The position numbers and the translations under genes are program-made. Source: Blepharisma japonicum (Eukaryota; Ciliophora; Heterotrichea; Heterotrichida; Blepharismidae). From it: DNA of 64,000 bases. The stretch is taken from NCBI GenBank assembly GCA_949751835.1, contig CATKHK010000018.1:186001-250000 (forward strand). Reading direction: 5' to 3'. Of the stretch, positions 1 through 64,000 are shown in pieces; the stretch's first letter is position 1; every line of letters begins with the position of its first letter. The notes beneath the pieces were generated by a model. It worked only from the letters and a program-made list of their open reading frames with translations, was not told the origin of the DNA and did no database searches.

Positions 1-632
1 AGCTTGGAACAATTTATTTAACTGAAGGAGTGTCTTATGAACTATACCTATCGGATTATTTCAGTGGAAGCAATCTATCTTTTGCAATCTCTGATTCCAA
101 TGCGACAACTGGCTCAGCAATTCTTAAAAATAAATGCGAATTTGAGATGCTATCATTTCTTCCCTATCAAAATGCAAGCTGGAATGAAACTTGAGCCCAT
201 TCAACTCTTAAGCCTTTAATATCCTGAAAGCCGTCTTTTTTCTCAAATGAAGTCTTTATATGGTATAATCTTAAATATATAATTGTTTATAGCTTATCTT
301 CTGAGCATGGAGACATTGAAATGTTTTGGAATGGATTTATTGACTCAGAGTATCTAAATTCTTGCATACAAGATATTAAAATTTATCAGATTGACTATAA
401 AGATATCTTCTACGCCTTAATATGAGTAAAGCAGCAGGAAAACACAACTATATGGAGAAACGATTTTTATTATATTAATTTATCAAATTTATCAGCTTTA
501 GAGAATCCTAAATGAGTGAACTTTAGTGAAGCTACTTATGCATCTAATATAGTCCTTGCTTATGGGACCATTTATCAGATGATTCCTATTTATTTTAGAG
601 ACAAAAAAATTGTTGTAAAAAAATATCAATAA
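1..632 (+). pseudogene. Surface protein copy A, 5' part (truncated at both window edge and break)
   Basis: The frame is open from base 3 with TGA read as Trp and follows the N-terminal module of the two complete genes at 6324 and 11708, including the LSDYFSG motif. It lacks the signal peptide only because the window starts inside the gene. The match stops at about base 596 in the middle of a conserved Tyr-Phe stretch. After that the frame runs 12 codons into unrelated sequence and ends at TAA 630-632. No stop precedes the break, so the coding part was still under constraint when the break happened or the break is recent. If made, the product would be a short secreted ectodomain fragment of about 200 residues without a membrane anchor. 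Confidence 0.8.
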
Positions 633-1855
633 ACTAAATTTTTTTTTAAAAATAAGTAAAATGCTCAAATAAAAATGCCAGGAGTAATATCAAAAGGAAA
701 AAGTTTTGTAAATATGTAATAATAAAATTTTAAAAATTGAAGTCAAATACCATTACAAATAAAATGCTTATTAATTCACATAAGAAAATTTTGATGCAAT
801 GCTATATAATAAGTCCTGAGCAAAAATCTATAAAATAAGCTTTCGAAACTGTTAATGATGCAATTTTTAGAAATTTGAGAGATTTGAATTTGACAAATTT
901 TATCTTAGAGATCCTACTAAATAAAATACTTAAAATGCTTCAAATTAACTTTAAAATTTATTCTCTAGCTAGCATTAAAAGATCAAATATAGCAAAATAA
1001 TAAATTTTTAATTTTTAGCATAAACTCCCTAAAATATATGCTCTCAAGCAATGTAAGAACTTATTAAGTGGAAAGCGTAAAACTCTTAAAATTGTCATAA
1101 TAATTCAGGCGAAATCTAAAAATCTTGAGCAAAATAATAAAAACACTGAAATGTTAAAAATAAAGAGTAAGCAAATAAAGCAGAGATTCGATAGCATATT
1201 TTCTATGTAAATATAGTGATTTGCAGTGACCAGGCTCTTAAGGGCACACTTTTAACTAATTCAAATCATCTCATGAGCCGGAGAAGCTATTCACGAGTTA
1301 TTTTGTGCATTTGATATTCTTCCATAATTAATTTGGCATGAGATATAGCTAGCTAATTCAATTGCAGGTAAAAGCTGATAAATGCTCTTCATGTAAAGAT
1401 TTCCAAGTGCTTAAGTAATATAGATAATACTTAGCTGGTGTGCGTACAATCCATTTTATTTGATCAAACTATTTTGGCATTTTAATATGAACAGAAAGTA
1501 TTTTTCTGGAAAAATGGAGAGTTCTAAGAAAATAAAACTAATATTTACGAACATTTCAATATCATCAACACTTGCAAGAGTATAATTGACTTCTAACAGA
1601 GCAAGAGTATTTTAATCTGGATGTGAATTATACGGGTATATGGTTTCATTCATCATACGAAAACGATAATGAGCTACCGAGATTCAAAAGTACTACCGAA
1701 CGGCCTTATGGCCAATTTCTTCCTTCAGGACCATTTTCTTTAGGATTTCCTTCTTCAGAATTTTCTTCTTCAGGATTTTCTTTTTCACTAAATCGGATTT
1801 GCTCCTTCAGGGTTTGCTTCTCCAGCATTTTCTTCAGGATTTGTTTCTTCAGGGT

Positions 1856-1945
1856 TTCTTCTTCAAGATCCGTTTCTTCAGGATTTGCTTCTTCAGGATT
1901 TGCCTCTTCAGGATTTGCTTCTTCAGGATTTGCTTCTTTACCAAA
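1856..1945 (-). repeat. 15-bp tandem repeat (unit TTCAGGATTTGCTTC)
   Basis: About five head-to-tail copies of a 15-bp unit, with more degenerate copies extending back to about 1720. On the minus strand a unit reads GAA-GCA-AAT-CCT-GAA (Glu-Ala-Asn-Pro-Glu). That frame is the same one used by the acidic ORF ending at 2009, but TAA codons lie between, so whether this is the decayed tail of that gene is inference. Confidence 0.7.
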
Positions 1946-2008
1946 CCTGGTTCAAATTGCTTATTGAGGAGTGCCTTTTTTATTTGGGATAATTTTGCAG
2001 TTTCCAAA

Positions 2009-2551
2009 TTACCAGACCCTCCGGCATTTTGGAACTCCTTGGATTTTGGCCCTTTGGACTTGAGTTTTCTGGGCTTGGGCTTTTTGGGCTTGGGCTTTAT
2101 GGGCTTGAACTTTTTGGGCTTGGGCTTTTTGGGCTTGGGATATTTGGGCTTGGGATATTTGGGCTTGGGATTTTTGGGCCTGGGATTTTTGGGCTTGGGA
2201 TTTTTGGGCTTCTATCCCTATTTCGACAGGTGTTGACCTTAACCCTGCGGCTGCCATTAATTCTCCGTTATCTAAGATTTCTCCGATCTGCTGCGCAAGT
2301 GCAGCCTTCACCATCTCTTCTCATTCAATTTCTTCTTCCAGTTCTTGCTCAGATCTTCCATCCTCTTCTCCATAACCTCCATCTATTTCTCTATCTTCTA
2401 CTTCTTCCTCTACCAAAAATCGCATTTCTTCTTCTCAGATCTCGATTTCTTCGAGAATTTCATCATAAACACTGTCACATTCATCAAATTCGCTAGATGA
2501 ATCAAAATCCTCGCAAGAGTCTCAGCTACTTACGTAGACTTTCTTTTCCAT
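2009..2551 (-). CDS. Acidic protein with Ala-Gln-Lys-Ser-Gln repeats
   Basis: Open frame of 180 codons with TGA as Trp, from ATG at 2551 to TAA at 2009. Residues 1-80 are very rich in Asp/Glu. A short mixed segment follows, and from about residue 115 there is a tail of AQKSQ/AQKAQ units encoded by a 15-bp tandem repeat (about 2045-2212). The same frame continues past the TAA into another 15-bp repeat array, broken by further TAA codons. The layout (acidic head, repetitive Lys/Gln tail) resembles the locus at 19398-20220. I do not recognise the family. It lies inside the block that interrupts surface gene copy A, so it may belong to a mobile or repetitive element. It may equally be a chance frame across repeats. 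Confidence 0.35.
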
Positions 2552-2631
2552 TTTTGCGCAAAAAATAAGTAGGATTGCTTGTCAAAAAATTTATGGCAGA
2601 CTAATGACAACTCCTTAAGTTAACTTAGGAA

Positions 2632-3970
2632 ATTCGTAATCAAAGCTTCTGGATTTTCAAATAAAGCTGTAGTTTTAGACTTAACTGAAATTTCAAATAT
2701 AACCCAATTGAAATGCAACTTTATGGATATTTTTCCTCACACACAAAATAACCTAACTTTATTAATATCATCATGCAATTATATCGTTAGACAAGAAATT
2801 TTAAATACGACCACAATCACTTATGCTTCAGAAATTGTTTATGCTATTATTCTATGAGAGTTTAATTATATAAATTTTGAAATAACCCATTACAAACTCC
2901 TTAATATATTTAGTGATGCTATTATTTTAAAAGTTGCCCCTCTTGATTCTTACAATTTTGAAATCTTGGCTTTTTTTATAGGCATGGAAAATGAAAATTC
3001 TAAGAATGACATTTACAGAATTAGAGGTAGATGAGAGGAGAATGGCATTAGTATTAATCAATGTGAAATCATAAATTATTTCTCTTTAGGTTTAAATGTA
3101 TTCTATGCTCTTATAGTTGATTTTAAAGTGAAAGACTCTGAAACTGCTTATTGGTATATACTTGACAGCCAATATGGAATAAGAATCATAAAAACAACTG
3201 AAAAATCCTCAAGCATCTTAGTTGGTGGACTTCCCATCGAATCCCAAAATTTTGGCTTATGCGGAGACACATTTTATATAATATCTGAAAAGTGAATGAA
3301 ATCATTTAAATTAAAAGATTACACTAGATTAGAAGAAGATTTGCATTATAGTTTTTACAGTTCATCAGAACTTGACAATTTTTTTATTTTAAATCCTGTT
3401 GTTTGCTCGAGCGATACTAGATACATCGCATGCCCTTTTTGAAATAGCAGAGCAAATTTACTTATTAGGATATGAGACACAAAAGCAAAAAATTCATCCA
3501 GTATTATATCAGAAATCTATGTCACAGATGTATTAACCCTTATGTACCCAGTCAGCATGCAATTTATTGGTAATTCAATATTAACATTTTATAATGCCTA
3601 TGGGAATGAATATCAAAGTTATAAAATTAACGAAAATTATCTGATCTTCCCTAAAATGAGTATAGAAGAGTATTCAAATATGACTAATTTTTGGGGAACA
3701 AAATCATTTGTTTTATATATTATTGCAGAAAATCTCAATGGAGATGCTACATCAAGATATCTTTATTTTGATAGGGAGGATAGGGGAACAAAAATTGTTA
3801 ATTATTGATGGGTTTGAGTTTTGGTTTCAATAGCAATTGTTGCATGCATTGCTGGAGGATTGCTTTATGTGAAGAAGCTGCTGAAAGCCCATAGGCGACG
3901 ATCCTTAGAGCTAGTGCTAATGAGGGAATTGCATAGTACAGAGGAATCCGACACCACAAATTTAAATTAA
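2632..3970 (+). pseudogene. Surface protein copy A, 3' part (third module and membrane anchor)
   Basis: Open without a stop from about 2632 to TAA 3968-3970. It follows copies B and C through the last part of the third ectodomain module, the VGGLP segment, the transmembrane helix beginning WWVWVLVSIAIV and the basic tail. It is closer by eye to copy C than to copy B, and the similarity to C continues through the 3' flank and the minus-strand kelch gene, so A-3' and C belong to one segmental duplication. The 5' edge has no start codon or signal peptide, so it cannot be expressed alone as a membrane protein. It could serve as a donor for gene conversion, but that is inference. Confidence 0.8.
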
Positions 3971-4480
3971 TTGCTTTTCAAAGCTGTTAAATAAATATAG
4001 CCTGAGTAATTCAGAAGAATTAAACAAACCTCGAGGTATATAATTTAATATAATGCATGCATTTACCTCATTTTATTCTTATAATCTGAGCATGTTGCAT
4101 CATTAATAAAATGGCAGATTACTTTATCATCTCTATCAACAAGCAAAATCCATGCTTTCTAAAACCAATCCATCTCTCTTTAAATGAGAATTATTTATAT
4201 AGAGCATAAATAATGATTCACTTTACCTACTGTTTTGCAATATCTTTATATCTAATTTTAAAAATAAATTTATAATCAAATTAATCCTAAAAATTTAAAA
4301 ATTCAAGGATAAAATTTAACATATAAAAAATTTACCTCTAAAGAGAGCCATGAAAAAGATAAATGCTTTATATTAGCAGCTGCTCTAACTAAAGTCTAAT
4401 GAGAGATTAGCCAAAATAGTATAAATAAGAAAAGAAATAATTATATACAAAAATTATTAACTTTCTAAGATATAATGGTG
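3971..4480. other. AT-rich intergenic stretch, duplicated at about 15968-16610
   Basis: No gene seen. The sequence between the end of copy A and the short repeat at 4480 is repeated with small indels after copy C (about 16130-16610), which shows that the duplication covers the 3' flank as well as the genes. Confidence 0.7.
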
Positions 4481-4670
4481 CTTCTCGCTCCAAAGAATAG
4501 ATAATTATCCGTGGATATAGTTTTGGTAAATATTCATCTGTTAGCGCAGAAGTTGTGCAGTGTGACGCTAGCATGACGACTTCATGCTAAATCCATCAAC
4601 TGCTGGAGAATGTGGAGATAGAGAGGATTTGAGGAATCATGGAGGATTATGGAGATGGCACATGGAATTT
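4480..4670. repeat. Short dispersed repeat, copy R1
   Basis: About 190 bp, with related copies at 5868-6065 and 16610-16815. Shared landmarks are GCTTCTCGCTCC near the start, AATTATCC or AATTGTCC, and a core containing TTGTGCAG, and TCATGCTAAATC in R1 and R3, followed by a GGAGA-rich 3' part. R1 and R3 sit at equivalent places in the A/C duplication; R2 does not. No open frame and no clear Pol III boxes, so its nature is unknown. Confidence 0.65.
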
Positions 4671-4913
4671 TTTGTGTATCTGGAGTTTTACTACATATGG
4701 GCATATGTGGGCAGGTCAAGTGCGATTGGCTAATTTCTTAGGTTCAAATTGGTGATTCAATTAGCACTAGAAGAAAAATTGAAAAAAGAGTAGAGTTTTT
4801 GCATCTTAATTTTGGGCAGAAATAGAATTTTTTCTTTTGAAGCGGGAAATACTGGTTTTACCAGCGCTAAAATTATTATTTATTTATTTATTAAAACAAA
4901 ATTTATAATTATT

Positions 4914-5742
4914 CTATGTATATTCTTTATCTCAACTAGATTCATATGCATATGAATATTTCCAGTAGTTTTACAAACGGTCTTTTATCCAAATTAAACT
5001 TCATAATTACAGAATCCATGTTAAAATACCAAGAATTCTTATAAAATACTATATGTGAATAAGTTCTAAAATATAAAGGTTTGCAAGGACCTATAATGCT
5101 CCATATATAGAGATTGTTTTTGTCATTTTCCCATATTAACCCAGAAAAATCGATGAAATAAGCCACATTTCCAGATTTACACAGAACTTTTGTGCTATCT
5201 TGCTCTAGCTCAAGAGAGCATCAAGAAAAAGAATTAGCCCATGAGTCAAACACAAAAGCATATGGATAATCAAACAAAGCAGCCACAATCATGCCATTTA
5301 AAGATATACAAGTACAAAAATCTCCGCTTTTTGGAGGTTTTGCTAACTTTCTTAATTTGCTTTTAATCAGATTATATCCATAGAGACCATCATTCCCAAA
5401 CATATAAATAAAATTATCGTGATATGTTGCACAAATCCTGATAGTTGATAATTCAGAAGGAAGGTTTTGAACTTTTAGGTCTTTATCTATTATAAAAGCT
5501 GTGCATTTTCGGCCTCTTGGACTACCTATACAGCAAAATGACTTGTTCTAGGGCAAAGGGTATATAGAAGTGAATCAACTATTGAAATCAGATGGAGCCG
5601 AAATTTGATGCAAAGCTTTTTCCATAGTTTCAAGATTAATTTCTTCAAGAATATCTGGATCTTCAACAGAAATTCAACGAAATTTCGATATTTCTATATA
5701 TGAATTTTCGTTGTCCAGCATCAGATTATCCAAAATTATCAT
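4914..5742 (-). pseudogene. Kelch-like beta-propeller gene, broken copy
   Basis: Minus-strand paralog of the open gene at 17106-17936, nearly identical along its length. Compared with that copy it has an in-frame TAG at about residue 65 and two single-base losses near the 3' end, giving 829 nt against 831. It therefore cannot encode the full 276-residue protein. It kept the same position downstream of a surface protein gene, in opposite orientation, as its intact paralog. A short inverted repeat (CTGGTTTTACCAG, about 4851-4863) follows the stop and is kept in the other copy with one change in the loop. Confidence 0.8.
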
Positions 5743-5867
5743 TATTAGGCAATAAAATATGGATAATAATGGAAATATAAAGGAATAAAATTTTTGATTA
5801 TAGAATTACAAAGAAAATTAGATAAAAAAATCTTATGAATTATTTCACCTTATATAATTTCCTTAAG

Positions 5868-6065
5868 ACATAATGGCGTTTCGCGCCTAAGTACAAGGAA
5901 TTATCCAATGAGTATTACGGATCAAAATCTCATTGCTAATGCAGGAATTGTGCAGTGTAGTGCTATGATGACAACTGTAGTGCTAAATTTGTGAGCTTGT
6001 AGCAGAAATGGAGATGGAGAAGCATGAAGGACTCATGGAGAAGCATGGAGATAGCACATAGAATT
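5868..6065. repeat. Short dispersed repeat, copy R2
   Basis: Diverged copy of the element at 4480 and 16610. It begins with GGCGTTTCGCGCC, which can fold on itself, and keeps TTGTGCAGTGT, ATGACAACT and the GGAGA-rich end. It lies just upstream of the kelch-like pseudogene's start. The equivalent spot behind the paralog at 17936 lacks it, so this copy moved independently of the segmental duplication. Confidence 0.6.
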
Positions 6066-6323
6066 TATTCATTATTTATTTATTTTTAGTTGTTTCGAAG
6101 TACATTCAATTATGCAAATATGAGATTCCTGTAATATGAAAACTTGTATATCAATTATGCAGATATTAGTTTACTGTAAAATTAAAGCTGAATGCAATGC
6201 ATTTAGATAAAATCTAAAACAATGTATTTCGTCAATAAACATTTTTTCAAGTTCTAGAAAACTTATGAAAAGTTTGCATGGCACTGTCTTTAGGATTTAT
6301 GCAAATTTAATTGAAATAATTAA

Positions 6324-9300
6324 ATGCTGGTGAACTATTTATTTCTCCTTACTGCTGTATTTTCAATTATGATTCATAAGGAACTCGGAGAAATTTATTT
6401 AACTGAAGGAGAGTCTTATGAACTATACCTATCGGATTATTTCAGTGGAAACAATCTATCTTTTGAGATCTCCGATTCCAATGCCACAACTGGCTCAGTG
6501 ATACTTGAAAATAAATGCGAATTTGAGATGTTATCATTTCTTCCTTATCAAAATACAAGCTGAAATGAAACTTGAACCCATTCAACTCTCAAGCCTTTAA
6601 TATCCTGAAAACCGTCTTTTTTCTCAAATGAAGTCTTTATATGGTATAATCTTAAATATATAGCTTTTTATAGCTTTACTTCTGAGCAAGGAGGTATTGA
6701 AATGTTTTGGAATGGGTTTATTGACTCACAGTATATGAATCCTCAAATACAAGATATTAAAATCTATTATGGCGACTTTCATAATATCCATTACGGTTTA
6801 ATATGAGTAAAGCAGCAGGAAAACACAACTATATGGAGAAACGATTTTTATTATATTAATTTATCAAATTTATCAGCTTTAGAAAATCCTATATGAGTGA
6901 ACTTTAGTGAAGCTACTTATGCATCTAATATAGTCCTTACACATGGGACGCTTCATAAAATAATTTCTATTTATTTTGAATTTTCATCATTGCCTAGTGC
7001 AATTTATTTATATAATATAACAAACATTGAAGAGCCAATCCTTACTCAAGTTATATCAAAATATTATGGAATTCCAATAAGCAAAATGTCAGTTGTTAGC
7101 GTGTTTATGGATTCAATTTATTTGCACGTTCTTGATGCAAATTTTGGAGTTATTCAGTATAAAATATTTGATTGGGAGAATAGTTATTTTGAGGAATCTG
7201 AATGAAATTATTATGGCTATCTTGGGACTCTCAATTCTATGTGAGAAATTTACAATGGAATGTCAGGAATTATTTCAAGCTCAGGGGTTCTAATTTTTGA
7301 AACTTCGTTATTCCAAAAAGAATTAGATTTTCTGGAAGGAAAAGGAATGGATTGGGAGAATGGTTGTCTACAAATTAAGGAAGATTATTATTTCATACAG
7401 TCTAGTAATGGAGTTTTATCAGTGGCTTTAAGCTGAATGCAGCCTCTTCAAATATTATATAATATTGATATAAGTGATCTAGTAGGAAAAAGTTTCAAAG
7501 CTACTGGGCAATGAGGATTTCTTATATATGATGAAATATTTTACTTGAGGTTTGATATGGATGGCTTAAGAATTTATAAAGTATACTTAGAAGAATGGAG
7601 TATGAAAGTCTGGGGAAATTCAACTTACTTTATCAAAATTGCTGCAAAAGATCAAAATAATAGCATAATTTCAAGTACTTTATATGTCAATTCAATCCCT
7701 CAAAATTCACAAGAAATTTTTCAAATTGATATGTATCGTCCAATTTCTATTTCTCCTCTCGAATTGCAAGTTGACGGACAAAATGATACACATTTTTCTA
7801 TAACTTTAAATGACTATTTTTCAGGTCCAAATCTCGAATTCACAGTTGCTGATCTTCCCGATTTAAAGAATGTGAGTTTTGACATCATTAAAATGAACAA
7901 ACTGAAATTATACCAAAATGTTTCTCTATCAAATAACATTACCAACTTCTTAATTTATGGGGGATACCTCGTATCTTTTTTTGATAGCCAAGTTATAATT
8001 GATATAAATGGCGCCTGCAAGATTATAGATATTATCAATCCAATAAAATTTTTATCAAACGAATTATACTTAATATATTCCAAACCAAGTCAAAATTTAT
8101 TTTTAATTAGCATTTATGATTATCTTGGTGGGACTCTTCAGGAAATTTCATCTGAAATAGATTGTCTTTTCTTTTTACTTGCTCATTCTTATCTTGTATG
8201 CGCAAATTCTTATCAAATTGACATATATGTCTATAATTCTACCTATTATTTACATCTAGCTACTTTAATTGGTGAACAATTTGAAAAAGGCTCTCCATGA
8301 AATATAACAGATCTAGCAATTTACCCTTCAATTTTTAGTGATTTAAACATTTACATAATAGATGATGAATTAGGTGGAGTTGTTATAGACTTTAATAATA
8401 GTATGCTTAATAAAAATCAACCATATGATTATTATGGAAAAGTGCCAGGTGCTAAAAAAGTTATAAATACACAAAGTGAAATTTGTTTTGTGTTTGAAAA
8501 TTTCATTGAGATATATGGCTATTCTTTGAACTATTGGAAAACAATTTTTACAAATATATATGAGCCTATTGTTGGAGCATATGGAATGCTTAATATGATT
8601 TATTTAATTACTAGTAGTACTCTATATATATTTGATAGCGATCAGTCATCACATAATTCTTTATTTTATGTTTTATCTATTAAAAATCCAAACCTACTAT
8701 CATTTAGCTTTTTTGACTGAGGGGACATGCGAATTGCTAATTTCAACCCAGAAGAATACTATGCCGAAATTTATACAAGTTCATGCCCTAATAAAGAATA
8801 TTATGAGGGATGCTCATTTAACTTTAAAATTTACATTCTAATTGATGACTCTGAATATTTGAGAGACTATTGCTTGCAAACAAGCGTTTCAATAGCTGCA
8901 TTTAATAAGGAAAATTTACTAAAAGAAACTTTACCTATAAATTTGATAATTAATGGAGAATTCCCTTGGTATAGAGATGAAAAATGAGAAAATAATAAAA
9001 ATATACCATATAATGAGAGATACGAATTAGATTTAAGTGATTTTTTTTTTGGGCAAAATATTTTGATGACTTTGTCTGTTAATGGAAATTACTCTTTCAA
9101 TGAAACAATTGAAAACTGGCCTGCAGTCATTCCTCAGCGAGCTGAATTAATGGGGAGATATTCGTTGAATAATTATCATGGTAATGCAAATCACATCATT
9201 ATTCCCAATACAGAGATCGCTGTAATTTTGTCTAGCTTCGAATTTTTCGTAATCAAAGCTACTGGGTTTTCACCTAAAGCCGCAGTCTTAAACTTAACTG

Positions 9301-10595
9301 AAGTTTCAAATATTACAGATTTGGAATGCAACTCTATGGATGTTTTTCCTTACACACAAAATAATCTCACCTTATTAATAACGTCATGCACTTACACAAT
9401 TCCACAAGAAATTATAGGCAAAAACACAAGCATTTTAATCTCAGAAATTGTTTATGCTATTATTCTATGAGAGTTTGATTACATAAATTATAAAATAACT
9501 CACTACGTGCTCCTTAATACTTATAGTGACACCCTTATTCTAAAAACTGCCCCTCTTGATAATCACAATTTTGAAATTTTGGCTTTTTATATGAATATAA
9601 ATGTTAAATTTTCTAGGAATGACATCTATAGATTTAGAGGCAGATGAAAAAATAATGATATTAAAATTAATCAATTTGAAGTGGTAAATTATTTCTCTTT
9701 AGGTTTAAATGTATTCTATGCTTTTATGGTTGATTTCAAAGTGAAAGACTCTGAATCTGCTTATTGGTATATACTTGACAGCCAATATGGAATAAGAATC
9801 ATAAAAACTAATAAAAATTCCCCAAGCATCTTAGTCGGTGGACTTCCTATTGAATCCCAAAATAATTTTATAAATTTTTGTTTATGCGGAGATACTTTTT
9901 ATATAATATCTGAAATCTGAATGAGATCATTTAAATTAAAAGCTTACACTAGATTAGAAGAAGATTTACATTATAGTTTTTTCGAATCATCAGGAGTTGA
10001 CTATTTACTCCCGATAAATCCTCCTGTTTGCTCGAGCGATAATAGATACATTGCATGCCCTATTTGAAATAGTCTAGCGAATTTATTTATTAGAATATGA
10101 GATACAAAAGCAAGGAATTCATCAAATATTATATCAGAAATCTACGTCTCAGAATTATATACTATTATTTACCCAGTCAGCATGCAATTTATTGGAAATT
10201 CAATAATAACATTTTATGATACCTATGGGAATGAATATAGAAGTTACAAAATTAATGAAAATTATTTGATTTTCCCTAAAATGAGCAAAGAAGCGTATGA
10301 AGATATGATTAATTTGTGGGGAACAAAATATTTTAATCTGTATATTATTGCAGAAAATAACAATGGGGAGGTTGCCTCAAGATATCTTTATTTTAATAGA
10401 GAGGATGGGGGAAAGAAAAGCAATAGTTATTGATGGGTTTGGGTTTTGGTTTCAATAGCAATTGTTGCATGCATTATTGGGGGATCGCTTTATGCGAAGA
10501 AACTACTGAAGGCTCATAGACGAAGATCCTTAGAGTTAGTGCTTATGAGGGAAATGCATAGTAAAGAGGATTTGCAAATCACAGATTTAAATTAA
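6324..10595 (+). CDS. Giant type I surface protein, copy B
   Basis: One uninterrupted frame of 1423 codons with TGA as Trp and no introns. Residues 1-18 form a signal peptide (MLVNYLFLLTAVFSIMIH). The ectodomain is built of three long modules that each open with a related motif: LSDYFSGNNLSF near residue 31, LNDYFSGPNLEF near 489 and LSDFFFGQN near 899. These resemble the strand-turn motif of cadherin-like/putative Ig domains, each followed by about 400 residues of beta-rich, Trp/Tyr-rich sequence that may be propeller-like (inference). There are many N-x-S/T sites. A single transmembrane helix starts at about residue 1370 (WWVWVLVSIAIVACIIGG) and a basic tail of about 30 residues follows. 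The start is fixed by the signal peptide and by the conserved upstream string GAAATAATTAAATG shared with copy C. Likely a cell-surface adhesin or receptor; the ligand is unknown. Confidence 0.88.
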
Positions 10596-10879
10596 TTAAT
10601 TTATCAAAGCTATTTAAACAAATATATTTTTGAGCAATATTTATTAAGGCTACGTTAAATAAAGATGCTTTTTATTTTTTACATATTAATTATTGAATTT
10701 ACTTTCTTCTGTGGTAATTTTTACTTTTAATTGAATATATATAATTTAATATAGAGCTTGCTTTGTAGCTCATTTTATTCTTATGATTTGTTTATGCTGC
10801 ATCATTAATAAAATGGTTGAATACTCTATCAATAATCAATCATTGCTTTTCTAAGTTATATATTGCAGCCCACGCGTTC
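10596..10879. other. AT-rich intergenic stretch
   Basis: 3' flank of copy B. The first part resembles the 3' flanks of copies A and C (TATATAATTTAATAT and CTCATTTTATTCTTATGA landmarks). No gene seen. Confidence 0.6.
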
Positions 10880-11310
10880 AATATAAACTATCACTGTCTT
10901 ACATATTTTTGATACAAATCTCAAAGAAATCCAAATATCATTACTAATTTGTATCTTTCTCACCCTAATCATGCTCCAAAGAAGTTGAAGGCAAGATTTA
11001 CCTCTGAAATGGAAATTTCTGCAATTTTTATTCTAGTTCTTCATATAAGAGACTCAAGATACTTAATTTTCCCAAAATTAAACAAGAATGAATATAATAA
11101 AACGACCAAAGAATGGTGAACAGAGAATTTCAGCATCATAACTACAGCAGACAATAGCATAGTTAATTCTTCAGCCAGTTATTTTACATGTGAGAGAATT
11201 CGGCATTTTAATGCAGAGTGATTTATTGGTCTATGTCTATTGGCTGGTAAAAGTTTTATTTCTTATTGTAATTCTAGCTATTTTCGGACACTTTGCTAAA
11301 AGAATTGAGT
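10880..11310 (+). pseudogene. Relic of an older surface-protein copy (C-terminal end)
   Basis: One frame, with TGA as Trp, reads a degraded version of the region just before the membrane helix. The string SRYLIFPKLNKNEYNKTTKEW matches NENYLIFPKMSKEEYEDMTNFW of copies B and C, and FSIITTADNSIVNSSASYF matches FDLYIIAENLNGEVTSRYL. The helix itself is lost and the upstream part is not recognisable. This shows that the array was once longer, or that a more divergent member existed between B and C. Confidence 0.6.
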
Positions 11311-11707
11311 GAAAGTAAATAAAAACTAAAGAGTATTTTGATAAGAAAGCATTAAAAATAGACATAAAATAAGAAATATATTAAACATTAATATTATTTA
11401 AAAATAAAATATGATGGCAAAAATATATTTTTAACTTAAATTTTTAATTTAGCTTATCAAGATTTTTGAGGACAGATTTTAGATTGAGCTGTTTATTTTA
11501 TTTTATGCTAATCTTTATTTTTTGGTCATTTAGCAAATATCATATTGTTGTAAATGAAAGCTGAGATGCAATACATTTGGATAAATTCTATAACAATTGA
11601 TTTGAAATATTAAAATTTATTCTAGCAACTAGAAAATCCACAAATCATTTTAATCTCCATTGCACTGATTTTCGAATCCATGAAATTTTAGCAATTGAAA
11701 TAATTAA
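11311..11707. other. Upstream region of surface gene copy C
   Basis: AT-rich, no gene. The last 200 bp parallel the region before copy B, ending in CAATTGAAATAATTAAATG against TTAATTGAAATAATTAAATG. This shared leader probably contains the promoter. Confidence 0.5.
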
Positions 11708-14700
11708 ATGTTGGTGAGCTATTTTTTTCTCTTCACTACTGCACTTTCAATTATGATTCATAAGGAGCTTGGAACAATTTATTTAACGGAAGGAGAGCCT
11801 TATGAGTTATACTTATCAGATTATTTCAGTGGAAACAATCTATCTTTTGAGATCTCCGATTCCAACGCGACAACTGGCTCAGCGATTCTTGAAAATAAAT
11901 GCGAATTTGAAATGTTATCATTTCTTCCTTATCAAAATACAAGCTGAAATGAAACTTGAACCCATTCAAATCTCAAGCCTTTATTATCCTGAAAGCCGTC
12001 TTTATCAAATGAAGTCTTTATATGGTATAATCTTAAATATATAGCTTTTTATAGTTTTACTTCTGAGCAAGGAGGTATTGAAATGTTTTGGAATGGATTT
12101 ATTGACTCACAGTATCTAAATTCTTGCATACAAGATATTACAATTTATCAGAATTATTATAGAGATATTATCTACGCCTTAATATGAGTAAAGCAGCAGG
12201 AAAACACAAATTTATGAAGAAATGATTTTTATTATATAAATTTATCAAATTTATCAGCTTTAGAAAATCCTAAATGACTGAACTTTAGTGAAGCTACTTA
12301 TGCATCTAATATAGTCCTTACACATGGGACTATTGATGAGATATTTCCTATTTATTTTGAATTCTCATCATTACCTAGTGCAATTTATATTTACAAAATA
12401 ACAAATATTGAAGAGCCAATCCTTTATCAAGTAATATCAAAGTATTATGGAATTCCAATAAGCAAAATGTCAGTTGTTAGTATGGAAATGAGTTCATCTT
12501 ATTTATACGTTCTTGATACGAATTTTGGAGTCATTGAGTATAATTTATTTGGAATCTGGAATTTATATTTCAAGCAATCTGAAAGAAATTATTATGGCTA
12601 TCTTGGGACTCTCAATTCTATGTGAGAATTTTACAATGGAATGTCAGGAATTATTTCAAGCTCAGGGGTTTTAATTTTTGAAGCTTCGTTATACCAAAAA
12701 GAATTAGATTTTCTGGAAGGAAAAGGAATGGATTGGGAGAAAGGTTGTCTACAACTTAAGGAAGATTATTATTTCATACAGTCTAGTAATGGAGTTTTAT
12801 CAGTGGCTTTAAGCTGAATGCAGCCTCTTCAAATATTATATAATATTAATATAAGTGATCTCGTAGGAAAAAGTTTCAAAGCTACTGGGCAATGAGGATT
12901 TCTTATATATGATAAAATATTTTACTTGAGATTTGATATGGATGGCTTAAGAGTTTATAAAGTATATTTAGAAGAATGAAGTATGAAAATCTGGGGAAAT
13001 TCAACTTTCTATATCAAAATTGCTGCAAAGGATCAAAATAATAGCATAATTTCAAGTACTTTACATGTCAATTCAATCCCTCAAAATTCTCAAGAAATTT
13101 TTCAGATTGACATGTATTGACCAATTTCCATTTCTCCACTCGAATTGATAGCTGATGTTAAAGATGGAACCTATTTTTCTATAATTTTGAATGACTATTT
13201 TTCGGGTCCAAATCTTGAATACGCGGTTGCTAACCTTCCCGATTTAAAGAATGTGACTTTCGAAATCATTAGCATGAACAAATTGAAATTATACCAAAAT
13301 ATTTCTCTATCAAACAACATTACCAACTTCTTAATTTATGGATGATACCTCGTATCTTTTTATGATAGCCAAGTTATGATTGATTGAAATGGTATCAACA
13401 CAATTATAGATATTATTAATCCAATAAAATTTGCGCAGAATGAAGGATACGCCATATATTCTAATCCAAGTCAAAATTCATTTTTAATCAGTATTTATGA
13501 TTCTCTTGCCGATCATCTTCAGGAAATTCGATCTGAAATAGATTGTCTTTTCTTTTTATTTGATTCTCTCTATCTTATATGTGCAAATTCTAATCAAATT
13601 GGCATATATCTTGATAATTCTACCTATTATCATTTCGCTACTTTAATTGGTACGCAATTTGAAAATGCCTCTCAGTGAAATATAACAGACTTAACAATAT
13701 ATTCTTCATCTAACGGTGTACTTTACATTTACATAATAGATAATCAATTAGGTACAGTTGTTATAGACTTAAGCAGCATAATTAATAAAGCTCAGCCATA
13801 TGATTATTATGGAAAAGTGTCAGGCGCTAGAAGAGTTATAAGTACAAAAAAAGAAATTTGTTTAGTTTTTGAAAATTTCATTGAAATATATGAATATCCT
13901 TTGAATTATTGGAAAACGATTTTGACAAATATATATGAGCCTGTTGTTGGAGCATATGGAATGTTTAATATGATTTATTTAACTACTAGCAATACTCTAT
14001 ATATATTTGATAGCGATCAGCCATCGCATAATTCTTTATTTTATGAATTGTCTATTAGTAATACAAGTCTGCTATCATTTGGCTTATTTGGCCTAGGGGA
14101 CATGCGAATTGCTAATTTCAACCGAATAGAGCACTATGTCGAAATTTATACAAGCTCATGCCCTAATAGAGAAGATCATAAGGGATGCTCATTTAGTTTT
14201 GAGATTTGCATGCTTATTGATGGCTCTGAGTATTTGAGAGACTATTATCTGCAAACAAGTGTTTCTATAGTTGCATTTAATAATGAAAGTTTATTAACAG
14301 AAACTTTTCCTGTAAACTTGATAATTAATGGAGAATTACCTTGATATCGAGATGAAAAATGAGAAAATAATAAAAATATCCCATATAATGAGAGATATGA
14401 ACTAGATTTAAGTGAATTTTTTTTTGGACAAAATATTTTGATGACTTTGTCTGTTAATGGAAATTACTCTTTCAATGAAACAATTGAGAACTGGCCTGCA
14501 GTCATTCCTCAGCGAGCTGAATTGTTGGGGAGATGATCGTTGAATAGTAATCATGGTAGAGCAAACCACATCATTATTCCCAATACAGAGATCGCTGTAA
14601 TTTTGTATGGCTTTGAGTTATTTGTAATCGAAGCTTTTGGATTTTCAAATAAAGCTGTAGTTTTAAACTTAACTGAAATTTCAAATATAACCCAATTGAA

Positions 14701-15967
14701 ATGCAATTTTATGGATGTTTTTCCTTACACACAAAATAACCTAACCTTATTAATATCGTCATGCTCTTATATCGTTCAACAAGAAATTTTAAATACGACC
14801 ACAATCACTTATCTTTCAGAAATTGTTTATGCTATTATTCTATGAGAGTTTGATTATATAAATTTTGAAGTAACCCATTACGAACTCCTTAATGTATTTA
14901 GCGATGCTATTATTTTAAAAGTCGCCCCTCTTGATTCTCACAATTTTGAAATCTTGGCTTTTTATATAGACATCGAAAGTGAAAATTCTAAGAATGACAT
15001 TTACAGATTTAGAGGTAGATGAGAGAAGAATAGTATTTGTATTAATCAATTTGAAATCATAAATTATTTCTCTTTAGGTTTAAATGTATTCTATGCTCTT
15101 ATAGTTGATTTTAAAGTGAAAGACTCTGAAGCTGCTTATTGGTATATACTTGACAGCCAATATGGAATAAGAATCATAAAAACAAGTGAAAAATCCTCAA
15201 GCATCTTAGTCGGTGGACTTCCCATCGAATCCCAAAATTTTGGCTTATGCGGAGACACATTTTATATAATATCTGAAAAGTGAATGAAATCATTTAAATT
15301 AAAAGCTTACACTAGATTAGAAGAAGATTTGCATTATAGTTTACACGAGTCATCAGAATTCGACTATTTTTATATGTTAAATCCTGTTGTTTGCTCGAGC
15401 GATACTAGATACATTGCATGCCCTTTTTGAAATAATAAAGCAACATTACTTATTAGGATATGAGACACAAAAGCAAAGAATTCATCCAGTATTATATCAG
15501 AAATCTATGTCTCAAATGTATTAACCCTCATTTACCCAGTCAGCATGCAATTTATTGGTAATTCAATATTAACATTTTATAATGCCTATGGGAATGAATA
15601 TCAAAATTATAAAATTAACGAAAATTATTTGATCTTCCCTAAAATGAGCAAAGAAGAGTATGAAGATATGACTAATTTTTGGGGAACAAAATCATTTGAT
15701 TTATATATTATTGCAGAAAATCTCAATGGAGAGGTTACCTCAAGATATCTTTATTTTGATAGAGAGGATAGAGAGGATAGGGGGAAAAAAATTGATAATT
15801 ATTGATGGGTTTGAGTTTTGGTTTCAATAGCAATTGTTACATGTATCGCTGGAGGATTGCTTTATGTGAAGAAGCTGCTGAAAGCCCACAGACGAAGATC
15901 CTTAGAGCAAGTGCTTATGAGGGAAATGCATAGTACAGAGGAATTACAAACCACAAATTTAAATTAA
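11708..15967 (+). CDS. Giant type I surface protein, copy C
   Basis: Intron-less frame of 1419 codons with TGA as Trp, collinear with copy B over its whole length. It has the same signal peptide type, three modules opening with the FSG-like motif, a transmembrane helix starting WWVWVLVSIAIVTC and a basic tail. Differences from B are scattered, with small in-frame indels. For example, C lacks four residues after VGGLPIESQN and has a duplicated Asp-Arg-Glu near the membrane. The N-terminal two modules are closest to B, while the last third and the 3' flank are closest to the copy A fragment, a mosaic pattern suggesting recombination among copies. The role is inferred to be at the cell surface; no enzyme motif is seen. 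Confidence 0.88.
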
Positions 15968-16609
15968 TTGTTTTTCAAACCTTTAAATAAATATAGCCTA
16001 AGTATCATATAGAAAGGTTTTTTGACTAACTCAATAAATTGGATTCATCACTTCTTAATTATAAGCTAACTGCTGGTTATAGTGAATCTGCCAGCTTTAG
16101 AATCTAGATTGTCATCCATTAGCTGCAAATATCCATGCGAATAATTCAGAAGAATTAGACAAAGCCTCAAGGTATATAATTTAATATAAAGCATGTTTTA
16201 CCTCATTTTATTTTTATAATCTGTGCATGCTATATAATTAATAAAATGGTAGAATACTTTATCACCTCTATCAACAAGCAAAACCCATGCTTTTCTAAAA
16301 TCAATCCATCTCTCTTTAAATGAGAATTATTTATGCAAACAAAATATTGAGTATAAATAATGATTCACTTTACCTACTGTTTCGCAATATCTTTATATCT
16401 TATTTTAAAAATAAATTTATAATCAAATTAATCCTAAACATTTCGAAATTCAAGGATACAAATTTAACATATAAAAAATTTACTTCTAAAGAGAGCCATG
16501 AAAAAGATAAATGATTTTTATTAGAAGCTGTTCTAACTAAAGTCTAGTGAGAGATTAGCTAAAATAGTATAAATAAGAAAAGAAATTAATTATATACAAA
16601 AATTATATA

Positions 16610-16815
16610 CTTTCTAAGATATAATTGCGCTTCTCGCTCCAAAGAATAGAGAATTGTCCGTGGGTAGTTTTGGTAAAAATCCCTCTGTTAGCGCAGAAGT
16701 TGTGCAGTGTGATGCTAGCATGACAACTTCATGCTAAATCCATCAACTGCTGGAGAATGTGGAAATAGAGAGGATTTGAGAAATCATGGAGGGCCATGGA
16801 GATGGCACATGGAGT
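16610..16815. repeat. Short dispersed repeat, copy R3
   Basis: Nearly the same as the copy at 4480 and in the same relation to the neighbouring kelch-like gene. It keeps the GCTTCTCGCTCC start, GCGCAGAAGTTGTGCAG core and TCATGCTAAATCCATCAACT segment. Confidence 0.65.
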
Positions 16816-17105
16816 TTTTTGTGATTTGATGTTTGTTTGTTTTGAGGAGTTGTAAATATGGTTGATGCTGATATCTGGAGTTTTACTGCATATGAGCTTA
16901 TGTGGAAAGGTCAAGTGTGATTGGCTAATTTCTAAGGTTCGAATCGGTGATTCAATTCGCACTCGAAGAAAAATTGAAAAATTAGCAGAGATTTTGCATC
17001 TTAATTTTGGGCAGAAATAGAATTTTTTCTTTTGAAACGAGAAATGCTGGTTTGACCAGCGCTAAAATTATTTATTTATTATTAAATACAAAATTTATAA
17101 TTATT

Positions 17106-17936
17106 CTATGTATATTCTTTATCTCAACTAGATTCATATTCGTATGAAATATTTCCACTAGTTTTACAAACAGTCTTTTGTTCCAAATTAAACTTCATAA
17201 TTACAGAATCCATGTTAAAATACCAAGAATTCTTATAAAATACTATATTTGAATAAGTTCTAAAATATAAAGGTTTGCAAGGACCTATAATGCTCCATAT
17301 ATAAAGATTGTTTTTGTCGCTTTCCCATATTAACCCAGAAAAATCGATGAAATAAGCCACATTTCCAGATTTACACAGAACTTTTGTGCTATCTTGCTTT
17401 AGCTCAAGAGAGCATCAAGAAAAAGAATTAGTCCATGAGTCAAACACAAAAGCATATGGATAATCAAACAAAGCAGCCACAATAAAGCCATTTAAAGATA
17501 TACAAGTACAAAAATCTCCGCTTTTTGAAGGTTTTGCTAGCTTTCTTCATTCGCTTTTAATCAGATTATATCTATAGAGATCATCCTTCCCAAACATATA
17601 AATAAAATTATCGTGATATGTTGCACAAAGCCCGATAGTTGATAATTCAGAAGGAAGATTTTGAACTTTTAGATCTTTATCTATTATAAAAGCTGTCAAT
17701 TTTAGGCCTCTTGGACTACCTATACAGCAAAATGACTTGTTCTCGGGCAAAGGGCAAATAGAAGTGAATCAGCCATTGTAATCAGATGGAGCAGAAATTT
17801 GATGAGAAGCTTTTTCCATAGTTTCTAGATTAATTTCTTCAAGAATACCTGGATCTTCAACAGAAATCCAACGAAATTTCGATATTTCTATATATGAATT
17901 TTCGTTGTCCAGCATCAGATTATCCAAAATTATCAT
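17106..17936 (-). CDS. Kelch-like beta-propeller protein, open copy
   Basis: 276 codons with TGA as Trp, from ATG 17936 to TAG 17106; the frame is closed by TAA just upstream of the ATG. It is rich in beta-strand-like repeats of the kelch kind (FIYMFGKDDLYRYNLIKSEW, a short repeat with the typical Tyr-Asn...Trp spacing). Unlike the plus-strand kelch genes from 20431 on, it has no N-terminal Cys/His cluster. No signal peptide or membrane segment is seen. It is likely an intracellular protein-protein interaction propeller, and 276 residues is short for a six-blade propeller. It lies tail to tail with surface gene C, about 1.1 kb apart. Confidence 0.65.
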
Positions 17937-18059
17937 TATTAGGCAATAAAATATGGAAAATTATGGAAATATAAAGGAATAAAATTTTTGATTATAGAAT
18001 TACTAAGAAAATTAGATAAAAAAATTTTATGAATTATAGAAAGTAAAGTTTTTGGAGAA

Positions 18060-18529
18060 TTATTTCACCTTATCTAAAGAACTAGTCGAATGATGGTTCA
18101 TGGCTAAGCAGCCTTCCAGAAAATGTCAATTGCTGCTTCTAAATTGGTGCAGCAATTATTAAACCCTTTTATTAGTTATTCAAAGCCTTCAAATGTTTTA
18201 ATATAATCATGCAAACATCTAATTCAAAATTTTAATTCCTTTGCATAATGAGATTCATAAGTAAAAAATACAGTTTTTATTGCCATTATAATTATATTGA
18301 AAATTAAATAGCTAATAATCTACTATAAAGTATTAATGCCACTAGTATTGCTGTTAAAGACAAAAAGCAGCTTCAAGCCTACTGTGTTGCCAGAGTAATA
18401 AGACTGCATGCATCTATATAAAAGGCATGTATTATTGGCTTTTGCTTATTAAATTGCCGATAGGAAGATCAAAAGCTTTGAAATATGAAAAAAATTTTAT
18501 AGCTCCAATAAGAAAAGAAATTAACTTAT
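18060..18529. other. AT-rich stretch without a recognised gene
   Basis: The A/C segmental duplication ends near 18060, where the sequence parts from the equivalent place at about 5860. No gene or structured element recognised in the following 470 bp. Confidence 0.5.
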
Positions 18530-18665
18530 ACTAAAATTATGATTTATTCTATAAGATATTCCTTATTCCAACAGATTCAATATTGATATGAAATATTTCG
18601 ACTAGCTTTACTAACAGTCTGTTTATCCAATTAAATTTCATAATCACAAGTCAATGTTGAAATAG
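18530..18665 (-). pseudogene. 3' stub of a third minus-strand kelch-like copy
   Basis: About 135 bp matching the 3' ends of the genes at 4914 and 17106, including the stretch ATATGAAATATTTC, CTAG followed by TTTAC and the AATTAAA block. It stops where the sequence becomes unrelated at about 18665. Only the last 40 or so codons are represented. Confidence 0.6.
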
Positions 18666-19009
18666 CAAATTTGATCTGATTTGAACTTTCTGAATTAAAA
18701 CGAATTTTAACTTCAGTGTTTCTGTGTTTATAAGGCTAATAGATTTAATGTCTAAGTTTGCGATTATCAAGTTGATGCTTTGCAAATATGAGATTGAACA
18801 ACCATGGGAATTAATATTTAAAAATTGTTTTTACTTTATTTCGATTTTTCAAATCTCATATCGGGATTTACCATTTACGTTGCAAGTTGAAAGCCATTTT
18901 CAGTATGGAGAAAACGAAAGTGATAGAATTTGTGCATTATCACTAATAAAAGGAAAAATTGGATGAAAATGAAGGCTGAATCATTTAAAATTAGAAAAAA
19001 GTAAGGATG

Positions 19010-19204
19010 ATGTGAAAAATTTACTCCATGCAGATTGGGGCTTTGCAAATCAGAACTGAAAAAGAGTGATCCTGATAAGTCTGCATCAGGAATCTTAATG
19101 CTTCCCATACCCTTGTTTATAAACTGGTATCCAGAGTGGTTCATAAGAGTTATAGCATTGGAAGAGGCTATATTGATTTGGTCTGATTGCATCGACATCA
19201 TCAC
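19010..19204 (-). pseudogene. Pentapeptide-repeat protein remnant
   Basis: The minus-strand frame contains IKIPDADLSGSLFFSSDLQS followed by PNLHGVNF, the A(D/N)Lxx pattern of pentapeptide repeats. Before it lies NHSGYQFINKGMGS. In ciliates such repeats usually sit in long proteins with WD40 or similar repeats. Here only about 45 residues are recognisable, and downstream the frame becomes hydrophobic and unrelated. I take it as a fragment, not a gene. Confidence 0.5.
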
Positions 19205-19397
19205 AACTTCATAAAAAATTCTTTTTATTTTCCTTCAAATGCTCTTTAAGTATTAAGCATAAAATCGTTTTAATCTTTTAAGGATAAAGCATTCATATAA
19301 GAATTTTCTATAGAACTTATAGATACTCATCTTGGGATATCTTAGAAATTGTTGAATGTGAGAAAGAGATAGCACCTTTTTATTTTGTTAAGGAGAA

Positions 19398-20220
19398 ATG
19401 ACGACAAGAGGGAGAAAACGTGAAATATCTGCCTTGATCAGACAAGGATTGTAAAGTAACGACGAAGCTCTTGAAGACATGGTTTCAGATGAGGAGAGAT
19501 TGTTTTATGATGAGGAGTTTAGAGAGGAAGTAGATTAACTTCCTGATGATTATATATTTGAATAGGAAAGTGATCTTGGAGTCTAAAATGAGGGCGATGA
19601 GCAAGAACTTATGGAGATGGTGCTGAGATGAGGCTCAGGGATGAATGGAATCGTGCTAGGCAAAAGAGGAATTGATCCAGGTGGTGAAAAAATGCAGGGA
19701 ACTCCCGGAGCAACTCATTCTTTGTCTAGGGAAAGCTCTGCCAAATGCTCAAAAAGTAGTTAAAAGAGCCAGCAAAGCCAAAGAAGCCAGAGGAAAAGTT
19801 GGGGCAAAATACGAGGCAAATCCGAGGCAAAAGTCGAGGGAAAATTCAAGGCAAAATTCGAGGCAAAAGTTGAGGCAAAAGCTGTTGCAAAAGTTGAGGT
19901 AAAAGCTGTTGCAAAAGCTGAGGAAAAAGTAGAGGCAAAAACAGAGGCAAAAGATGGAGAGAAATTTGAGGCAAAAGTTGAGTAAAAGTTGAGGCAATAG
20001 TTGAGACAAAAACTGAGAAAAGTGAAGCCAAAATTTGAGTCAAAAGTTCAGGCAATGTTCAGAAAAAAGTTCAGGCAAAAGTTCAGGCAAAAATTCAGGC
20101 AAAAGTTCAGTCAAAAGTTCAGGCAAAAGTTCAGGCAAAAGTTCAAGTAAAAAAGGTCAAGCAAAAGTTCAGGCAATAGCTCAGGAAAAGCTCATAAGAG
20201 CTGCATTAGGGAAGGCCTAA
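19398..20220 (+). pseudogene. Acidic-head, Lys-rich repeat locus with in-frame TAA/TAG
   Basis: From ATG 19398 one frame reads an acidic segment (DEALEDMVSDEERLFYDEEF) and then a Lys/Ala/Glu repeat tail (EAKVEAKTEAK type). The frame contains several TAA/TAG codons, the first at 19452-19454. The tail is a 12-bp tandem array (units GGCAAAAGTTGA and GGCAAAAGTTCA, about 19795-20190) which changes frame along its length. The layout resembles the minus-strand ORF at 2009-2551. The simplest view is a decayed low-complexity gene. A less likely alternative is a sequence from a lineage that reads UAA/UAG as Gln, as most of the stops lie where Gln would fit. Confidence 0.4.
19795..20190 (+). repeat. 12-bp tandem repeat (GGCAAAAGTTSA)
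   Basis: Head-to-tail 12-bp units with mutations. The first half mostly ends in TTGA (19800-20000) and the second half in TTCA (20040-20190). In one frame a unit reads Ala-Lys-Val-Glu or Ala-Lys-Val-Gln. Confidence 0.75.
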
Positions 20221-20430
20221 CAAATTAAGATGATGATAATGAGAAAGATATAGCTTTATACGCTAAAATGATAGGTATTAAGGTTTTGATCTGTGAAAAG
20301 TTATATGTTAAATACCAAATCATTTTTCATGTAGTAGCCACATAGTGCATATTGGCAATTTTATATACAGATTATTGATAATTTGATAAAGCATATAATG
20401 CTGACTAGTATTTTACTCTATTTAATAATA

Positions 20431-21801
20431 ATGAAATCATTTAAGTGCTTTATAGATAATTGCCCAAACGATCCAGAGCATATCTGCAAATGCATCCCAG
20501 AGCACACTATTTTTTGCAGTAGTCATGCAAGAAATCATATGATAAAGAAGTTTGATAAGCCTCATGAGTGAATAGATCTTTATTTCGAGCCGGATCCAGA
20601 ATCTAGATTATTAGTAATTAAGAAGATAAATGAATTAAAGAAGGAAATTCGTTTACGCCTTGATATGCTTGTCTCACAATATAGAGAGCTCTTAGCAGCA
20701 ATTGAGTCATCTTTGGGTATAGCTATTGAAAAATATTATAAAATAGATGCAGAGTGTAATGACATTATTTGTTTTGCAGCCCAAGAGAGAATTTTAAACA
20801 TGCCTACAGAAAATAAAATTGAAGAGCCACTTAAGCTTGATCCTGAAAAGTGTAATAAAATAATAAAATACTGAGCAATTCCTGAAATAGAGTCCGAAAT
20901 AGATCAAATTAAAGGTTGAATTGTAAAACTTTATGAAAATTTAGAAGTAAACCCATTCAAGGAAAGTGATGAATCTACAGTTAATTCTGAAGAAATCCTT
21001 TTTATAAGAAATAATTCCACAGAATTTAATACTTTGAATCTATTATCAATGCAAGCATCAAAAAAAATTCTAGATTTTTCAAATAACAATAAAAATATGC
21101 CCCAAGCTCATTCACGCCCAGGTGCATCTGGAAAAAGTTCTGGAATGAGTAGTATTTTAATACCTCATGATCTTTCAATATTTTTTAATGGGATAATCAT
21201 TAAGAATAATGGAAAGTATAATGCTTTTGAGGCTTGAACTTTTATATTAGATAAAGATAAAAATATGAAAATTCTAGAACCTGGCACACAATCAAATAGC
21301 CCTGCAATTACTTATTACAAAAACAATGCTTATGTGCTCGGTGGAAAAAATAATTGTGTAGCAGAAAAATATGACTTCAAAATGAATACATGAAAAAGCT
21401 TGGCTCCCCTTCCCCAGAATTGTTTTTGTGCTTCTCATTCTGCATTATTTGATGACACGATATTAATAACTGCCAAATGCCTAAATCAACTTATGAGCTA
21501 TAATGTCAAGCAAAATTCTTATACAATAATCCAAAATTTGAATTTGAACAGCTCATTAAACAAATCAATACTATCATACGATAAAAGAGTATATGTTCTT
21601 GAATTTGGTGGAAGCATTTATCAAAGCGAGATAAATGGCATTTCCAAATGGGAGCTTGTTGGAAATAATCAGTTTTCGAATTATATAATTCTATCGTACA
21701 GTGTTGCATTTAAAGGAAATATTTATTTTATATGTGGCAACAATCAATTATTAGAGTTTGATCTGAAAACGAACATACTAAAGTGCGTTAATTTTAATTA
21801 G
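20431..21801 (+). CDS. Zinc-finger/kelch protein 1 of the array
   Basis: 456 codons, no intron, TGA as Trp, TAG stop. The start at ATG 20431 (MKSFKCFIDNCPNDPEHICK) is chosen because all four paralogs begin there. Residues 6-36 form a Cys/His cluster (C6, C11, C19, C21, C29, H32, H36) like a B-box zinc finger. Residues 70-170 are helical and probably coiled coil. From about residue 230 kelch motifs appear (YVLGG...EKYDFKMNTWKSLAPLP, then further blades). This TRIM-like order, zinc finger, coiled coil, kelch propeller, suggests a scaffold or ubiquitin-ligase adaptor, but no RING is seen. Upstream sequence (AATGCTGACTAGTATTTTA) is shared with copy 2. Confidence 0.8.
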
Positions 21802-22159
21802 AATAATTTTAACGATATTAGAATTAAAAAATTATATTTTGGGTTATATAATAAATTCAACGTAGGTTTTAATAACGATTCGTTTAGTCAGACCAACTCA
21901 GTGCGTAGGTAAGACCAGCACAGAAATTCCTACTGTAGTGGCCTTCGCTTGCAGCGCAACTCCAAAGAATGCCAAATATTTTTTCGTAACTCTACAAAGT
22001 AGCCACACCATGCATATTGACTATTTTATGTGCAGGATGTTGATAATTTGATAAAGCATCTAGTTGATTGGCATGTTTATTTAATACACCCTAGCACTAA
22101 TTTATTTTAATTTAAGATAGACTATAATGCTGACTAGTATTTTATTCTATTTAATAATA
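21802..22159. other. Spacer between kelch genes 1 and 2
   Basis: No gene. The last 120 bp copy the leader of gene 1 but carry about 60 extra bases between AAAGCAT and ATAATGCTGACTAG. A stretch at about 21890-21990 is richer in G+C than its surroundings. Confidence 0.5.
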
Positions 22160-23551
22160 ATGAAATCATTTAAGTGCTTTATAGATAATTGCCCAAACGA
22201 TCCAGAGCATATCTGCAAATGCACCCCAAAGCATACTATTTTTTGCAGTAGTCACGCAAGAAATCATATGACAAAGAAGTTTGATAAGCCTCATGAGTGA
22301 ATTGATCTTTATTTCGAACCGGATCCAGAATCTAGATTATTAGTAATTAAGAAGATAAATGAATTAAAGAAGGAAATTCGATCACATCTTGATATGCTGG
22401 TCTCACAATATAGAGAACTCTTAGCAACAATTGAGTCTTCTTTTGGTATAGCTATCGACAAATATTATAAAATAGATGCTGAGTGTAATGACATTATTTT
22501 TTTTGCATCTCAAGAAAGAATTTTAAACATGCCTACAGAAAATAAAATTGAAGAACCACTTAAACTCGATCCTGAAGAGTGTAATAGAATAGTAAAATGC
22601 TGAGCAATTCCTGAAATAGAGTCTGATATAGATCAAATTAAAACATGCATTGCAAAAGTTTATGAAAACTTAGAGGTAAATCCATTCAAAGAAATTGATA
22701 AATCTACAATTAATTCCGAAGAAATCCATTTTATAAGAAATAATTCCACAGAATTTAATACTTTGAATTTATTATCGATGCAAACATCAAAAAAAACTCT
22801 AGAATTTACAAAAAACAATAAAAATATGCCTCAAACTAATTTATTCTCTGGAGTGATGGGATTTAATAGAGCTCAATTAAATTTTGGAATTGGTAGTGTT
22901 TTAATACCTCATGATCTTTCGGTTTTTTTCAATGGGATAATCAATAATTATGATATAAACCAGGGTTATAATTTTTATGAGGCTAGAACTTTTATTTTAG
23001 ATAAAGATAAAAATATGCAAATTCTCAGTACTGGCACCCAATCAATAAGCCCTGCAATGACCTATTACAAAAATCATGCTTATGCACTAGGTGGAACACA
23101 AACTTGTGTAGCGGAGAAGTATGACTTTAAAACGAATAAATGAATAAGCTTGGCCCCTCTTCCTCAGGGTTGCTTTTGCTCTTCTCATTCTGCATTATTT
23201 GAAGACATGATATTGATAACTGCCAAATGCCTAAACCACATTATGAGTTATAATGTCAAGGAAAATTCTTATACAATAATTAAAAATTTGAATTTGAAAA
23301 GTTCTTTAATCAAATCAATATTATCATACGATAAAAGAGTATATGTTCTTGAATTTGGCGGATGCATTTATCAAAGTGAGATAAAAGGCATTTCCAAATG
23401 GGAGCTTGTTGGAACTAATCAGTTAACGAATTATATGGTTCAATCTTACAGTGTTGCATTTAAGGAAAGCATTTATTTTATATGTACCAACAATCAATTA
23501 GTAGAGTTCAATCTGAAAACGAACATATTAAAGTCCGTTAATTTCAATTAG
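22160..23551 (+). CDS. Zinc-finger/kelch protein 2 of the array
   Basis: 463 codons, no intron, TAG stop; very similar to gene 1 along its length. It has the same Cys/His cluster, helical middle and kelch blades (YALGGTQTCVAEKYDFKTNK, W, SLAPLPQGCF). It is seven residues longer than gene 1 because of an insertion in the linker after residue 220. Only 106 bp separate it from gene 3. Confidence 0.8.
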
Positions 23552-23657
23552 AATAATTTAATCATTATGGAATTAAAAAATTATACTTTTGGGTTATATA
23601 ATAAATTCAGCCTAGGCTTTAATAAAACCTTTTACCCTATTTAATAAAGCTTTAATT

Positions 23658-25049
23658 ATGAATTCATTTAAGTGCTTTGTGACGAATTGTCCAAACGATC
23701 CTGAGCATATCTGCAAATGCACCCCAAATCATACGATTTTTTGCAGTAATCATGCAAGAAATCATATGACAAAGAAGTTTGAAAAGCCTCATGAGTGAAT
23801 TGATCTTTATTTCAAGCCAAATCCAGAATCAAAGCAATTAGTAATCGAGAAAGTAAATGAAATCAAAAATGAAATTCGTTCATGTATTGATAAATTGATC
23901 TCACAGTACGGAGAACTCTTAACAGCAATCGAATCATCATTTAGTATAGCTATGGAAAAATATTATAAATTAGATGCTGAATGTAATGATATTATTTTTT
24001 CTGCATCTCAAGAAAGAATTTTAAACATGCCTACAGAATATAAAATTGAAGAGCCACTTCAACTTGAGCCTGAAGAGTGTAAGGAAATAATAAAATTCTG
24101 AGCAATGATTGAAATAGAGCCAGGGATAGATGAAATTAAAGCATCCATAAATCACCTTTATGAAAATTTAGATGTAAATCCATTCCGAAGAGGTGATAAA
24201 TCTACAGTCGATTCTGAAGAAGTCTTTTTCATTAGGCATAATTCTACCGATTTTAATACTTTGAATTTACCATTGATGCAAATATCCAAAACAAATCTGC
24301 CGTTTTCAAAGAAAAATAATGAATACATGCAAAAAAATAAATTTAAGGTTCGAACCTATCAATTTGATGGTACTGGACTAGGCACTGTTTTAATACCTCA
24401 TGATCATTTAATATTCTTTAATGGGATTATCAGTTTCAAAGATCAACATACAGGCTATAGTGCTCCTGAAGCTTGAACTTTCATCATAGATGAAGATAAA
24501 AATATGATACAACTAGAATCTTACACACCATCAACTTGTCCTGCATTGACTTTATGCAAAAATCATGTTTATGCCTTGGGAGGAATACAAAAAGGTGTAT
24601 CTGAAAGATACGATTTAAATAAGAATACATGAGAAAATTTGGCTCCCCTTCCTCAGGGCTGTTTTTGTTCTCCTCATTCTGCATTATTTGAAGATAAAAT
24701 ATTAATAACTGCTTATTGTCTTACCCAGCTTATGATTTATGATATTAAGCAAAATTCTTACACTGAAATCCAAAATTTGAATTTGAACAGTTCTTTAAAT
24801 AAATCAATTTTATCATATAATGAAAGAGTCTATATTCTTGAATTTGGCAGAAGCATATACCAAAGTGAGATAGGAGATATTTCAAAATGAGAACTTATTG
24901 GAAGTAACCAGCTCTCAAATTCAATGATTCAATCTTATAGTGTGGCATTTAAAGGAGCTATTTATTTTGTGAATAGAAATAATCAATTAATAGAGTTCAA
25001 TCTGAAAACAAAGATGGCAACATATGCTAATTTTATTCAGACTAATTAA
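23658..25049 (+). CDS. Zinc-finger/kelch protein 3 of the array
   Basis: 463 codons, no intron, TAA stop. It is more divergent than genes 1 and 2 but keeps C6, C11, C19, C21 and the downstream His residues of the N-terminal cluster, the helical middle, and kelch blades (ALGGIQKGVSERYDLNKNTW). It has its own short leader, without the CTGACTAG block of genes 1 and 2. Function unknown; likely the same adaptor role as its neighbours. Confidence 0.8.
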
Positions 25050-25691
25050 ATCGTTATAGGAATTAAGCAATTATATCGCTGGCTTGGATGCTAATAGTTT
25101 AGTAAGGATTTAAATATAGTGAATCCATTAGCGTGGATTTGATATATTTGAATTTTTGCAAGAATATATAATAAATGAAGATTTTTGAGAAATAAATAAT
25201 CGGAAATCCAAATAAATTGAGTAATCTGCATAATAGTCTAGCTTTCCGCTTACTTAAATATGAAATCTGGCTTACATATAAGCCTTGCTCTAGCCATCAT
25301 TTAATTAAATTTATATATAAAATAGTTTAATTTTATCGTTAAATGGAGCATATAAGGAGTGTGTGTTTATAAGCTCAAGGCCCTACCACCCATCAGACCA
25401 TAACTAAATTACAGCTATTACAAATGGAAGCCTTTTTCTGTAAGTTTAAAAGGCTTTGATTTATATTATGCAAAGATAGAATTTCGATTTAATTAATAAA
25501 CGGTATCTTAAAGTATTTATAAATAATTTGCCAAGCATAGTCTTTCAAATTGCTTACTTAAAAGTTATATTATGCTAGGTAGAATTCGAATCTATATTTT
25601 ATGCAATTTTATATTAATTAAGGATTATAAAAGTTATTCATACTTTAGATAATTTTATAAGCACACTTTTATTCTTTCTAATTAAATTACC
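25050..25691. other. Spacer with a duplicated, partly tRNA-like segment
   Basis: No open gene. Bases 25080-25560 are repeated in decayed form at about 27240-27830 (shared GACCATAACTAAATTA and AAATGGAA..GCCTTTTT landmarks). The segment TAATAGTCTAGC (25231-25242) corresponds to the tRNA-like region of the other copy. Confidence 0.5.
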
Positions 25692-26676
25692 TTAAAAAGG
25701 AAGTTTTTCTAATACTATTAAATGAAATGTCGGAAATCTTGTGAATGGTGTGTTTTCCACAACGTCTTCTATTTCTTTCCTATAAGCTTCAATTATTGAT
25801 TTAACTTCTTCTTCATCTCTCTTAATCACCCTCTTTAAGCAAATCTCAATATGCTCTTTAGTCAATAATTTCAAACTCTCCAAAAATTCATCCTTATTTT
25901 CTTCAGTAAGTTTTCATTCATCATCAACTTTTTTATTCTCTACAATTCTATATAAATGACTGACTTCTCCTAAAGCCCTTTGAATTTCTTCAGCACTTCT
26001 TCCATACACAGGAATCGTTATTTTCCCTTTTTCTTCTTCAGTTATAACTCCTTTTGCATACATATTTTCATTTACTATTTGTATTGGAACTGCAGGATAT
26101 ACGTTACCTACCACTTCTGTTGGGATAATTATAAGCAATCTCCCTCGATTTACCAGTTCTTTATGTCTTTGGGTTAAAATGTTAACAAAATGGCCATGGG
26201 CAACTTCTGCTATTTGCTGCTTTAATATAATGTCATTTGTAGATGAAGGGCAAATGTGATCGAATACTGAGAAAGATTGAGGTAAAAAATGAAAGGCTAA
26301 AGAAGAAATTCCAATATGAACATAATTATTAGGGAATATCTGCTGAACAAAAGTTCTTCCTAGCCCTGAAAAATAAACATTTGGGATTTTTATGTAAGAG
26401 TCTGGATCTTCGAGAGTTTTGAAGGTTGTATTTCATTTATTTTCGGGCAAATCATTATGAATAATCATAATAGGCTTTGAGAGTTTGATTAAAGAATACA
26501 ACTGAATTATAGCCTTCGGCTGAGCCATAGTCTGAGATCACTATTGTATCGTTGAAAATTGTATCAATGTGTTGAAGAGACTCTATAAAAGGCTGTAAAA
26601 GTTTCATTAAGACTCTTCTTTGATTGCTTGATGCTTGATTATAGTTTTTAAAGATATGCAATCCTGACAATTTCAT
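25692..26676 (-). pseudogene. SABATH-type carboxyl methyltransferase gene with one frameshift
   Basis: ATG 26676 to TAA 25692. Frame 1 gives MKLSGLHIFKNYNQASSNQR and the glycine-rich SAM site VISDYGSAEGYNS. The next frame then carries on with KPIMIIHNDLPENKWN, IGISSLAFHFLPQ, the Gln/His-rich middle and the C-terminal helical part, with TGA as Trp. This order, SAM loop, HNDLP, S-x-LHWLS-like motif, is that of the SABATH family (salicylate, jasmonate or other small acid methyltransferases, best known from plants). The frames meet at about 26503-26515. The total of 985 nt would fit a 16-nt intron, but no GT...AG pair of that size exists there, so I call a one-base frameshift, either real decay or an assembly error in the sequence. 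It sits inside the kelch array in opposite orientation. Confidence 0.65.
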
Positions 26677-26929
26677 TTTATAATTTTTTTTCTTACTGAA
26701 AAGGAGTGAAAAACTCTGTAAATATATTTTGAAAATCATAATAAAAGTTTTAATATTGGTTAATAAGAGTTAAATACATAATTGTTTGGAATATGATTAT
26801 TACTAAATCTATTAAATTTTGAGCAATTTTAAAAGATTTTCTGAAATATCCATAATTTAGAATTCGCCAATCAATTGAAAAGCTTTTAAACAGTTAAGCA
26901 ATATTCTTCTATAGTTATTCGATAGCTTG

Positions 26930-27290
26930 TTAATATCTTTCAAGGTGCCTATCTTAGACCTTATATTTGGTAGAAACATTTATCAAAATGAAATATATTA
27001 ACTTGTAATAAAAAGCCCAATAATAAAAATTAATTAATTAAAATTGGAAAATAAATAAAGAACATATAGGAGAATAATGTATAATTTATTTTATACGAAA
27101 TATCCAAAATAAAAGCTTGGCATAATAGCTTAGAAAATAATAGCATTTAGCATGTCTGCAGCTTATTTTATATAATTCAAGATGTGAATAGAAATAACTA
27201 ATTAGTAGAGTTTAATCCGAAAACAAAGATGGCAACGTTTATTAATGTATTCAGGCTACAATCGAGATTGATATTAAGAAATTACATTTA
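26930..27290 (+). pseudogene. Strongly decayed kelch gene, 3' part
   Basis: Patches match kelch genes 1-3 in order: TTTGGTAGAAACATTTATCA against TTTGGTGGAAGCATTTATCA, then AATATCCAAAATAAAAGCTT, then TGTGAATAGAAATAA followed by GTAGAGTTTAATC and AAACAAAGATGGCAAC. The patches are closest to gene 3. Many stops and gaps lie between them. It is an old member of the array between genes 3 and 4, and its flank is also duplicated. Confidence 0.6.
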
Positions 27291-27299
27291 TAATTTTTA

Positions 27300-27854
27300 T
27301 ATTGGTAATTAAATAAATTTAACGAATCCATTAGCGAAGATTCACTATATCTGGCTTTAGCAGGAATGTATAATTAAATGAAGATTGTCTGTGAGAAGAC
27401 AATAACTAAGAATCCAATAATTGGCTAATTTTCCTAATAGTCTAGCAGTTCGGCATTACCTAAATCTGGAGTTTGAACCCTCCTGAAGGTCTCTTTCTAA
27501 TTCTCATTTATCGAGAATTATATATAAGCTCTTCATAATAAAAGCTTACAATATTTAATTAAAAATAAATAGACTAAATTAAAATCATTTATCTATGAGA
27601 TAATATCCCTTCAATAGGCAGACACTTAAATAAATGATAAATTGAATATCTAAATTTAGAAATTACTAATTGAAGCGTATAAAGAATCAGGGCTATAAGG
27701 CCAGGGCCATAAGATCAACAGACCATAACTAAATTATAGCTATCGCAAATGGAAAGCCTTTTTGCTGCAAGTTTTAGGAATTTTGACTTATATATGCAAG
27801 GATAACTTTCAACTTTAGTTTAGAGAAATAATAGTAATAATAATATTTATAAAT
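27300..27854. other. Spacer before kelch gene 4
   Basis: Decayed duplicate of the 25080-25560 spacer. It holds the tRNA-like segment at 27432-27490. No protein gene seen. Confidence 0.5.
27432..27490 (+). other. tRNA-like fragment (decayed)
   Basis: TAGTCTAGCAGTTCGGCATTA resembles the D-arm region of eukaryotic tRNA-Glu/Asp, and GGAGTTTGAACCCTCC has the form of a T-arm. The anticodon arm is missing and the acceptor ends pair poorly. So it is a tRNA relic or a SINE-like head, not a functional tRNA. Confidence 0.3.
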
Positions 27855-29320
27855 ATGAAGCCAGCTAAGTGCTTTATAGATAATTGCCCAAATTATTCAA
27901 TATGTATTAAAATGATGATGCTGAGCCAGCATCCTTTCTCATGAGGCCTTAGAAGGTAGTGAAGACCTTTTAAAAGGGTCTAAGTTTAAGCCCAAATAAT
28001 CCAGAGCATATCTGCAAATGCACGCCTGCTCACACTATTTTTTGCAGCAAACATGCAAAAAATCACATGATTATGAAATTTCAAAAGCCTCATGAGTGAA
28101 TTGATCTTTATTTTGAGCCAAATCCAGATTCTAGTAAGATAGTTATCAAAAAAGCCAATGAAATAAAAAATGATCTTCGTCTGTGTCTTGATAAACTTGT
28201 GCTGCAGTATGGAGAACTATTAGAAACAATTGAAAAGTATTTAAGCTTAGCTTTAGAAAAATATTACAAATTAAATGAGGAGTGCGATGAAATTATTCTT
28301 TTTGCGTCTCAAGAGAGGATACTTAATATGCCAACAGAAAAGAAGATAGAAAAGTATCTTATACTTGAGTCTGAAGAGTGCAAAGAATCGATTCAACACT
28401 GAAAAGTTCCTGAATTAGAAGAAGACATAAGTAAAATTAAAGAATATATTGAAGAACTTTATAAAAATTTGGAAGTAAATCCATTTAAAGAGACTTATAA
28501 CGAAATATGCTTTATACAACAGGATAGCCCTGGACAATTTAATTCGTTGAATTTGATTTCAATGACAATTTCAACCAAAACTCTAAATCTTTTGCAAAAT
28601 CTCTATGATGCTAGCTCTGTTTTAATCCCTACAAATAGCTCAGTTTTCTTTCATGGAAGTTATAACAGAAGTAATTACGGCTGATCTCCTCCGACGAGTC
28701 CTTCAGTTAGTTGCAATTTTATAGTCGATAAAAATAAAAATACTAGAATGCTTGTATCAGGCACACCAGCAAGCAAACCAGCGTTAACATATTATAAATC
28801 TTCAATTTATGCTTTTGGGGGAAATAATGATTATGGGGGAAATAATCAATATATATCAGAAAAATATAGTTTAGAAGAAAATAAATGAACTATACTGAAA
28901 CCTCTACCTCAAGGCTATTGCTGATGCAACTCTTATTCTGCTTTATTTAAAGATCAGATCTTGATCACTGCATTATGTTCAACAAATCTACAATGCTATG
29001 ATATTAAGAAAGATACTTTTGCAGCTATTCCAAACTTAGATCTACATCAAAATTCTCACAAATCAATATTTTCTTATGGTAGGAGAGTCTATCTTTTTGA
29101 GTTTGGATCAAATATCTATCAAAGTGAAAAAGATGATTTTTTAAAATGAGAACTCATAGGAAACAATCAAATCTATAATTCAGTTGCCCGAAACTATGGC
29201 CTAGTACTAAAAAACAAAATCTATTTTATAAATGATCGGAATCAATTAATAGAATTCAATCTCAAAGCCAAGGAGCTAAAATGCATTCAAAATTCTTGGC
29301 AAGCTTTAAAAAAAGCATAA
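27855..29320 (+). pseudogene. Zinc-finger/kelch protein 4, interrupted by a 104-bp insertion
   Basis: Collinear with kelch genes 1-3 and open, with TGA as Trp, from 27855 to TAA 29318-29320 except for one insertion. The insertion falls between the second Cys of the N-terminal cluster (MKPAKCFIDNCPN) and NPEHICKC. It contains a TAG and shifts the frame by two; without its 104 bp the frame is restored exactly. The rest keeps helical middle and kelch blades (KYSLEENKW, TILKPLPQGYCW). Because nothing else is broken, the insertion is recent, or is removed from RNA or DNA by a route other than the usual 15-nt splicing. Confidence 0.75.
27894..27997. mobile_element. 104-bp hairpin-rich insertion with 8-bp direct repeats
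   Basis: The sequence GCCCAAAT occurs at 27886-27893 and again at 27990-27997, where the paralogs have a single GCCCAAACG. Between them lie several self-complementary stretches: GATGCTGAGCCAGCATC (7-bp stem), CTCATGAG next to AGGCCT, and GACCTTTTAAAAGGGTC. Eight-bp direct repeats fit a target-site duplication such as hAT-type MITEs make, but I see no convincing terminal inverted repeats. It does not have intron borders that keep the frame. Confidence 0.6.
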
Positions 29321-30042
29321 TTAATAAAAATCAAAATTACTTAGAATTGCTGTAAATATTTAATAAGCTCTTGCTAAAATCAAACTTATTATTAAAATGA
29401 TAAGATAATCAATATAGTTTAATAATTTATTTATCTTCTTGACCTCTTTAGAGTTGTTAGGATATCTTATAATCGAATAATAGTTTAATTTAGCTCTTGG
29501 CTATATCTTAAACTAGATTTAAATCTATTTAGTTATTCAATATTTTTAATCCTCTATGGAAATTTAAGATAATCTAAATAGAAGCTTCTAAAACCTAGAA
29601 TGTTCTAATCAAAATTAGAAAAATATATAATATAAGACTTTTATAATATAAAATATATTAAAAAATCATATAATTGAAACTTAGCTAAAAAATAATATTT
29701 TGGAGAAAACTTGGACAACGATCCCATTTATATTGGTTTTTGATTTCATCAGCACAGCTTGAGTATCCAATATAATGATTGTATATTTAATCACTGGCTT
29801 AGATCTTAATATAATTCAGCCATATCAGTTTCTCTATATATCCATATTAATATTAAACCTAAATCTAGACCAATAAAACTTTCTCCATCAAGAATTATTA
29901 CCATTATAATATACAAAATTAAAAAACTGTTTTGTTTTTTCTATTAAACTTTAATTTTCGCTCACATTTTATAATCACAAATTCTTATCAGAATATATTC
30001 TAATATTCACTCCATCTTAGAATTATTTTTATTATTATATTG
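29321..30042. other. AT-rich stretch at the border of accessory and core regions
   Basis: Over 700 bp with no gene, repeat or structured element that I recognise. It separates the kelch array from the first intron-containing gene. Confidence 0.5.
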
Positions 30043-32229
30043 ATGCAATTCTCTATCATATTAATCCTTTCTGTTCTGCTCAAACTCGCATTAGGCTTCG
30101 AATATATTCGACTTTCAGATAGACTTTCTCTCGGGTTTGAATTCAACCTCACAAGTGTGCGATTCAGTTTTATTGTATTTTCTATATAGTGCGATGCTGG
30201 GTGATGCGGAATTGGGTTTGGTACCGATATGATTCACACTGATATGATAGTTGTAATGGCTAATAATAATGGTGAGCCGCCCACCAAAATGGACTTATTC
30301 TCAATAGAAGAGGCAACTCCTCCTACAGATGTGTCACTCGGCGGTCGAGACGACTTAGTTCTCGAAGATTGAAGCTACACAGAGACTGGATTTACTGCAG
30401 TTGTATCAAGACTTTTGACAACTGGCGATACTTTTGATAACATAATAATTCCTCATTCAGAGATGGACATGATCTGTGCAACCCAAAAAAAAAATAGTTG
30501 GACAAAGCATGATTTTAGCGGTAAATTTTAAGCAGTACATTATAAAATTAATTTAGATCCAACCAATATGTGGCTTGAGCTTGTTGCTGAGGACACTAAG
30601 ACCAGCAAAATATTTCATAGGTGCTTGATGCTTATATTATGGACTTATGCAGTGCCTATTGGTATTGCTTTTGCACGGTATTTTAAGTGGCTTGGCCACG
30701 TGTGGATTGTTGGACATTTGATTTGCACAGTTCCAGCAATCTGAATGACATGGTGGAATTCAAGCAAAAAATACAAAGAAACCAAGCCTACAATGCCTAT
30801 TATCAATAATTATGATCGATGCCATGATATGCTAGGGCTTGTTCTTTTGTCATTATTGATGGCAGAAGGTCTATTAGGAATATTTTCCATTATCACAAAA
30901 TGGTATGGAAAAAATGCTTATTTTATATCATATACACGTAAATTACATCAATTTATTGGCTGGACGTTATATATAGCAGGAATTTTAAATAATGGTATTT
31001 ATGACTTACAGCTAATCTATGACTACTCTCATCAAATGGATCTTGTTTTCATGTTTTTCATCGTTTTCCTGCTCGTATTGCTTGAGTCAAGGCATCGCCT
31101 TAGTCCATTTTTGCCTTTTATGAGTTTTTTCATCAAGAAAAAACAATTAGAAACAAGCCATTTAAAAGTAATAGAAGATATTAATGAAAGTGGCAGAGAG
31201 TATGTATTTTTTGACGAAAGTGTCCTTGATATATCTACTTTTCAATACAGCCATCCAGGAGGTGCTACACTTTTCAAGAATATCAAAGGAGAGGATATAG
31301 GAAAATATTTAGTAGGATGTAGTAATAAAAATTTTCTGAATCCATATACACATTCACCCATAGCTATGAAAATTGTTGATTATTTATCAATTAATACCAT
31401 TCCTTATCCAGAAAATTTTTTAATCAATAAAAATAATTCAGATCAAAATAATATGATTTGAAGGATGGCTAAAAAGAGGAAAATCAGCCACAGGACATAT
31501 ATAATTACTTTTAAATCCAAAGAATATGAGCTTAATCCGGTATGAGAAAAAGCTGAATGGCTTGGAAAACATTTTAAGGCGTCAATTCAAGTTAAATCTT
31601 CATTAACAAATAAATATACAACCATATCAAGATATTATAGTTGCATTTTTGTAGATTTGGATAGCTGAAAACAAGAAGTTTCTGATGAAGGGAATGAAAT
31701 AACTGAATTAACCAGGAATGGGGTAAAAGGACTGAGTTTTATTATAAAAATCTATCCAGGGGGTATTATGACCGAATATTTAAAATCGCTTGCAAAAAAT
31801 GAAAAAATTGCTTTAAAAGGCCCTTTAGGGCCAGGGCTGTCAGTCGATAACTTATCAGGAGAATTTTTAGCAGTTGCAGGCGGAACAGGCTTAGTACCCT
31901 TTTTAGATTTAGTTCACTACTTTTGGGTAAATCGAAATAACCCTCATGAATTCAAGCTTACGCTTATCGTGTCTTTTCGCAGGAAAAAAGATGTTTTTGC
32001 ATATGATCTTATAAGTGCTACAGAAAGAGCTGTGGATTCAAGTATTTTTAAGTTCGTTTTGATTATAAGCAGTGAAAAAGAAAAGCCTTGCTTACGAGAA
32101 CTCTTGATTGAGAATGGAAAGCAAAAGCCGAAAAAAGCTTGGGTGTGTGGGCCATCAGGATTCAATAGTTTTGTAGCTGATGTATTGATGCAATCTGGGT
32201 TAGAAAGCCAAAACATCATAATTATGTAA
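30043..32229 (+). CDS. DOMON-cytochrome b561-cytochrome b5-reductase fusion
   Basis: 718 codons after removing 15-nt introns at 30175-30189 and 30521-30535, with TGA as Trp. A signal peptide (MQFSIILILSVLLKLALG) is followed by a DOMON domain (CDAGWCGIGFGTDMIH...). Next are about five membrane helices of a cytochrome b561-like unit with His in GHLICT, RCHDML and KLHQFIGW. A cytochrome b5 fold follows (DISTFQYSHPGGATLF, heme-binding HPGG), and last a ferredoxin-reductase-like FAD/NAD(P) module with KGPLGPGL, AVAGGTG and WVCGPSGF. Such a chain could carry electrons from cytosolic NAD(P)H across the membrane to a DOMON heme or external metal or ascorbate. The parts are well known, and this four-part order is related to the DOMON-b561 reductase (FRRS1/CYB561) families. 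Confidence 0.85.
30175..30189 (+). other. 15-nt intron, phase 0
   Basis: GTATTTTCTATATAG. Removal joins ...FSFI to CDAGWC; A at position 10; ends in an in-frame TAG if retained. Confidence 0.85.
30521..30535 (+). other. 15-nt intron, phase 1
   Basis: GTAAATTTTAAGCAG. Removal gives DFSGVHYKINLD; A at position 10; TAA in frame at positions 9-11 if retained. Confidence 0.85.
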
Positions 32230-32785
32230 ACATAAATAATTAGAGTTGAACTCTACCATTGTGACTTGCTCAGTGTAGAGGTATCATAAATTATTGTCCA
32301 TTAATATAACTTCATTAAATTGAAAAATTCTTATATATGATAGTTTAAAATTATAGAATATTTTTATTTTATTTACCTTAGTTAATATTCATATCTTAGT
32401 AACAAATTCCATACCATAGAAGATAAATTAGTTGCTTTCTTATTAATTGTTATATATTAATTTTTTAAGACTTCTTTCTGTTAATTCAATCATTTTTAAT
32501 CCTTGTAGCATCAGCATTTAATATGCTTACTCCTTTACCTATCTTTTTTATTGCGTGATTAATTGCTTATATAGATTTATTTTATACGCTTACATTTTAA
32601 AAGATTTACCTTCTTTAGTTAGTTTTACCTTATCTTTCTCTTTATTTATTACAATATAACTTAAACTAATCAATTTCTGTGCTTGGAATATATCTTTTAT
32701 AATTACAAAACGCTTTTGGAAATTATTTCTTTTCTTTAAAATGAAGTATATGGCAAAAAAAGCTATTAAATTCGTGATTTAAACA
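32230..32785. other. AT-rich convergent spacer
   Basis: Between the ends of the reductase fusion (+) and the Cys-rich gene (-). No gene or clear terminator structure seen. Confidence 0.5.
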
Positions 32786-33493
32786 TTAATCCGATTCAAT
32801 TTCAATACTTATATCCGAAATTGATTCGTCAGATTTAATCATAGGAGTTTGTGCAGGTATTTCTTCATCTTCTTTGACACTTTTTTCTTCTCCCTCTTGG
32901 TTATTGATTTGAATTTCAATTTGAGAGCATTCAGGATTTGCAGTAGCAGTAGGCGTAGAGTTTGATTTTTTGGTATCATGATTTGAATTCTTCTGACCTC
33001 CTGAACTTCCCATCTCATTAATGATTACAATATTGGAATTATAATTGCTATTGTAATTGTTGCCACCGTAGCTACCATAATAACCATTATCGTTGATATC
33101 TATGATAGCTATTCCAAAGCAAGTATATATATTAAGCCTATTACAGCATCTTACTAAAGAACGTGAAATCCCATGGCATGCTCAATCACATCATGTTGAA
33201 ACACCTGAAGTATTGTAATTTGCCTTTTGCACACAATTGGTGAAGAGTATTTGATCACACTCTGAGCACTTTTTAGAGAGATCGCACTTGCAATTACAAT
33301 CTGAGCATGTGCCACTTGCTGAGCTAGATGATAATAAGCAGCATGTTAACACTTTGCAGCAGCATGAGCCAATATGGGAAAATATAGTGCACGGCATAGA
33401 ATGGCAAATCGAGCAGCAGTCAGTTGCTATGCACTTACACAAGCTTTCATTGCAGCAGATCTGTAAGATTCCCTTTACAATATCTTCAGCCAT
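32786..33493 (-). CDS. Cysteine-rich protein, unknown family
   Basis: 235 codons with TGA as Trp, no intron. The first 130 residues hold many Cys in pairs and triples (ICCNESLCKCIATDCCSICH, GSCCCKVLTCCL, CSDCNCKCDLSKKCSECD), then WCDWACHG and RCCNR. A Gly/Asn/Tyr-rich linker follows, then a polar tail ending in Glu/Ser-rich sequence (SDESISDISIEIESD). There is no signal peptide, so disulphide use in secretion is unlikely. Zinc binding or multiple S-palmitoylation at a membrane are possible. I do not recognise the family. Confidence 0.65.
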
Positions 33494-33841
33494 TATATTT
33501 TATATATCCTATGAATTATGCTAATTTAAATATCAATACTTAAATTTTTTAGTGTTTATTTCGGTGCGTTGGCTTAAGCCTTTCATTATTAAAAGCCTAT
33601 CTAATTGTGTTTTATAACCTAACAAAATATAATTTTTAGCTTTATGATTTAATTTTGCTTAACTTTTTATAAAAATAGATGCATATAATAAGATATGATT
33701 AATCTATCTAATTTAGGTAGGAAATTTTTATAAAACAAAAAACCAATTTAATTTGCTTTATATTTATAACTGAAGATTGATTATAATTTTAGCTATAATG
33801 ATATTTTTTATGTGAAAGGTTTATAAATAAAGTAAATCCAT
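33494..33841. other. AT-rich spacer
   Basis: Separates two minus-strand genes. Nothing recognised. Confidence 0.5.
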
Positions 33842-36364
33842 TTATTCAAAATTATATCCAAATATCCCACAATAGCTCACTAAATTTGATAATTTTTGCC
33901 CAGTTGACTTGCATACTTTGCTCATTAAGCTAATTTCATTCAGTAATTTGTTTTCATAGGTAATTTTTAACACAGGATATACAACACAACAAGGCTTATG
34001 CTCAGGGCCTACAAATTTTTTATTTTCTGAATACCTTAATCGATCCGGAACTCTAACTAGCTCATCCACCAAATCTTGATGATTTAAGTCTTCAGGAATC
34101 TGATCATCTGCAATCGCAAAAATAATTTTCAAAGCATCAATGCAACCCAAAATTTCTGTCTTTTTATCATATAAGCCTCTATTCATATTAACAATGAAAA
34201 AAGATCTTCCCCTTTCAAAAAATCCTCTATTGAGTCAATTCTCGACTTCTTTATTAATGTCAATATTAGCTAGCTTGCGAGCAGAATTTAAAGTTATATT
34301 TTCAGCTGCGCGCTTAATTGCATCTTTGCGGTCATCTGGGTTTAGTCCTAGAACTTTTTTAATTTTTATCGCTTCAGCTTTTATATCGTTTCGTCTTTTA
34401 AGTCTAACAAGAGCATCTGCAGCCATACTTAAAGTTTCTCCTACCATAGGAATTAAAGTAATGGCCATTGCAAAAAGGTTCGTCTTATAATTTGCATCAT
34501 CGAGGCCTATATGTCCTCCAGCAATTGCATCAGCTTCAGTGAGTGCAGTATTCAATCTATCATATAAAGCTGAGAAATATTGCTTGAGATATGGTATATT
34601 TTCTATTTCAGGATTAGCTCTTAAGGCGTGTGAATGAATTTGGCTGGTATCAGCTTTATTTTTTAAGTCGTTCTCCAATTTTTCCTGACGCTCTTCCATC
34701 TGTTTTATCTTAATTGCCATCAATGTAATTACTTCGTTGGGATCTACTTTACCTGAGTTGATGCAACTTAATGCTTGAGAATATATAAATTCTTCTTCTT
34801 CCTTAATGTTTTCTTTTTCTTCTCGAATCCTATCTATAGCATCTGGGTTATCACCAGCTTCTTCTAGAAGTTTCCAGAGTTTTTGTTCTTGCTTAACAAT
34901 TTCTCGCTGAAAGTCTCCTAAATTTCTTATAAGCTGTTCTCGCTCAGGACCTAGAACTTCATTAATGTATTCTATATTATTTTTGTCTAGATCATTTCCC
35001 ATTTTCCCAGTTTTTGCTTGCTCAACAGCCTTATTAAGATCTTCTAAGGCTCTTTGTCTTTCACCAAGCTTGTTAAGCACTCTTCCTCTGTTACAAAGGT
35101 ATAAAACTGAATTAGGTTTAAGTCTAATAGCAGCGTCTGCACATTGTAAAGCTTCGTCATATTTTTCCATATTAAAAAGAAGTGCACCTTTTCTGTTATG
35201 TGCATTTGCATATGTTGGAGATTTAGCAAGAGCAGTATCGTAGCATTTTAATGCTTTTTTGAACTCACCTTGGCTGAAAAGAGCATATCCTTTATTATTA
35301 TAAGCCTCAATATAGTCTGAGTCAAACTTTAAAGCATAGTCGTAGCTCTGGATAGCATCTGCAACTCTACCTAGCTCGAAGAGAGTGTTTCCTTTATTAT
35401 TATATAAAAGTGGCGAATCTGAACATTTTTTAATCCCATCAATGTAGAATCCTAGCGCATCTTTATATCTTCCCAACCTATGAAGGACAAGGCCTATATT
35501 ATTATAAGCTGATGCATTATCTGGATTAGCTCTTATAGCTGCATTATAGCATTCTAACGCTTCTTCGAATTTTCCTTGGCTGTCGAGGATTGCGCCTTTA
35601 TTAGTATATGCTAAGGTATTTTTTGAATTTAATCTTATAGATAAATTATAAGACTCTAACGCTTCGTTAAGCAACCCCATTCTATTAAGAGCGTTTCCTT
35701 TATTATAATGTGCTGCCGAATCATTAGGTGAAATCCTAATTGCTGTATTAAAGCATGCCATTGCCTCATCATTTCTATTTAATTGGAAAAGGGTATTTCC
35801 TTTGTGAAAATATGCTTGAATATATCTCGGGTTTACAGTGATAGCAGCATCATAGCAAAGTAACGCTTCTTCTGGTCTCCCCATTCTCCTAAGAGCGTTT
35901 CCTTTGAAATAATAAGCAGGTGCATATCTAGAATTTATCCTAAGGGCAGTATCATAACATTCTATAGCTTTAGGGTACTGGCGTAACTTCGCGCAGGAAA
36001 TACCTTTATTATGGTGCGCAATGCAATCCGTAGGATTTTGGCTTAATGCCATCTCATAGCATTTAATAGCATCTTTATATTTACACATTTCAAATAAGGT
36101 TGCACCTTTATTTGTCCATGCATAAACATAGCCTGGGTTTATTTGAAGGCATGTTTCATAAGAATTGATGGCGTCTTTGAGTTTTCCTAATCTATGGAGC
36201 ACTAGCCCTTGGGAATAGAAAGCTTCGAAGCATTCTGGATTTACTTGTATGGCATTTGTATAGGCTTGCCAAGCGGCAGTTAAATTTCCTTGATCTAAAA
36301 ATGCATTTCCCTGAAGCCAGTATTGGTTAGCAGTGTATTGCTCTATGGTCATCTGACGCTGCAT
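33842..36364 (-). CDS. TPR protein with 13 repeats and C-terminal helical domain
   Basis: 840 codons with TGA as Trp, no intron. Thirteen consecutive 34-residue tetratricopeptide repeats occupy about residues 14-455. A typical unit is YAPAYYFKGNALRRMGRPEE, with Gly8, Ala20 and Pro32 kept in most. Residues 480-600 are charged and probably coiled coil (two Glu/Lys-rich helices). Then comes a region with a hydrophobic helix (FAMAITLIPMVGETLSMAAD) and a further 180-residue C-terminal part that ends IFGYNFE. It is probably a protein-interaction scaffold like the many ciliate TPR proteins; the partner is unknown. Repeats 5-8 are so regular that recent internal duplication is likely. Confidence 0.88.
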
Positions 36365-36755
36365 ATTTAAATTTATGATTAGATCTGCTTAAATGATTTG
36401 TAGGAAAAACTGGACAATACATATTAAATGCAACAACATAAAATTAATATTAATAAATTTAGTATTTTACTATTAAGTTGATATAAAATAAATCTTACTA
36501 AAGAACGATTATATGCTTAATTATTAAAAAATTATTGTAAATCTACAATTCATATTTTTGAAAAAAATACTTGAACAGCTCAAATTTGATTAATTTTCAA
36601 ACAATCCACTTTAATTTAAAGCATTTAAAAGAAACAGATTAATGTGGAAGAATAAATAGCTAAAATTCAAAACAAGAATTGATAATGAGAAATTAGAAGT
36701 TTAGGGACACTTAATAATATTAGTTTATTTGATTAAATACTCAAATAATTGTTAA
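36365..36755. other. AT-rich spacer
   Basis: Between two minus-strand genes; it should hold the promoter of the TPR gene. Nothing specific recognised. Confidence 0.5.
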
Positions 36756-37796
36756 TTATCTTCTTGGAGCCATGGGTGTCCAAGTTCTCCAATTAATAGG
36801 TGGTTGAGGTCTTGATCCTATAATTTCCTCAATTCTGCCCAGAATATCAGCTGTTAATTTTCCAACAATATTAACAGCTCCAATATTGTCTTCAACTTGA
36901 CTAGGCCTGGTAGCTCCAAATATTGCGCTGCTTACATCACTATTCTTAATGCATCAAGCAATTGCTAATTGTGCTTGTGTGCATTCTAACTCCTGACTGA
37001 TTCCTGCTAATCCTTCAAACAATCTCCTAGTTTTTTCTCTGTTTTCTGGCAAGAAAAAGCTCTGCATTAACTTTCTATTTCCTGGCGTCAAATTTGGGTC
37101 TAAAATTCTTGATCCTTCTGGGAAGTTTAAATCATTATATTTTCCTGAAAGAATTCCTCCCATTAGAGGATTGAATATTGTAGCACCCATTCCATAACCT
37201 TCATATAAAGGAACATAATCTACCTCAACCTTATTCCTGACAAACATATTATACTTCACTTGCTCTGTTACTGGATGTATAAACCCATACTTGTTACAAA
37301 TTTTATGAATTTCTTGGATTTCATATGCAGAAAACTCTGAAGTTCCCCAATAATCTGCTTTTCCTTTTTCAATTAAATGGTTAACTGTTCTAACAGTTTC
37401 TTCTATAGGAGTTTCATAATCAGGTTTATGCAAATACATCACATCAACAAACTCCAGCTGAAGCCTAGACAAGGACGCTTTCATACCTTGAATCAGCCTT
37501 TTTCTTGATAATCCAGTTTTTTTACCACAGTTAATAAATTTGGTCGCTATAACTAAATCATCACGATTTCAGTCACCTCGCTTTAAAATATTGCCGAAAA
37601 TAGATTCTGCTGTGCCATTTCCATACTGCTCTGCTGTGTCGAAAAAATTTATTCCTGAGTCAATTGCTTTTGAGAAGCATTGGAATTGAGACTCTTCAGC
37701 TTCTGGAGTATGTCCTGTAAGCCAGTTTCCAAATGAAAGAGCTGAAACTTTGAGACCTGAGTCTCCTAGATTGCGATAAATCATAGAGTCTTTCAT
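36756..37796 (-). CDS. Aldo-keto reductase (potassium-channel beta subunit-like group)
   Basis: 346 codons with TGA as Trp, normal family length, no intron. It starts MKDSMIYRNLGDSGLKVSAL, the usual first strand. The catalytic tetrad is visible: Asp53 and Tyr58 in FFDTAEQYGNG, Lys86 in VIATKF and His in VMYLHKPD. The NAD(P)-binding end is present (AIFGATRPSQVEDNI). The family reduces aldehydes and ketones with NADPH in the cytosol, and members closest to this pattern (GHTPEAE, MGGILSGKY) include the voltage-gated potassium-channel beta subunits. The TGA at 36957-36959 encodes the Trp in AIAWCIKN. Confidence 0.92.
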
Positions 37797-38281
37797 TTGG
37801 TGAATAATTATAATAAAATAATGAATAATGCCAGCTTATTTTAACTATTAAAATAAATGACAGGCAGAGCACATTATTCAAAATTAAGTAAATTGGCTGA
37901 TATTTCTAATGAAATTTGTTCAAATATTATTTGTTATGAAAATCCGTTTTTTATTATTAATTATTATACACATATATTAGAAAATCAAGCATTTTTCTTT
38001 TGATAATGTTCATGCCATTTAACTTATATTATTTCTTAAGAAAAATATTAAAAATTTAAGCAAAATCAATTTTTTAACCTGACTAAGATTATACATTATG
38101 TGCGAATTTGAGTACTCAAGATCAAATCTTCCAAAACTATATTAGATGGAGATTTTTTCATATTAAAAAATCTAAATACCACTACCATAAAATAAATATT
38201 GGACAAAATAATTAAAAGTTAATAATATGTCAGATAAAAAGGCATTTATTTTCTTTTACATCAGAAATTTAAATATTAAAA
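37797..38281. other. Divergent intergenic region
   Basis: Shared upstream region of the aldo-keto reductase (-) and the unknown gene at 38282 (+). AT-rich; no motif I can defend. Confidence 0.5.
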
Positions 38282-39040
38282 ATGAATTCAAGATACAGAC
38301 ACATGACTTTAAATATTGAATGTAGCAATTGTCTAGCAGATTCAATATTCACTCCACTAGACATTGCAGACTCCGCTATGCTTAAATCACCCCCAAACAC
38401 TCCATTTTTAGATCTTTATGAAAAACTTAGTAAAGAATTTCACTCTTCAGGTGTCAGTCACCTTCGTCAATTTCTCTTGAAAAAACTTGTAAATGATTCC
38501 TACTTGTCTAAACATTGGCCTTATAAGAAAGTTTATTCTTTATTGAACTCAATTGCCCATGTGATGCTTTTTAATGAGTTAGAAATCATCTATTGAGGCA
38601 TATTGATTAATTCTACATCACCTGAAGAAAGAACAATAAGTCCGAGAATGCTATCAATATTTACAGCTTATCTGGCAAAAATGAGTATGAACGAAGATAA
38701 TGAACCTTTTGAGCAGTTTATGAATATGAAATTTCCGAAATTTAGGCTGAGTTTTAATAATTGACTTCTAATTACAAGCTGCTCAGCAGAACCAAACTTA
38801 AAAGAACTTAATAAAAAATACAACCAGCTTATATATTATTCGAAGAAAAAAAAAGAGAAAAAAGATTATACTGAAATGGTTGAATCTCTGATGAAATGCC
38901 CAGGGAAAAAAGAAGCCATTTCTTCAGAAAATGCAAGTGAAATATCTAGTGTAGAAGATCTTGATGAAGAAATAGAAGCAGTTCAGCAAGATTTTCTAAT
39001 AGAAGAAAAGCTGTCACCTTTAGATATTGATGTCAGGTAA
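38282..39040 (+). CDS. Unknown protein, 252 residues
   Basis: Open with TGA as Trp from ATG 38282 (MNSRYRHMTLNIECSNCLAD) to TAA 39038. The middle, about residues 45-170, is a helical region with an even mix of hydrophobic and basic residues (HLRQFLLKKLVNDSYLSKHW, LLNSIAHVMLFNELEIIYWG) that may be a folded domain of cyclin-box or helical-bundle kind, but no signature is convincing. The C-terminus is Lys-rich then acidic. No signal peptide. I do not recognise the family. Confidence 0.7.
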
Positions 39041-39290
39041 ATCATAATTTAAAAATAATCATTTCAAAGCTATTGATAACATTAAGAATCTTTGTAGTTA
39101 AAATAAAATCTTAAAAACAGAATAAATAAATTAAAATATTTTAATGAAATAATTTGCTATATGCATAAAATTTTAAAATAATTATTTTTATATGATTTCT
39201 TGTAAATAGCGGTGTACGACATTATGTTGGATTTATCCTGAGTTTTTTTTTGCAAAAATAAACAGAATTGATAAGAAAATATACTTTATC

Positions 39291-39574
39291 ATGACAGCAA
39301 ATGGATTTTTTACAAGACTGTGAAGTATTCGAGGTGAAAATTCTAAAAATAGGGTTTTTTTGGTAGGTTGTCTTGAATGAAATATATGCAAGTAGGCATT
39401 ACATTGATAATCAAAATTTCAATTATAAGTAATTGCACTGGAAAATCTGGATTGGAAGTTATTTTTGTTGCAGTTGCTTTTGTTTTTATTGATATTAATA
39501 CTATTTATAGTAGTATTGCTGATGGTAAAAATGCTAATTCAATTATGAAGAGAGGCGAAGCCTTGCACAAGTAG
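39291..39574 (+). pseudogene. Possible remnant of an ARF/ARL-type small GTPase
   Basis: From ATG 39291 with TGA as Trp the frame reads MTANGFFTRLWSIRGENSKN then RVFLVG, which looks like the N-terminus of ARF-family GTPases up to the strand before the P-loop. The P-loop itself is absent and the frame closes at TAG. In a second frame NCTGKSGLE recalls the C-terminal SAK-like motif of the family. At least the G domain core is missing, so it could only be a decayed fragment. The match is short and could be chance. Confidence 0.25.
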
Positions 39575-39601
39575 TAGTAAAATAAATATACCAAATCATA
39601 C

Positions 39602-39727
39602 ATGAGCTCCAATCGCCAGCGCGCTGGCTCAGTAGTGCCGGTACAGAGTGCCAGTAGCATTAACTCCTGTTCCAGTAGTACAGTCAGTGCAGAGTGTTAT
39701 TGAATACGCACTGGGTATATAAGGTAA
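39602..39727 (+). other. Island of higher G+C with a small ORF and 14-bp palindrome
   Basis: Bases 39611-39710 are about half G+C by hand count, against a third or less nearby. The island contains GCCAGCGCGCTGGC, a perfect inverted repeat, and repeated words such as AGAGTGCCAGTAG and GTGCAGAGTG. An ORF of 41 codons (MSSNRQRAGSVVPVQSASSI...) spans it. It could be a small RNA gene, a Ser-rich micropeptide, or foreign DNA. Confidence 0.4.
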
Positions 39728-39800
39728 GATGTAGATTTAAAATATTAATCTTTTAGTTAAAAATAAAATTATTAGAATAAAGATATCTTCTTAAATTAAT

Positions 39801-40322
39801 TTATAGCGATTGACTCTCTTTATTGCTCCAAAAAAAGAGGCAATCTTTAAGACAACTCGTGTCTCTCTTTATTTTATATTCACACACAAAAGCAGTTGGA
39901 GGTTCATACTCATAATAATAATTATCTAACTGTCCCACAATTTTAAAATTTTGATTTGTATAAAAATTAACTGCAGCTTCATTACTTGTCCATACATGGA
40001 GTGTTATACTGTTTATTTTGGTTATTTTAATAGCAATTTCTTTAAGATGTTCCATCATTCTACTACCAATTTTCATTCTTTTATAGTCAGGAGCAACATC
40101 AAAATCCATGATATAAAGGTTTGAAGTTTTCTTTTGAAACCTTGCAACTAATGAACCAACACATATGTTGTCTAAATAAGCTAGAAAGGAAAATTTTCTT
40201 CAATCAGCCATGCAACGATACTCATACCAAAAATCGTGGGTAACATTTGAATAGCTTTGGATTTTTCGCATCTCTGTTACATTTGATAGGCTAATGTTAC
40301 AAAATGTCAGATGTGATTGCAT
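39801..40322 (-). CDS. GNAT-family N-acetyltransferase
   Basis: 173 codons with TGA as Trp, no intron, start ATG 40322 (MQSHLTFCNISLSNVTEMRK). The GNAT core is visible: strand 4 YIMDFDVAPDYKRMKIGSRM, containing the acetyl-CoA pyrophosphate loop R-x-K-I-G-S, then the helix, and ITLHVWTSNEAAVNFYTNQN, typical of the N-alpha-acetyltransferase subgroup (NAA50/RimI-like). It probably transfers acetyl groups to protein N-termini or small amines; the substrate cannot be told from sequence. The last 25 residues are basic and extend beyond the usual domain. Confidence 0.85.
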
Positions 40323-40537
40323 ATTTATAAAATATATTGATATTTTTCTAGTTAAAAAATTTAATCTTATAACCAAGTTTATATCTCATTAAGGATACTT
40401 AAAGAATAATATAGCCCGCATTATGGCTTGTGGCATCTCAATAAACTTCTATTAATACAAAGAAAATTAAAGCATGAATACTTAAATAGTTAATAAAAAT
40501 TAGAATGATTATTTTAGAGCTCATTTTTATCTTTACT

Positions 40538-41470
40538 TCATAATAAAGAAGGAATATAACTTGGAATATAACTTGGAATATTACTTGGAATATAACTTGG
40601 AATATAACTTTTGATTGCTCCAAATAATCCTTTTTCCTCATATACTTTTTTGATATTTGACAGGCTACTAAAATATTCCCCAATTCTACCTTTACTTTCC
40701 TGCTTGATTACCTGTTTGGGCTCAGAATCATATTCAATATTCTTAAAGCTAAAACTATTCGCCTTATAGTTTAAGCTATCATAAGTATTAGCTGGCAAAG
40801 AGCTTTTATATGAGCTTCCATTATCATTCTTGAATAATTTTGCTAATGTTTCAGAGCATTTGCAGGTTGACCTCAATCTTTTCGTTGGAGTGCATATGCA
40901 TTCATATAGAAATTTATGAAATTTATTATGGTGATAAAATTCCTCAAAAATTTTTTCCTTTAATCCATCAGCTGTGTAATAATATGGGTACAAAATAAAA
41001 TAATCGCTATTTTTGCAATATAAATATAATGATAATTTAGAATTGCCATATGAGGAGATCTTCCAACCTATTTGAGCTTGAAAAGTGAATTTTATTATAC
41101 TAACATTGAAAAAGTTGGCAAAGTTAAGTAAGAGTTTAGTCTGAATTTGACTTTTGTCGAACCTTTGATTAATATTAGCAACTTTTATTCAGAAATAATA
41201 ATTATCAGTTAAACCATCAAGCTTGTTGCAATCCTGATTAGCTATGATATATTCAATATTTTCTCATTCTTCTGAATATTCGAACACTTCTTTAAGTCTG
41301 TCGAGACATTTGAGGTCAGAGTGACTATAAAAGATAATTGATTCAATTAGCGATAGAAGCAGTGACTCTAAAATTTTATTTTGATCAGATATTTTCCTCG
41401 ACATATAAAATTGAGCCTTAATGAATTCTGTATCAATCACCCAATTCAGTAGTTCTCTTGGTTCCCACAT
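40538..41470 (-). CDS. Unknown protein with Ile-Pro-Ser-Tyr repeat tail
   Basis: 310 codons with TGA as Trp, no intron. Residues 1-165 look folded, with alternating helices and strands (MWEPRELLNWVIDTEFIKAQ, SKLSLYLYCKNSDYFILYPY). The strand near LYLYCKNSDYFILYP recalls the last strands of OTU-type cysteine proteases (otubain), but no catalytic Cys box is visible, so I do not assign it. CICTPTKRLRSTCKCSETL may bind metal. The last 24 residues are SYIP/SNIP units encoded by a 12-bp tandem repeat (TTGGAATATAAC on the plus strand, 40558-40610). Confidence 0.65.
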
Positions 41471-41745
41471 TTCTATATAATATTATAAATGGGTAATTTG
41501 AAAATTTATATTTCTATAATTCAAATAAGAACTTATATTATGTTTTCTAAATTTTTTAGCAAAATAAGGCTTCCATACAGATTTTTAATCTATTATTTTT
41601 GCACTTGTTTATAATTAATCCAAATTTGCTCGATTATCTGCCTTTTAAAGTAGAAAAATATCATATTCGCTTTATTTTTATTAGATATTTTCTCTTGCAA
41701 TAGTTTGCATCAGCATCATAATTTTGAAAATTTGTGAGATTAAAT

Positions 41746-42717
41746 ATGAAAGTTCAACGATGCGCAGGCCCAACTAGAAAAGTTTTCGTAAATATTCGTG
41801 ATGTCCACAAACAGTCGCCGCCATTACGTATTAACAAATCACCAAGCAGAGGAATATTAGTTCCAAAACCTCCTGAGCCTAAATCCGAACCTTATTTTAT
41901 TCGTAAAAAAGTTGATTCTTTCAGATGTCACACTCCAGACCAAGGAGGAGGTAAGCCACAGTCTCCACAAACACTGCCGCCACTAGCTCAAAAAAAGGGA
42001 AATTCTTCAATTTCAAACTCCCCTTCACATTCTAATTCTTCCACATGCCAAAGATGATATATTCCTACCCATTTTAAACCTAAAGAAATAGATACACATA
42101 TTCTTCTCCCCAAATCTCCTATAGATAAAGAAGATATTTGCACTCCCTATGAATTAAAAGATAAGCCAAGGCTTACAAATAGAAATTCAGAAGTGAGAAG
42201 ATCTTTCAAACAAATACCTCAGCCGCCTGAAAAAATGCAGAGAGTTGATTTAAGAAAAGGCAGTTTTTCGAAAAAACAGATAGCAACAGCCGTAGGAAGC
42301 GCAAATACCAGTGCAAATCTATCAAAAATCGATTTGGATATTTCAAAGCTTTCTTTGAAATGCGAAGAAATTTTGCAACCATGAGAAGATTTATCGACAA
42401 ATAATCCATCAAGAAACCCCACTCCAGATTTAAGTGCATCACGGCAGAATAGATTTCAACATCTATCCAAAGGATATAAGCTTGATAAACAGTCATTTGC
42501 CAAAGAAATAGATAAACAAACAAGAAGAACACGATCAGAAAATAGTTCAACTGAAAAGCAACCTAAAGGAATTCAAGCTTATACGCCAGAGCCGCCTTTA
42601 CTTCATCCATGGCAGAAATTTATGCAGGACTTGGATGATATATCGAATATTGCAGATAATAAACAAAGTAATAAGTTTATTAAGCCAAAAGGACCTATCA
42701 GAGCAAGACACCTGTAA
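41746..42717 (+). CDS. Proline- and serine-rich disordered protein, unknown
   Basis: 323 codons with TGA as Trp, no intron, start ATG 41746 (MKVQRCAGPTRKVFVNIRDV). It is rich in Pro, Ser, Lys and Arg with little hydrophobic core (PPLRINKSPSRGILVPKPPE; LPPLAQKKGNSSIS). It carries many SP/TP sites that could be kinase targets. The short conserved-looking end is LLHPWQKFMQDLDDISNIAD. Possibly a cytoskeletal or basal-body accessory protein, by analogy with other basic disordered ciliate proteins; this is inference. It ends only 31 bp from the convergent gene. Confidence 0.65.
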
Positions 42718-42748
42718 TAATTTGAAAATAATTTAAATTTTAATTACA

Positions 42749-43711
42749 TTATAGAGAAATTGTTATGCTTCCTATATACCCAGAATTTAAAACTTCAAAC
42801 AGCACTCCTTTAAAACTGAAGTATCTTGTCGGCTCAAAACCATATGGATACCTTCTATTTCCTTCATCTTTTGGATGACCTTCAAAAATCTGTATAATCT
42901 CTTCCCACTTTGTAAGTGAATTCACTAGATGCTCATTAACAAAAAGTTTAAAATTACAGCGGTCATATTCATTAAATAAATAATAATCTGGCATATTTGT
43001 ATATAGGATTGCTTTTTTTAACTGATTAGAGTTTCCATCAAACATCAAGTCAAAGCCTTCTGAAAAATAATTATAAAAATAGTCATTGGATTGAACATTT
43101 TGACTTTGCTTATAAAACAGCTCATCAGGTGGACCTAAGATCTCAATAACAGTCTCTGGAAATGACCCTCATGCAAGCTCAATTGATTTCCCATTAGGTG
43201 TTTTTACTACAATTTTTTCATTCAAATATACCAAATATTCATTGATTTTCGGCATTTGTATACTATGGATTTCTGGCAATTTATTCCCTTTATGAATTAA
43301 AATTTTTGATAGATTTCCATGGTCACGTATTATGCTCATGCCATGATAAGTCTCCAATACGATATTTTCATCTAAATAATTTGGCATGAATGAGTCCTCC
43401 AAATCATTGAGAATTTCTTGGTAATTCGAGTACATTTGGGATTTAAAAACAATCAGGATATTTGGTGCTTCGCATTCAGTACAATTTATTTCAATAATAA
43501 TTAGTTTCTGATAGAGCTCGTCAAATACCAATTTAATTCGGCAATCAGGGACTATCAGATAAATTCTTTTAGTTTCTATTTCCTCGACTACTTGAACTTC
43601 TGGGATTTTTGTGCTGAGATTTTTAAATTTATTGATAGCTTTTGTTATGCTCATGCCAAGAGTGAATTGTCCGCCAAGACCTTTTCCAGGAATTACATGT
43701 AAAGAATCCAT
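42749..43711 (-). CDS. PHAF1/UPF0183 (C16orf70-like) protein
   Basis: 320 codons with TGA as Trp, no intron. The start HVIPGKGLGGQFTLGMSITK is the hallmark of the UPF0183 family (PHAF1, phagophore assembly factor 1). The second hallmark block is NYFSEGFDLMFDGNSNQLKK, AILYTNMPDYYLFNEYDRC. In animals the protein joins BCAS3 on autophagic membranes; a role in autophagy or phagocytosis would suit a predatory ciliate, but that is inference. Length is slightly below the animal protein (about 420) because internal loops are short. Confidence 0.88.
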
Positions 43712-44211
43712 TTATATTTTTGAGTATGTGAAGAATTACAAATAATTAAGATTAAAGGTGAGCACGTAAAAGAATGCGCTTGAATAATAAGCGCAATAAA
43801 AATAAATATTTTGTTGGCATTAAAAATTGCAGGGCTCATATATAGAAACAAAAAAATAATAATGGCAACCAATATTATGAAATAAATAATTTTGATTGTC
43901 TTAAAATAAAAATCCAAATTTCTTATCAGCTAAATTGGGATAATTCACTTTTACATAAAAGATTATTAAGCTATTCGGAAAATATATCAATGAATTTATT
44001 TATAGTCAGTTAATGAACCTTATACATAAATTTTATGCCAATTATATCTTTATTTTCTTGATATTCATAATAATATATAAGGAAATTTCATCTATTTAAT
44101 AAAAATAAGTTTAGTTTTGTTTTAGAGTTAATTTAAAATTCCAATTCAATATCTAAGTGGTGAAAATTAGTAAAAACTGCATAGATATTGTTATTAGAAA
44201 CAGCTATTAAA
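43712..44211. other. Divergent intergenic region
   Basis: Between the PHAF1-like gene (-) and the CDC50 gene (+). AT-rich; a hydrophobic minus-strand frame at 43693-43917 overlaps the PHAF1 start and is not supported. Confidence 0.5.
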
Positions 44212-45150
44212 ATGGAAAGCGAGAAGTCTAATAAACCCAGCAATTCGGATTTTAAGCAGCAACGGCTCAGAGGCTGGAATTGCTCACCTAATTCAGTAGT
44301 AATTGGAACTTTATACGCAGTAATTGGGGTTGGATTCATCATTTTTGGCTGTTTTGTGATAGAAAAATCAAATGAAGTTTATGAAGTTTCTGAAAGATAC
44401 GATGACATAGGAGAATGCAAAGCTGACTGAAGAACTCCAAGGACCTGTGTTATAGAGTTGGATGTTGAAGAGTACATGGAAAAGCCGATCTTTTTTTATT
44501 ATGAAATTAAAAATTTCTATCAAAATCATAGAAAATTTTATAAGAGCCGTGACATTTATCAACTAATGGGAGATGATAGATCAGAAAGCGATGTCGATAA
44601 ATACTGTGACCCAGTAACAACAATGGAAGATTTAGGATTTTACACAACTTTAAACCTAACTGAAGACGATGTAGCGAACCCTTGTGGATTGCTGCCCAAA
44701 GCATACTTTAATGACACTTATTCGCTTATAACGTCTAATGATACAGACAGTTTTATAGAGATTGAGATGGAAGATGATAATATTGCATGGGATGTAGACA
44801 CCGAAGAAAAATTTGATGAAAACGATAATGCAGAAGAAGTACAGTGGATTGATGTAGAAAATGAGCATTTCATTGTCTGGATGAATGTAGCTGGGCTACC
44901 ATATTTTAGGAAGTTATGGGGAAGGATAGAGGAAGACTTACCTGAAGGGAAATATAAAGTTGTTATTGTGAACAATTATGATGTCGCCTCTTTTAATGGA
45001 CAAAAGTGGGTTGTAATTAGTACGACTTCAAGGTTTGGAGGGAAAGTGACGTTTATTGGGGTTTTATATATCATTTTTGGAGCTTGCGCTTTGTTTGGAT
45101 CTATAATTATTTTCCTCACTTTTTATTTGAGGAAGAGGGCAGGGAGATAA
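44212..45150 (+). CDS. CDC50/LEM3 family P4-ATPase beta subunit
   Basis: 312 codons with TGA as Trp, no intron. Two membrane helices frame a large lumenal part: helix 1 at about 29-52 (VVIGTLYAVIGVGFIIFGCF) and helix 2 at about 280-302 (FIGVLYIIFGACALFGSIII). Family marks are FYYEIKNFYQNHRKFYKSRD, PCGLLPKAYFNDTY, and near the end NNYDVASFNGQKWVVISTTS. The protein escorts and activates phospholipid flippases in the ER, Golgi or plasma membrane. The tail is basic and short, as usual. Several N-x-S/T sites lie in the lumenal part. Confidence 0.93.
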
Positions 45151-45347
45151 TATTATATTAATTAACAAAGATAATTCGCATGTATTACATATGAGGAAAT
45201 CTCATGTCAATATCTTTTTAATTTTTATTTAAGAGTTATATATTGGCCAAAATCTATTCGCTTAAGAAATAGAAATCATATCCTTTACAAATTTACTTTT
45301 GGATTGCATATATAATGAAATATAAAACTATATACTTTTTTCATTAT

Positions 45348-46466
45348 TTAACATAACGAAAGAATAAAGTCCGCATATATTGAGCAATGGCTAGATGCCC
45401 ATGTTTTTTTACTCAATGCTCTTCCAACGACCTCACAATTAAGTGGCTCTTCAAGATTTCTATAATAGATCCTATCAAATCTATTATGTGGACTTCAGCT
45501 TGGATAAGTGAAGCCATTTCCATCATTTTCCTTCGTTTTTCAGGCATCTTTTAGTGTACTGCGCTGCTGCTTTATATGGTATTTCCCTTCTAGCACATCT
45601 CCAGGCACCTGATACTTTTCCTTGATTTTGAAATCCCCTAGCAATATCTGAGGAATCCTCCCTTTATCACTTCTATCCATAAATCCTAGGATTTCCGAAG
45701 CTTGCATTACTTGACGCTTATTATCAGTAGTCATTTGAGTATTAAAAACTTCGAATTGTTTTTTTGGATGAGTTATAAGGGCTCTTACACAGTACCTTTC
45801 ATTTGAATCTTCCTTTGAGGATGAAAGTTTTATTGAAGTTACATCAGAAATTGGATATCTTGAAATAACGGCAATTCCTTCTATTCTTCCATCCTTGTAA
45901 ACCATCGAATCATGCCAATAATAATAGGGATACTCAGGCATTCCATCTAATATTTCTTTAAGCATGTTTCTTCCTTTGGGCTTGTCAAATAAAATGCTTT
46001 CAGTAAGCCACCTAAAAGTTCTCTCAAATAGACAGTGTCCATGATAAGGGTCATTTTTTATGTCTTGCAGACATAAGATATCAGGGTTTATTTTTTTGAT
46101 TTGTTGGACGATCATATGTCTTCGCTTATCTCAGTCAGGATCATCATCAAATTTTGTTATATTATAAGTTTGTGTTCTTAATATACAAGGGGTCCCTATA
46201 TAATATTTACCTGGCTCATTAACATAAATAAGCGGGCAAACAGCTCGAAGAACATAGGTAGTTAGTGAAATATCATCCTTTATATGAATTCAGTTATTAC
46301 CGAAGGGAACCAGTAATTCAAAGGTAGGGTCGTCATCATCAATGAATTTGGCAATAGAGCTGAATAGGAATTACTGATAGAGAGACTCATAGCTGCATGA
46401 CCGAAAATTATAGATGACATAGGTTCTTGACTCTAATAAAATCTTCAAAGGTGACTGGCACTCCAT
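45348..46466 (-). CDS. Exonuclease-endonuclease-phosphatase fold protein with altered active site
   Basis: 367 codons with TGA as Trp after removing a 15-nt intron at 46360-46374. The family fold is clear: RTQTYNITKF, then INPDILCLQDI, GIAVISRYPI, QILLGDFKIK, SPHNRFDRIYY and the final ASSHCSIYADF. In active members these blocks read LQE, GDFN and SDH. Here the Glu is Asp, the Asn is Lys and the Asp before His is Ser, so metal binding and catalysis are probably weak or lost. Relatives include CCR4-type deadenylases, nocturnin and sphingomyelinases. The start ATG 46466 (MECQSPLKILLESRTYVIYN) is the first in the exon. No signal peptide. Confidence 0.8.
46360..46374 (-). other. 15-nt intron, phase 2
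   Basis: GTAATTCCTATTCAG on the minus strand. Removal joins YESLYH to SIAKF; A at position 10; TAA in frame at positions 2-4 if retained. Confidence 0.8.
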
Positions 46467-46990
46467 TCTGGGAAATAAGTTTTATTATTGATGAAAGGGA
46501 ATTTTAAATTTTTGAAGTAAATATTCAACCATTCGATAAATTTTCATTGTGACGATAATAAGTTAATAAATATGAAGAGCGTTAATACTGAAAAGTCGGA
46601 AGAATGCCATAAAAACATTTGAAATAAATGATGAGGAAATATTTAAATTTAAATATTCATGAAAAACCGCCATTATACTTGCGGTTTAAATATTTATGCA
46701 ACAATGCTTTATGCTATTTGAAAGCATTGCACTGGAATGCAAACTAAAATTTTAATCATAATTAAAAGCTGAAAGAAGAGTGGAATTTTAGGTTGTTGAC
46801 ATAAAAATTACAAAAGATAATTTTTTATCAAATTTTTACATATTACCATCAGTTAAGAAAAGAAATATTAAGTTTCTAAACCAGACACACTTATTACCTT
46901 AGTTCTCAATATACTCTCATAATTTCCTAAAACTTCGCATTAAAAATTTTTTCTAATCAAAGGGAATAATAAAAGAACCAAAATGATTTA
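46467..46990. other. Divergent intergenic region
   Basis: Between the EEP-fold gene (-) and the small Cys/Lys-rich gene (+). AT-rich, no gene recognised. Confidence 0.5.
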
Positions 46991-47566
46991 ATGAATAATA
47001 AATCCAAAGGATGCTGCTCATGCTTTAAAGCTATGTTTAGCAGCAAACCAAAGTCGTAATTCCAATTCAGCACCAAAAACAATAAATCTGATAATATCGC
47101 AGCAGTTAAAAGTCCTCAAAAAACACAGCCCACTGAAGAAGCTTCAAATAAATCTCCTGAAGCAAAAGAAAAAAGAAATCTTAAAGCAAATCCAGAGCTT
47201 GGGAAAAACAATAAAAAAGCTAAAACAGGACGACTAATAGCAAATGCAGAGACATTTCCATTAGATGAATCTTCAATATCTCTCCGTATATCAAATGATA
47301 TTAGCATTTCTAATGATGTTCTATTTTATGATAAAAATTCAATTAGTAATCAAAGTTTTGACCCAGAGCAAATCAGATGCAACCTTGATGCCGCTTTTCA
47401 CATCATGCAAGACGCTTTGAATACTTCATTTATAAATTCCAATTGTCTAGATAGTGATGGCAAAGAGCCTTTTACAAAAGTTGTGAAAAATATAAACTTT
47501 AGAGAGCTATTGAAAGAGGAAGGGATCAGTATTTCAAAAGATAGCAATAATGAAAAAGATAGCTAA
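46991..47566 (+). CDS. Small Lys/Ser-rich protein with Cys cluster at the N-terminus
   Basis: 186 codons after removal of a 15-nt intron at 47056-47070. It begins MNNKSKGCCSCFKAMF, where three Cys next to basic and aromatic residues suggest S-palmitoylation and peripheral membrane binding. The middle is Lys/Glu/Ser-rich and disordered. The C-terminal 70 residues contain a possible helix (CNLDAAFHIMQDALNTSFIN) and end acidic. No known domain. The intron differs from that of the EEP gene by a single base (GTAATTCCAATTCAG), a good sign that both are real. Confidence 0.7.
47056..47070 (+). other. 15-nt intron, phase 2
   Basis: GTAATTCCAATTCAG. Removal joins SKPKS to TKNNK; A at position 10; TAA in frame at positions 2-4 if retained. 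Confidence 0.85.
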
Positions 47567-48071
47567 GTAATTTATAAGTGACTCTGTTAGATAAAAGGGC
47601 GAATATGAAGCTTAATAAGAATCTAATGAAATTAATTCTTGAAAAATAAATTATTAATATTGAACTATTTTGAAAAAGAAACCCGTCATATTCAAAATTA
47701 GTATTTTTAAAGATATATATATGTAACAGTTATAGGAAAATCAACAAACCAAGATTTGAAATAGCATTTAATTAGAATTAGTATTAACAAATATAGTTCG
47801 ATTTGATAGAGCCAGGATGGTTTATACAATTTAAGCTCGATTTTTCGAAAACTTTAATTTTTGGTAGGAATATTAAAAATATATGATAAATATCTTCTCA
47901 AAACTTTTCGAAATGGTGCAAAAAAATTAATATAAAGACAGTAAAGTGTTATATTTAATCAAATATTCTTCATATGATAATTTTTATAATTTTGTAAGCT
48001 GTGACAAGAGATTTTTCCATATTAGTCTGACAAACATATTTTTTCAGTAATTTGTTTTCATATATAAAATA
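47567..48071. other. AT-rich spacer
   Basis: About 500 bp, nothing recognised. Confidence 0.5.
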
Positions 48072-48485
48072 ATGGCGTTTGTAGATGATTCAAAAATTAT
48101 CAATTCTGAGGATAGCTGGTTCAAGAGATCCCAAGATGCATTGAAAGAAAGGTTTTTCAATGTAGCAAACGAAATTAAATCATCTCAGAACAAGTTTTAT
48201 GAGATAGAAAAAAGATGCTATCAAGAAGGTCGTGGTCAATGCCTTGCCCAACATGATGAATTTAAACTTCTTATAGCTGACCTTCAAAGAAAGCAAGAAA
48301 GGGAAAAACAAAAGTGCTTTGATATTTGCAAAGCCCTTATCCCCAAAGATCAAAACACAAATATAAAGCAAGCAAATTGGGAAAGTGATTATTTCGAATG
48401 CTACTCAATTTATATGGATAGATATATAAAGTTGATGCAGAATGAAAGTGAAGTCTATAAGAATGCTACAAGCAAGCTGCTTTAA
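48072..48485 (+). CDS. Small helical protein with spaced cysteines
   Basis: 137 codons, no intron, ATG 48072 (MAFVDDSKIINSEDSWFKRS). Nearly all residues are in charged, helix-forming sequence. Cys appear as C-x7-C (CYQEGRGQC), C-x3-C (CFDIC) and one more (ECYSIYMDRYIKL). The spacing recalls helical-hairpin mitochondrial intermembrane-space proteins of the FAM136/twin-Cys kind, but the pairs do not match a known family well. No signal peptide or membrane helix. Function unknown. Confidence 0.7.
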   Translation: MAFVDDSKIINSEDSWFKRSQDALKERFFNVANEIKSSQNKFYEIEKRCYQEGRGQCLAQHDEFKLLIADLQRKQEREKQKCFDICKALIPKDQNTNIKQANWESDYFECYSIYMDRYIKLMQNESEVYKNATSKLL

Positions 48486-48753
48486 AGTAATAAATAATCA
48501 AAAATTAATTATAACTTGCCTAGCAATTATATAGAATGAATCAAATAATAGGGCATATTTTATAATAAAAATACGGATTTCAGAATCTCTATCTTGCTAA
48601 TATATAAACAAATCTTTTGATAGGTAATTAAGCAAATCTTCTCTTGAAATTTCCTTTTATATTAGAAAATTAATAATTGTAAAATCTTGAATAATATATA
48701 AATCTAAATAATTATCCTTAATAATTAATTTATCCATTTATTATTACAATAAT

Positions 48754-49974
48754 ATGCTGTTGTCACGAACTCTGAGAAATCTCAACCCTCTTCAAAGATG
48801 GATTCGCACTCATGATGCTGGCCCTCTTGAAGAGCTTGAAAGAGATTTCTTGCGTTCTGAAGTTCTCTATAAGCAATTTTCAGAGAGAGGATTTGATTTT
48901 TATACAGGAGTCCCAGATTCCTTCTTAAAAGATTTTACTGGATATATAGCTGATAATCATCCACCTAACAAGCATATCATAACAGCAAATGAAGGCACAG
49001 CTGTCTCAGTTGGTGCAGGCTACTATATGGCTACACGCAAATATCCTATTGTTTATTTACAAAATTCAGGCCTCGGCAATGTTATTAACCCAATTCTTAG
49101 TCTTTGTGATACCAGAGTTTACAAAATCCCTATCCTTTTCCTCATCGGCTGGCGTGGCGAGCCTGGCAAAAAAGATGAGCCTCAGCATTTAGTCCAAGGG
49201 AAGGTTATGAGCAACTTATTGACAGATTTAAGCATCAATTATGACGTTTTGCCAAATTTCGAAGAAGGCTCAGGAGCTGCAATTGACACTGCTTTGTATC
49301 ATTTGAAATCCAGAGGGTCTCCTTATGCTTTTCTTGTCAGACGTAAAAATTTTGTGGACTATGATTCTAAAAGTCAAATAAAGGTAGATCTTCCTATGAG
49401 TAGAGAAGATGCAATCGACAAGCTCACTGATAAACTTTCTAAGTTTGACATAGTAGTTTCTACAAGCGGGTTTGCCTCAAGAGAGCTATCAGATATAAGA
49501 CATCATAAGAACCAGCATCAAGACCAAGATTTCTATTGTGTAGGCTCATCAGGACATGCTTCAAGCATAGCACTAGGTATCGCAATTGCAAAACCTTCCA
49601 AAAAGGTATACTGTTTCGACGGTGATGGCTCTTTTCTCATGCACATGGGATCAATCGCTACAAACGGCTCTAGAGGACTGCCTAATTTTAGACACGTCTT
49701 GCTTAACAATGGATGCCATGATACCGTTGGAGGCCAGCCCACCAATGGTTTTGACATCGATTTCCCTAGGATCGCGAAAGCTTGTGGGTACAAATATGTA
49801 GCGTCTGTATCAACAAAAGAAGAGCTTGATAAAAGTTTCAACGAAATGGAACAGACAGCTGGGTCTTGTTTCTTAGAAATCAAGGTTGCAAGAAGGACGA
49901 GGAACGACTTAGGTAGAACAAAAGGAGATCCAAAAGATAACAAGGTCAATTTTATGAATTTCTTGGAGCTTTAG
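48754..49974 (+). CDS. Phosphonopyruvate decarboxylase
   Basis: 406 codons, no intron. A thiamine diphosphate enzyme of the phosphonopyruvate/sulfopyruvate decarboxylase group. The N-terminal PYR domain starts at about residue 35 (YKQFSERGFDFYTGVPDSFL) with the catalytic Glu in ANEGTAVSVGAGYYMA. The C-terminal PP domain has the ThDP/Mg motif GDGSFLMHMGSIATNGSRG and the closing NN. IGWRGEPGKKDEPQH is typical of Ppd. It turns phosphonopyruvate into phosphonoacetaldehyde, the step that makes C-P bond synthesis run forward. The first 30 residues are basic with Ser/Leu/Arg and look like a mitochondrial presequence. Ciliates are known for aminoethylphosphonate lipids, which suits this. Confidence 0.92.
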   Translation: MLLSRTLRNLNPLQRWIRTHDAGPLEELERDFLRSEVLYKQFSERGFDFYTGVPDSFLKDFTGYIADNHPPNKHIITANEGTAVSVGAGYYMATRKYPIVYLQNSGLGNVINPILSLCDTRVYKIPILFLIGWRGEPGKKDEPQHLVQGKVMSNLLTDLSINYDVLPNFEEGSGAAIDTALYHLKSRGSPYAFLVRRKNFVDYDSKSQIKVDLPMSREDAIDKLTDKLSKFDIVVSTSGFASRELSDIRHHKNQHQDQDFYCVGSSGHASSIALGIAIAKPSKKVYCFDGDGSFLMHMGSIATNGSRGLPNFRHVLLNNGCHDTVGGQPTNGFDIDFPRIAKACGYKYVASVSTKEELDKSFNEMEQTAGSCFLEIKVARRTRNDLGRTKGDPKDNKVNFMNFLEL

Positions 49975-50002
49975 AGTAATTGGATATTTAATATTCTTAT
50001 AA

Positions 50003-51211
50003 ATGGAAGCAAGGAGACTTAAAGTAATTGAACAGCATTTATTGGGGCTTCAAGAAGTTTGTATTGTGGCTGCTGGAAGATCACCAGTTCATAGGATTTT
50101 TGGTGAATTATCGTCTATAAGTTCTATAGATTTAGCAGCAAATACTCTTGCAGGGACTTTATCTAAATACAATATAAATTCAGATAGTATTCAAGAGCTT
50201 TATATGGGAAACTTGTTTTCACACAACCTTGGACAAAATCCAGCCAAACAAGTAGCTGTAAAGTCAGGTCTTAGTGATAGTGTAAACTGCATGGTCTTAA
50301 ATAAACTGTGTGCTAGCGGGATGAAAGCAATTATGCTAGCTGCAATGTCAATAGCTCAAGGAAATGCTGATTGCGCAGCTGCAGGAGGCATGGAAAGCAT
50401 GTCTAATGCGCCTTATATGCATCCTAAAATAAGAGATGGCTTAGCCAGAGGAAACCATAAAGCTCTAGACTCTATTGATCATGATGCTTTTATTGATCCC
50501 TTTTCTGGGCACTTGCCTCCTTTTATATCTGACAAGGTCTCAGAGAAAGTAAACATTTCAAGAGAAGAGCTTGATAGTTATGCAGAAGAAAGCTATAAAA
50601 AAGCTTCAAATGCGTGGAAAATGAATAAATTCGTCAATGAAGTAATCCCCATACCAAATCCAAAAAAAGCTGGGAAAATTATAGATAAAGATAATTTGAA
50701 AGGAGGAGATTTTGACATAAAGAAATTAAAGCCTGTACTGAAAAACGGAAAAACAACTGCTGGAAACTCATGTGGGCTAAATGATGGAGCCTCTGCAATT
50801 GTGCTTTGCTCAAGGAAAAAAGCTAACGAAATGGGCTGAAAAGTATTAGCAAGTATAATATCAATGGCAGATGCTGAACAAGCTTGCATTGATTTTCCAT
50901 TAACACCGAGCTTAGCTATCAAAAAAGCTTTACAGAGAGCAAGTTTGCCAATAAATCAGCTTGACTTTATAGAGATAAATGAAGCATTTTCATCAGTGAT
51001 TGTAGGAAATTCGAAGCTGCTTAACTATGATATAGGGAAAATAAATGCATATGGAGGTGGAATTGCTATGGGCCACCCAGTTGGCAGTTCTGGATGTCGA
51101 ATAGTTGTAACTTTATTATCAGTATTAAAACAAGAAGGAGGAAACTATGGCTCAGCAGCGATTTGTAATGGCGGTGGGGGTGCGTCTGCGATAATAATTA
51201 AAAAAGAATAA
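50003..51211 (+). CDS. Acetyl-CoA C-acetyltransferase (thiolase)
   Basis: 402 codons with TGA as Trp, no intron, 28 nt after the decarboxylase stop. Thiolase marks: VCIVAAGRSPV at the start, the nucleophile Cys in LNKLCASGMKAIML (about residue 103), GGMESMSNAPYM, INEAFS, the His in GHPVGSSGCR and the second catalytic Cys there, and GGGGASAIII. The TGA at 50837-50839 is the Trp after NEMG. It condenses or cleaves acetoacetyl-CoA. The usual YHMG element near residue 160 is replaced by SGHLPPF, which is odd and may change chain-length choice. The first 17 residues are an extension that could aid targeting. Confidence 0.92.
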
Positions 51212-51269
51212 TTAATAAATTATATTTGCCTCCATATATAAAATTGCATAGTTTAAAATAATAAATATA

Positions 51270-52937
51270 ATGCAATCAAGCGGAGTAAGCTTCGATGAAG
51301 TATTTTTAAATTAGGCATTTAAATTAGTAGGTGGACATGGGAGCTTTCAATTGAAATCCAGCATAGGGCTGTGACTGAGTTTATTACATGGCTTTATTTT
51401 ACTTTTCGGCTTTCAATATAGTTTGACTATCCCTAGTCTTATATGCAAAGATAAAGCAGGTCTCGAAACTTGTAGCGAAGAAACAGCGTGCAGGGTTGAA
51501 GAGTTCATTTTCGATCCTCACGAAATAAAAAGTGCGGTTTCCGAATGGTAATTATAAATCAGGACACTTATGTGTGGAATGAAGTATCATATCTTTATTT
51601 TGATTGGAATTGTTGGCATAGGATTCGCTATAGGGATTTTAGTATTAGGAAAACTTGCTGAGTTATATGGAAGAAAAAAATCATTATTTTTTGGGATCAT
51701 TCACTCTGCTTCTACTGGATTTGTGCTCATTTGTTCTCGAACTCCATGATTCTTTTCAACAATTATGTTTTTTTGCAGCTTGTCGCTTCCTGCTTCAATT
51801 ATTATTCCATATGTGTGGATTTTTGAACTCACAGACAAGCCTTTTAGACCAATTTTTTATTTACTAAATACAGTTTTCGTAACTATAGCATTTGCTATTG
51901 CTTATACTGCTTCTAATTATTTCTTATCCTGAAGAGCTTCGGTTATAGCGTCAGTTATTTTTGGGCTAATCGCAATTTTCCCATTACGGTCCTTAAAAGA
52001 ATCCCCAAGATTTTTAGCCTGCAACCTTGGAAGATATTCCAAAGCAAGAAAAATTCTGAAATTTATATCTGAAGTTAACAAAAAAGAAAGTTTTCAAGAA
52101 AAATTAGAAGGGGAAGCTTTTAATGAGTATGAAAAAGCAGGTAAAATATCAACTCATGTGTCAGACCAGCCATCTGGAGCGACTGCTGTGCTGGCACTAG
52201 ATGAGAGCACATTAGAAAAAGAAAAGCATGAGGATAAAGGAATTCATATAGGATTTAAGTATGTGTTTTTCACAAGAAGGCTTAGGAAAATGCTATTTAA
52301 ATGCAGTTTTTCATGGCTACTTATCGGTTTTGAATTAGGAATCATTATTAGTCAATCCAAGTATTTCATAAATTATTCTTTATTCGAGCTCACAATCAGT
52401 TGCATCTTGTGCCTCTTATTATCCACACAAGCTGCTATATTTGGCAATAAAATTGGAGCTCGACGATCTACGATGATTGCATCTGCGTTTTTCATCATAG
52501 CAAGTGCAATTCCTTTATTGACCTATATTGACTCCCCTATGCTAAAAGCAATATCAAGCTATGGATTTATAATTGCGTTTCCCACAATATTTAGTGTAAT
52601 TACATTTCTGTTCATTATAACTCAAGAATCATTCCCAACATACGGTAGATGTTTGGCTTCATTTCTTTGCTTATTTTTTATGATATGCTCATTTGCAATT
52701 GGATACTCTGTTCAATACTTGGATATACCTCAAAATATTATCCTTTGTGTGATAAGTTTTATTTTAATCCCTTCAATTTGTCTTTATCACCCAGACTCTC
52801 TATATGAAGAAAATTTCGACGGAGCTGCTGACACATCAAGTATCGAAATAACAGTCCAAGCCACAAAGAAACCGCCAAGCCACCAGAAATCAAACTCATC
52901 AAGCTTCCAAGTAATGAGTGAAGAGTTAAGCACTTAA
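51270..52937 (+). CDS. MFS transporter, organic cation/anion (SLC22-like)
   Basis: 545 codons with TGA as Trp after removing 15-nt introns at 51300-51314 and 51548-51562. The start FDEAFKLVGGHGSFQLK matches the SLC22 N-terminus. The first helix is followed by a lumenal loop with four Cys. Loop 2-3 has GKLAELYGRKKSLFFG, the MFS signature (G-x-L-A-D-x-x-G-R-K). LRSLKESPRFLACNLGRYSK is the equivalent of the SLC22 PESPRWL motif. The central loop is long and charged. About 12 helices in total. The tail is Ser-rich. It probably moves an organic ion across the plasma membrane; the substrate is unknown. Confidence 0.88.
51300..51314 (+). other. 15-nt intron, phase 0
   Basis: GTATTTTTAAATTAG. Removal gives SFDEAFKLVGGHG; A at position 10; terminal TAG in frame if retained. 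Confidence 0.85.
51548..51562 (+). other. 15-nt intron, phase 2
   Basis: GTAATTATAAATCAG. Removal gives VSEWTLMCG; A at position 10; TAA in frame at positions 2-4 if retained. Confidence 0.85.
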
Positions 52938-52955
52938 AGCATTATAATAAATCTA

Positions 52956-54098
52956 ATGTTTAAAATAAAAAATCTTATGAGAAATGGCTTGTTATATTGC
53001 GAAGTATTAAACGCTGACTATAAAATTTCTTTACAAAACTCTGCGATTACTGGACAGGTTTCTGAGCTAAATGATAGGTTTTCGAAGAGCATGGTATTGT
53101 CACTTACAAATAAAGGGAAGATTATTAGCCCAAGAGTACCAAAAATGAGTACAGAAAATAGGCTGCCTTATTTGGTTGTCCAAGCTTTTATTCCGAAAGG
53201 AAAACCGTTTATGCTTGAAATTGACGTAACTGACCATATGGCTGCTAAAAAGAAGCTGACTTTTATACAGTGCAATGAAATAATTAAAAGCTATAATTCA
53301 GCAAAAATTCCTTCAAATGCGATTGTAAAGGACATGTGGAATAATATTTGTATAGATATTCCAGCGTTTCTTAATGAATGCTTTAGGGTAAAATTAGACC
53401 ATATTGATAAAGTAACAGTTCATGCATTTTGCAGAATTCGGCGTATTTTTTCTATCAAATTTCCCCTTAAAAGCACAAGCCAAAGTATGGAAACACAGCT
53501 AAGACATGATATTCTTCCTACTGGAGTGGATATGCCAGAATCAGTCCCTTTTATCTGCCAATACATTCATCCTCAACAAATTAACCCTAAAGATGAAGAA
53601 ATAACAGAAGAAGACCAAAGCCCCAAAGAAGAAACTTTTGTCACAGATCAAAATCATGGCTTCCGATCCCCAAAATTAAAGTCAAAGTATGTAGTCCCAG
53701 GAACGAAGATGTATGATAAAATTAATAAAGCTCAGTTAGGTCCAAAACTGTATAGACAATGTAAGATATAAATAGATGCAATTGAAAAGCAGCTACTTTA
53801 TGCATCTTCAACTCAAGCTCTCAATGATTTAGAAATGGAACTATTGTCACCTAGTAAATCAATGCCAGATTTTAAGGTAAAATCTGATATAAGAAAGAAA
53901 ATTCCTATACTTTCAGAATCGCAATCAAATAACTCTTGAAATCATGAAGTCAAGTCAAAAAGCCCGACGTTTTATGATTCACTGATAGCAAGTTTAAATG
54001 AAGTCAGGCATGAAACCCCACCATTTGTGAACTCAGGGCCCAGGACTTATGTTTATGATCCTTTGAGTCATAGATATACAACTATGAGAATATCATAG
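52956..54098 (+). CDS. CFAP20-domain protein
   Basis: 375 codons with TGA as Trp after removing a 15-nt intron at 53761-53775. Residues 1-180 form a CFAP20/DUF667 domain (FKIKNLMRNGLLYCEVLNAD, PYLVVQAFIPKGKPFMLEID, NICIDIPAFLNECF, KVTVHAFCRIRRIFSIK). This domain sits on axonemal doublet inner junctions in CFAP20 and in WDR90 and CFAP20DC. The rest is disordered and polar, like CFAP20DC. It starts only 18 nt after the MFS stop codon. A role in cilia or centrioles is likely. Confidence 0.88.
53761..53775 (+). other. 15-nt intron, phase 1
   Basis: GTAAGATATAAATAG. Removal gives YRQYAIEKQLL; A at position 10; TAA in frame at positions 9-11 if retained. Confidence 0.8.
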
Positions 54099-54506
54099 AG
54101 ATAAGTGTGAAAAATAGATAATTAATAAAATTAGAAATTTGGATAAATATAGAGGGTTAAAGATTTTGCTCTTATCTTATAAAAGCTTTAAAGAAAATTA
54201 TTTCATTAAAAGAGTCGAAGAAAAATGTTCAAATAATTATAATTCACCATGCGAATTATAAGAGGATGTTAAGAATTTTCTATGCTTTTAATTTGATAAT
54301 TTGAATACTCAGCTTTAATTGAATAGCGTCAGTTGAAATTAAATATAAAAATTAATTCAGAAAATTAAAACTCTATAAATCTAAATAGATATTACTGTAT
54401 TTCTCTCATCAAGCTAAATAATCAGTTAAGAAAACAATAACTAAAATTTTCCTTTATCTATTCTAAAATGTCACATTAAGTTCTATTTATAGGTGAACAA
54501 ATAAAT
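54099..54506. other. AT-rich spacer
   Basis: Likely promoter of the Cys-rich secreted protein gene. Nothing specific recognised. Confidence 0.5.
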
Positions 54507-56579
54507 ATGATATACTTTCTTCTTGCTCTGACAGTTGTCTCTGCATTAACCTGTCCAAAGTATTCTTGCCACCAAGGAGGCTTCGATTTAGGCGAAACAT
54601 GCGCCTATCAAACTAAAACTGGCGACGTAAAGATGCAAATCTGTGAAGCTTCGGCACTCTCTCCAACTTGTAATGTGAATCCATCGATCACGAAGAATTT
54701 TACATGTGGAGCTCGCCCTCAAATGACTCTAGAAAACCAACTCCCAGGCCAGTTCTGCTATTTAGGCACTCAATGTTTATCAGGGAATTGTTTAAATAAT
54801 AAATGTGCTGGGCTTCCTCTTGGATCTTTATGCCAAAATCACGAGCAATGCAATGTAGGGCTGTATTGCAGTGCTTCTGGAAAATGCTATGCTCAAGCAT
54901 CTCAATTCAATTTTTGCAATTCCGATTATGATTGTCAAAATCAATATGCTTGCAATCGCACTTTATATAACTCTGGAACATGCATACCATATTACAGCAT
55001 CCCTAATGGAGATGGAATTGGAATGTGCGTCACTGGATTTTCAGAAGGCCAATCAAATTTATGTCAAAGTGGAGCTTGCACCCAAATCAACCCTAATCAT
55101 AATGGAGAAGGCGTTTGTGTGCCTGCCTTCAAGAGCGACAAGCCATATCCTTTATCTTGCAATGCCGATGATGATTGCACTGCTCACAACAGCGCTGGAA
55201 CAGGAGCTATAGGAACATGCAACTGTGGAATGGATAAAAATGGGCTGGCTTATTGCAATGCCTGGACAGGGGATCCTCCAGCAGTGACCGCAAGAGCATT
55301 AATCTCTCAGCATATATCACAAGCAGGCATTGTAAACTGCCATACAATGCTCAGATTTAGTAAATATTGTTACCAGCAAACATTAATACCATCCCAAGTT
55401 GTGAATTTAACCCAAAATCTATTACTAGCAGGCGATACCCCAAGATATCAAGGAAATGACTACTGCACCCAAACCATTTATAACGCTGACTACTGGAGAG
55501 TTTCTGCCTCAGATTTCACCTGCAAAGCATATGGCTGCAGAAGCGATTTGCAGTGAAACTTTGACAGCTGTATGACCTATCTCGAAGGATCTAATGAATT
55601 TGCCATAAAAACCTGTCCAAAAGGTGACTATTGCAATTTTGTCCAAATTCAAGCTAATCAATGGAACAATGTCACTTGTACAGTTTCTCCTACCCCAGCT
55701 CCTTTATACCCTGGAAACCTCTGCACTTCAGGCTCTCAATGCATTTCAGGAACTTGTCTTCAAGGAAAATGCAAAGGCACATTTTTAGGCAATCCATGTC
55801 ATGACAGCAGTGAATGCGCAGTTGGGTCTTACTGTTATTCAGTCAACTTACAATTTATTTGTGTTCCTTTAATTCCTATTGACTCTGACCAATGCGGCAC
55901 AGAGTACGATTGTGTCCCTCAAGCTGGATGTAATGCAACAAGGAATAATTTCCCAGGAACCTGTGTTAAATATTTCTCAGCACCTCTTGGAGCTATTGTG
56001 CCATGCCCTATAAGTGGATGGAATAACTTATGCCAAAGTGGAACTTGTTATAATAATGGAATTGATGATAGAGGGACCTGCGTTCAAGCTCCAGTGACCT
56101 TGCCAACGTTCCCAGCTACATGCACTACAAGTTCTCAATGCATTGGCTACAATTCGAATTTGAACCAACAATTTGTGGGATCTTGCCAGTGTGGTTATAA
56201 TGGAGACGCTCAAAAATACTGTTCACCTTTCCCTGGAGATGAGCCTGGTATTAAGTATATTAAACAGATTGCAGCTATTATGACATCAGATGCTATGAGT
56301 TTGTGCCAGACAACAAGAAGATACTATTCAGATTGCTTAGACATGGTTGCTAGTGCTCTAGGCTTGGACTCTGATAACTATTATTCAGCCATGATGAATT
56401 TCACTAACTTTGTTTCTTACATTAACAATGATCAATGTGTTCAGGCTGTTATCAACAACGACTATTGGAGCAGAATCCCTGATAATCCTAATCCACCTCC
56501 ACCTACACCGCCTCACAACAATACTGACTCAGCAGGCATTTTAACCCTCAGCTTAGCACTATTAACTTTTATTAACTAA
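54507..56579 (+). CDS. Secreted two-repeat cysteine-rich surface protein, probably GPI-anchored
   Basis: 690 codons, one TGA (Trp) between the two halves, no intron. A signal peptide (MIYFLLALTVVSALT) is followed by two homologous halves, about residues 16-345 and 350-655. Equivalent blocks are QFCYLGTQCLSGNCLNNKC and NLCTSGSQCISGTCLQGKC, which look like Dickkopf-type Cys-rich knots; CNCGMDKNGLAYCNAWTGDP and CQCGYNGDAQKYCSPFPGDE; and QTIYNADYWR and QAVINNDYWS. After a Pro-rich linker the protein ends in a hydrophobic stretch (SAGILTLSLALLTFIN), the form of a GPI signal. Base composition is more GC-rich than the neighbours, which suggests high expression. The family appears common in heterotrichs; function unknown. 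Confidence 0.85.
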
Positions 56580-56749
56580 ATTTCGGTTAATTAATATACT
56601 CTGCCAGTATGTTTAAAACTCCAAATGGCTTATTTAGAGAAAAAATATTCCAAAATAAGGAATACTTATATGAAATTATAATATTGAAAGATTTTCCTTA
56701 TTTCTAAAATAAAAATGATAAAACTTCATTAGAACGTAGCAAAAATCCT

Positions 56750-57523
56750 ATGAAGAGAAATTATAATTTAACGCCCACAAACTTTGCAAGATCAGACACA
56801 TGTCCTCCATTAGCTACACCAAGGCATGCGTGCTCGCCAGAAGTTACTAGAAATATCATTAAGTTGTCGAAGGTCGTTTATAACAACAAGCACCCAGTAT
56901 CAAAAATCAAATTATTAGAAAAACAAGCCATCCGAGGAGAATTTGAGCCTAATTTATCAGTTTCTCCAAAGCAAAAACAGGCTTTTTCTTTTAAACTTAG
57001 TCCGAGACTTGCAAGAAGTCCGATGAAGAATCTTGATTTGCCTAATTTTCCCAAACTTCCTTTTGGCAAACACTCAAGTTGTAACACTGACCAAGAGCTT
57101 TCCTTTGAAAAAGTAAAAGTTTCAAAAACCCCAAGGCCTGATTTCAACAATAAATTTTCCTTTGGGCATGACCAAAAAAGTCCATCATCAAAATTCTTAA
57201 ATTTAAACTCGTCAAACTACCAAGTTTATGACACAAAAGCAGGGGTATTGGTATGCTTAAAAGAAAAAGAAGTAATAAATACATATGAAAAAGAAAAAAA
57301 TAAGTGAGCAGCCATGCTGAAAATGTATCAGACTTTTAGAGACATTGAAGAAGAAAAGAGGTGGAGAAAAAAAATTAAAGAAGTGCTAAACCGAGGCAAA
57401 AAATTCGAAGTGCAAGGATATACACCGCAGATTTTTACAGAAGAAGATCTGGAGTCAGAAGAAACCGGGGACAACACAAAAAATGTTGCAAGACATCTGA
57501 AATTTTTAGAGAACGAATTATAA
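56750..57523 (+). CDS. Basic disordered protein, unknown
   Basis: 257 codons with one TGA (Trp at 57305-57307), no intron. It is Lys/Ser/Pro-rich with SP motifs (NLSVSPKQKQAFSFKLSPRL; SKTPRPDFNNKFSFGHDQKS). The C-terminal third is a charged helix (YQTFRDIEEEKRWRKKIKEV) followed by an acidic end. No known domain. It might be a microtubule- or cortex-associated protein, by composition only. Confidence 0.65.
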
Positions 57524-57653
57524 GTTATTTACGTATTTTAAAAGTATCCTAAATTATGATTTATGTTTATGATTAAAATAGTTCTATCTTATCCGATAAA
57601 TAATTTTTTGATCAAAATTTTATTTTAATTGAATTTAAAGTTAATTAAAGCGA

Positions 57654-58490
57654 TTAATTATTCATAACCCCTGGGTCAGGTAGAAGCTTGACTGAAGATG
57701 ATATATAATGCTCTTTGCTCACCTTCTTATACTTGGGATTATGAGGCACAAAGAATTCATGATAAGAAGACTGATTTGCTAAAGTAGTCCCAGAAATCCA
57801 GCTTATCAGGTGTTTATTTGCTCTATTCATATTGTCTTTAATATCCTTTGCTGATATTGTATTTCTTCCTACATCTTCGCTAATACTTTTACGTTTCTCT
57901 ATTGGTGGAAGTGTTGTGGTTTTTCTTGTTAGTTTGACTGTGGATACAGGATAATGCAATTTCATTGAATGTTTTGGTTCAGGAGTTTTTCAGTCATAGC
58001 TTTCTTTTTGGATAGAAATTGGAATATATCGTTGAATCTTGGCCACAGAGTGGAAACCTCTGAGAGCATCCAGCATTAGATGCTTGAAATCTTCTTTATC
58101 ATTTAAAGACAGCCAATGCTCAATAAATCACAGTGGCGTTGGCTTTAAAACTGTTGCATAAGGAAGAGTTGACAATTTGCTATATTTAAAAATATCATTA
58201 AAACTGCTAACTTTCGAAGTTAAATTTCCAAATTCCATTGAATAAGAACTTCTCATAGCATTTCTCATTGCTTCAGTAGCTTGTGGGATTTCATTTACAG
58301 AGGGCATTTTGGAGTTTCTGAATTTTTTTTGTCCATGATGCTTAGTTATTGCTCGAATAATCTTTAGACCTTTAAGTTCATTTTTGGTTGCGTTGCGTAA
58401 TCATATATCGATTAAGTCGTGATATTCTTCTTTGAAAATATCGCGTGCTGTCTGATAATTTTTGTCTTTAGATAAGGCAGAGTCTGACAT
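57654..58490 (-). CDS. Unknown protein, 278 residues
   Basis: Open with TGA as Trp from ATG 58490 (MSDSALSKDKNYQTARDIFK) to TAA 57654, no intron. The N-terminal half is helical with a possible fold (YHDLIDIWLRNATKNELKGL, KIIRAITKHHGQKKFRNSK, EHWLSLNDKEDFKHLMLDAL). The second half is basic and disordered, ending YISSSVKLLPDPGVMNN. FKHLMLDALRGFHS recalls ciliary proteins of unknown function, but I cannot place it. It converges with the gene at 56750, 130 bp apart. Confidence 0.65.
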
Positions 58491-59016
58491 TTCTTTAATT
58501 ATCAACTTTTTTATTTTCAGGGATTTTGGAATAATATAAAGGAATTGATAGGAAAATGATAATTTGAAAAAAAAATTATTAGCTATTTTGTTCCTTAAGC
58601 TATAAGTGAGAAAAAATAGGCATTACTCCAAAAATAAATATAATGTAAAAATTAATATGTGTGTCCTAATTAAAATCTTTTATTATTGCTAGTTTAAATG
58701 GCTAATTTAAATTCATAAAAGATATATCTCTCATAATAGAGCTATGGTGCTTAAATATGGCTTTGGAGAATAATTTCAAAAGCTGCTTAAGCCCATAGTA
58801 AGGCTAAAGAGAATTTGCTAGCCATATGAAATTGATAAATTGTTGTGGATAAATTAAGTATATGGAAAAATGATTAAGCTCTTTTTATTTATCAGCTTGG
58901 AGAAGGTTTATTTATAAGTTTTTTCAGAATAAGATATAAAATCTAGTTGATTAATAAACTCAGCTTAAAATAAGCTTATTAAACTTAAGAAATCTCAAGA
59001 TTATAAATAAACTTTC
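58491..59016. other. AT-rich spacer
   Basis: More than 500 bp between two minus-strand genes, nothing recognised. Confidence 0.5.
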
Positions 59017-59604
59017 TTACATACTAAAGTACTCTTGAGTATATAAATAGAATTCCGAATTATCTGCAGTTGAATTATCCGTTGACACACGTTTTTTACA
59101 CACTGGGCATGAAGGCTTCGTCTCAATTCAAGCATCAACACATTCCGAGTGAAATTTATGAGGGCAGCCCAGCGCAGTTATAATTTGTCCTTTAGTAATG
59201 TCATTCATACAAATAGAGCAAAAGCTCTCTTCTTCAGCTTCTATGTGGGGTAATCTGCTGGATATATCGATGGTCTCTAAGGTATAATCAATGCTTCTTA
59301 ATGTTGCCTCGTGAAGTTGTTCGATATACTGATCTACAGCGCTCTGAATTGCAACATCTAAAATCCTAAACCGCTCCTCTTCAAAATAAACTCGTCTTGC
59401 TTGAAAATAAATCCTGAGGAGAACTAAAAAAACTGTTGTAGAAATTCATCCAACCAACAAAAAAGTTTGAGAAATCAAACCAGCAAAAAAGAGTTTGAAA
59501 AAAATAAGTGCTATTATCAAACAGCAAAGCTAGTTAAGGCTTACTAAAAAATACTTAGTTGATAAGCAATATACGAAATACTTTAGTTTTGCCATCCATC
59601 CCAT
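59017..59604 (-). CDS. Membrane RING-H2 ubiquitin ligase
   Basis: 190 codons with TGA as Trp after removing a 15-nt intron at 59530-59544. Residues 20-70 hold two hydrophobic helices (LCCLIIALIFFKLFFAGLI; VGWISTTVFLVLLRIYF). A charged helix follows, and residues 125-170 are a RING-H2 finger: CSICMNDITKGQ, then CPHKFHSECVDAWIETKPSC and PVCKK, with all eight Cys/His ligands in order. A membrane E3 ligase of the ER, endosome or plasma membrane is likely. The start at 59604 is preceded by an in-frame TAA. Confidence 0.88.
59530..59544 (-). other. 15-nt intron, phase 0
   Basis: GTAAGCCTTAACTAG on the minus strand. Removal joins TKYFL to LCCLII; A at position 10; terminal TAG in frame if retained. 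Confidence 0.85.
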
Positions 59605-59678
59605 TTTTTATGTGTAAATTGACTGAATTTTAAAAATAAAATAAATTTATTGTAAAACGAATGGAGTCACAATAAAAA

Positions 59679-61322
59679 TTAAGTCTTCTTTATTGTGCTG
59701 TGTCTTCTCCATTTACTTTTTTCTCCAACCAATAATATCTCAGTTTGGCCCATCTTAGGAGTTGTATCAGCTGGATCCGTATCTTTAAAATCCCAAGAAC
59801 CTACTCCAATCTCGCTATTTGAGGTAGTTAATTTCGTTAAAATTCTTTTAATCTTCATAAACCTTTCCTTATCCTTATCAGGGATTTCATAAATGGCTTC
59901 ATATACGTTTTGATGTAACGATTTATTTTTTATTTCTTGTCCAGGCTCGCTCTTTTCTTTAACTGAAAGAATAAAAGGAATAATTTGTCCTCTCAATGCT
60001 ATGAAAATTTCTTGCAAATTTGAAATGTGCTCGCTTTGGGAAAATGGCTCATCCTCATATTGGTTATAAGTTCCAAAGCCCGATTTTATTTTTGTAAGCA
60101 TTTTCCTTCCTCACTGTAGCACTTGAGTTTTCTTCATTGCGGACTCATTCAGTCTAAACTTGAAATTTTCATTTTCTTTCAAAAGTCTATTAATATTACA
60201 CTCCAATTCCTCTTTATTGTTAGCTTTTAAACCTTTCTCAGCAATCCCAAAAGATATAATATCGCTTTCCAATTTTGAGTTTTTATCTTTAATTTCATCG
60301 ATTTTAGCTTTTAAATTATACACAGAATTCATCAGCTCAGCATAAGAGTGCTCGCTTGTTAAAAATTTGTCAATAACTAGGTTTATATCATTAAGCCCTG
60401 TGGCTGCTCTTATTTTATGAAAAGCTGTTTCATATTGACTTGAATTTTTAGTAGATTTCTCAAATTTCTGGATCAGAAATCGAGCCCATAGTCTATGGGC
60501 TAACAATCCTTCTCTGCTTTTATTGAGTTTTAAATCTTTTTCTTCATTTTCAGCAGCTTCTGAGATTTCTGCATGTCTTTTCTTTCTGTCTTCTCTCTTA
60601 TCAATTGCTTTTTGGCGAGATTTAAAATCTCTGTTCATCGCGGAAACAATTTGTGTTTTTTCTTTAATTTCATATTCTACTGAGCTATTCAATTTTTTAT
60701 ACACATTGATTGATCTTTTCTTTTTTTCTCTTGAGCTTAGATTCTTTCTTTGCTCATCATCAACCAGTGATGCCTTATTTTTAAGATCCTCTCTTAGATT
60801 ATTTGCTTTCATTTCTAAATGAATCAAATTTTGCTTTGTGCGTTCTAAAATAGTTAAATCCACCATTTGGTCATTTTCTAATTTTTCTTGTTCCAGCTTA
60901 GTTTTCACTAGATTTTCTTCTAAATATTTTAACTTTGTATTTAATGACTCTGCTCTACTTCCTATAATAGCTTCTTGCTGCTCAAGTTGCCATAATTCTT
61001 TTCCTAACGTATCTCTTTGATTTTCTTCTTTTGTTCAAGAATTTCTAAAGAAGTTAAATCTTTTTTTAAGGATTTTTAGTTGATCAGCAGCTTCTGATGT
61101 ATTTGTACTTTTAGCCGTAAAGGAGCAGTGAAACTTACCTATAGTTTGAGTGTCAATAAAGTCACTTGGATTTTGCGTAATCAAGAGATTTCGAACTTGG
61201 CGAATATTTGAATTTTTAGCAAGATGCGAGTTTTGGGGAGAAAAACTTCGATTTTTTCACCTAAGAGTTGCGCTTTGAGAGACAGCTGTTCTAGGTCGGA
61301 TACTTCTTCGAGGAGTGGACAT
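59679..61322 (-). CDS. Outer dynein arm docking complex coiled-coil protein (ODAD1/CCDC63-like)
   Basis: 547 codons with TGA as Trp, no intron. Mostly coiled coil from residue 70 to 410. The segment YETAFHKIRAATGLNDINLV followed by IDKFLTSEHSYAELMNSVYN matches the family signature of CCDC114/ODAD1, CCDC63 and Chlamydomonas DC2 (AFxKIxxATGxxDxxxxxxxF). WQLEQQEAIIGSRAESLNTK and KRFNFFRNSWTKEENQ fit the N-terminal rod. The protein fixes outer dynein arms to doublets in motile cilia. The first 60 residues are basic and disordered, and the end is a charged tail. It is divergent to the RRM gene, 222 bp away. Confidence 0.85.
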
Positions 61323-61544
61323 TAAATGGTTTTATTAGGAGAAACAAATTTAATTAGTATTTCATTTGCACGGGCAACATCTTAAAATATCTTGATTATT
61401 AAGATTAATGATTCTTTAGCATAGCTTTCAAGTTTCTTTGGCAAAATTATTGCTTTTATTATCAATTTTAATATATCTAAATTGAAAAATCAATTCAAAA
61501 GGCTAATTAGTAAAAATTAATTTATGCAGCTACGAATATAAATA

Positions 61545-62075
61545 ATGGTTGGAACTATAAAAATCTCAAATGTTCCTTTTGAAGCCACTAGAAGCGATAT
61601 TGAGAAATTCGTAGAAGTGTCCAGCACCCAATTCTCTATTGACAGATTTGAGCCTCCTGTAGTTACTGTCCTCTTTGATGACGATAGTGATGCTGAGAAA
61701 GCACTATTCTTAAATGGAATGGAAATTCTAGGTGTATCTGTCATTGTTGAATTTTGCAATGAAGAGGATATAGATAAAGATTATAGCATTCTTTCTACTC
61801 AGTCTGTTGAGCTCAAATTCTCTGATGAAATTCCTCCAGCAATTTACCAAGATAAAAAGCCAGAAATACATTTAGAGCATGCCCAAAAGAAATCCAAGCC
61901 AACTCCAGATAGATTTGATGAGCCTACTAAACAGAGACTGCAAAATGTTTCGCTTCCTGCTAGAAGAAAGTTGGAAGAAAAAGATCCTTTTTCAATCATT
62001 ATGAATATAAATGTTTCTGGAGTTGTTGCATTTACCACTTTGGTGTACCTGACTCTCTCCAGCTTTTGGGCTTAA
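61545..62075 (+). CDS. RNA-recognition-motif protein with C-terminal membrane anchor
   Basis: 176 codons, no intron, TAA stop. Residues 1-72 form an RRM: RNP2-like TIKISNVPF, RNP1-like VVTVLFDDDSDAEKALF, and a final strand VSVIVEF; the RNP1 aromatic residues are weak. A polar linker follows (KKSKPTPDRFDEPTKQRL). The last 24 residues are hydrophobic (VSGVVAFTTLVYLTLSSFWA), a tail anchor. An RRM tied to a membrane by its tail is unusual and suggests local mRNA handling on ER or mitochondria (inference). Confidence 0.8.
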   Translation: MVGTIKISNVPFEATRSDIEKFVEVSSTQFSIDRFEPPVVTVLFDDDSDAEKALFLNGMEILGVSVIVEFCNEEDIDKDYSILSTQSVELKFSDEIPPAIYQDKKPEIHLEHAQKKSKPTPDRFDEPTKQRLQNVSLPARRKLEEKDPFSIIMNINVSGVVAFTTLVYLTLSSFWA

Positions 62076-62429
62076 TAACTTAGACTACTAGCTTAGGTTA
62101 ATATTTTAATGATTCTTCAACACAATTCCACTCACATTCTATATTTTATTCTTGATTTTCTAAAGTCAAATATGATTATTAGGTAAAGCTATATTAAATA
62201 TGTATCTAAATTGAGATTTTTCATACAACGATCTTATTTCTTATTTCCACTATTCGTCCCTTTTTGAAGCAAGAATAAGCTATACCAAAATTTGGCGAAA
62301 TCTTTAAATTATTCTTATTTTCTAGGCTCTGTAAAATTATTTATAACTGCACTTTAATTTCATTGTCCCTTTAATTACATTTATTAGTAATGGCTATTTT
62401 CTCCACATTATCGTTCTCAAATAAATATA
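62076..62429. other. Upstream region of the acyl-CoA synthetase gene
   Basis: AT-rich, no gene seen. Confidence 0.5.
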
Positions 62430-64000
62430 ATGGGTGGTGGGACGAGCAAACCTAACTTCGAATACACGGTTCCAGTGATAGGCTCTGAACGGCCAGGAGA
62501 ATCACCTATCTATGTCAGCCCTAAAGCTAAGCCATATTTGAGTACTCCTTTACCTACAGGCGCTGTCACCTTATATGAAAATTTTAAAGCAACAGTGAAT
62601 CGTCATGCATCTAAGCCTTACCTCGGTACCAGAGTAAAAAATCCAGACGGCACTCTTGGTGCATATCGTTGGAAAACTTACGGCGAAGTCTCAGATCTTG
62701 CAGCTCACGTTGGCTATGGCTTAGCTTCATTAGGATTAACTCAAAAGAATGAAGATGGGCTGTCATTTGTAGGGATTTATTCTAAGAACCGTGAAGAATG
62801 AATTATTACTGATCTAGCGTGTATGTGCCAAGGAATCACAACAATTCCTCTTTATGACACTCAGCAACCTGATACCATCCAATACATTGTTGAACAAACT
62901 GGAATGCAAGGTATCGCATGTGCTGCTAAGCAAACTGAAACCATTTTGAAGCTCAGAAGTGAAGGAGGTCTGCAATCATTGAGAATCCTTATCCAATTCG
63001 AAGAAGTCACTGAACAACTCAAAGAGTCATTTGGCAAGCTCGGAATGGAAATTATGACTTTAGCTGAAGTAGCAGTTATCGGAAAAGTAGGCGAAGACCA
63101 GCCTCCAAGCCCTAATACAATCTACACTATCTGCTATACAAGTGGGACAACTGGGAGATCCAAAGGTGCAGTGATCACTCAGCAAAATATGATTTCTACC
63201 CTTGCAGGGATTATTGCTTTTGGAATTGACTTTTCCAGTGATGACTCTTACATGTCTTATTTACCTCTCGCCCATATGCTAGAAAGAATTATTTCTCAAT
63301 TTGTCATTTTGCATGGTGCTCAGTATGGCTTTTATGCTGGAGATGTGCTGAAAATTAGAGAGGATTTGGCTGAGTTGAAACCAACTGTATTTGTATCAGT
63401 CCCAAGGCTCTTTAATAGATTTCATGATTTAATCCAGCAGCAGTTTGCATCAGCTACAGGAGTCAAGAAAATGCTTGTAAGCCGTGGACTTAGTGCTAAA
63501 ATGTACGGATACGAAACTACTGGGACTCTTGTAAATTCAGTATGGGATAAACTTGTATTCTCCAAAGTTAAAAATGTGCTTGGTGGGAGGGTAAGATTAA
63601 TGCTTACTGGCTCAGCTCCTATTTCTGGTGATGTCCTTAAATTCTTAAGGCTTGTCTTTTCATGCCCAATTCTTGAAGGTTATGGCCAAACAGAGACTTG
63701 TGCAGGCTCTGTGCTCACCGAGCCAACCGATACAGGATATGGATATGTTGGTGGACCAATAGCCACTCTCGAAATAAAATTGGTTGACGTCCCAGACATG
63801 AATTATTTCAGCACTGATGTTAGCGAAGATGGTCAAAGAGCACCAAGAGGAGAAGTTTGTTTCAGAGGACCACCTGTGTTTAAAGGATACTATAAAAGCC
63901 CTGAACAAACAGCCGAAGCTATAGACGAAGAAGGCTGACTTCATTCTGGAGATATCGCTATCAGATTGCCAGGTAGTGGCGCTTTAAAGCTAATTGATAG
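62430..64000 (+). CDS. Long-chain acyl-CoA synthetase (cut by window end)
   Basis: 523 codons are inside the window, no intron so far. The start MGGGTSKPNF has Gly2 and Ser6, a likely N-myristoylation site. Family blocks are all in order: RWKTYGEVSDLAAHVGYGL, FVGIYSKNREEW (Trp from TGA), DLACMCQGITTIPLYDT, the AMP motif YTSGTTGRSKGAV, YLPLAHMLERI, LTGSAPIS, LEGYGQTETC, GEVCFRGPPVFKGYYK and GWLHSGDIA (Trp from TGA at 63936). It activates fatty acids with ATP and CoA for lipid synthesis or breakdown. The last 120 or so residues, with the catalytic Lys loop, lie beyond the window. Codon use is relatively GC-rich, as for a highly expressed gene. Confidence 0.95.

Follow-up and report, generated by a model that had tools for sequence, protein, structure and literature searches.

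Why should introns of 15 nt, whose retention would leave the reading frame unshifted, carry stop codons that match their own phase? The question is raised by a window of 64,000 nucleotides of the Blepharisma japonicum genome (contig CATKHK010000018.1, positions 186,001 to 250,000), in which UGA is a sense codon and the stops are TAA and TAG. We consider it likely that the intron sequences found in each phase are those left by selection against translatable introns, with nonsense-mediated decay (NMD) of unspliced mRNA as its presumed agent.

The introns of the window

A sequence-only reading had described eight 15-nt introns in six genes, all of them carrying a stop. The sequence bears out each of the eight, with the phases and stop routes assigned to them:

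30175-30189, plus strand: intron, 15 nt, phase 0, GTATTTTCTATATAG, TAG stop at 13-15
30521-30535, plus strand: intron, 15 nt, phase 1, GTAAATTTTAAGCAG, TAA stop at 9-11
46360-46374, minus strand: intron, 15 nt, phase 2, GTAATTCCTATTCAG, TAA stop at 2-4
47056-47070, plus strand: intron, 15 nt, phase 2, GTAATTCCAATTCAG, TAA stop at 2-4
51300-51314, plus strand: intron, 15 nt, phase 0, GTATTTTTAAATTAG, TAG stop at 13-15
51548-51562, plus strand: intron, 15 nt, phase 2, GTAATTATAAATCAG, TAA stops at 2-4 and 8-10
53761-53775, plus strand: intron, 15 nt, phase 1, GTAAGATATAAATAG, TAA stop at 9-11
59530-59544, minus strand: intron, 15 nt, phase 0, GTAAGCCTTAACTAG, TAG stop at 13-15

All eight are bounded by GT...AG and have A at position 10. 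The intron at 30175-30189 lies in the part of its gene that encodes, after splicing, a DOMON domain, those at 51300-51314 and 51548-51562 share one MFS/sugar transporter gene, and the genes with the introns at 46360-46374 and 53761-53775 encode an Exo_endo_phos and a CFA20 domain, respectively. The last intron of the list sits in a short RING-finger gene (59017-59604) that the gene finder did not model; it was therefore not called and was checked by hand, the other seven being recovered independently. An Rfam search of the window gave no match.

As a full list, however, the eight do not stand, since a neighbour without a stop had been missed:

46196-46210, minus strand: probable intron called by the gene finder, 15 nt, phase 1, GTAAATATTATATAG, without in-frame stop

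It shares its gene with the intron at 46360-46374, and a paralogue on C34 has, as judged from printed coordinates only, a 15-mer of intron consensus at the same offset. Because a stop-less 15-nt intron keeps the frame open and so escapes the eye, the score of eight out of eight is partly built in.

Stop-less 15-nt introns exist in this genome. Excision of such introns outside the window improved the best Pfam score in nine of ten tested (by less than 2 bits in two of the nine), and in PDB alignments a gap of five residues lies on or beside three of them; domain continuity thus supports the view that the stop-less introns tested are removed from the mRNA. These excision tests, together with phase sampling, lead us to reject the notion of a stop in each 15-nt intron without exception. 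Nor are the stop-less ones rare, a point against the selection reading: among introns of strong consensus an estimated 15-20% belong to them, or 5% if totals alone are used.

Depletion of stop-less introns

If introns are noticed through the stop that breaks a frame, is there anything left to explain? It could be argued that detection bias and the consensus alone produce the pattern. The consensus GTAATTTTTATTTAG, rich in GTAA, TA and TAG, contains a stop when read in phase 0 or phase 2 and none in phase 1, and the share of introns with a stop expected by chance alone is about 0.43 for phase 0, 0.27 for phase 1 and 0.69 for phase 2. That the stop-less neighbour was indeed overlooked and that real stop-less introns occur agrees with such a bias.

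A gene finder was run on a sample of 264 kb. It permitted intron lengths of 15 and 16 nt only, with start values that favoured 15, and its starting model required GT and AG and favoured GTA and A at position 10. Within these limits 64 introns were called, 59 of 15 nt and five of 16 nt. Before counting we removed phase-0 stop introns followed by fewer than 40 codons, as well as stop introns whose gene model was shorter than 60 codons (in the comparison of own and wrong frames, any intron of so short a model). Among the distrusted calls, 21787-21801 and 23537-23551 are GT...TAG at the probable true ends of two related genes, and 54381-54395 belongs to a model of 10 codons; 20331-20345 was kept despite a doubtful gene start. 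The stop-less call C1:294033 was dropped too, its excision lowering an aspartyl-protease score from 83.0 to 77.5 bits. This left 52 of the 59 15-nt introns, all with GT...AG and A at position 10, features that the starting model required and favoured, respectively. A stop lies in the own frame of 44 of the 52; reading the same introns in both wrong frames gives 104 cases, 49 of them with a stop. These raw counts include the detection bias. The phases of the called introns (0:1:2 = 35:9:15) are not to be taken as true phase use, since the corrected weights of the strong-consensus class differ (0.38:0.26:0.36, or 0.34:0.36:0.30 with open-frame calls).

Were intron sequence to ignore phase, the 44 kept stop-bearing introns of the 264 kb would imply 57 or, with another choice of letter frequencies, 44 hidden stop-less ones, whereas the numbers estimated by a mixture fit are 4.4 and 5.7, respectively, about one tenth of what detection bias predicts. 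Genome-wide counts and sampled phases of strong-consensus introns were combined in an eight-class fit. The sampled phases are those of classes other than the four that have A at position 11, and phase calls were absent for 15 (Viterbi) or 13 (open frames) of the 70 sampled sites. This fit gives a relative survival of stop-less introns of s = 0.27 (95% CI 0.12-0.61, likelihood-ratio p = 0.005). Paralogous copies reduce the independence of the counts; with neighbouring copies collapsed s is 0.29 (p = 0.009), and with open-frame phase calls it is 0.14. Equal survival (s = 1) was rejected under four of four settings and in five re-runs. The fit did not tell selection factors particular to each phase apart from a single shared one. 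In a comparison that bears on the strength of their splice signals, stop-less introns look less depleted at strong consensus (0.14-0.29) than overall (0.08-0.13), in samples that are not directly comparable. Furthermore, GTATWTTTTATWCAG, which is stop-free in every phase, occurs at 10 sites as against 101 for its TAG twin, the GTAA counterparts of the pair numbering 80 and 302 (Fisher p = 0.003). Stop-less introns of 3n length are thus rarer than expected, occurring across these estimates at roughly 0.1-0.3 of the frequency that phase-independent intron sequence would give. The corrected class fits and the mixture fit together reject detection bias as the sole source of the pattern, and we regard this account as unlikely.

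Phase and splice letters

Donor GTAA doubles as a stop for phase 2 and acceptor TAG for phase 0, while phase 1 would need the letters around the branch A, that is, TAA at 9-11. GTAT...TAG introns are mostly in phase 0 (0:1:2 = 10:1:2 by Viterbi, 16:0:1 by open frames) and both GTAA classes lean towards phase 2 (4:3:9 and 3:4:8 by open frames). By Viterbi, TAG-ended and CAG-ended introns in GTAA context have the identical split of 5:3:9, which counts in favour of detection bias and consensus and which leaves the arm "terminal TAG goes with phase 0", taken alone, undemonstrated in that context. By arithmetic on few sites, position 4 seems short of T in phases 1 and 2 alike, although in phase 1 this letter affects no stop.

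The phase dependence might also reflect splice-site context rather than stops, the codon position of the last exon base varying with phase and position 4 compensating in U1 pairing. Such an account would cover the apparent scarcity of T4 in phase 1, for which a pure stop account has no need, but within a phase introns with and without A4 do not clearly differ in their last exon base (52 introns, small numbers), and both the scarcity of the GTAT...CAG class and that of hidden CAG-ended phase-0 introns are left unexplained, so that we find it improbable as well. That introns arose from sources already holding TAA or TAG at fixed places is very improbable, as each phase class would need a separate source with its own stop place and two paralogue pairs suggest, from coordinates only, conserved positions with diverged intron letters.

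The proposed tie between sequence and phase is accordingly partly supported: it holds in the bias-corrected tests but is not universal, given introns that are stop-free in every phase. Many stop-less 15-nt introns together with equal motif frequencies across phases had been named as evidence against it; the former are found, yet motif frequencies differ between phase classes. The in-frame stop is a tendency above chance with real exceptions, which fits selection.

How selection may act

The introns would be ultra-short spliceosomal introns of heterotrich type, with GT...AG and A at position 10. As most are 15 nt long, a retained intron leaves the frame unshifted, and an in-frame TAA or TAG within the 15 nt is for that reason a route to harmless retention; stop-less introns, translated if retained, would be selected against. 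The cause of the depletion would then be selection and its agent probably UPF1-dependent decay. Judged by UPF1, the sole factor searched for, the genome appears to encode NMD machinery, two loci matching UPF1_Zn_bind above cut-off (206 and 134 bits, E 6e-60 and 1e-37). The same pressure is reported for other ciliates in PMC5014332, PMC2633312, PMC11334263 and PMC5663052.

More tentatively, and with less conviction, we suggest that the consensus may be a two-frame stop cassette, GTAA serving phase 2 and TAG phase 0, with phase 1 exposed and its introns culled or pushed to TAA on the branch A. Such a consensus cannot serve phase 1, and the need for safe failure might shape both the phase distribution and the splice signals of heterotrichs.

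Relation to known systems

For Paramecium, Jaillon et al. reportedly described in 2008 that translatable 3n introns are selected against. This is also described in PMC11334263 and PMC5663052, according to which retained stop-less 3n introns are invisible to NMD. Paramecium resembles our case in that 3n introns without in-frame stop are depleted while some persist, but differs in that it responds chiefly by having fewer introns of 3n length. No such shortage is seen in our sample, 15 nt dominating with 59 of 64 called introns (only 15 and 16 allowed, 15 favoured at the start); as length gives little escape, the letters carry the load. The pressure is the same, the route different. In Nyctotherus only three of 40 introns without in-frame stop are 3n, and short 3n introns are stop-enriched in Paramecium, Tetrahymena, Oxytricha and Stylonychia and slightly in Ichthyophthirius, the 22-44 bp class of Tetrahymena showing an opposite trend for which the source paper considers annotation error possible (PMC2633312, PMC5014332). 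The short introns of Nyctotherus and these other ciliates are at least 21 nt long and of many lengths, in contrast to the near-fixed 15 nt here.

Yarrowia lipolytica, too, draws stops from its splice letters in a phase-specific way: the donor GTGAGT/GTAAGT serves in phase 2, the acceptor TAG serves 3n introns in phase 0 and a branch-site TAA serves certain combinations of size and phase (PMC2911113); its introns differ in being longer and of many lengths, with TGA as a stop and no near-fixed 15-nt grid. In their GT...AG ends and A at position 10 the introns of the window match the Stentor/Blepharisma type, which is described as 15 and 16 nt long with GT-AG and, in Stentor, a branch A at position 10 in 8005 introns (90.9%; PMC9505925, PMC9942806, PMC11441545), about 95% of heterotrich introns being of 15 bp (PMC11441545). 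In the passages of these three papers used for comparison, in-frame stops by phase are not treated; the supplement 'Tiny spliceosomal introns' of PMC9942806 may already cover part of the pattern.

The principle of the stop within the intron is therefore already known from Paramecium and Nyctotherus, and phase-specific routes from Yarrowia; new here is a genome in which escape through intron length is all but closed. Most eukaryotes can respond in the length as well as in the letters of their introns, whereas here the length hardly departs from one multiple of three, which makes the effect readable at single positions, phase by phase, and so provides a natural test of how strongly cells guard against translating unspliced mRNA. 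For annotation, callers that seek only broken frames would silently translate stop-less introns as five extra residues. Among the 16-nt introns called, three of five (a sample of five only) are without in-frame stop.

Detection of 15-nt introns

All eight 15-nt introns described by the sequence-only reading are confirmed: in each, in six genes between 30175 and 59544, the sequence, the phase and the route to a stop in its own phase are as claimed. The genome comprises 45.2 Mb in 224 contigs and the window has a G+C content of 31%. Reading frames were translated with UGA as tryptophan: gene models built on 264 kb (the window plus G000:C1:100001-300000, 200 kb of contig 1) contain 69,010 codons, 333 of them TGA in sense positions, and end in TAA (144) or TAG (30). 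The 41-Mb genome of Blepharisma stoltei is reported to contain mainly 15- and 16-bp introns (PMC9942806), the proportion of 15-bp introns in heterotrichs is put at about 95% (PMC11441545), and Stentor introns are described as having their branch A at position 10 (PMC9505925).

A 15-nt intron keeps the reading frame, and if it lacks a stop the open frame continues across it. Sequence without RNA data will therefore tend to reveal only stop-bearing introns, and thus a score of eight out of eight could be obtained regardless of the true state. A Viterbi gene finder with a codon-pair coding model, admitting introns in any phase on both strands, was run on the 264 kb; it independently recovered seven of the eight introns and called 59 introns of 15 nt and five of 16 nt, only these lengths being permitted and the start values favouring 15 nt. 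Nine of the 59 lack an in-frame stop. Raw counts, uncorrected for detection, give own-frame stops in 44 of the 52 introns retained and stops in 49 of their 104 wrong-frame readings. The five 16-nt introns (G000:C1:107913, 133122, 153127, 175895 and 292491), a very small sample, lack an internal in-frame stop in three cases, as would be expected if a frameshift made a stop unnecessary.

Introns without an in-frame stop

One of the nine stop-less calls was missed by the sequence-only reading:

46196-46210, minus strand, probable intron, phase 1, stop-less, called by the gene finder

It shares its gene with intron 46360-46374, and this gene has five further full-length matches in the genome, 44-48% identical. 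By printed coordinates only, the paralogue on contig C34 carries GTAATTTTTATACAG 256 nt into the match, which is the offset of 46196-46210, and that on contig C17 carries GTATTTTTTAATTAG at 92 nt, the offset of 46360-46374. On this coordinate evidence 46196-46210 is probably, if not provably, a true stop-less intron.

Protein evidence supports stop-less 15-nt introns as real. Ten stop-less candidates, including cases in phases 0, 1 and 2, were scored against Pfam both with the 15 nt in place and after their excision, and the score of the best-scoring family rose on removal in nine.

Pfam scores of stop-less candidates (15 nt kept, then removed)
Mitochondrial carrier (two introns, one gene): 167.5, 179.3 and 184.7, 196.4
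Cation_ATPase_N (family spanning the junction): 37.9, 47.6
GTP_EFTU (EF-G-like protein): 149.9, 154.9
HEAT_2 (gain weak by itself): 33.7, 35.5
Ank_2: 89.9, 101.9
Kelch: 144.8, 153.6
FYVE: 23.4, 31.0
Notch (gain weak by itself): 85.3, 86.7

The first mitochondrial carrier intron interrupts PMDVIKQR. In the ATPase gene E1-E2_ATPase, which does not span the junction, was unchanged at 55.8. Secondary families sometimes moved in the opposite direction (Ank_3 and Ank_5 by at most 0.6 bits, NANM by 3 bits). In PDB alignments of the unspliced reading a five-residue gap falls on or beside the intron in PP2A-A, a CDPK and a Ca-ATPase, and that of the EF-G-like protein started within the insert. The tenth candidate, in an aspartyl protease, fell from 83.0 to 77.5 on removal and was taken as a false call.

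Dependence of intron sequence on phase

The whole genome was searched with eight versions of GTA[A/T]WTTTTA[A/T]W[T/C]AG, in which each of the three varied letters sets the presence of a stop in one phase; reversed patterns served as controls.

Genome-wide sites of the pattern classes (reversed control in brackets)
GTAA-T11-TAG: 302 (12)
GTAA-T11-CAG: 80 (4)
GTAT-T11-TAG: 101 (14)
GTAT-T11-CAG: 10 (4)
GTAA-A11-TAG: 26 (9)
GTAA-A11-CAG: 13 (1)
GTAT-A11-TAG: 17 (5)
GTAT-A11-CAG: 6 (3)

Under a codon-chain model, the coding sequence as a whole should contain no more than about 1.6 sense matches to any one class. The class that is stop-less in every phase (10 sites) has eight sites in sense within called genes against 1.0 expected from this model, with phases 0:1:2 of 3:1:4. 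Samples were the first 20 sites listed per class, four inside the contig-1 block being skipped for GTAA...TAG. The gene finder called 17 of 20 for GTAA...CAG, 8 of these 17 in phases giving no stop, 17 of 20 for GTAA...TAG (3 stop-less) and 13 of 20 for GTAT...TAG (2 stop-less).

After a T run at positions 6-9, A11 is rare (62 sites against 493 with T11), a stronger bias than in the full set of called introns (27% A, 56% T); the letter following the branch A may depend on the T run.

Strong-consensus class counts and phases were fitted by a model that left phase weights and letter frequencies free and had a single factor s, the relative survival of stop-less introns, which is 1 if sequence ignores phase. 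The fit gave s = 0.27 (95% interval 0.12-0.61), and s = 1 was rejected at p = 0.005 (likelihood ratio 7.9). When all eight classes were used s was 0.23; the two values became 0.28 and 0.21 when the reversed-pattern counts were taken as background, and with neighbours within 10 kb collapsed s was 0.29 (p = 0.009), collapsing being done by eye on printed sites and scaled up for the 302- and 101-site classes (100 each printed). Phases from open frames gave 0.14, and class totals without phases 0.07. Viterbi and open-frame phases agreed at 45 of 46 sites called by both; uncalled sites were excluded (15 of 70 and 13 of 70, respectively). In a second test, on the 264 kb, letter frequencies at each position were estimated from those phases alone where the usual stop does not include it. 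By these frequencies the chance of a stop is about 0.43 in phase 0, 0.27 in phase 1 and 0.69 in phase 2. Beside 44 kept stop-bearing introns, 57 hidden ones would be expected (44 if the called stop-less introns are included), whereas a mixture model fitted to the intron-like 15-mers of coding sequence, with codon-shuffled genes for comparison, found 4.4 (or 5.7). Both tests point to a depletion of stop-less introns of about three- to tenfold. Intron-like stop-less 15-mers with log-odds of at least 0 number 68 in the coding sequence of the 264 kb against about 88 in codon-shuffled genes, a hint that cryptic introns may be avoided.

The proposal that intron sequence is tied to reading phase is therefore partly supported: the depletion stands, but terminal TAG is not tied to phase 0 in the GTAA comparison, since at the sampled sites TAG- and CAG-ended introns have the identical phase split of 5:3:9. 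Moreover, class counts combined with sampled phases, few sites as these are, show T4 to be scarce not just in phase 2 but also in phase 1, where it affects no stop. An effect of donor context could therefore shape the letter at position 4, although the last exon base, in a small sample, gives no clear sign of it.

Possible origin of the depletion

The consensus GTAATTTTTATTTAG provides TAG in phase 0 and TAA in phase 2 and is stop-less in phase 1, where a stop chiefly requires the branch A to be preceded by T and followed by A or G. A further phase-2 route lies at the exon-intron junction, exon TA followed by intron G (sampled sites L050 and L071, and C1:262933). Should splicing fail, a stop within the intron would terminate translation and mark the message for decay, while five residues would be added to the protein if there is none. 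We infer that selection through decay may cause the depletion, since a deficit of NMD-invisible introns is reported for Paramecium (PMC5663052). Two loci encode UPF1 zinc-binding domains:

G000:C32:96935-97393, 206 bits
G000:C54:277779-278231, 134 bits, the more divergent of the two

In Paramecium, Nyctotherus, Tetrahymena, Oxytricha and Stylonychia, stop-less 3n introns are reported to be depleted or short 3n introns to be enriched in stops (PMC11334263, PMC2633312, PMC5014332), and for Yarrowia it was described in 2010 that letters of the donor, branch and acceptor serve as stops according to phase (PMC2911113). Among the matches listed in the open-access literature, none dealt with phase-wise in-frame stops in heterotrich 15-nt introns. 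Different from these other systems, intron length here is nearly fixed; a known pressure appears in an unusual setting, with an effect that is measurable yet incomplete.

Other genes in the window

Two similar large genes lie in tandem at 6369-10595 and 11753-15967 (1409 and 1405 codons), both starting MIHKELG, and a partial frame at 3-632 is related to them. A further tandem set occupies 20305-25049, its members having FKCF..NCPNDPEHICKC in common.
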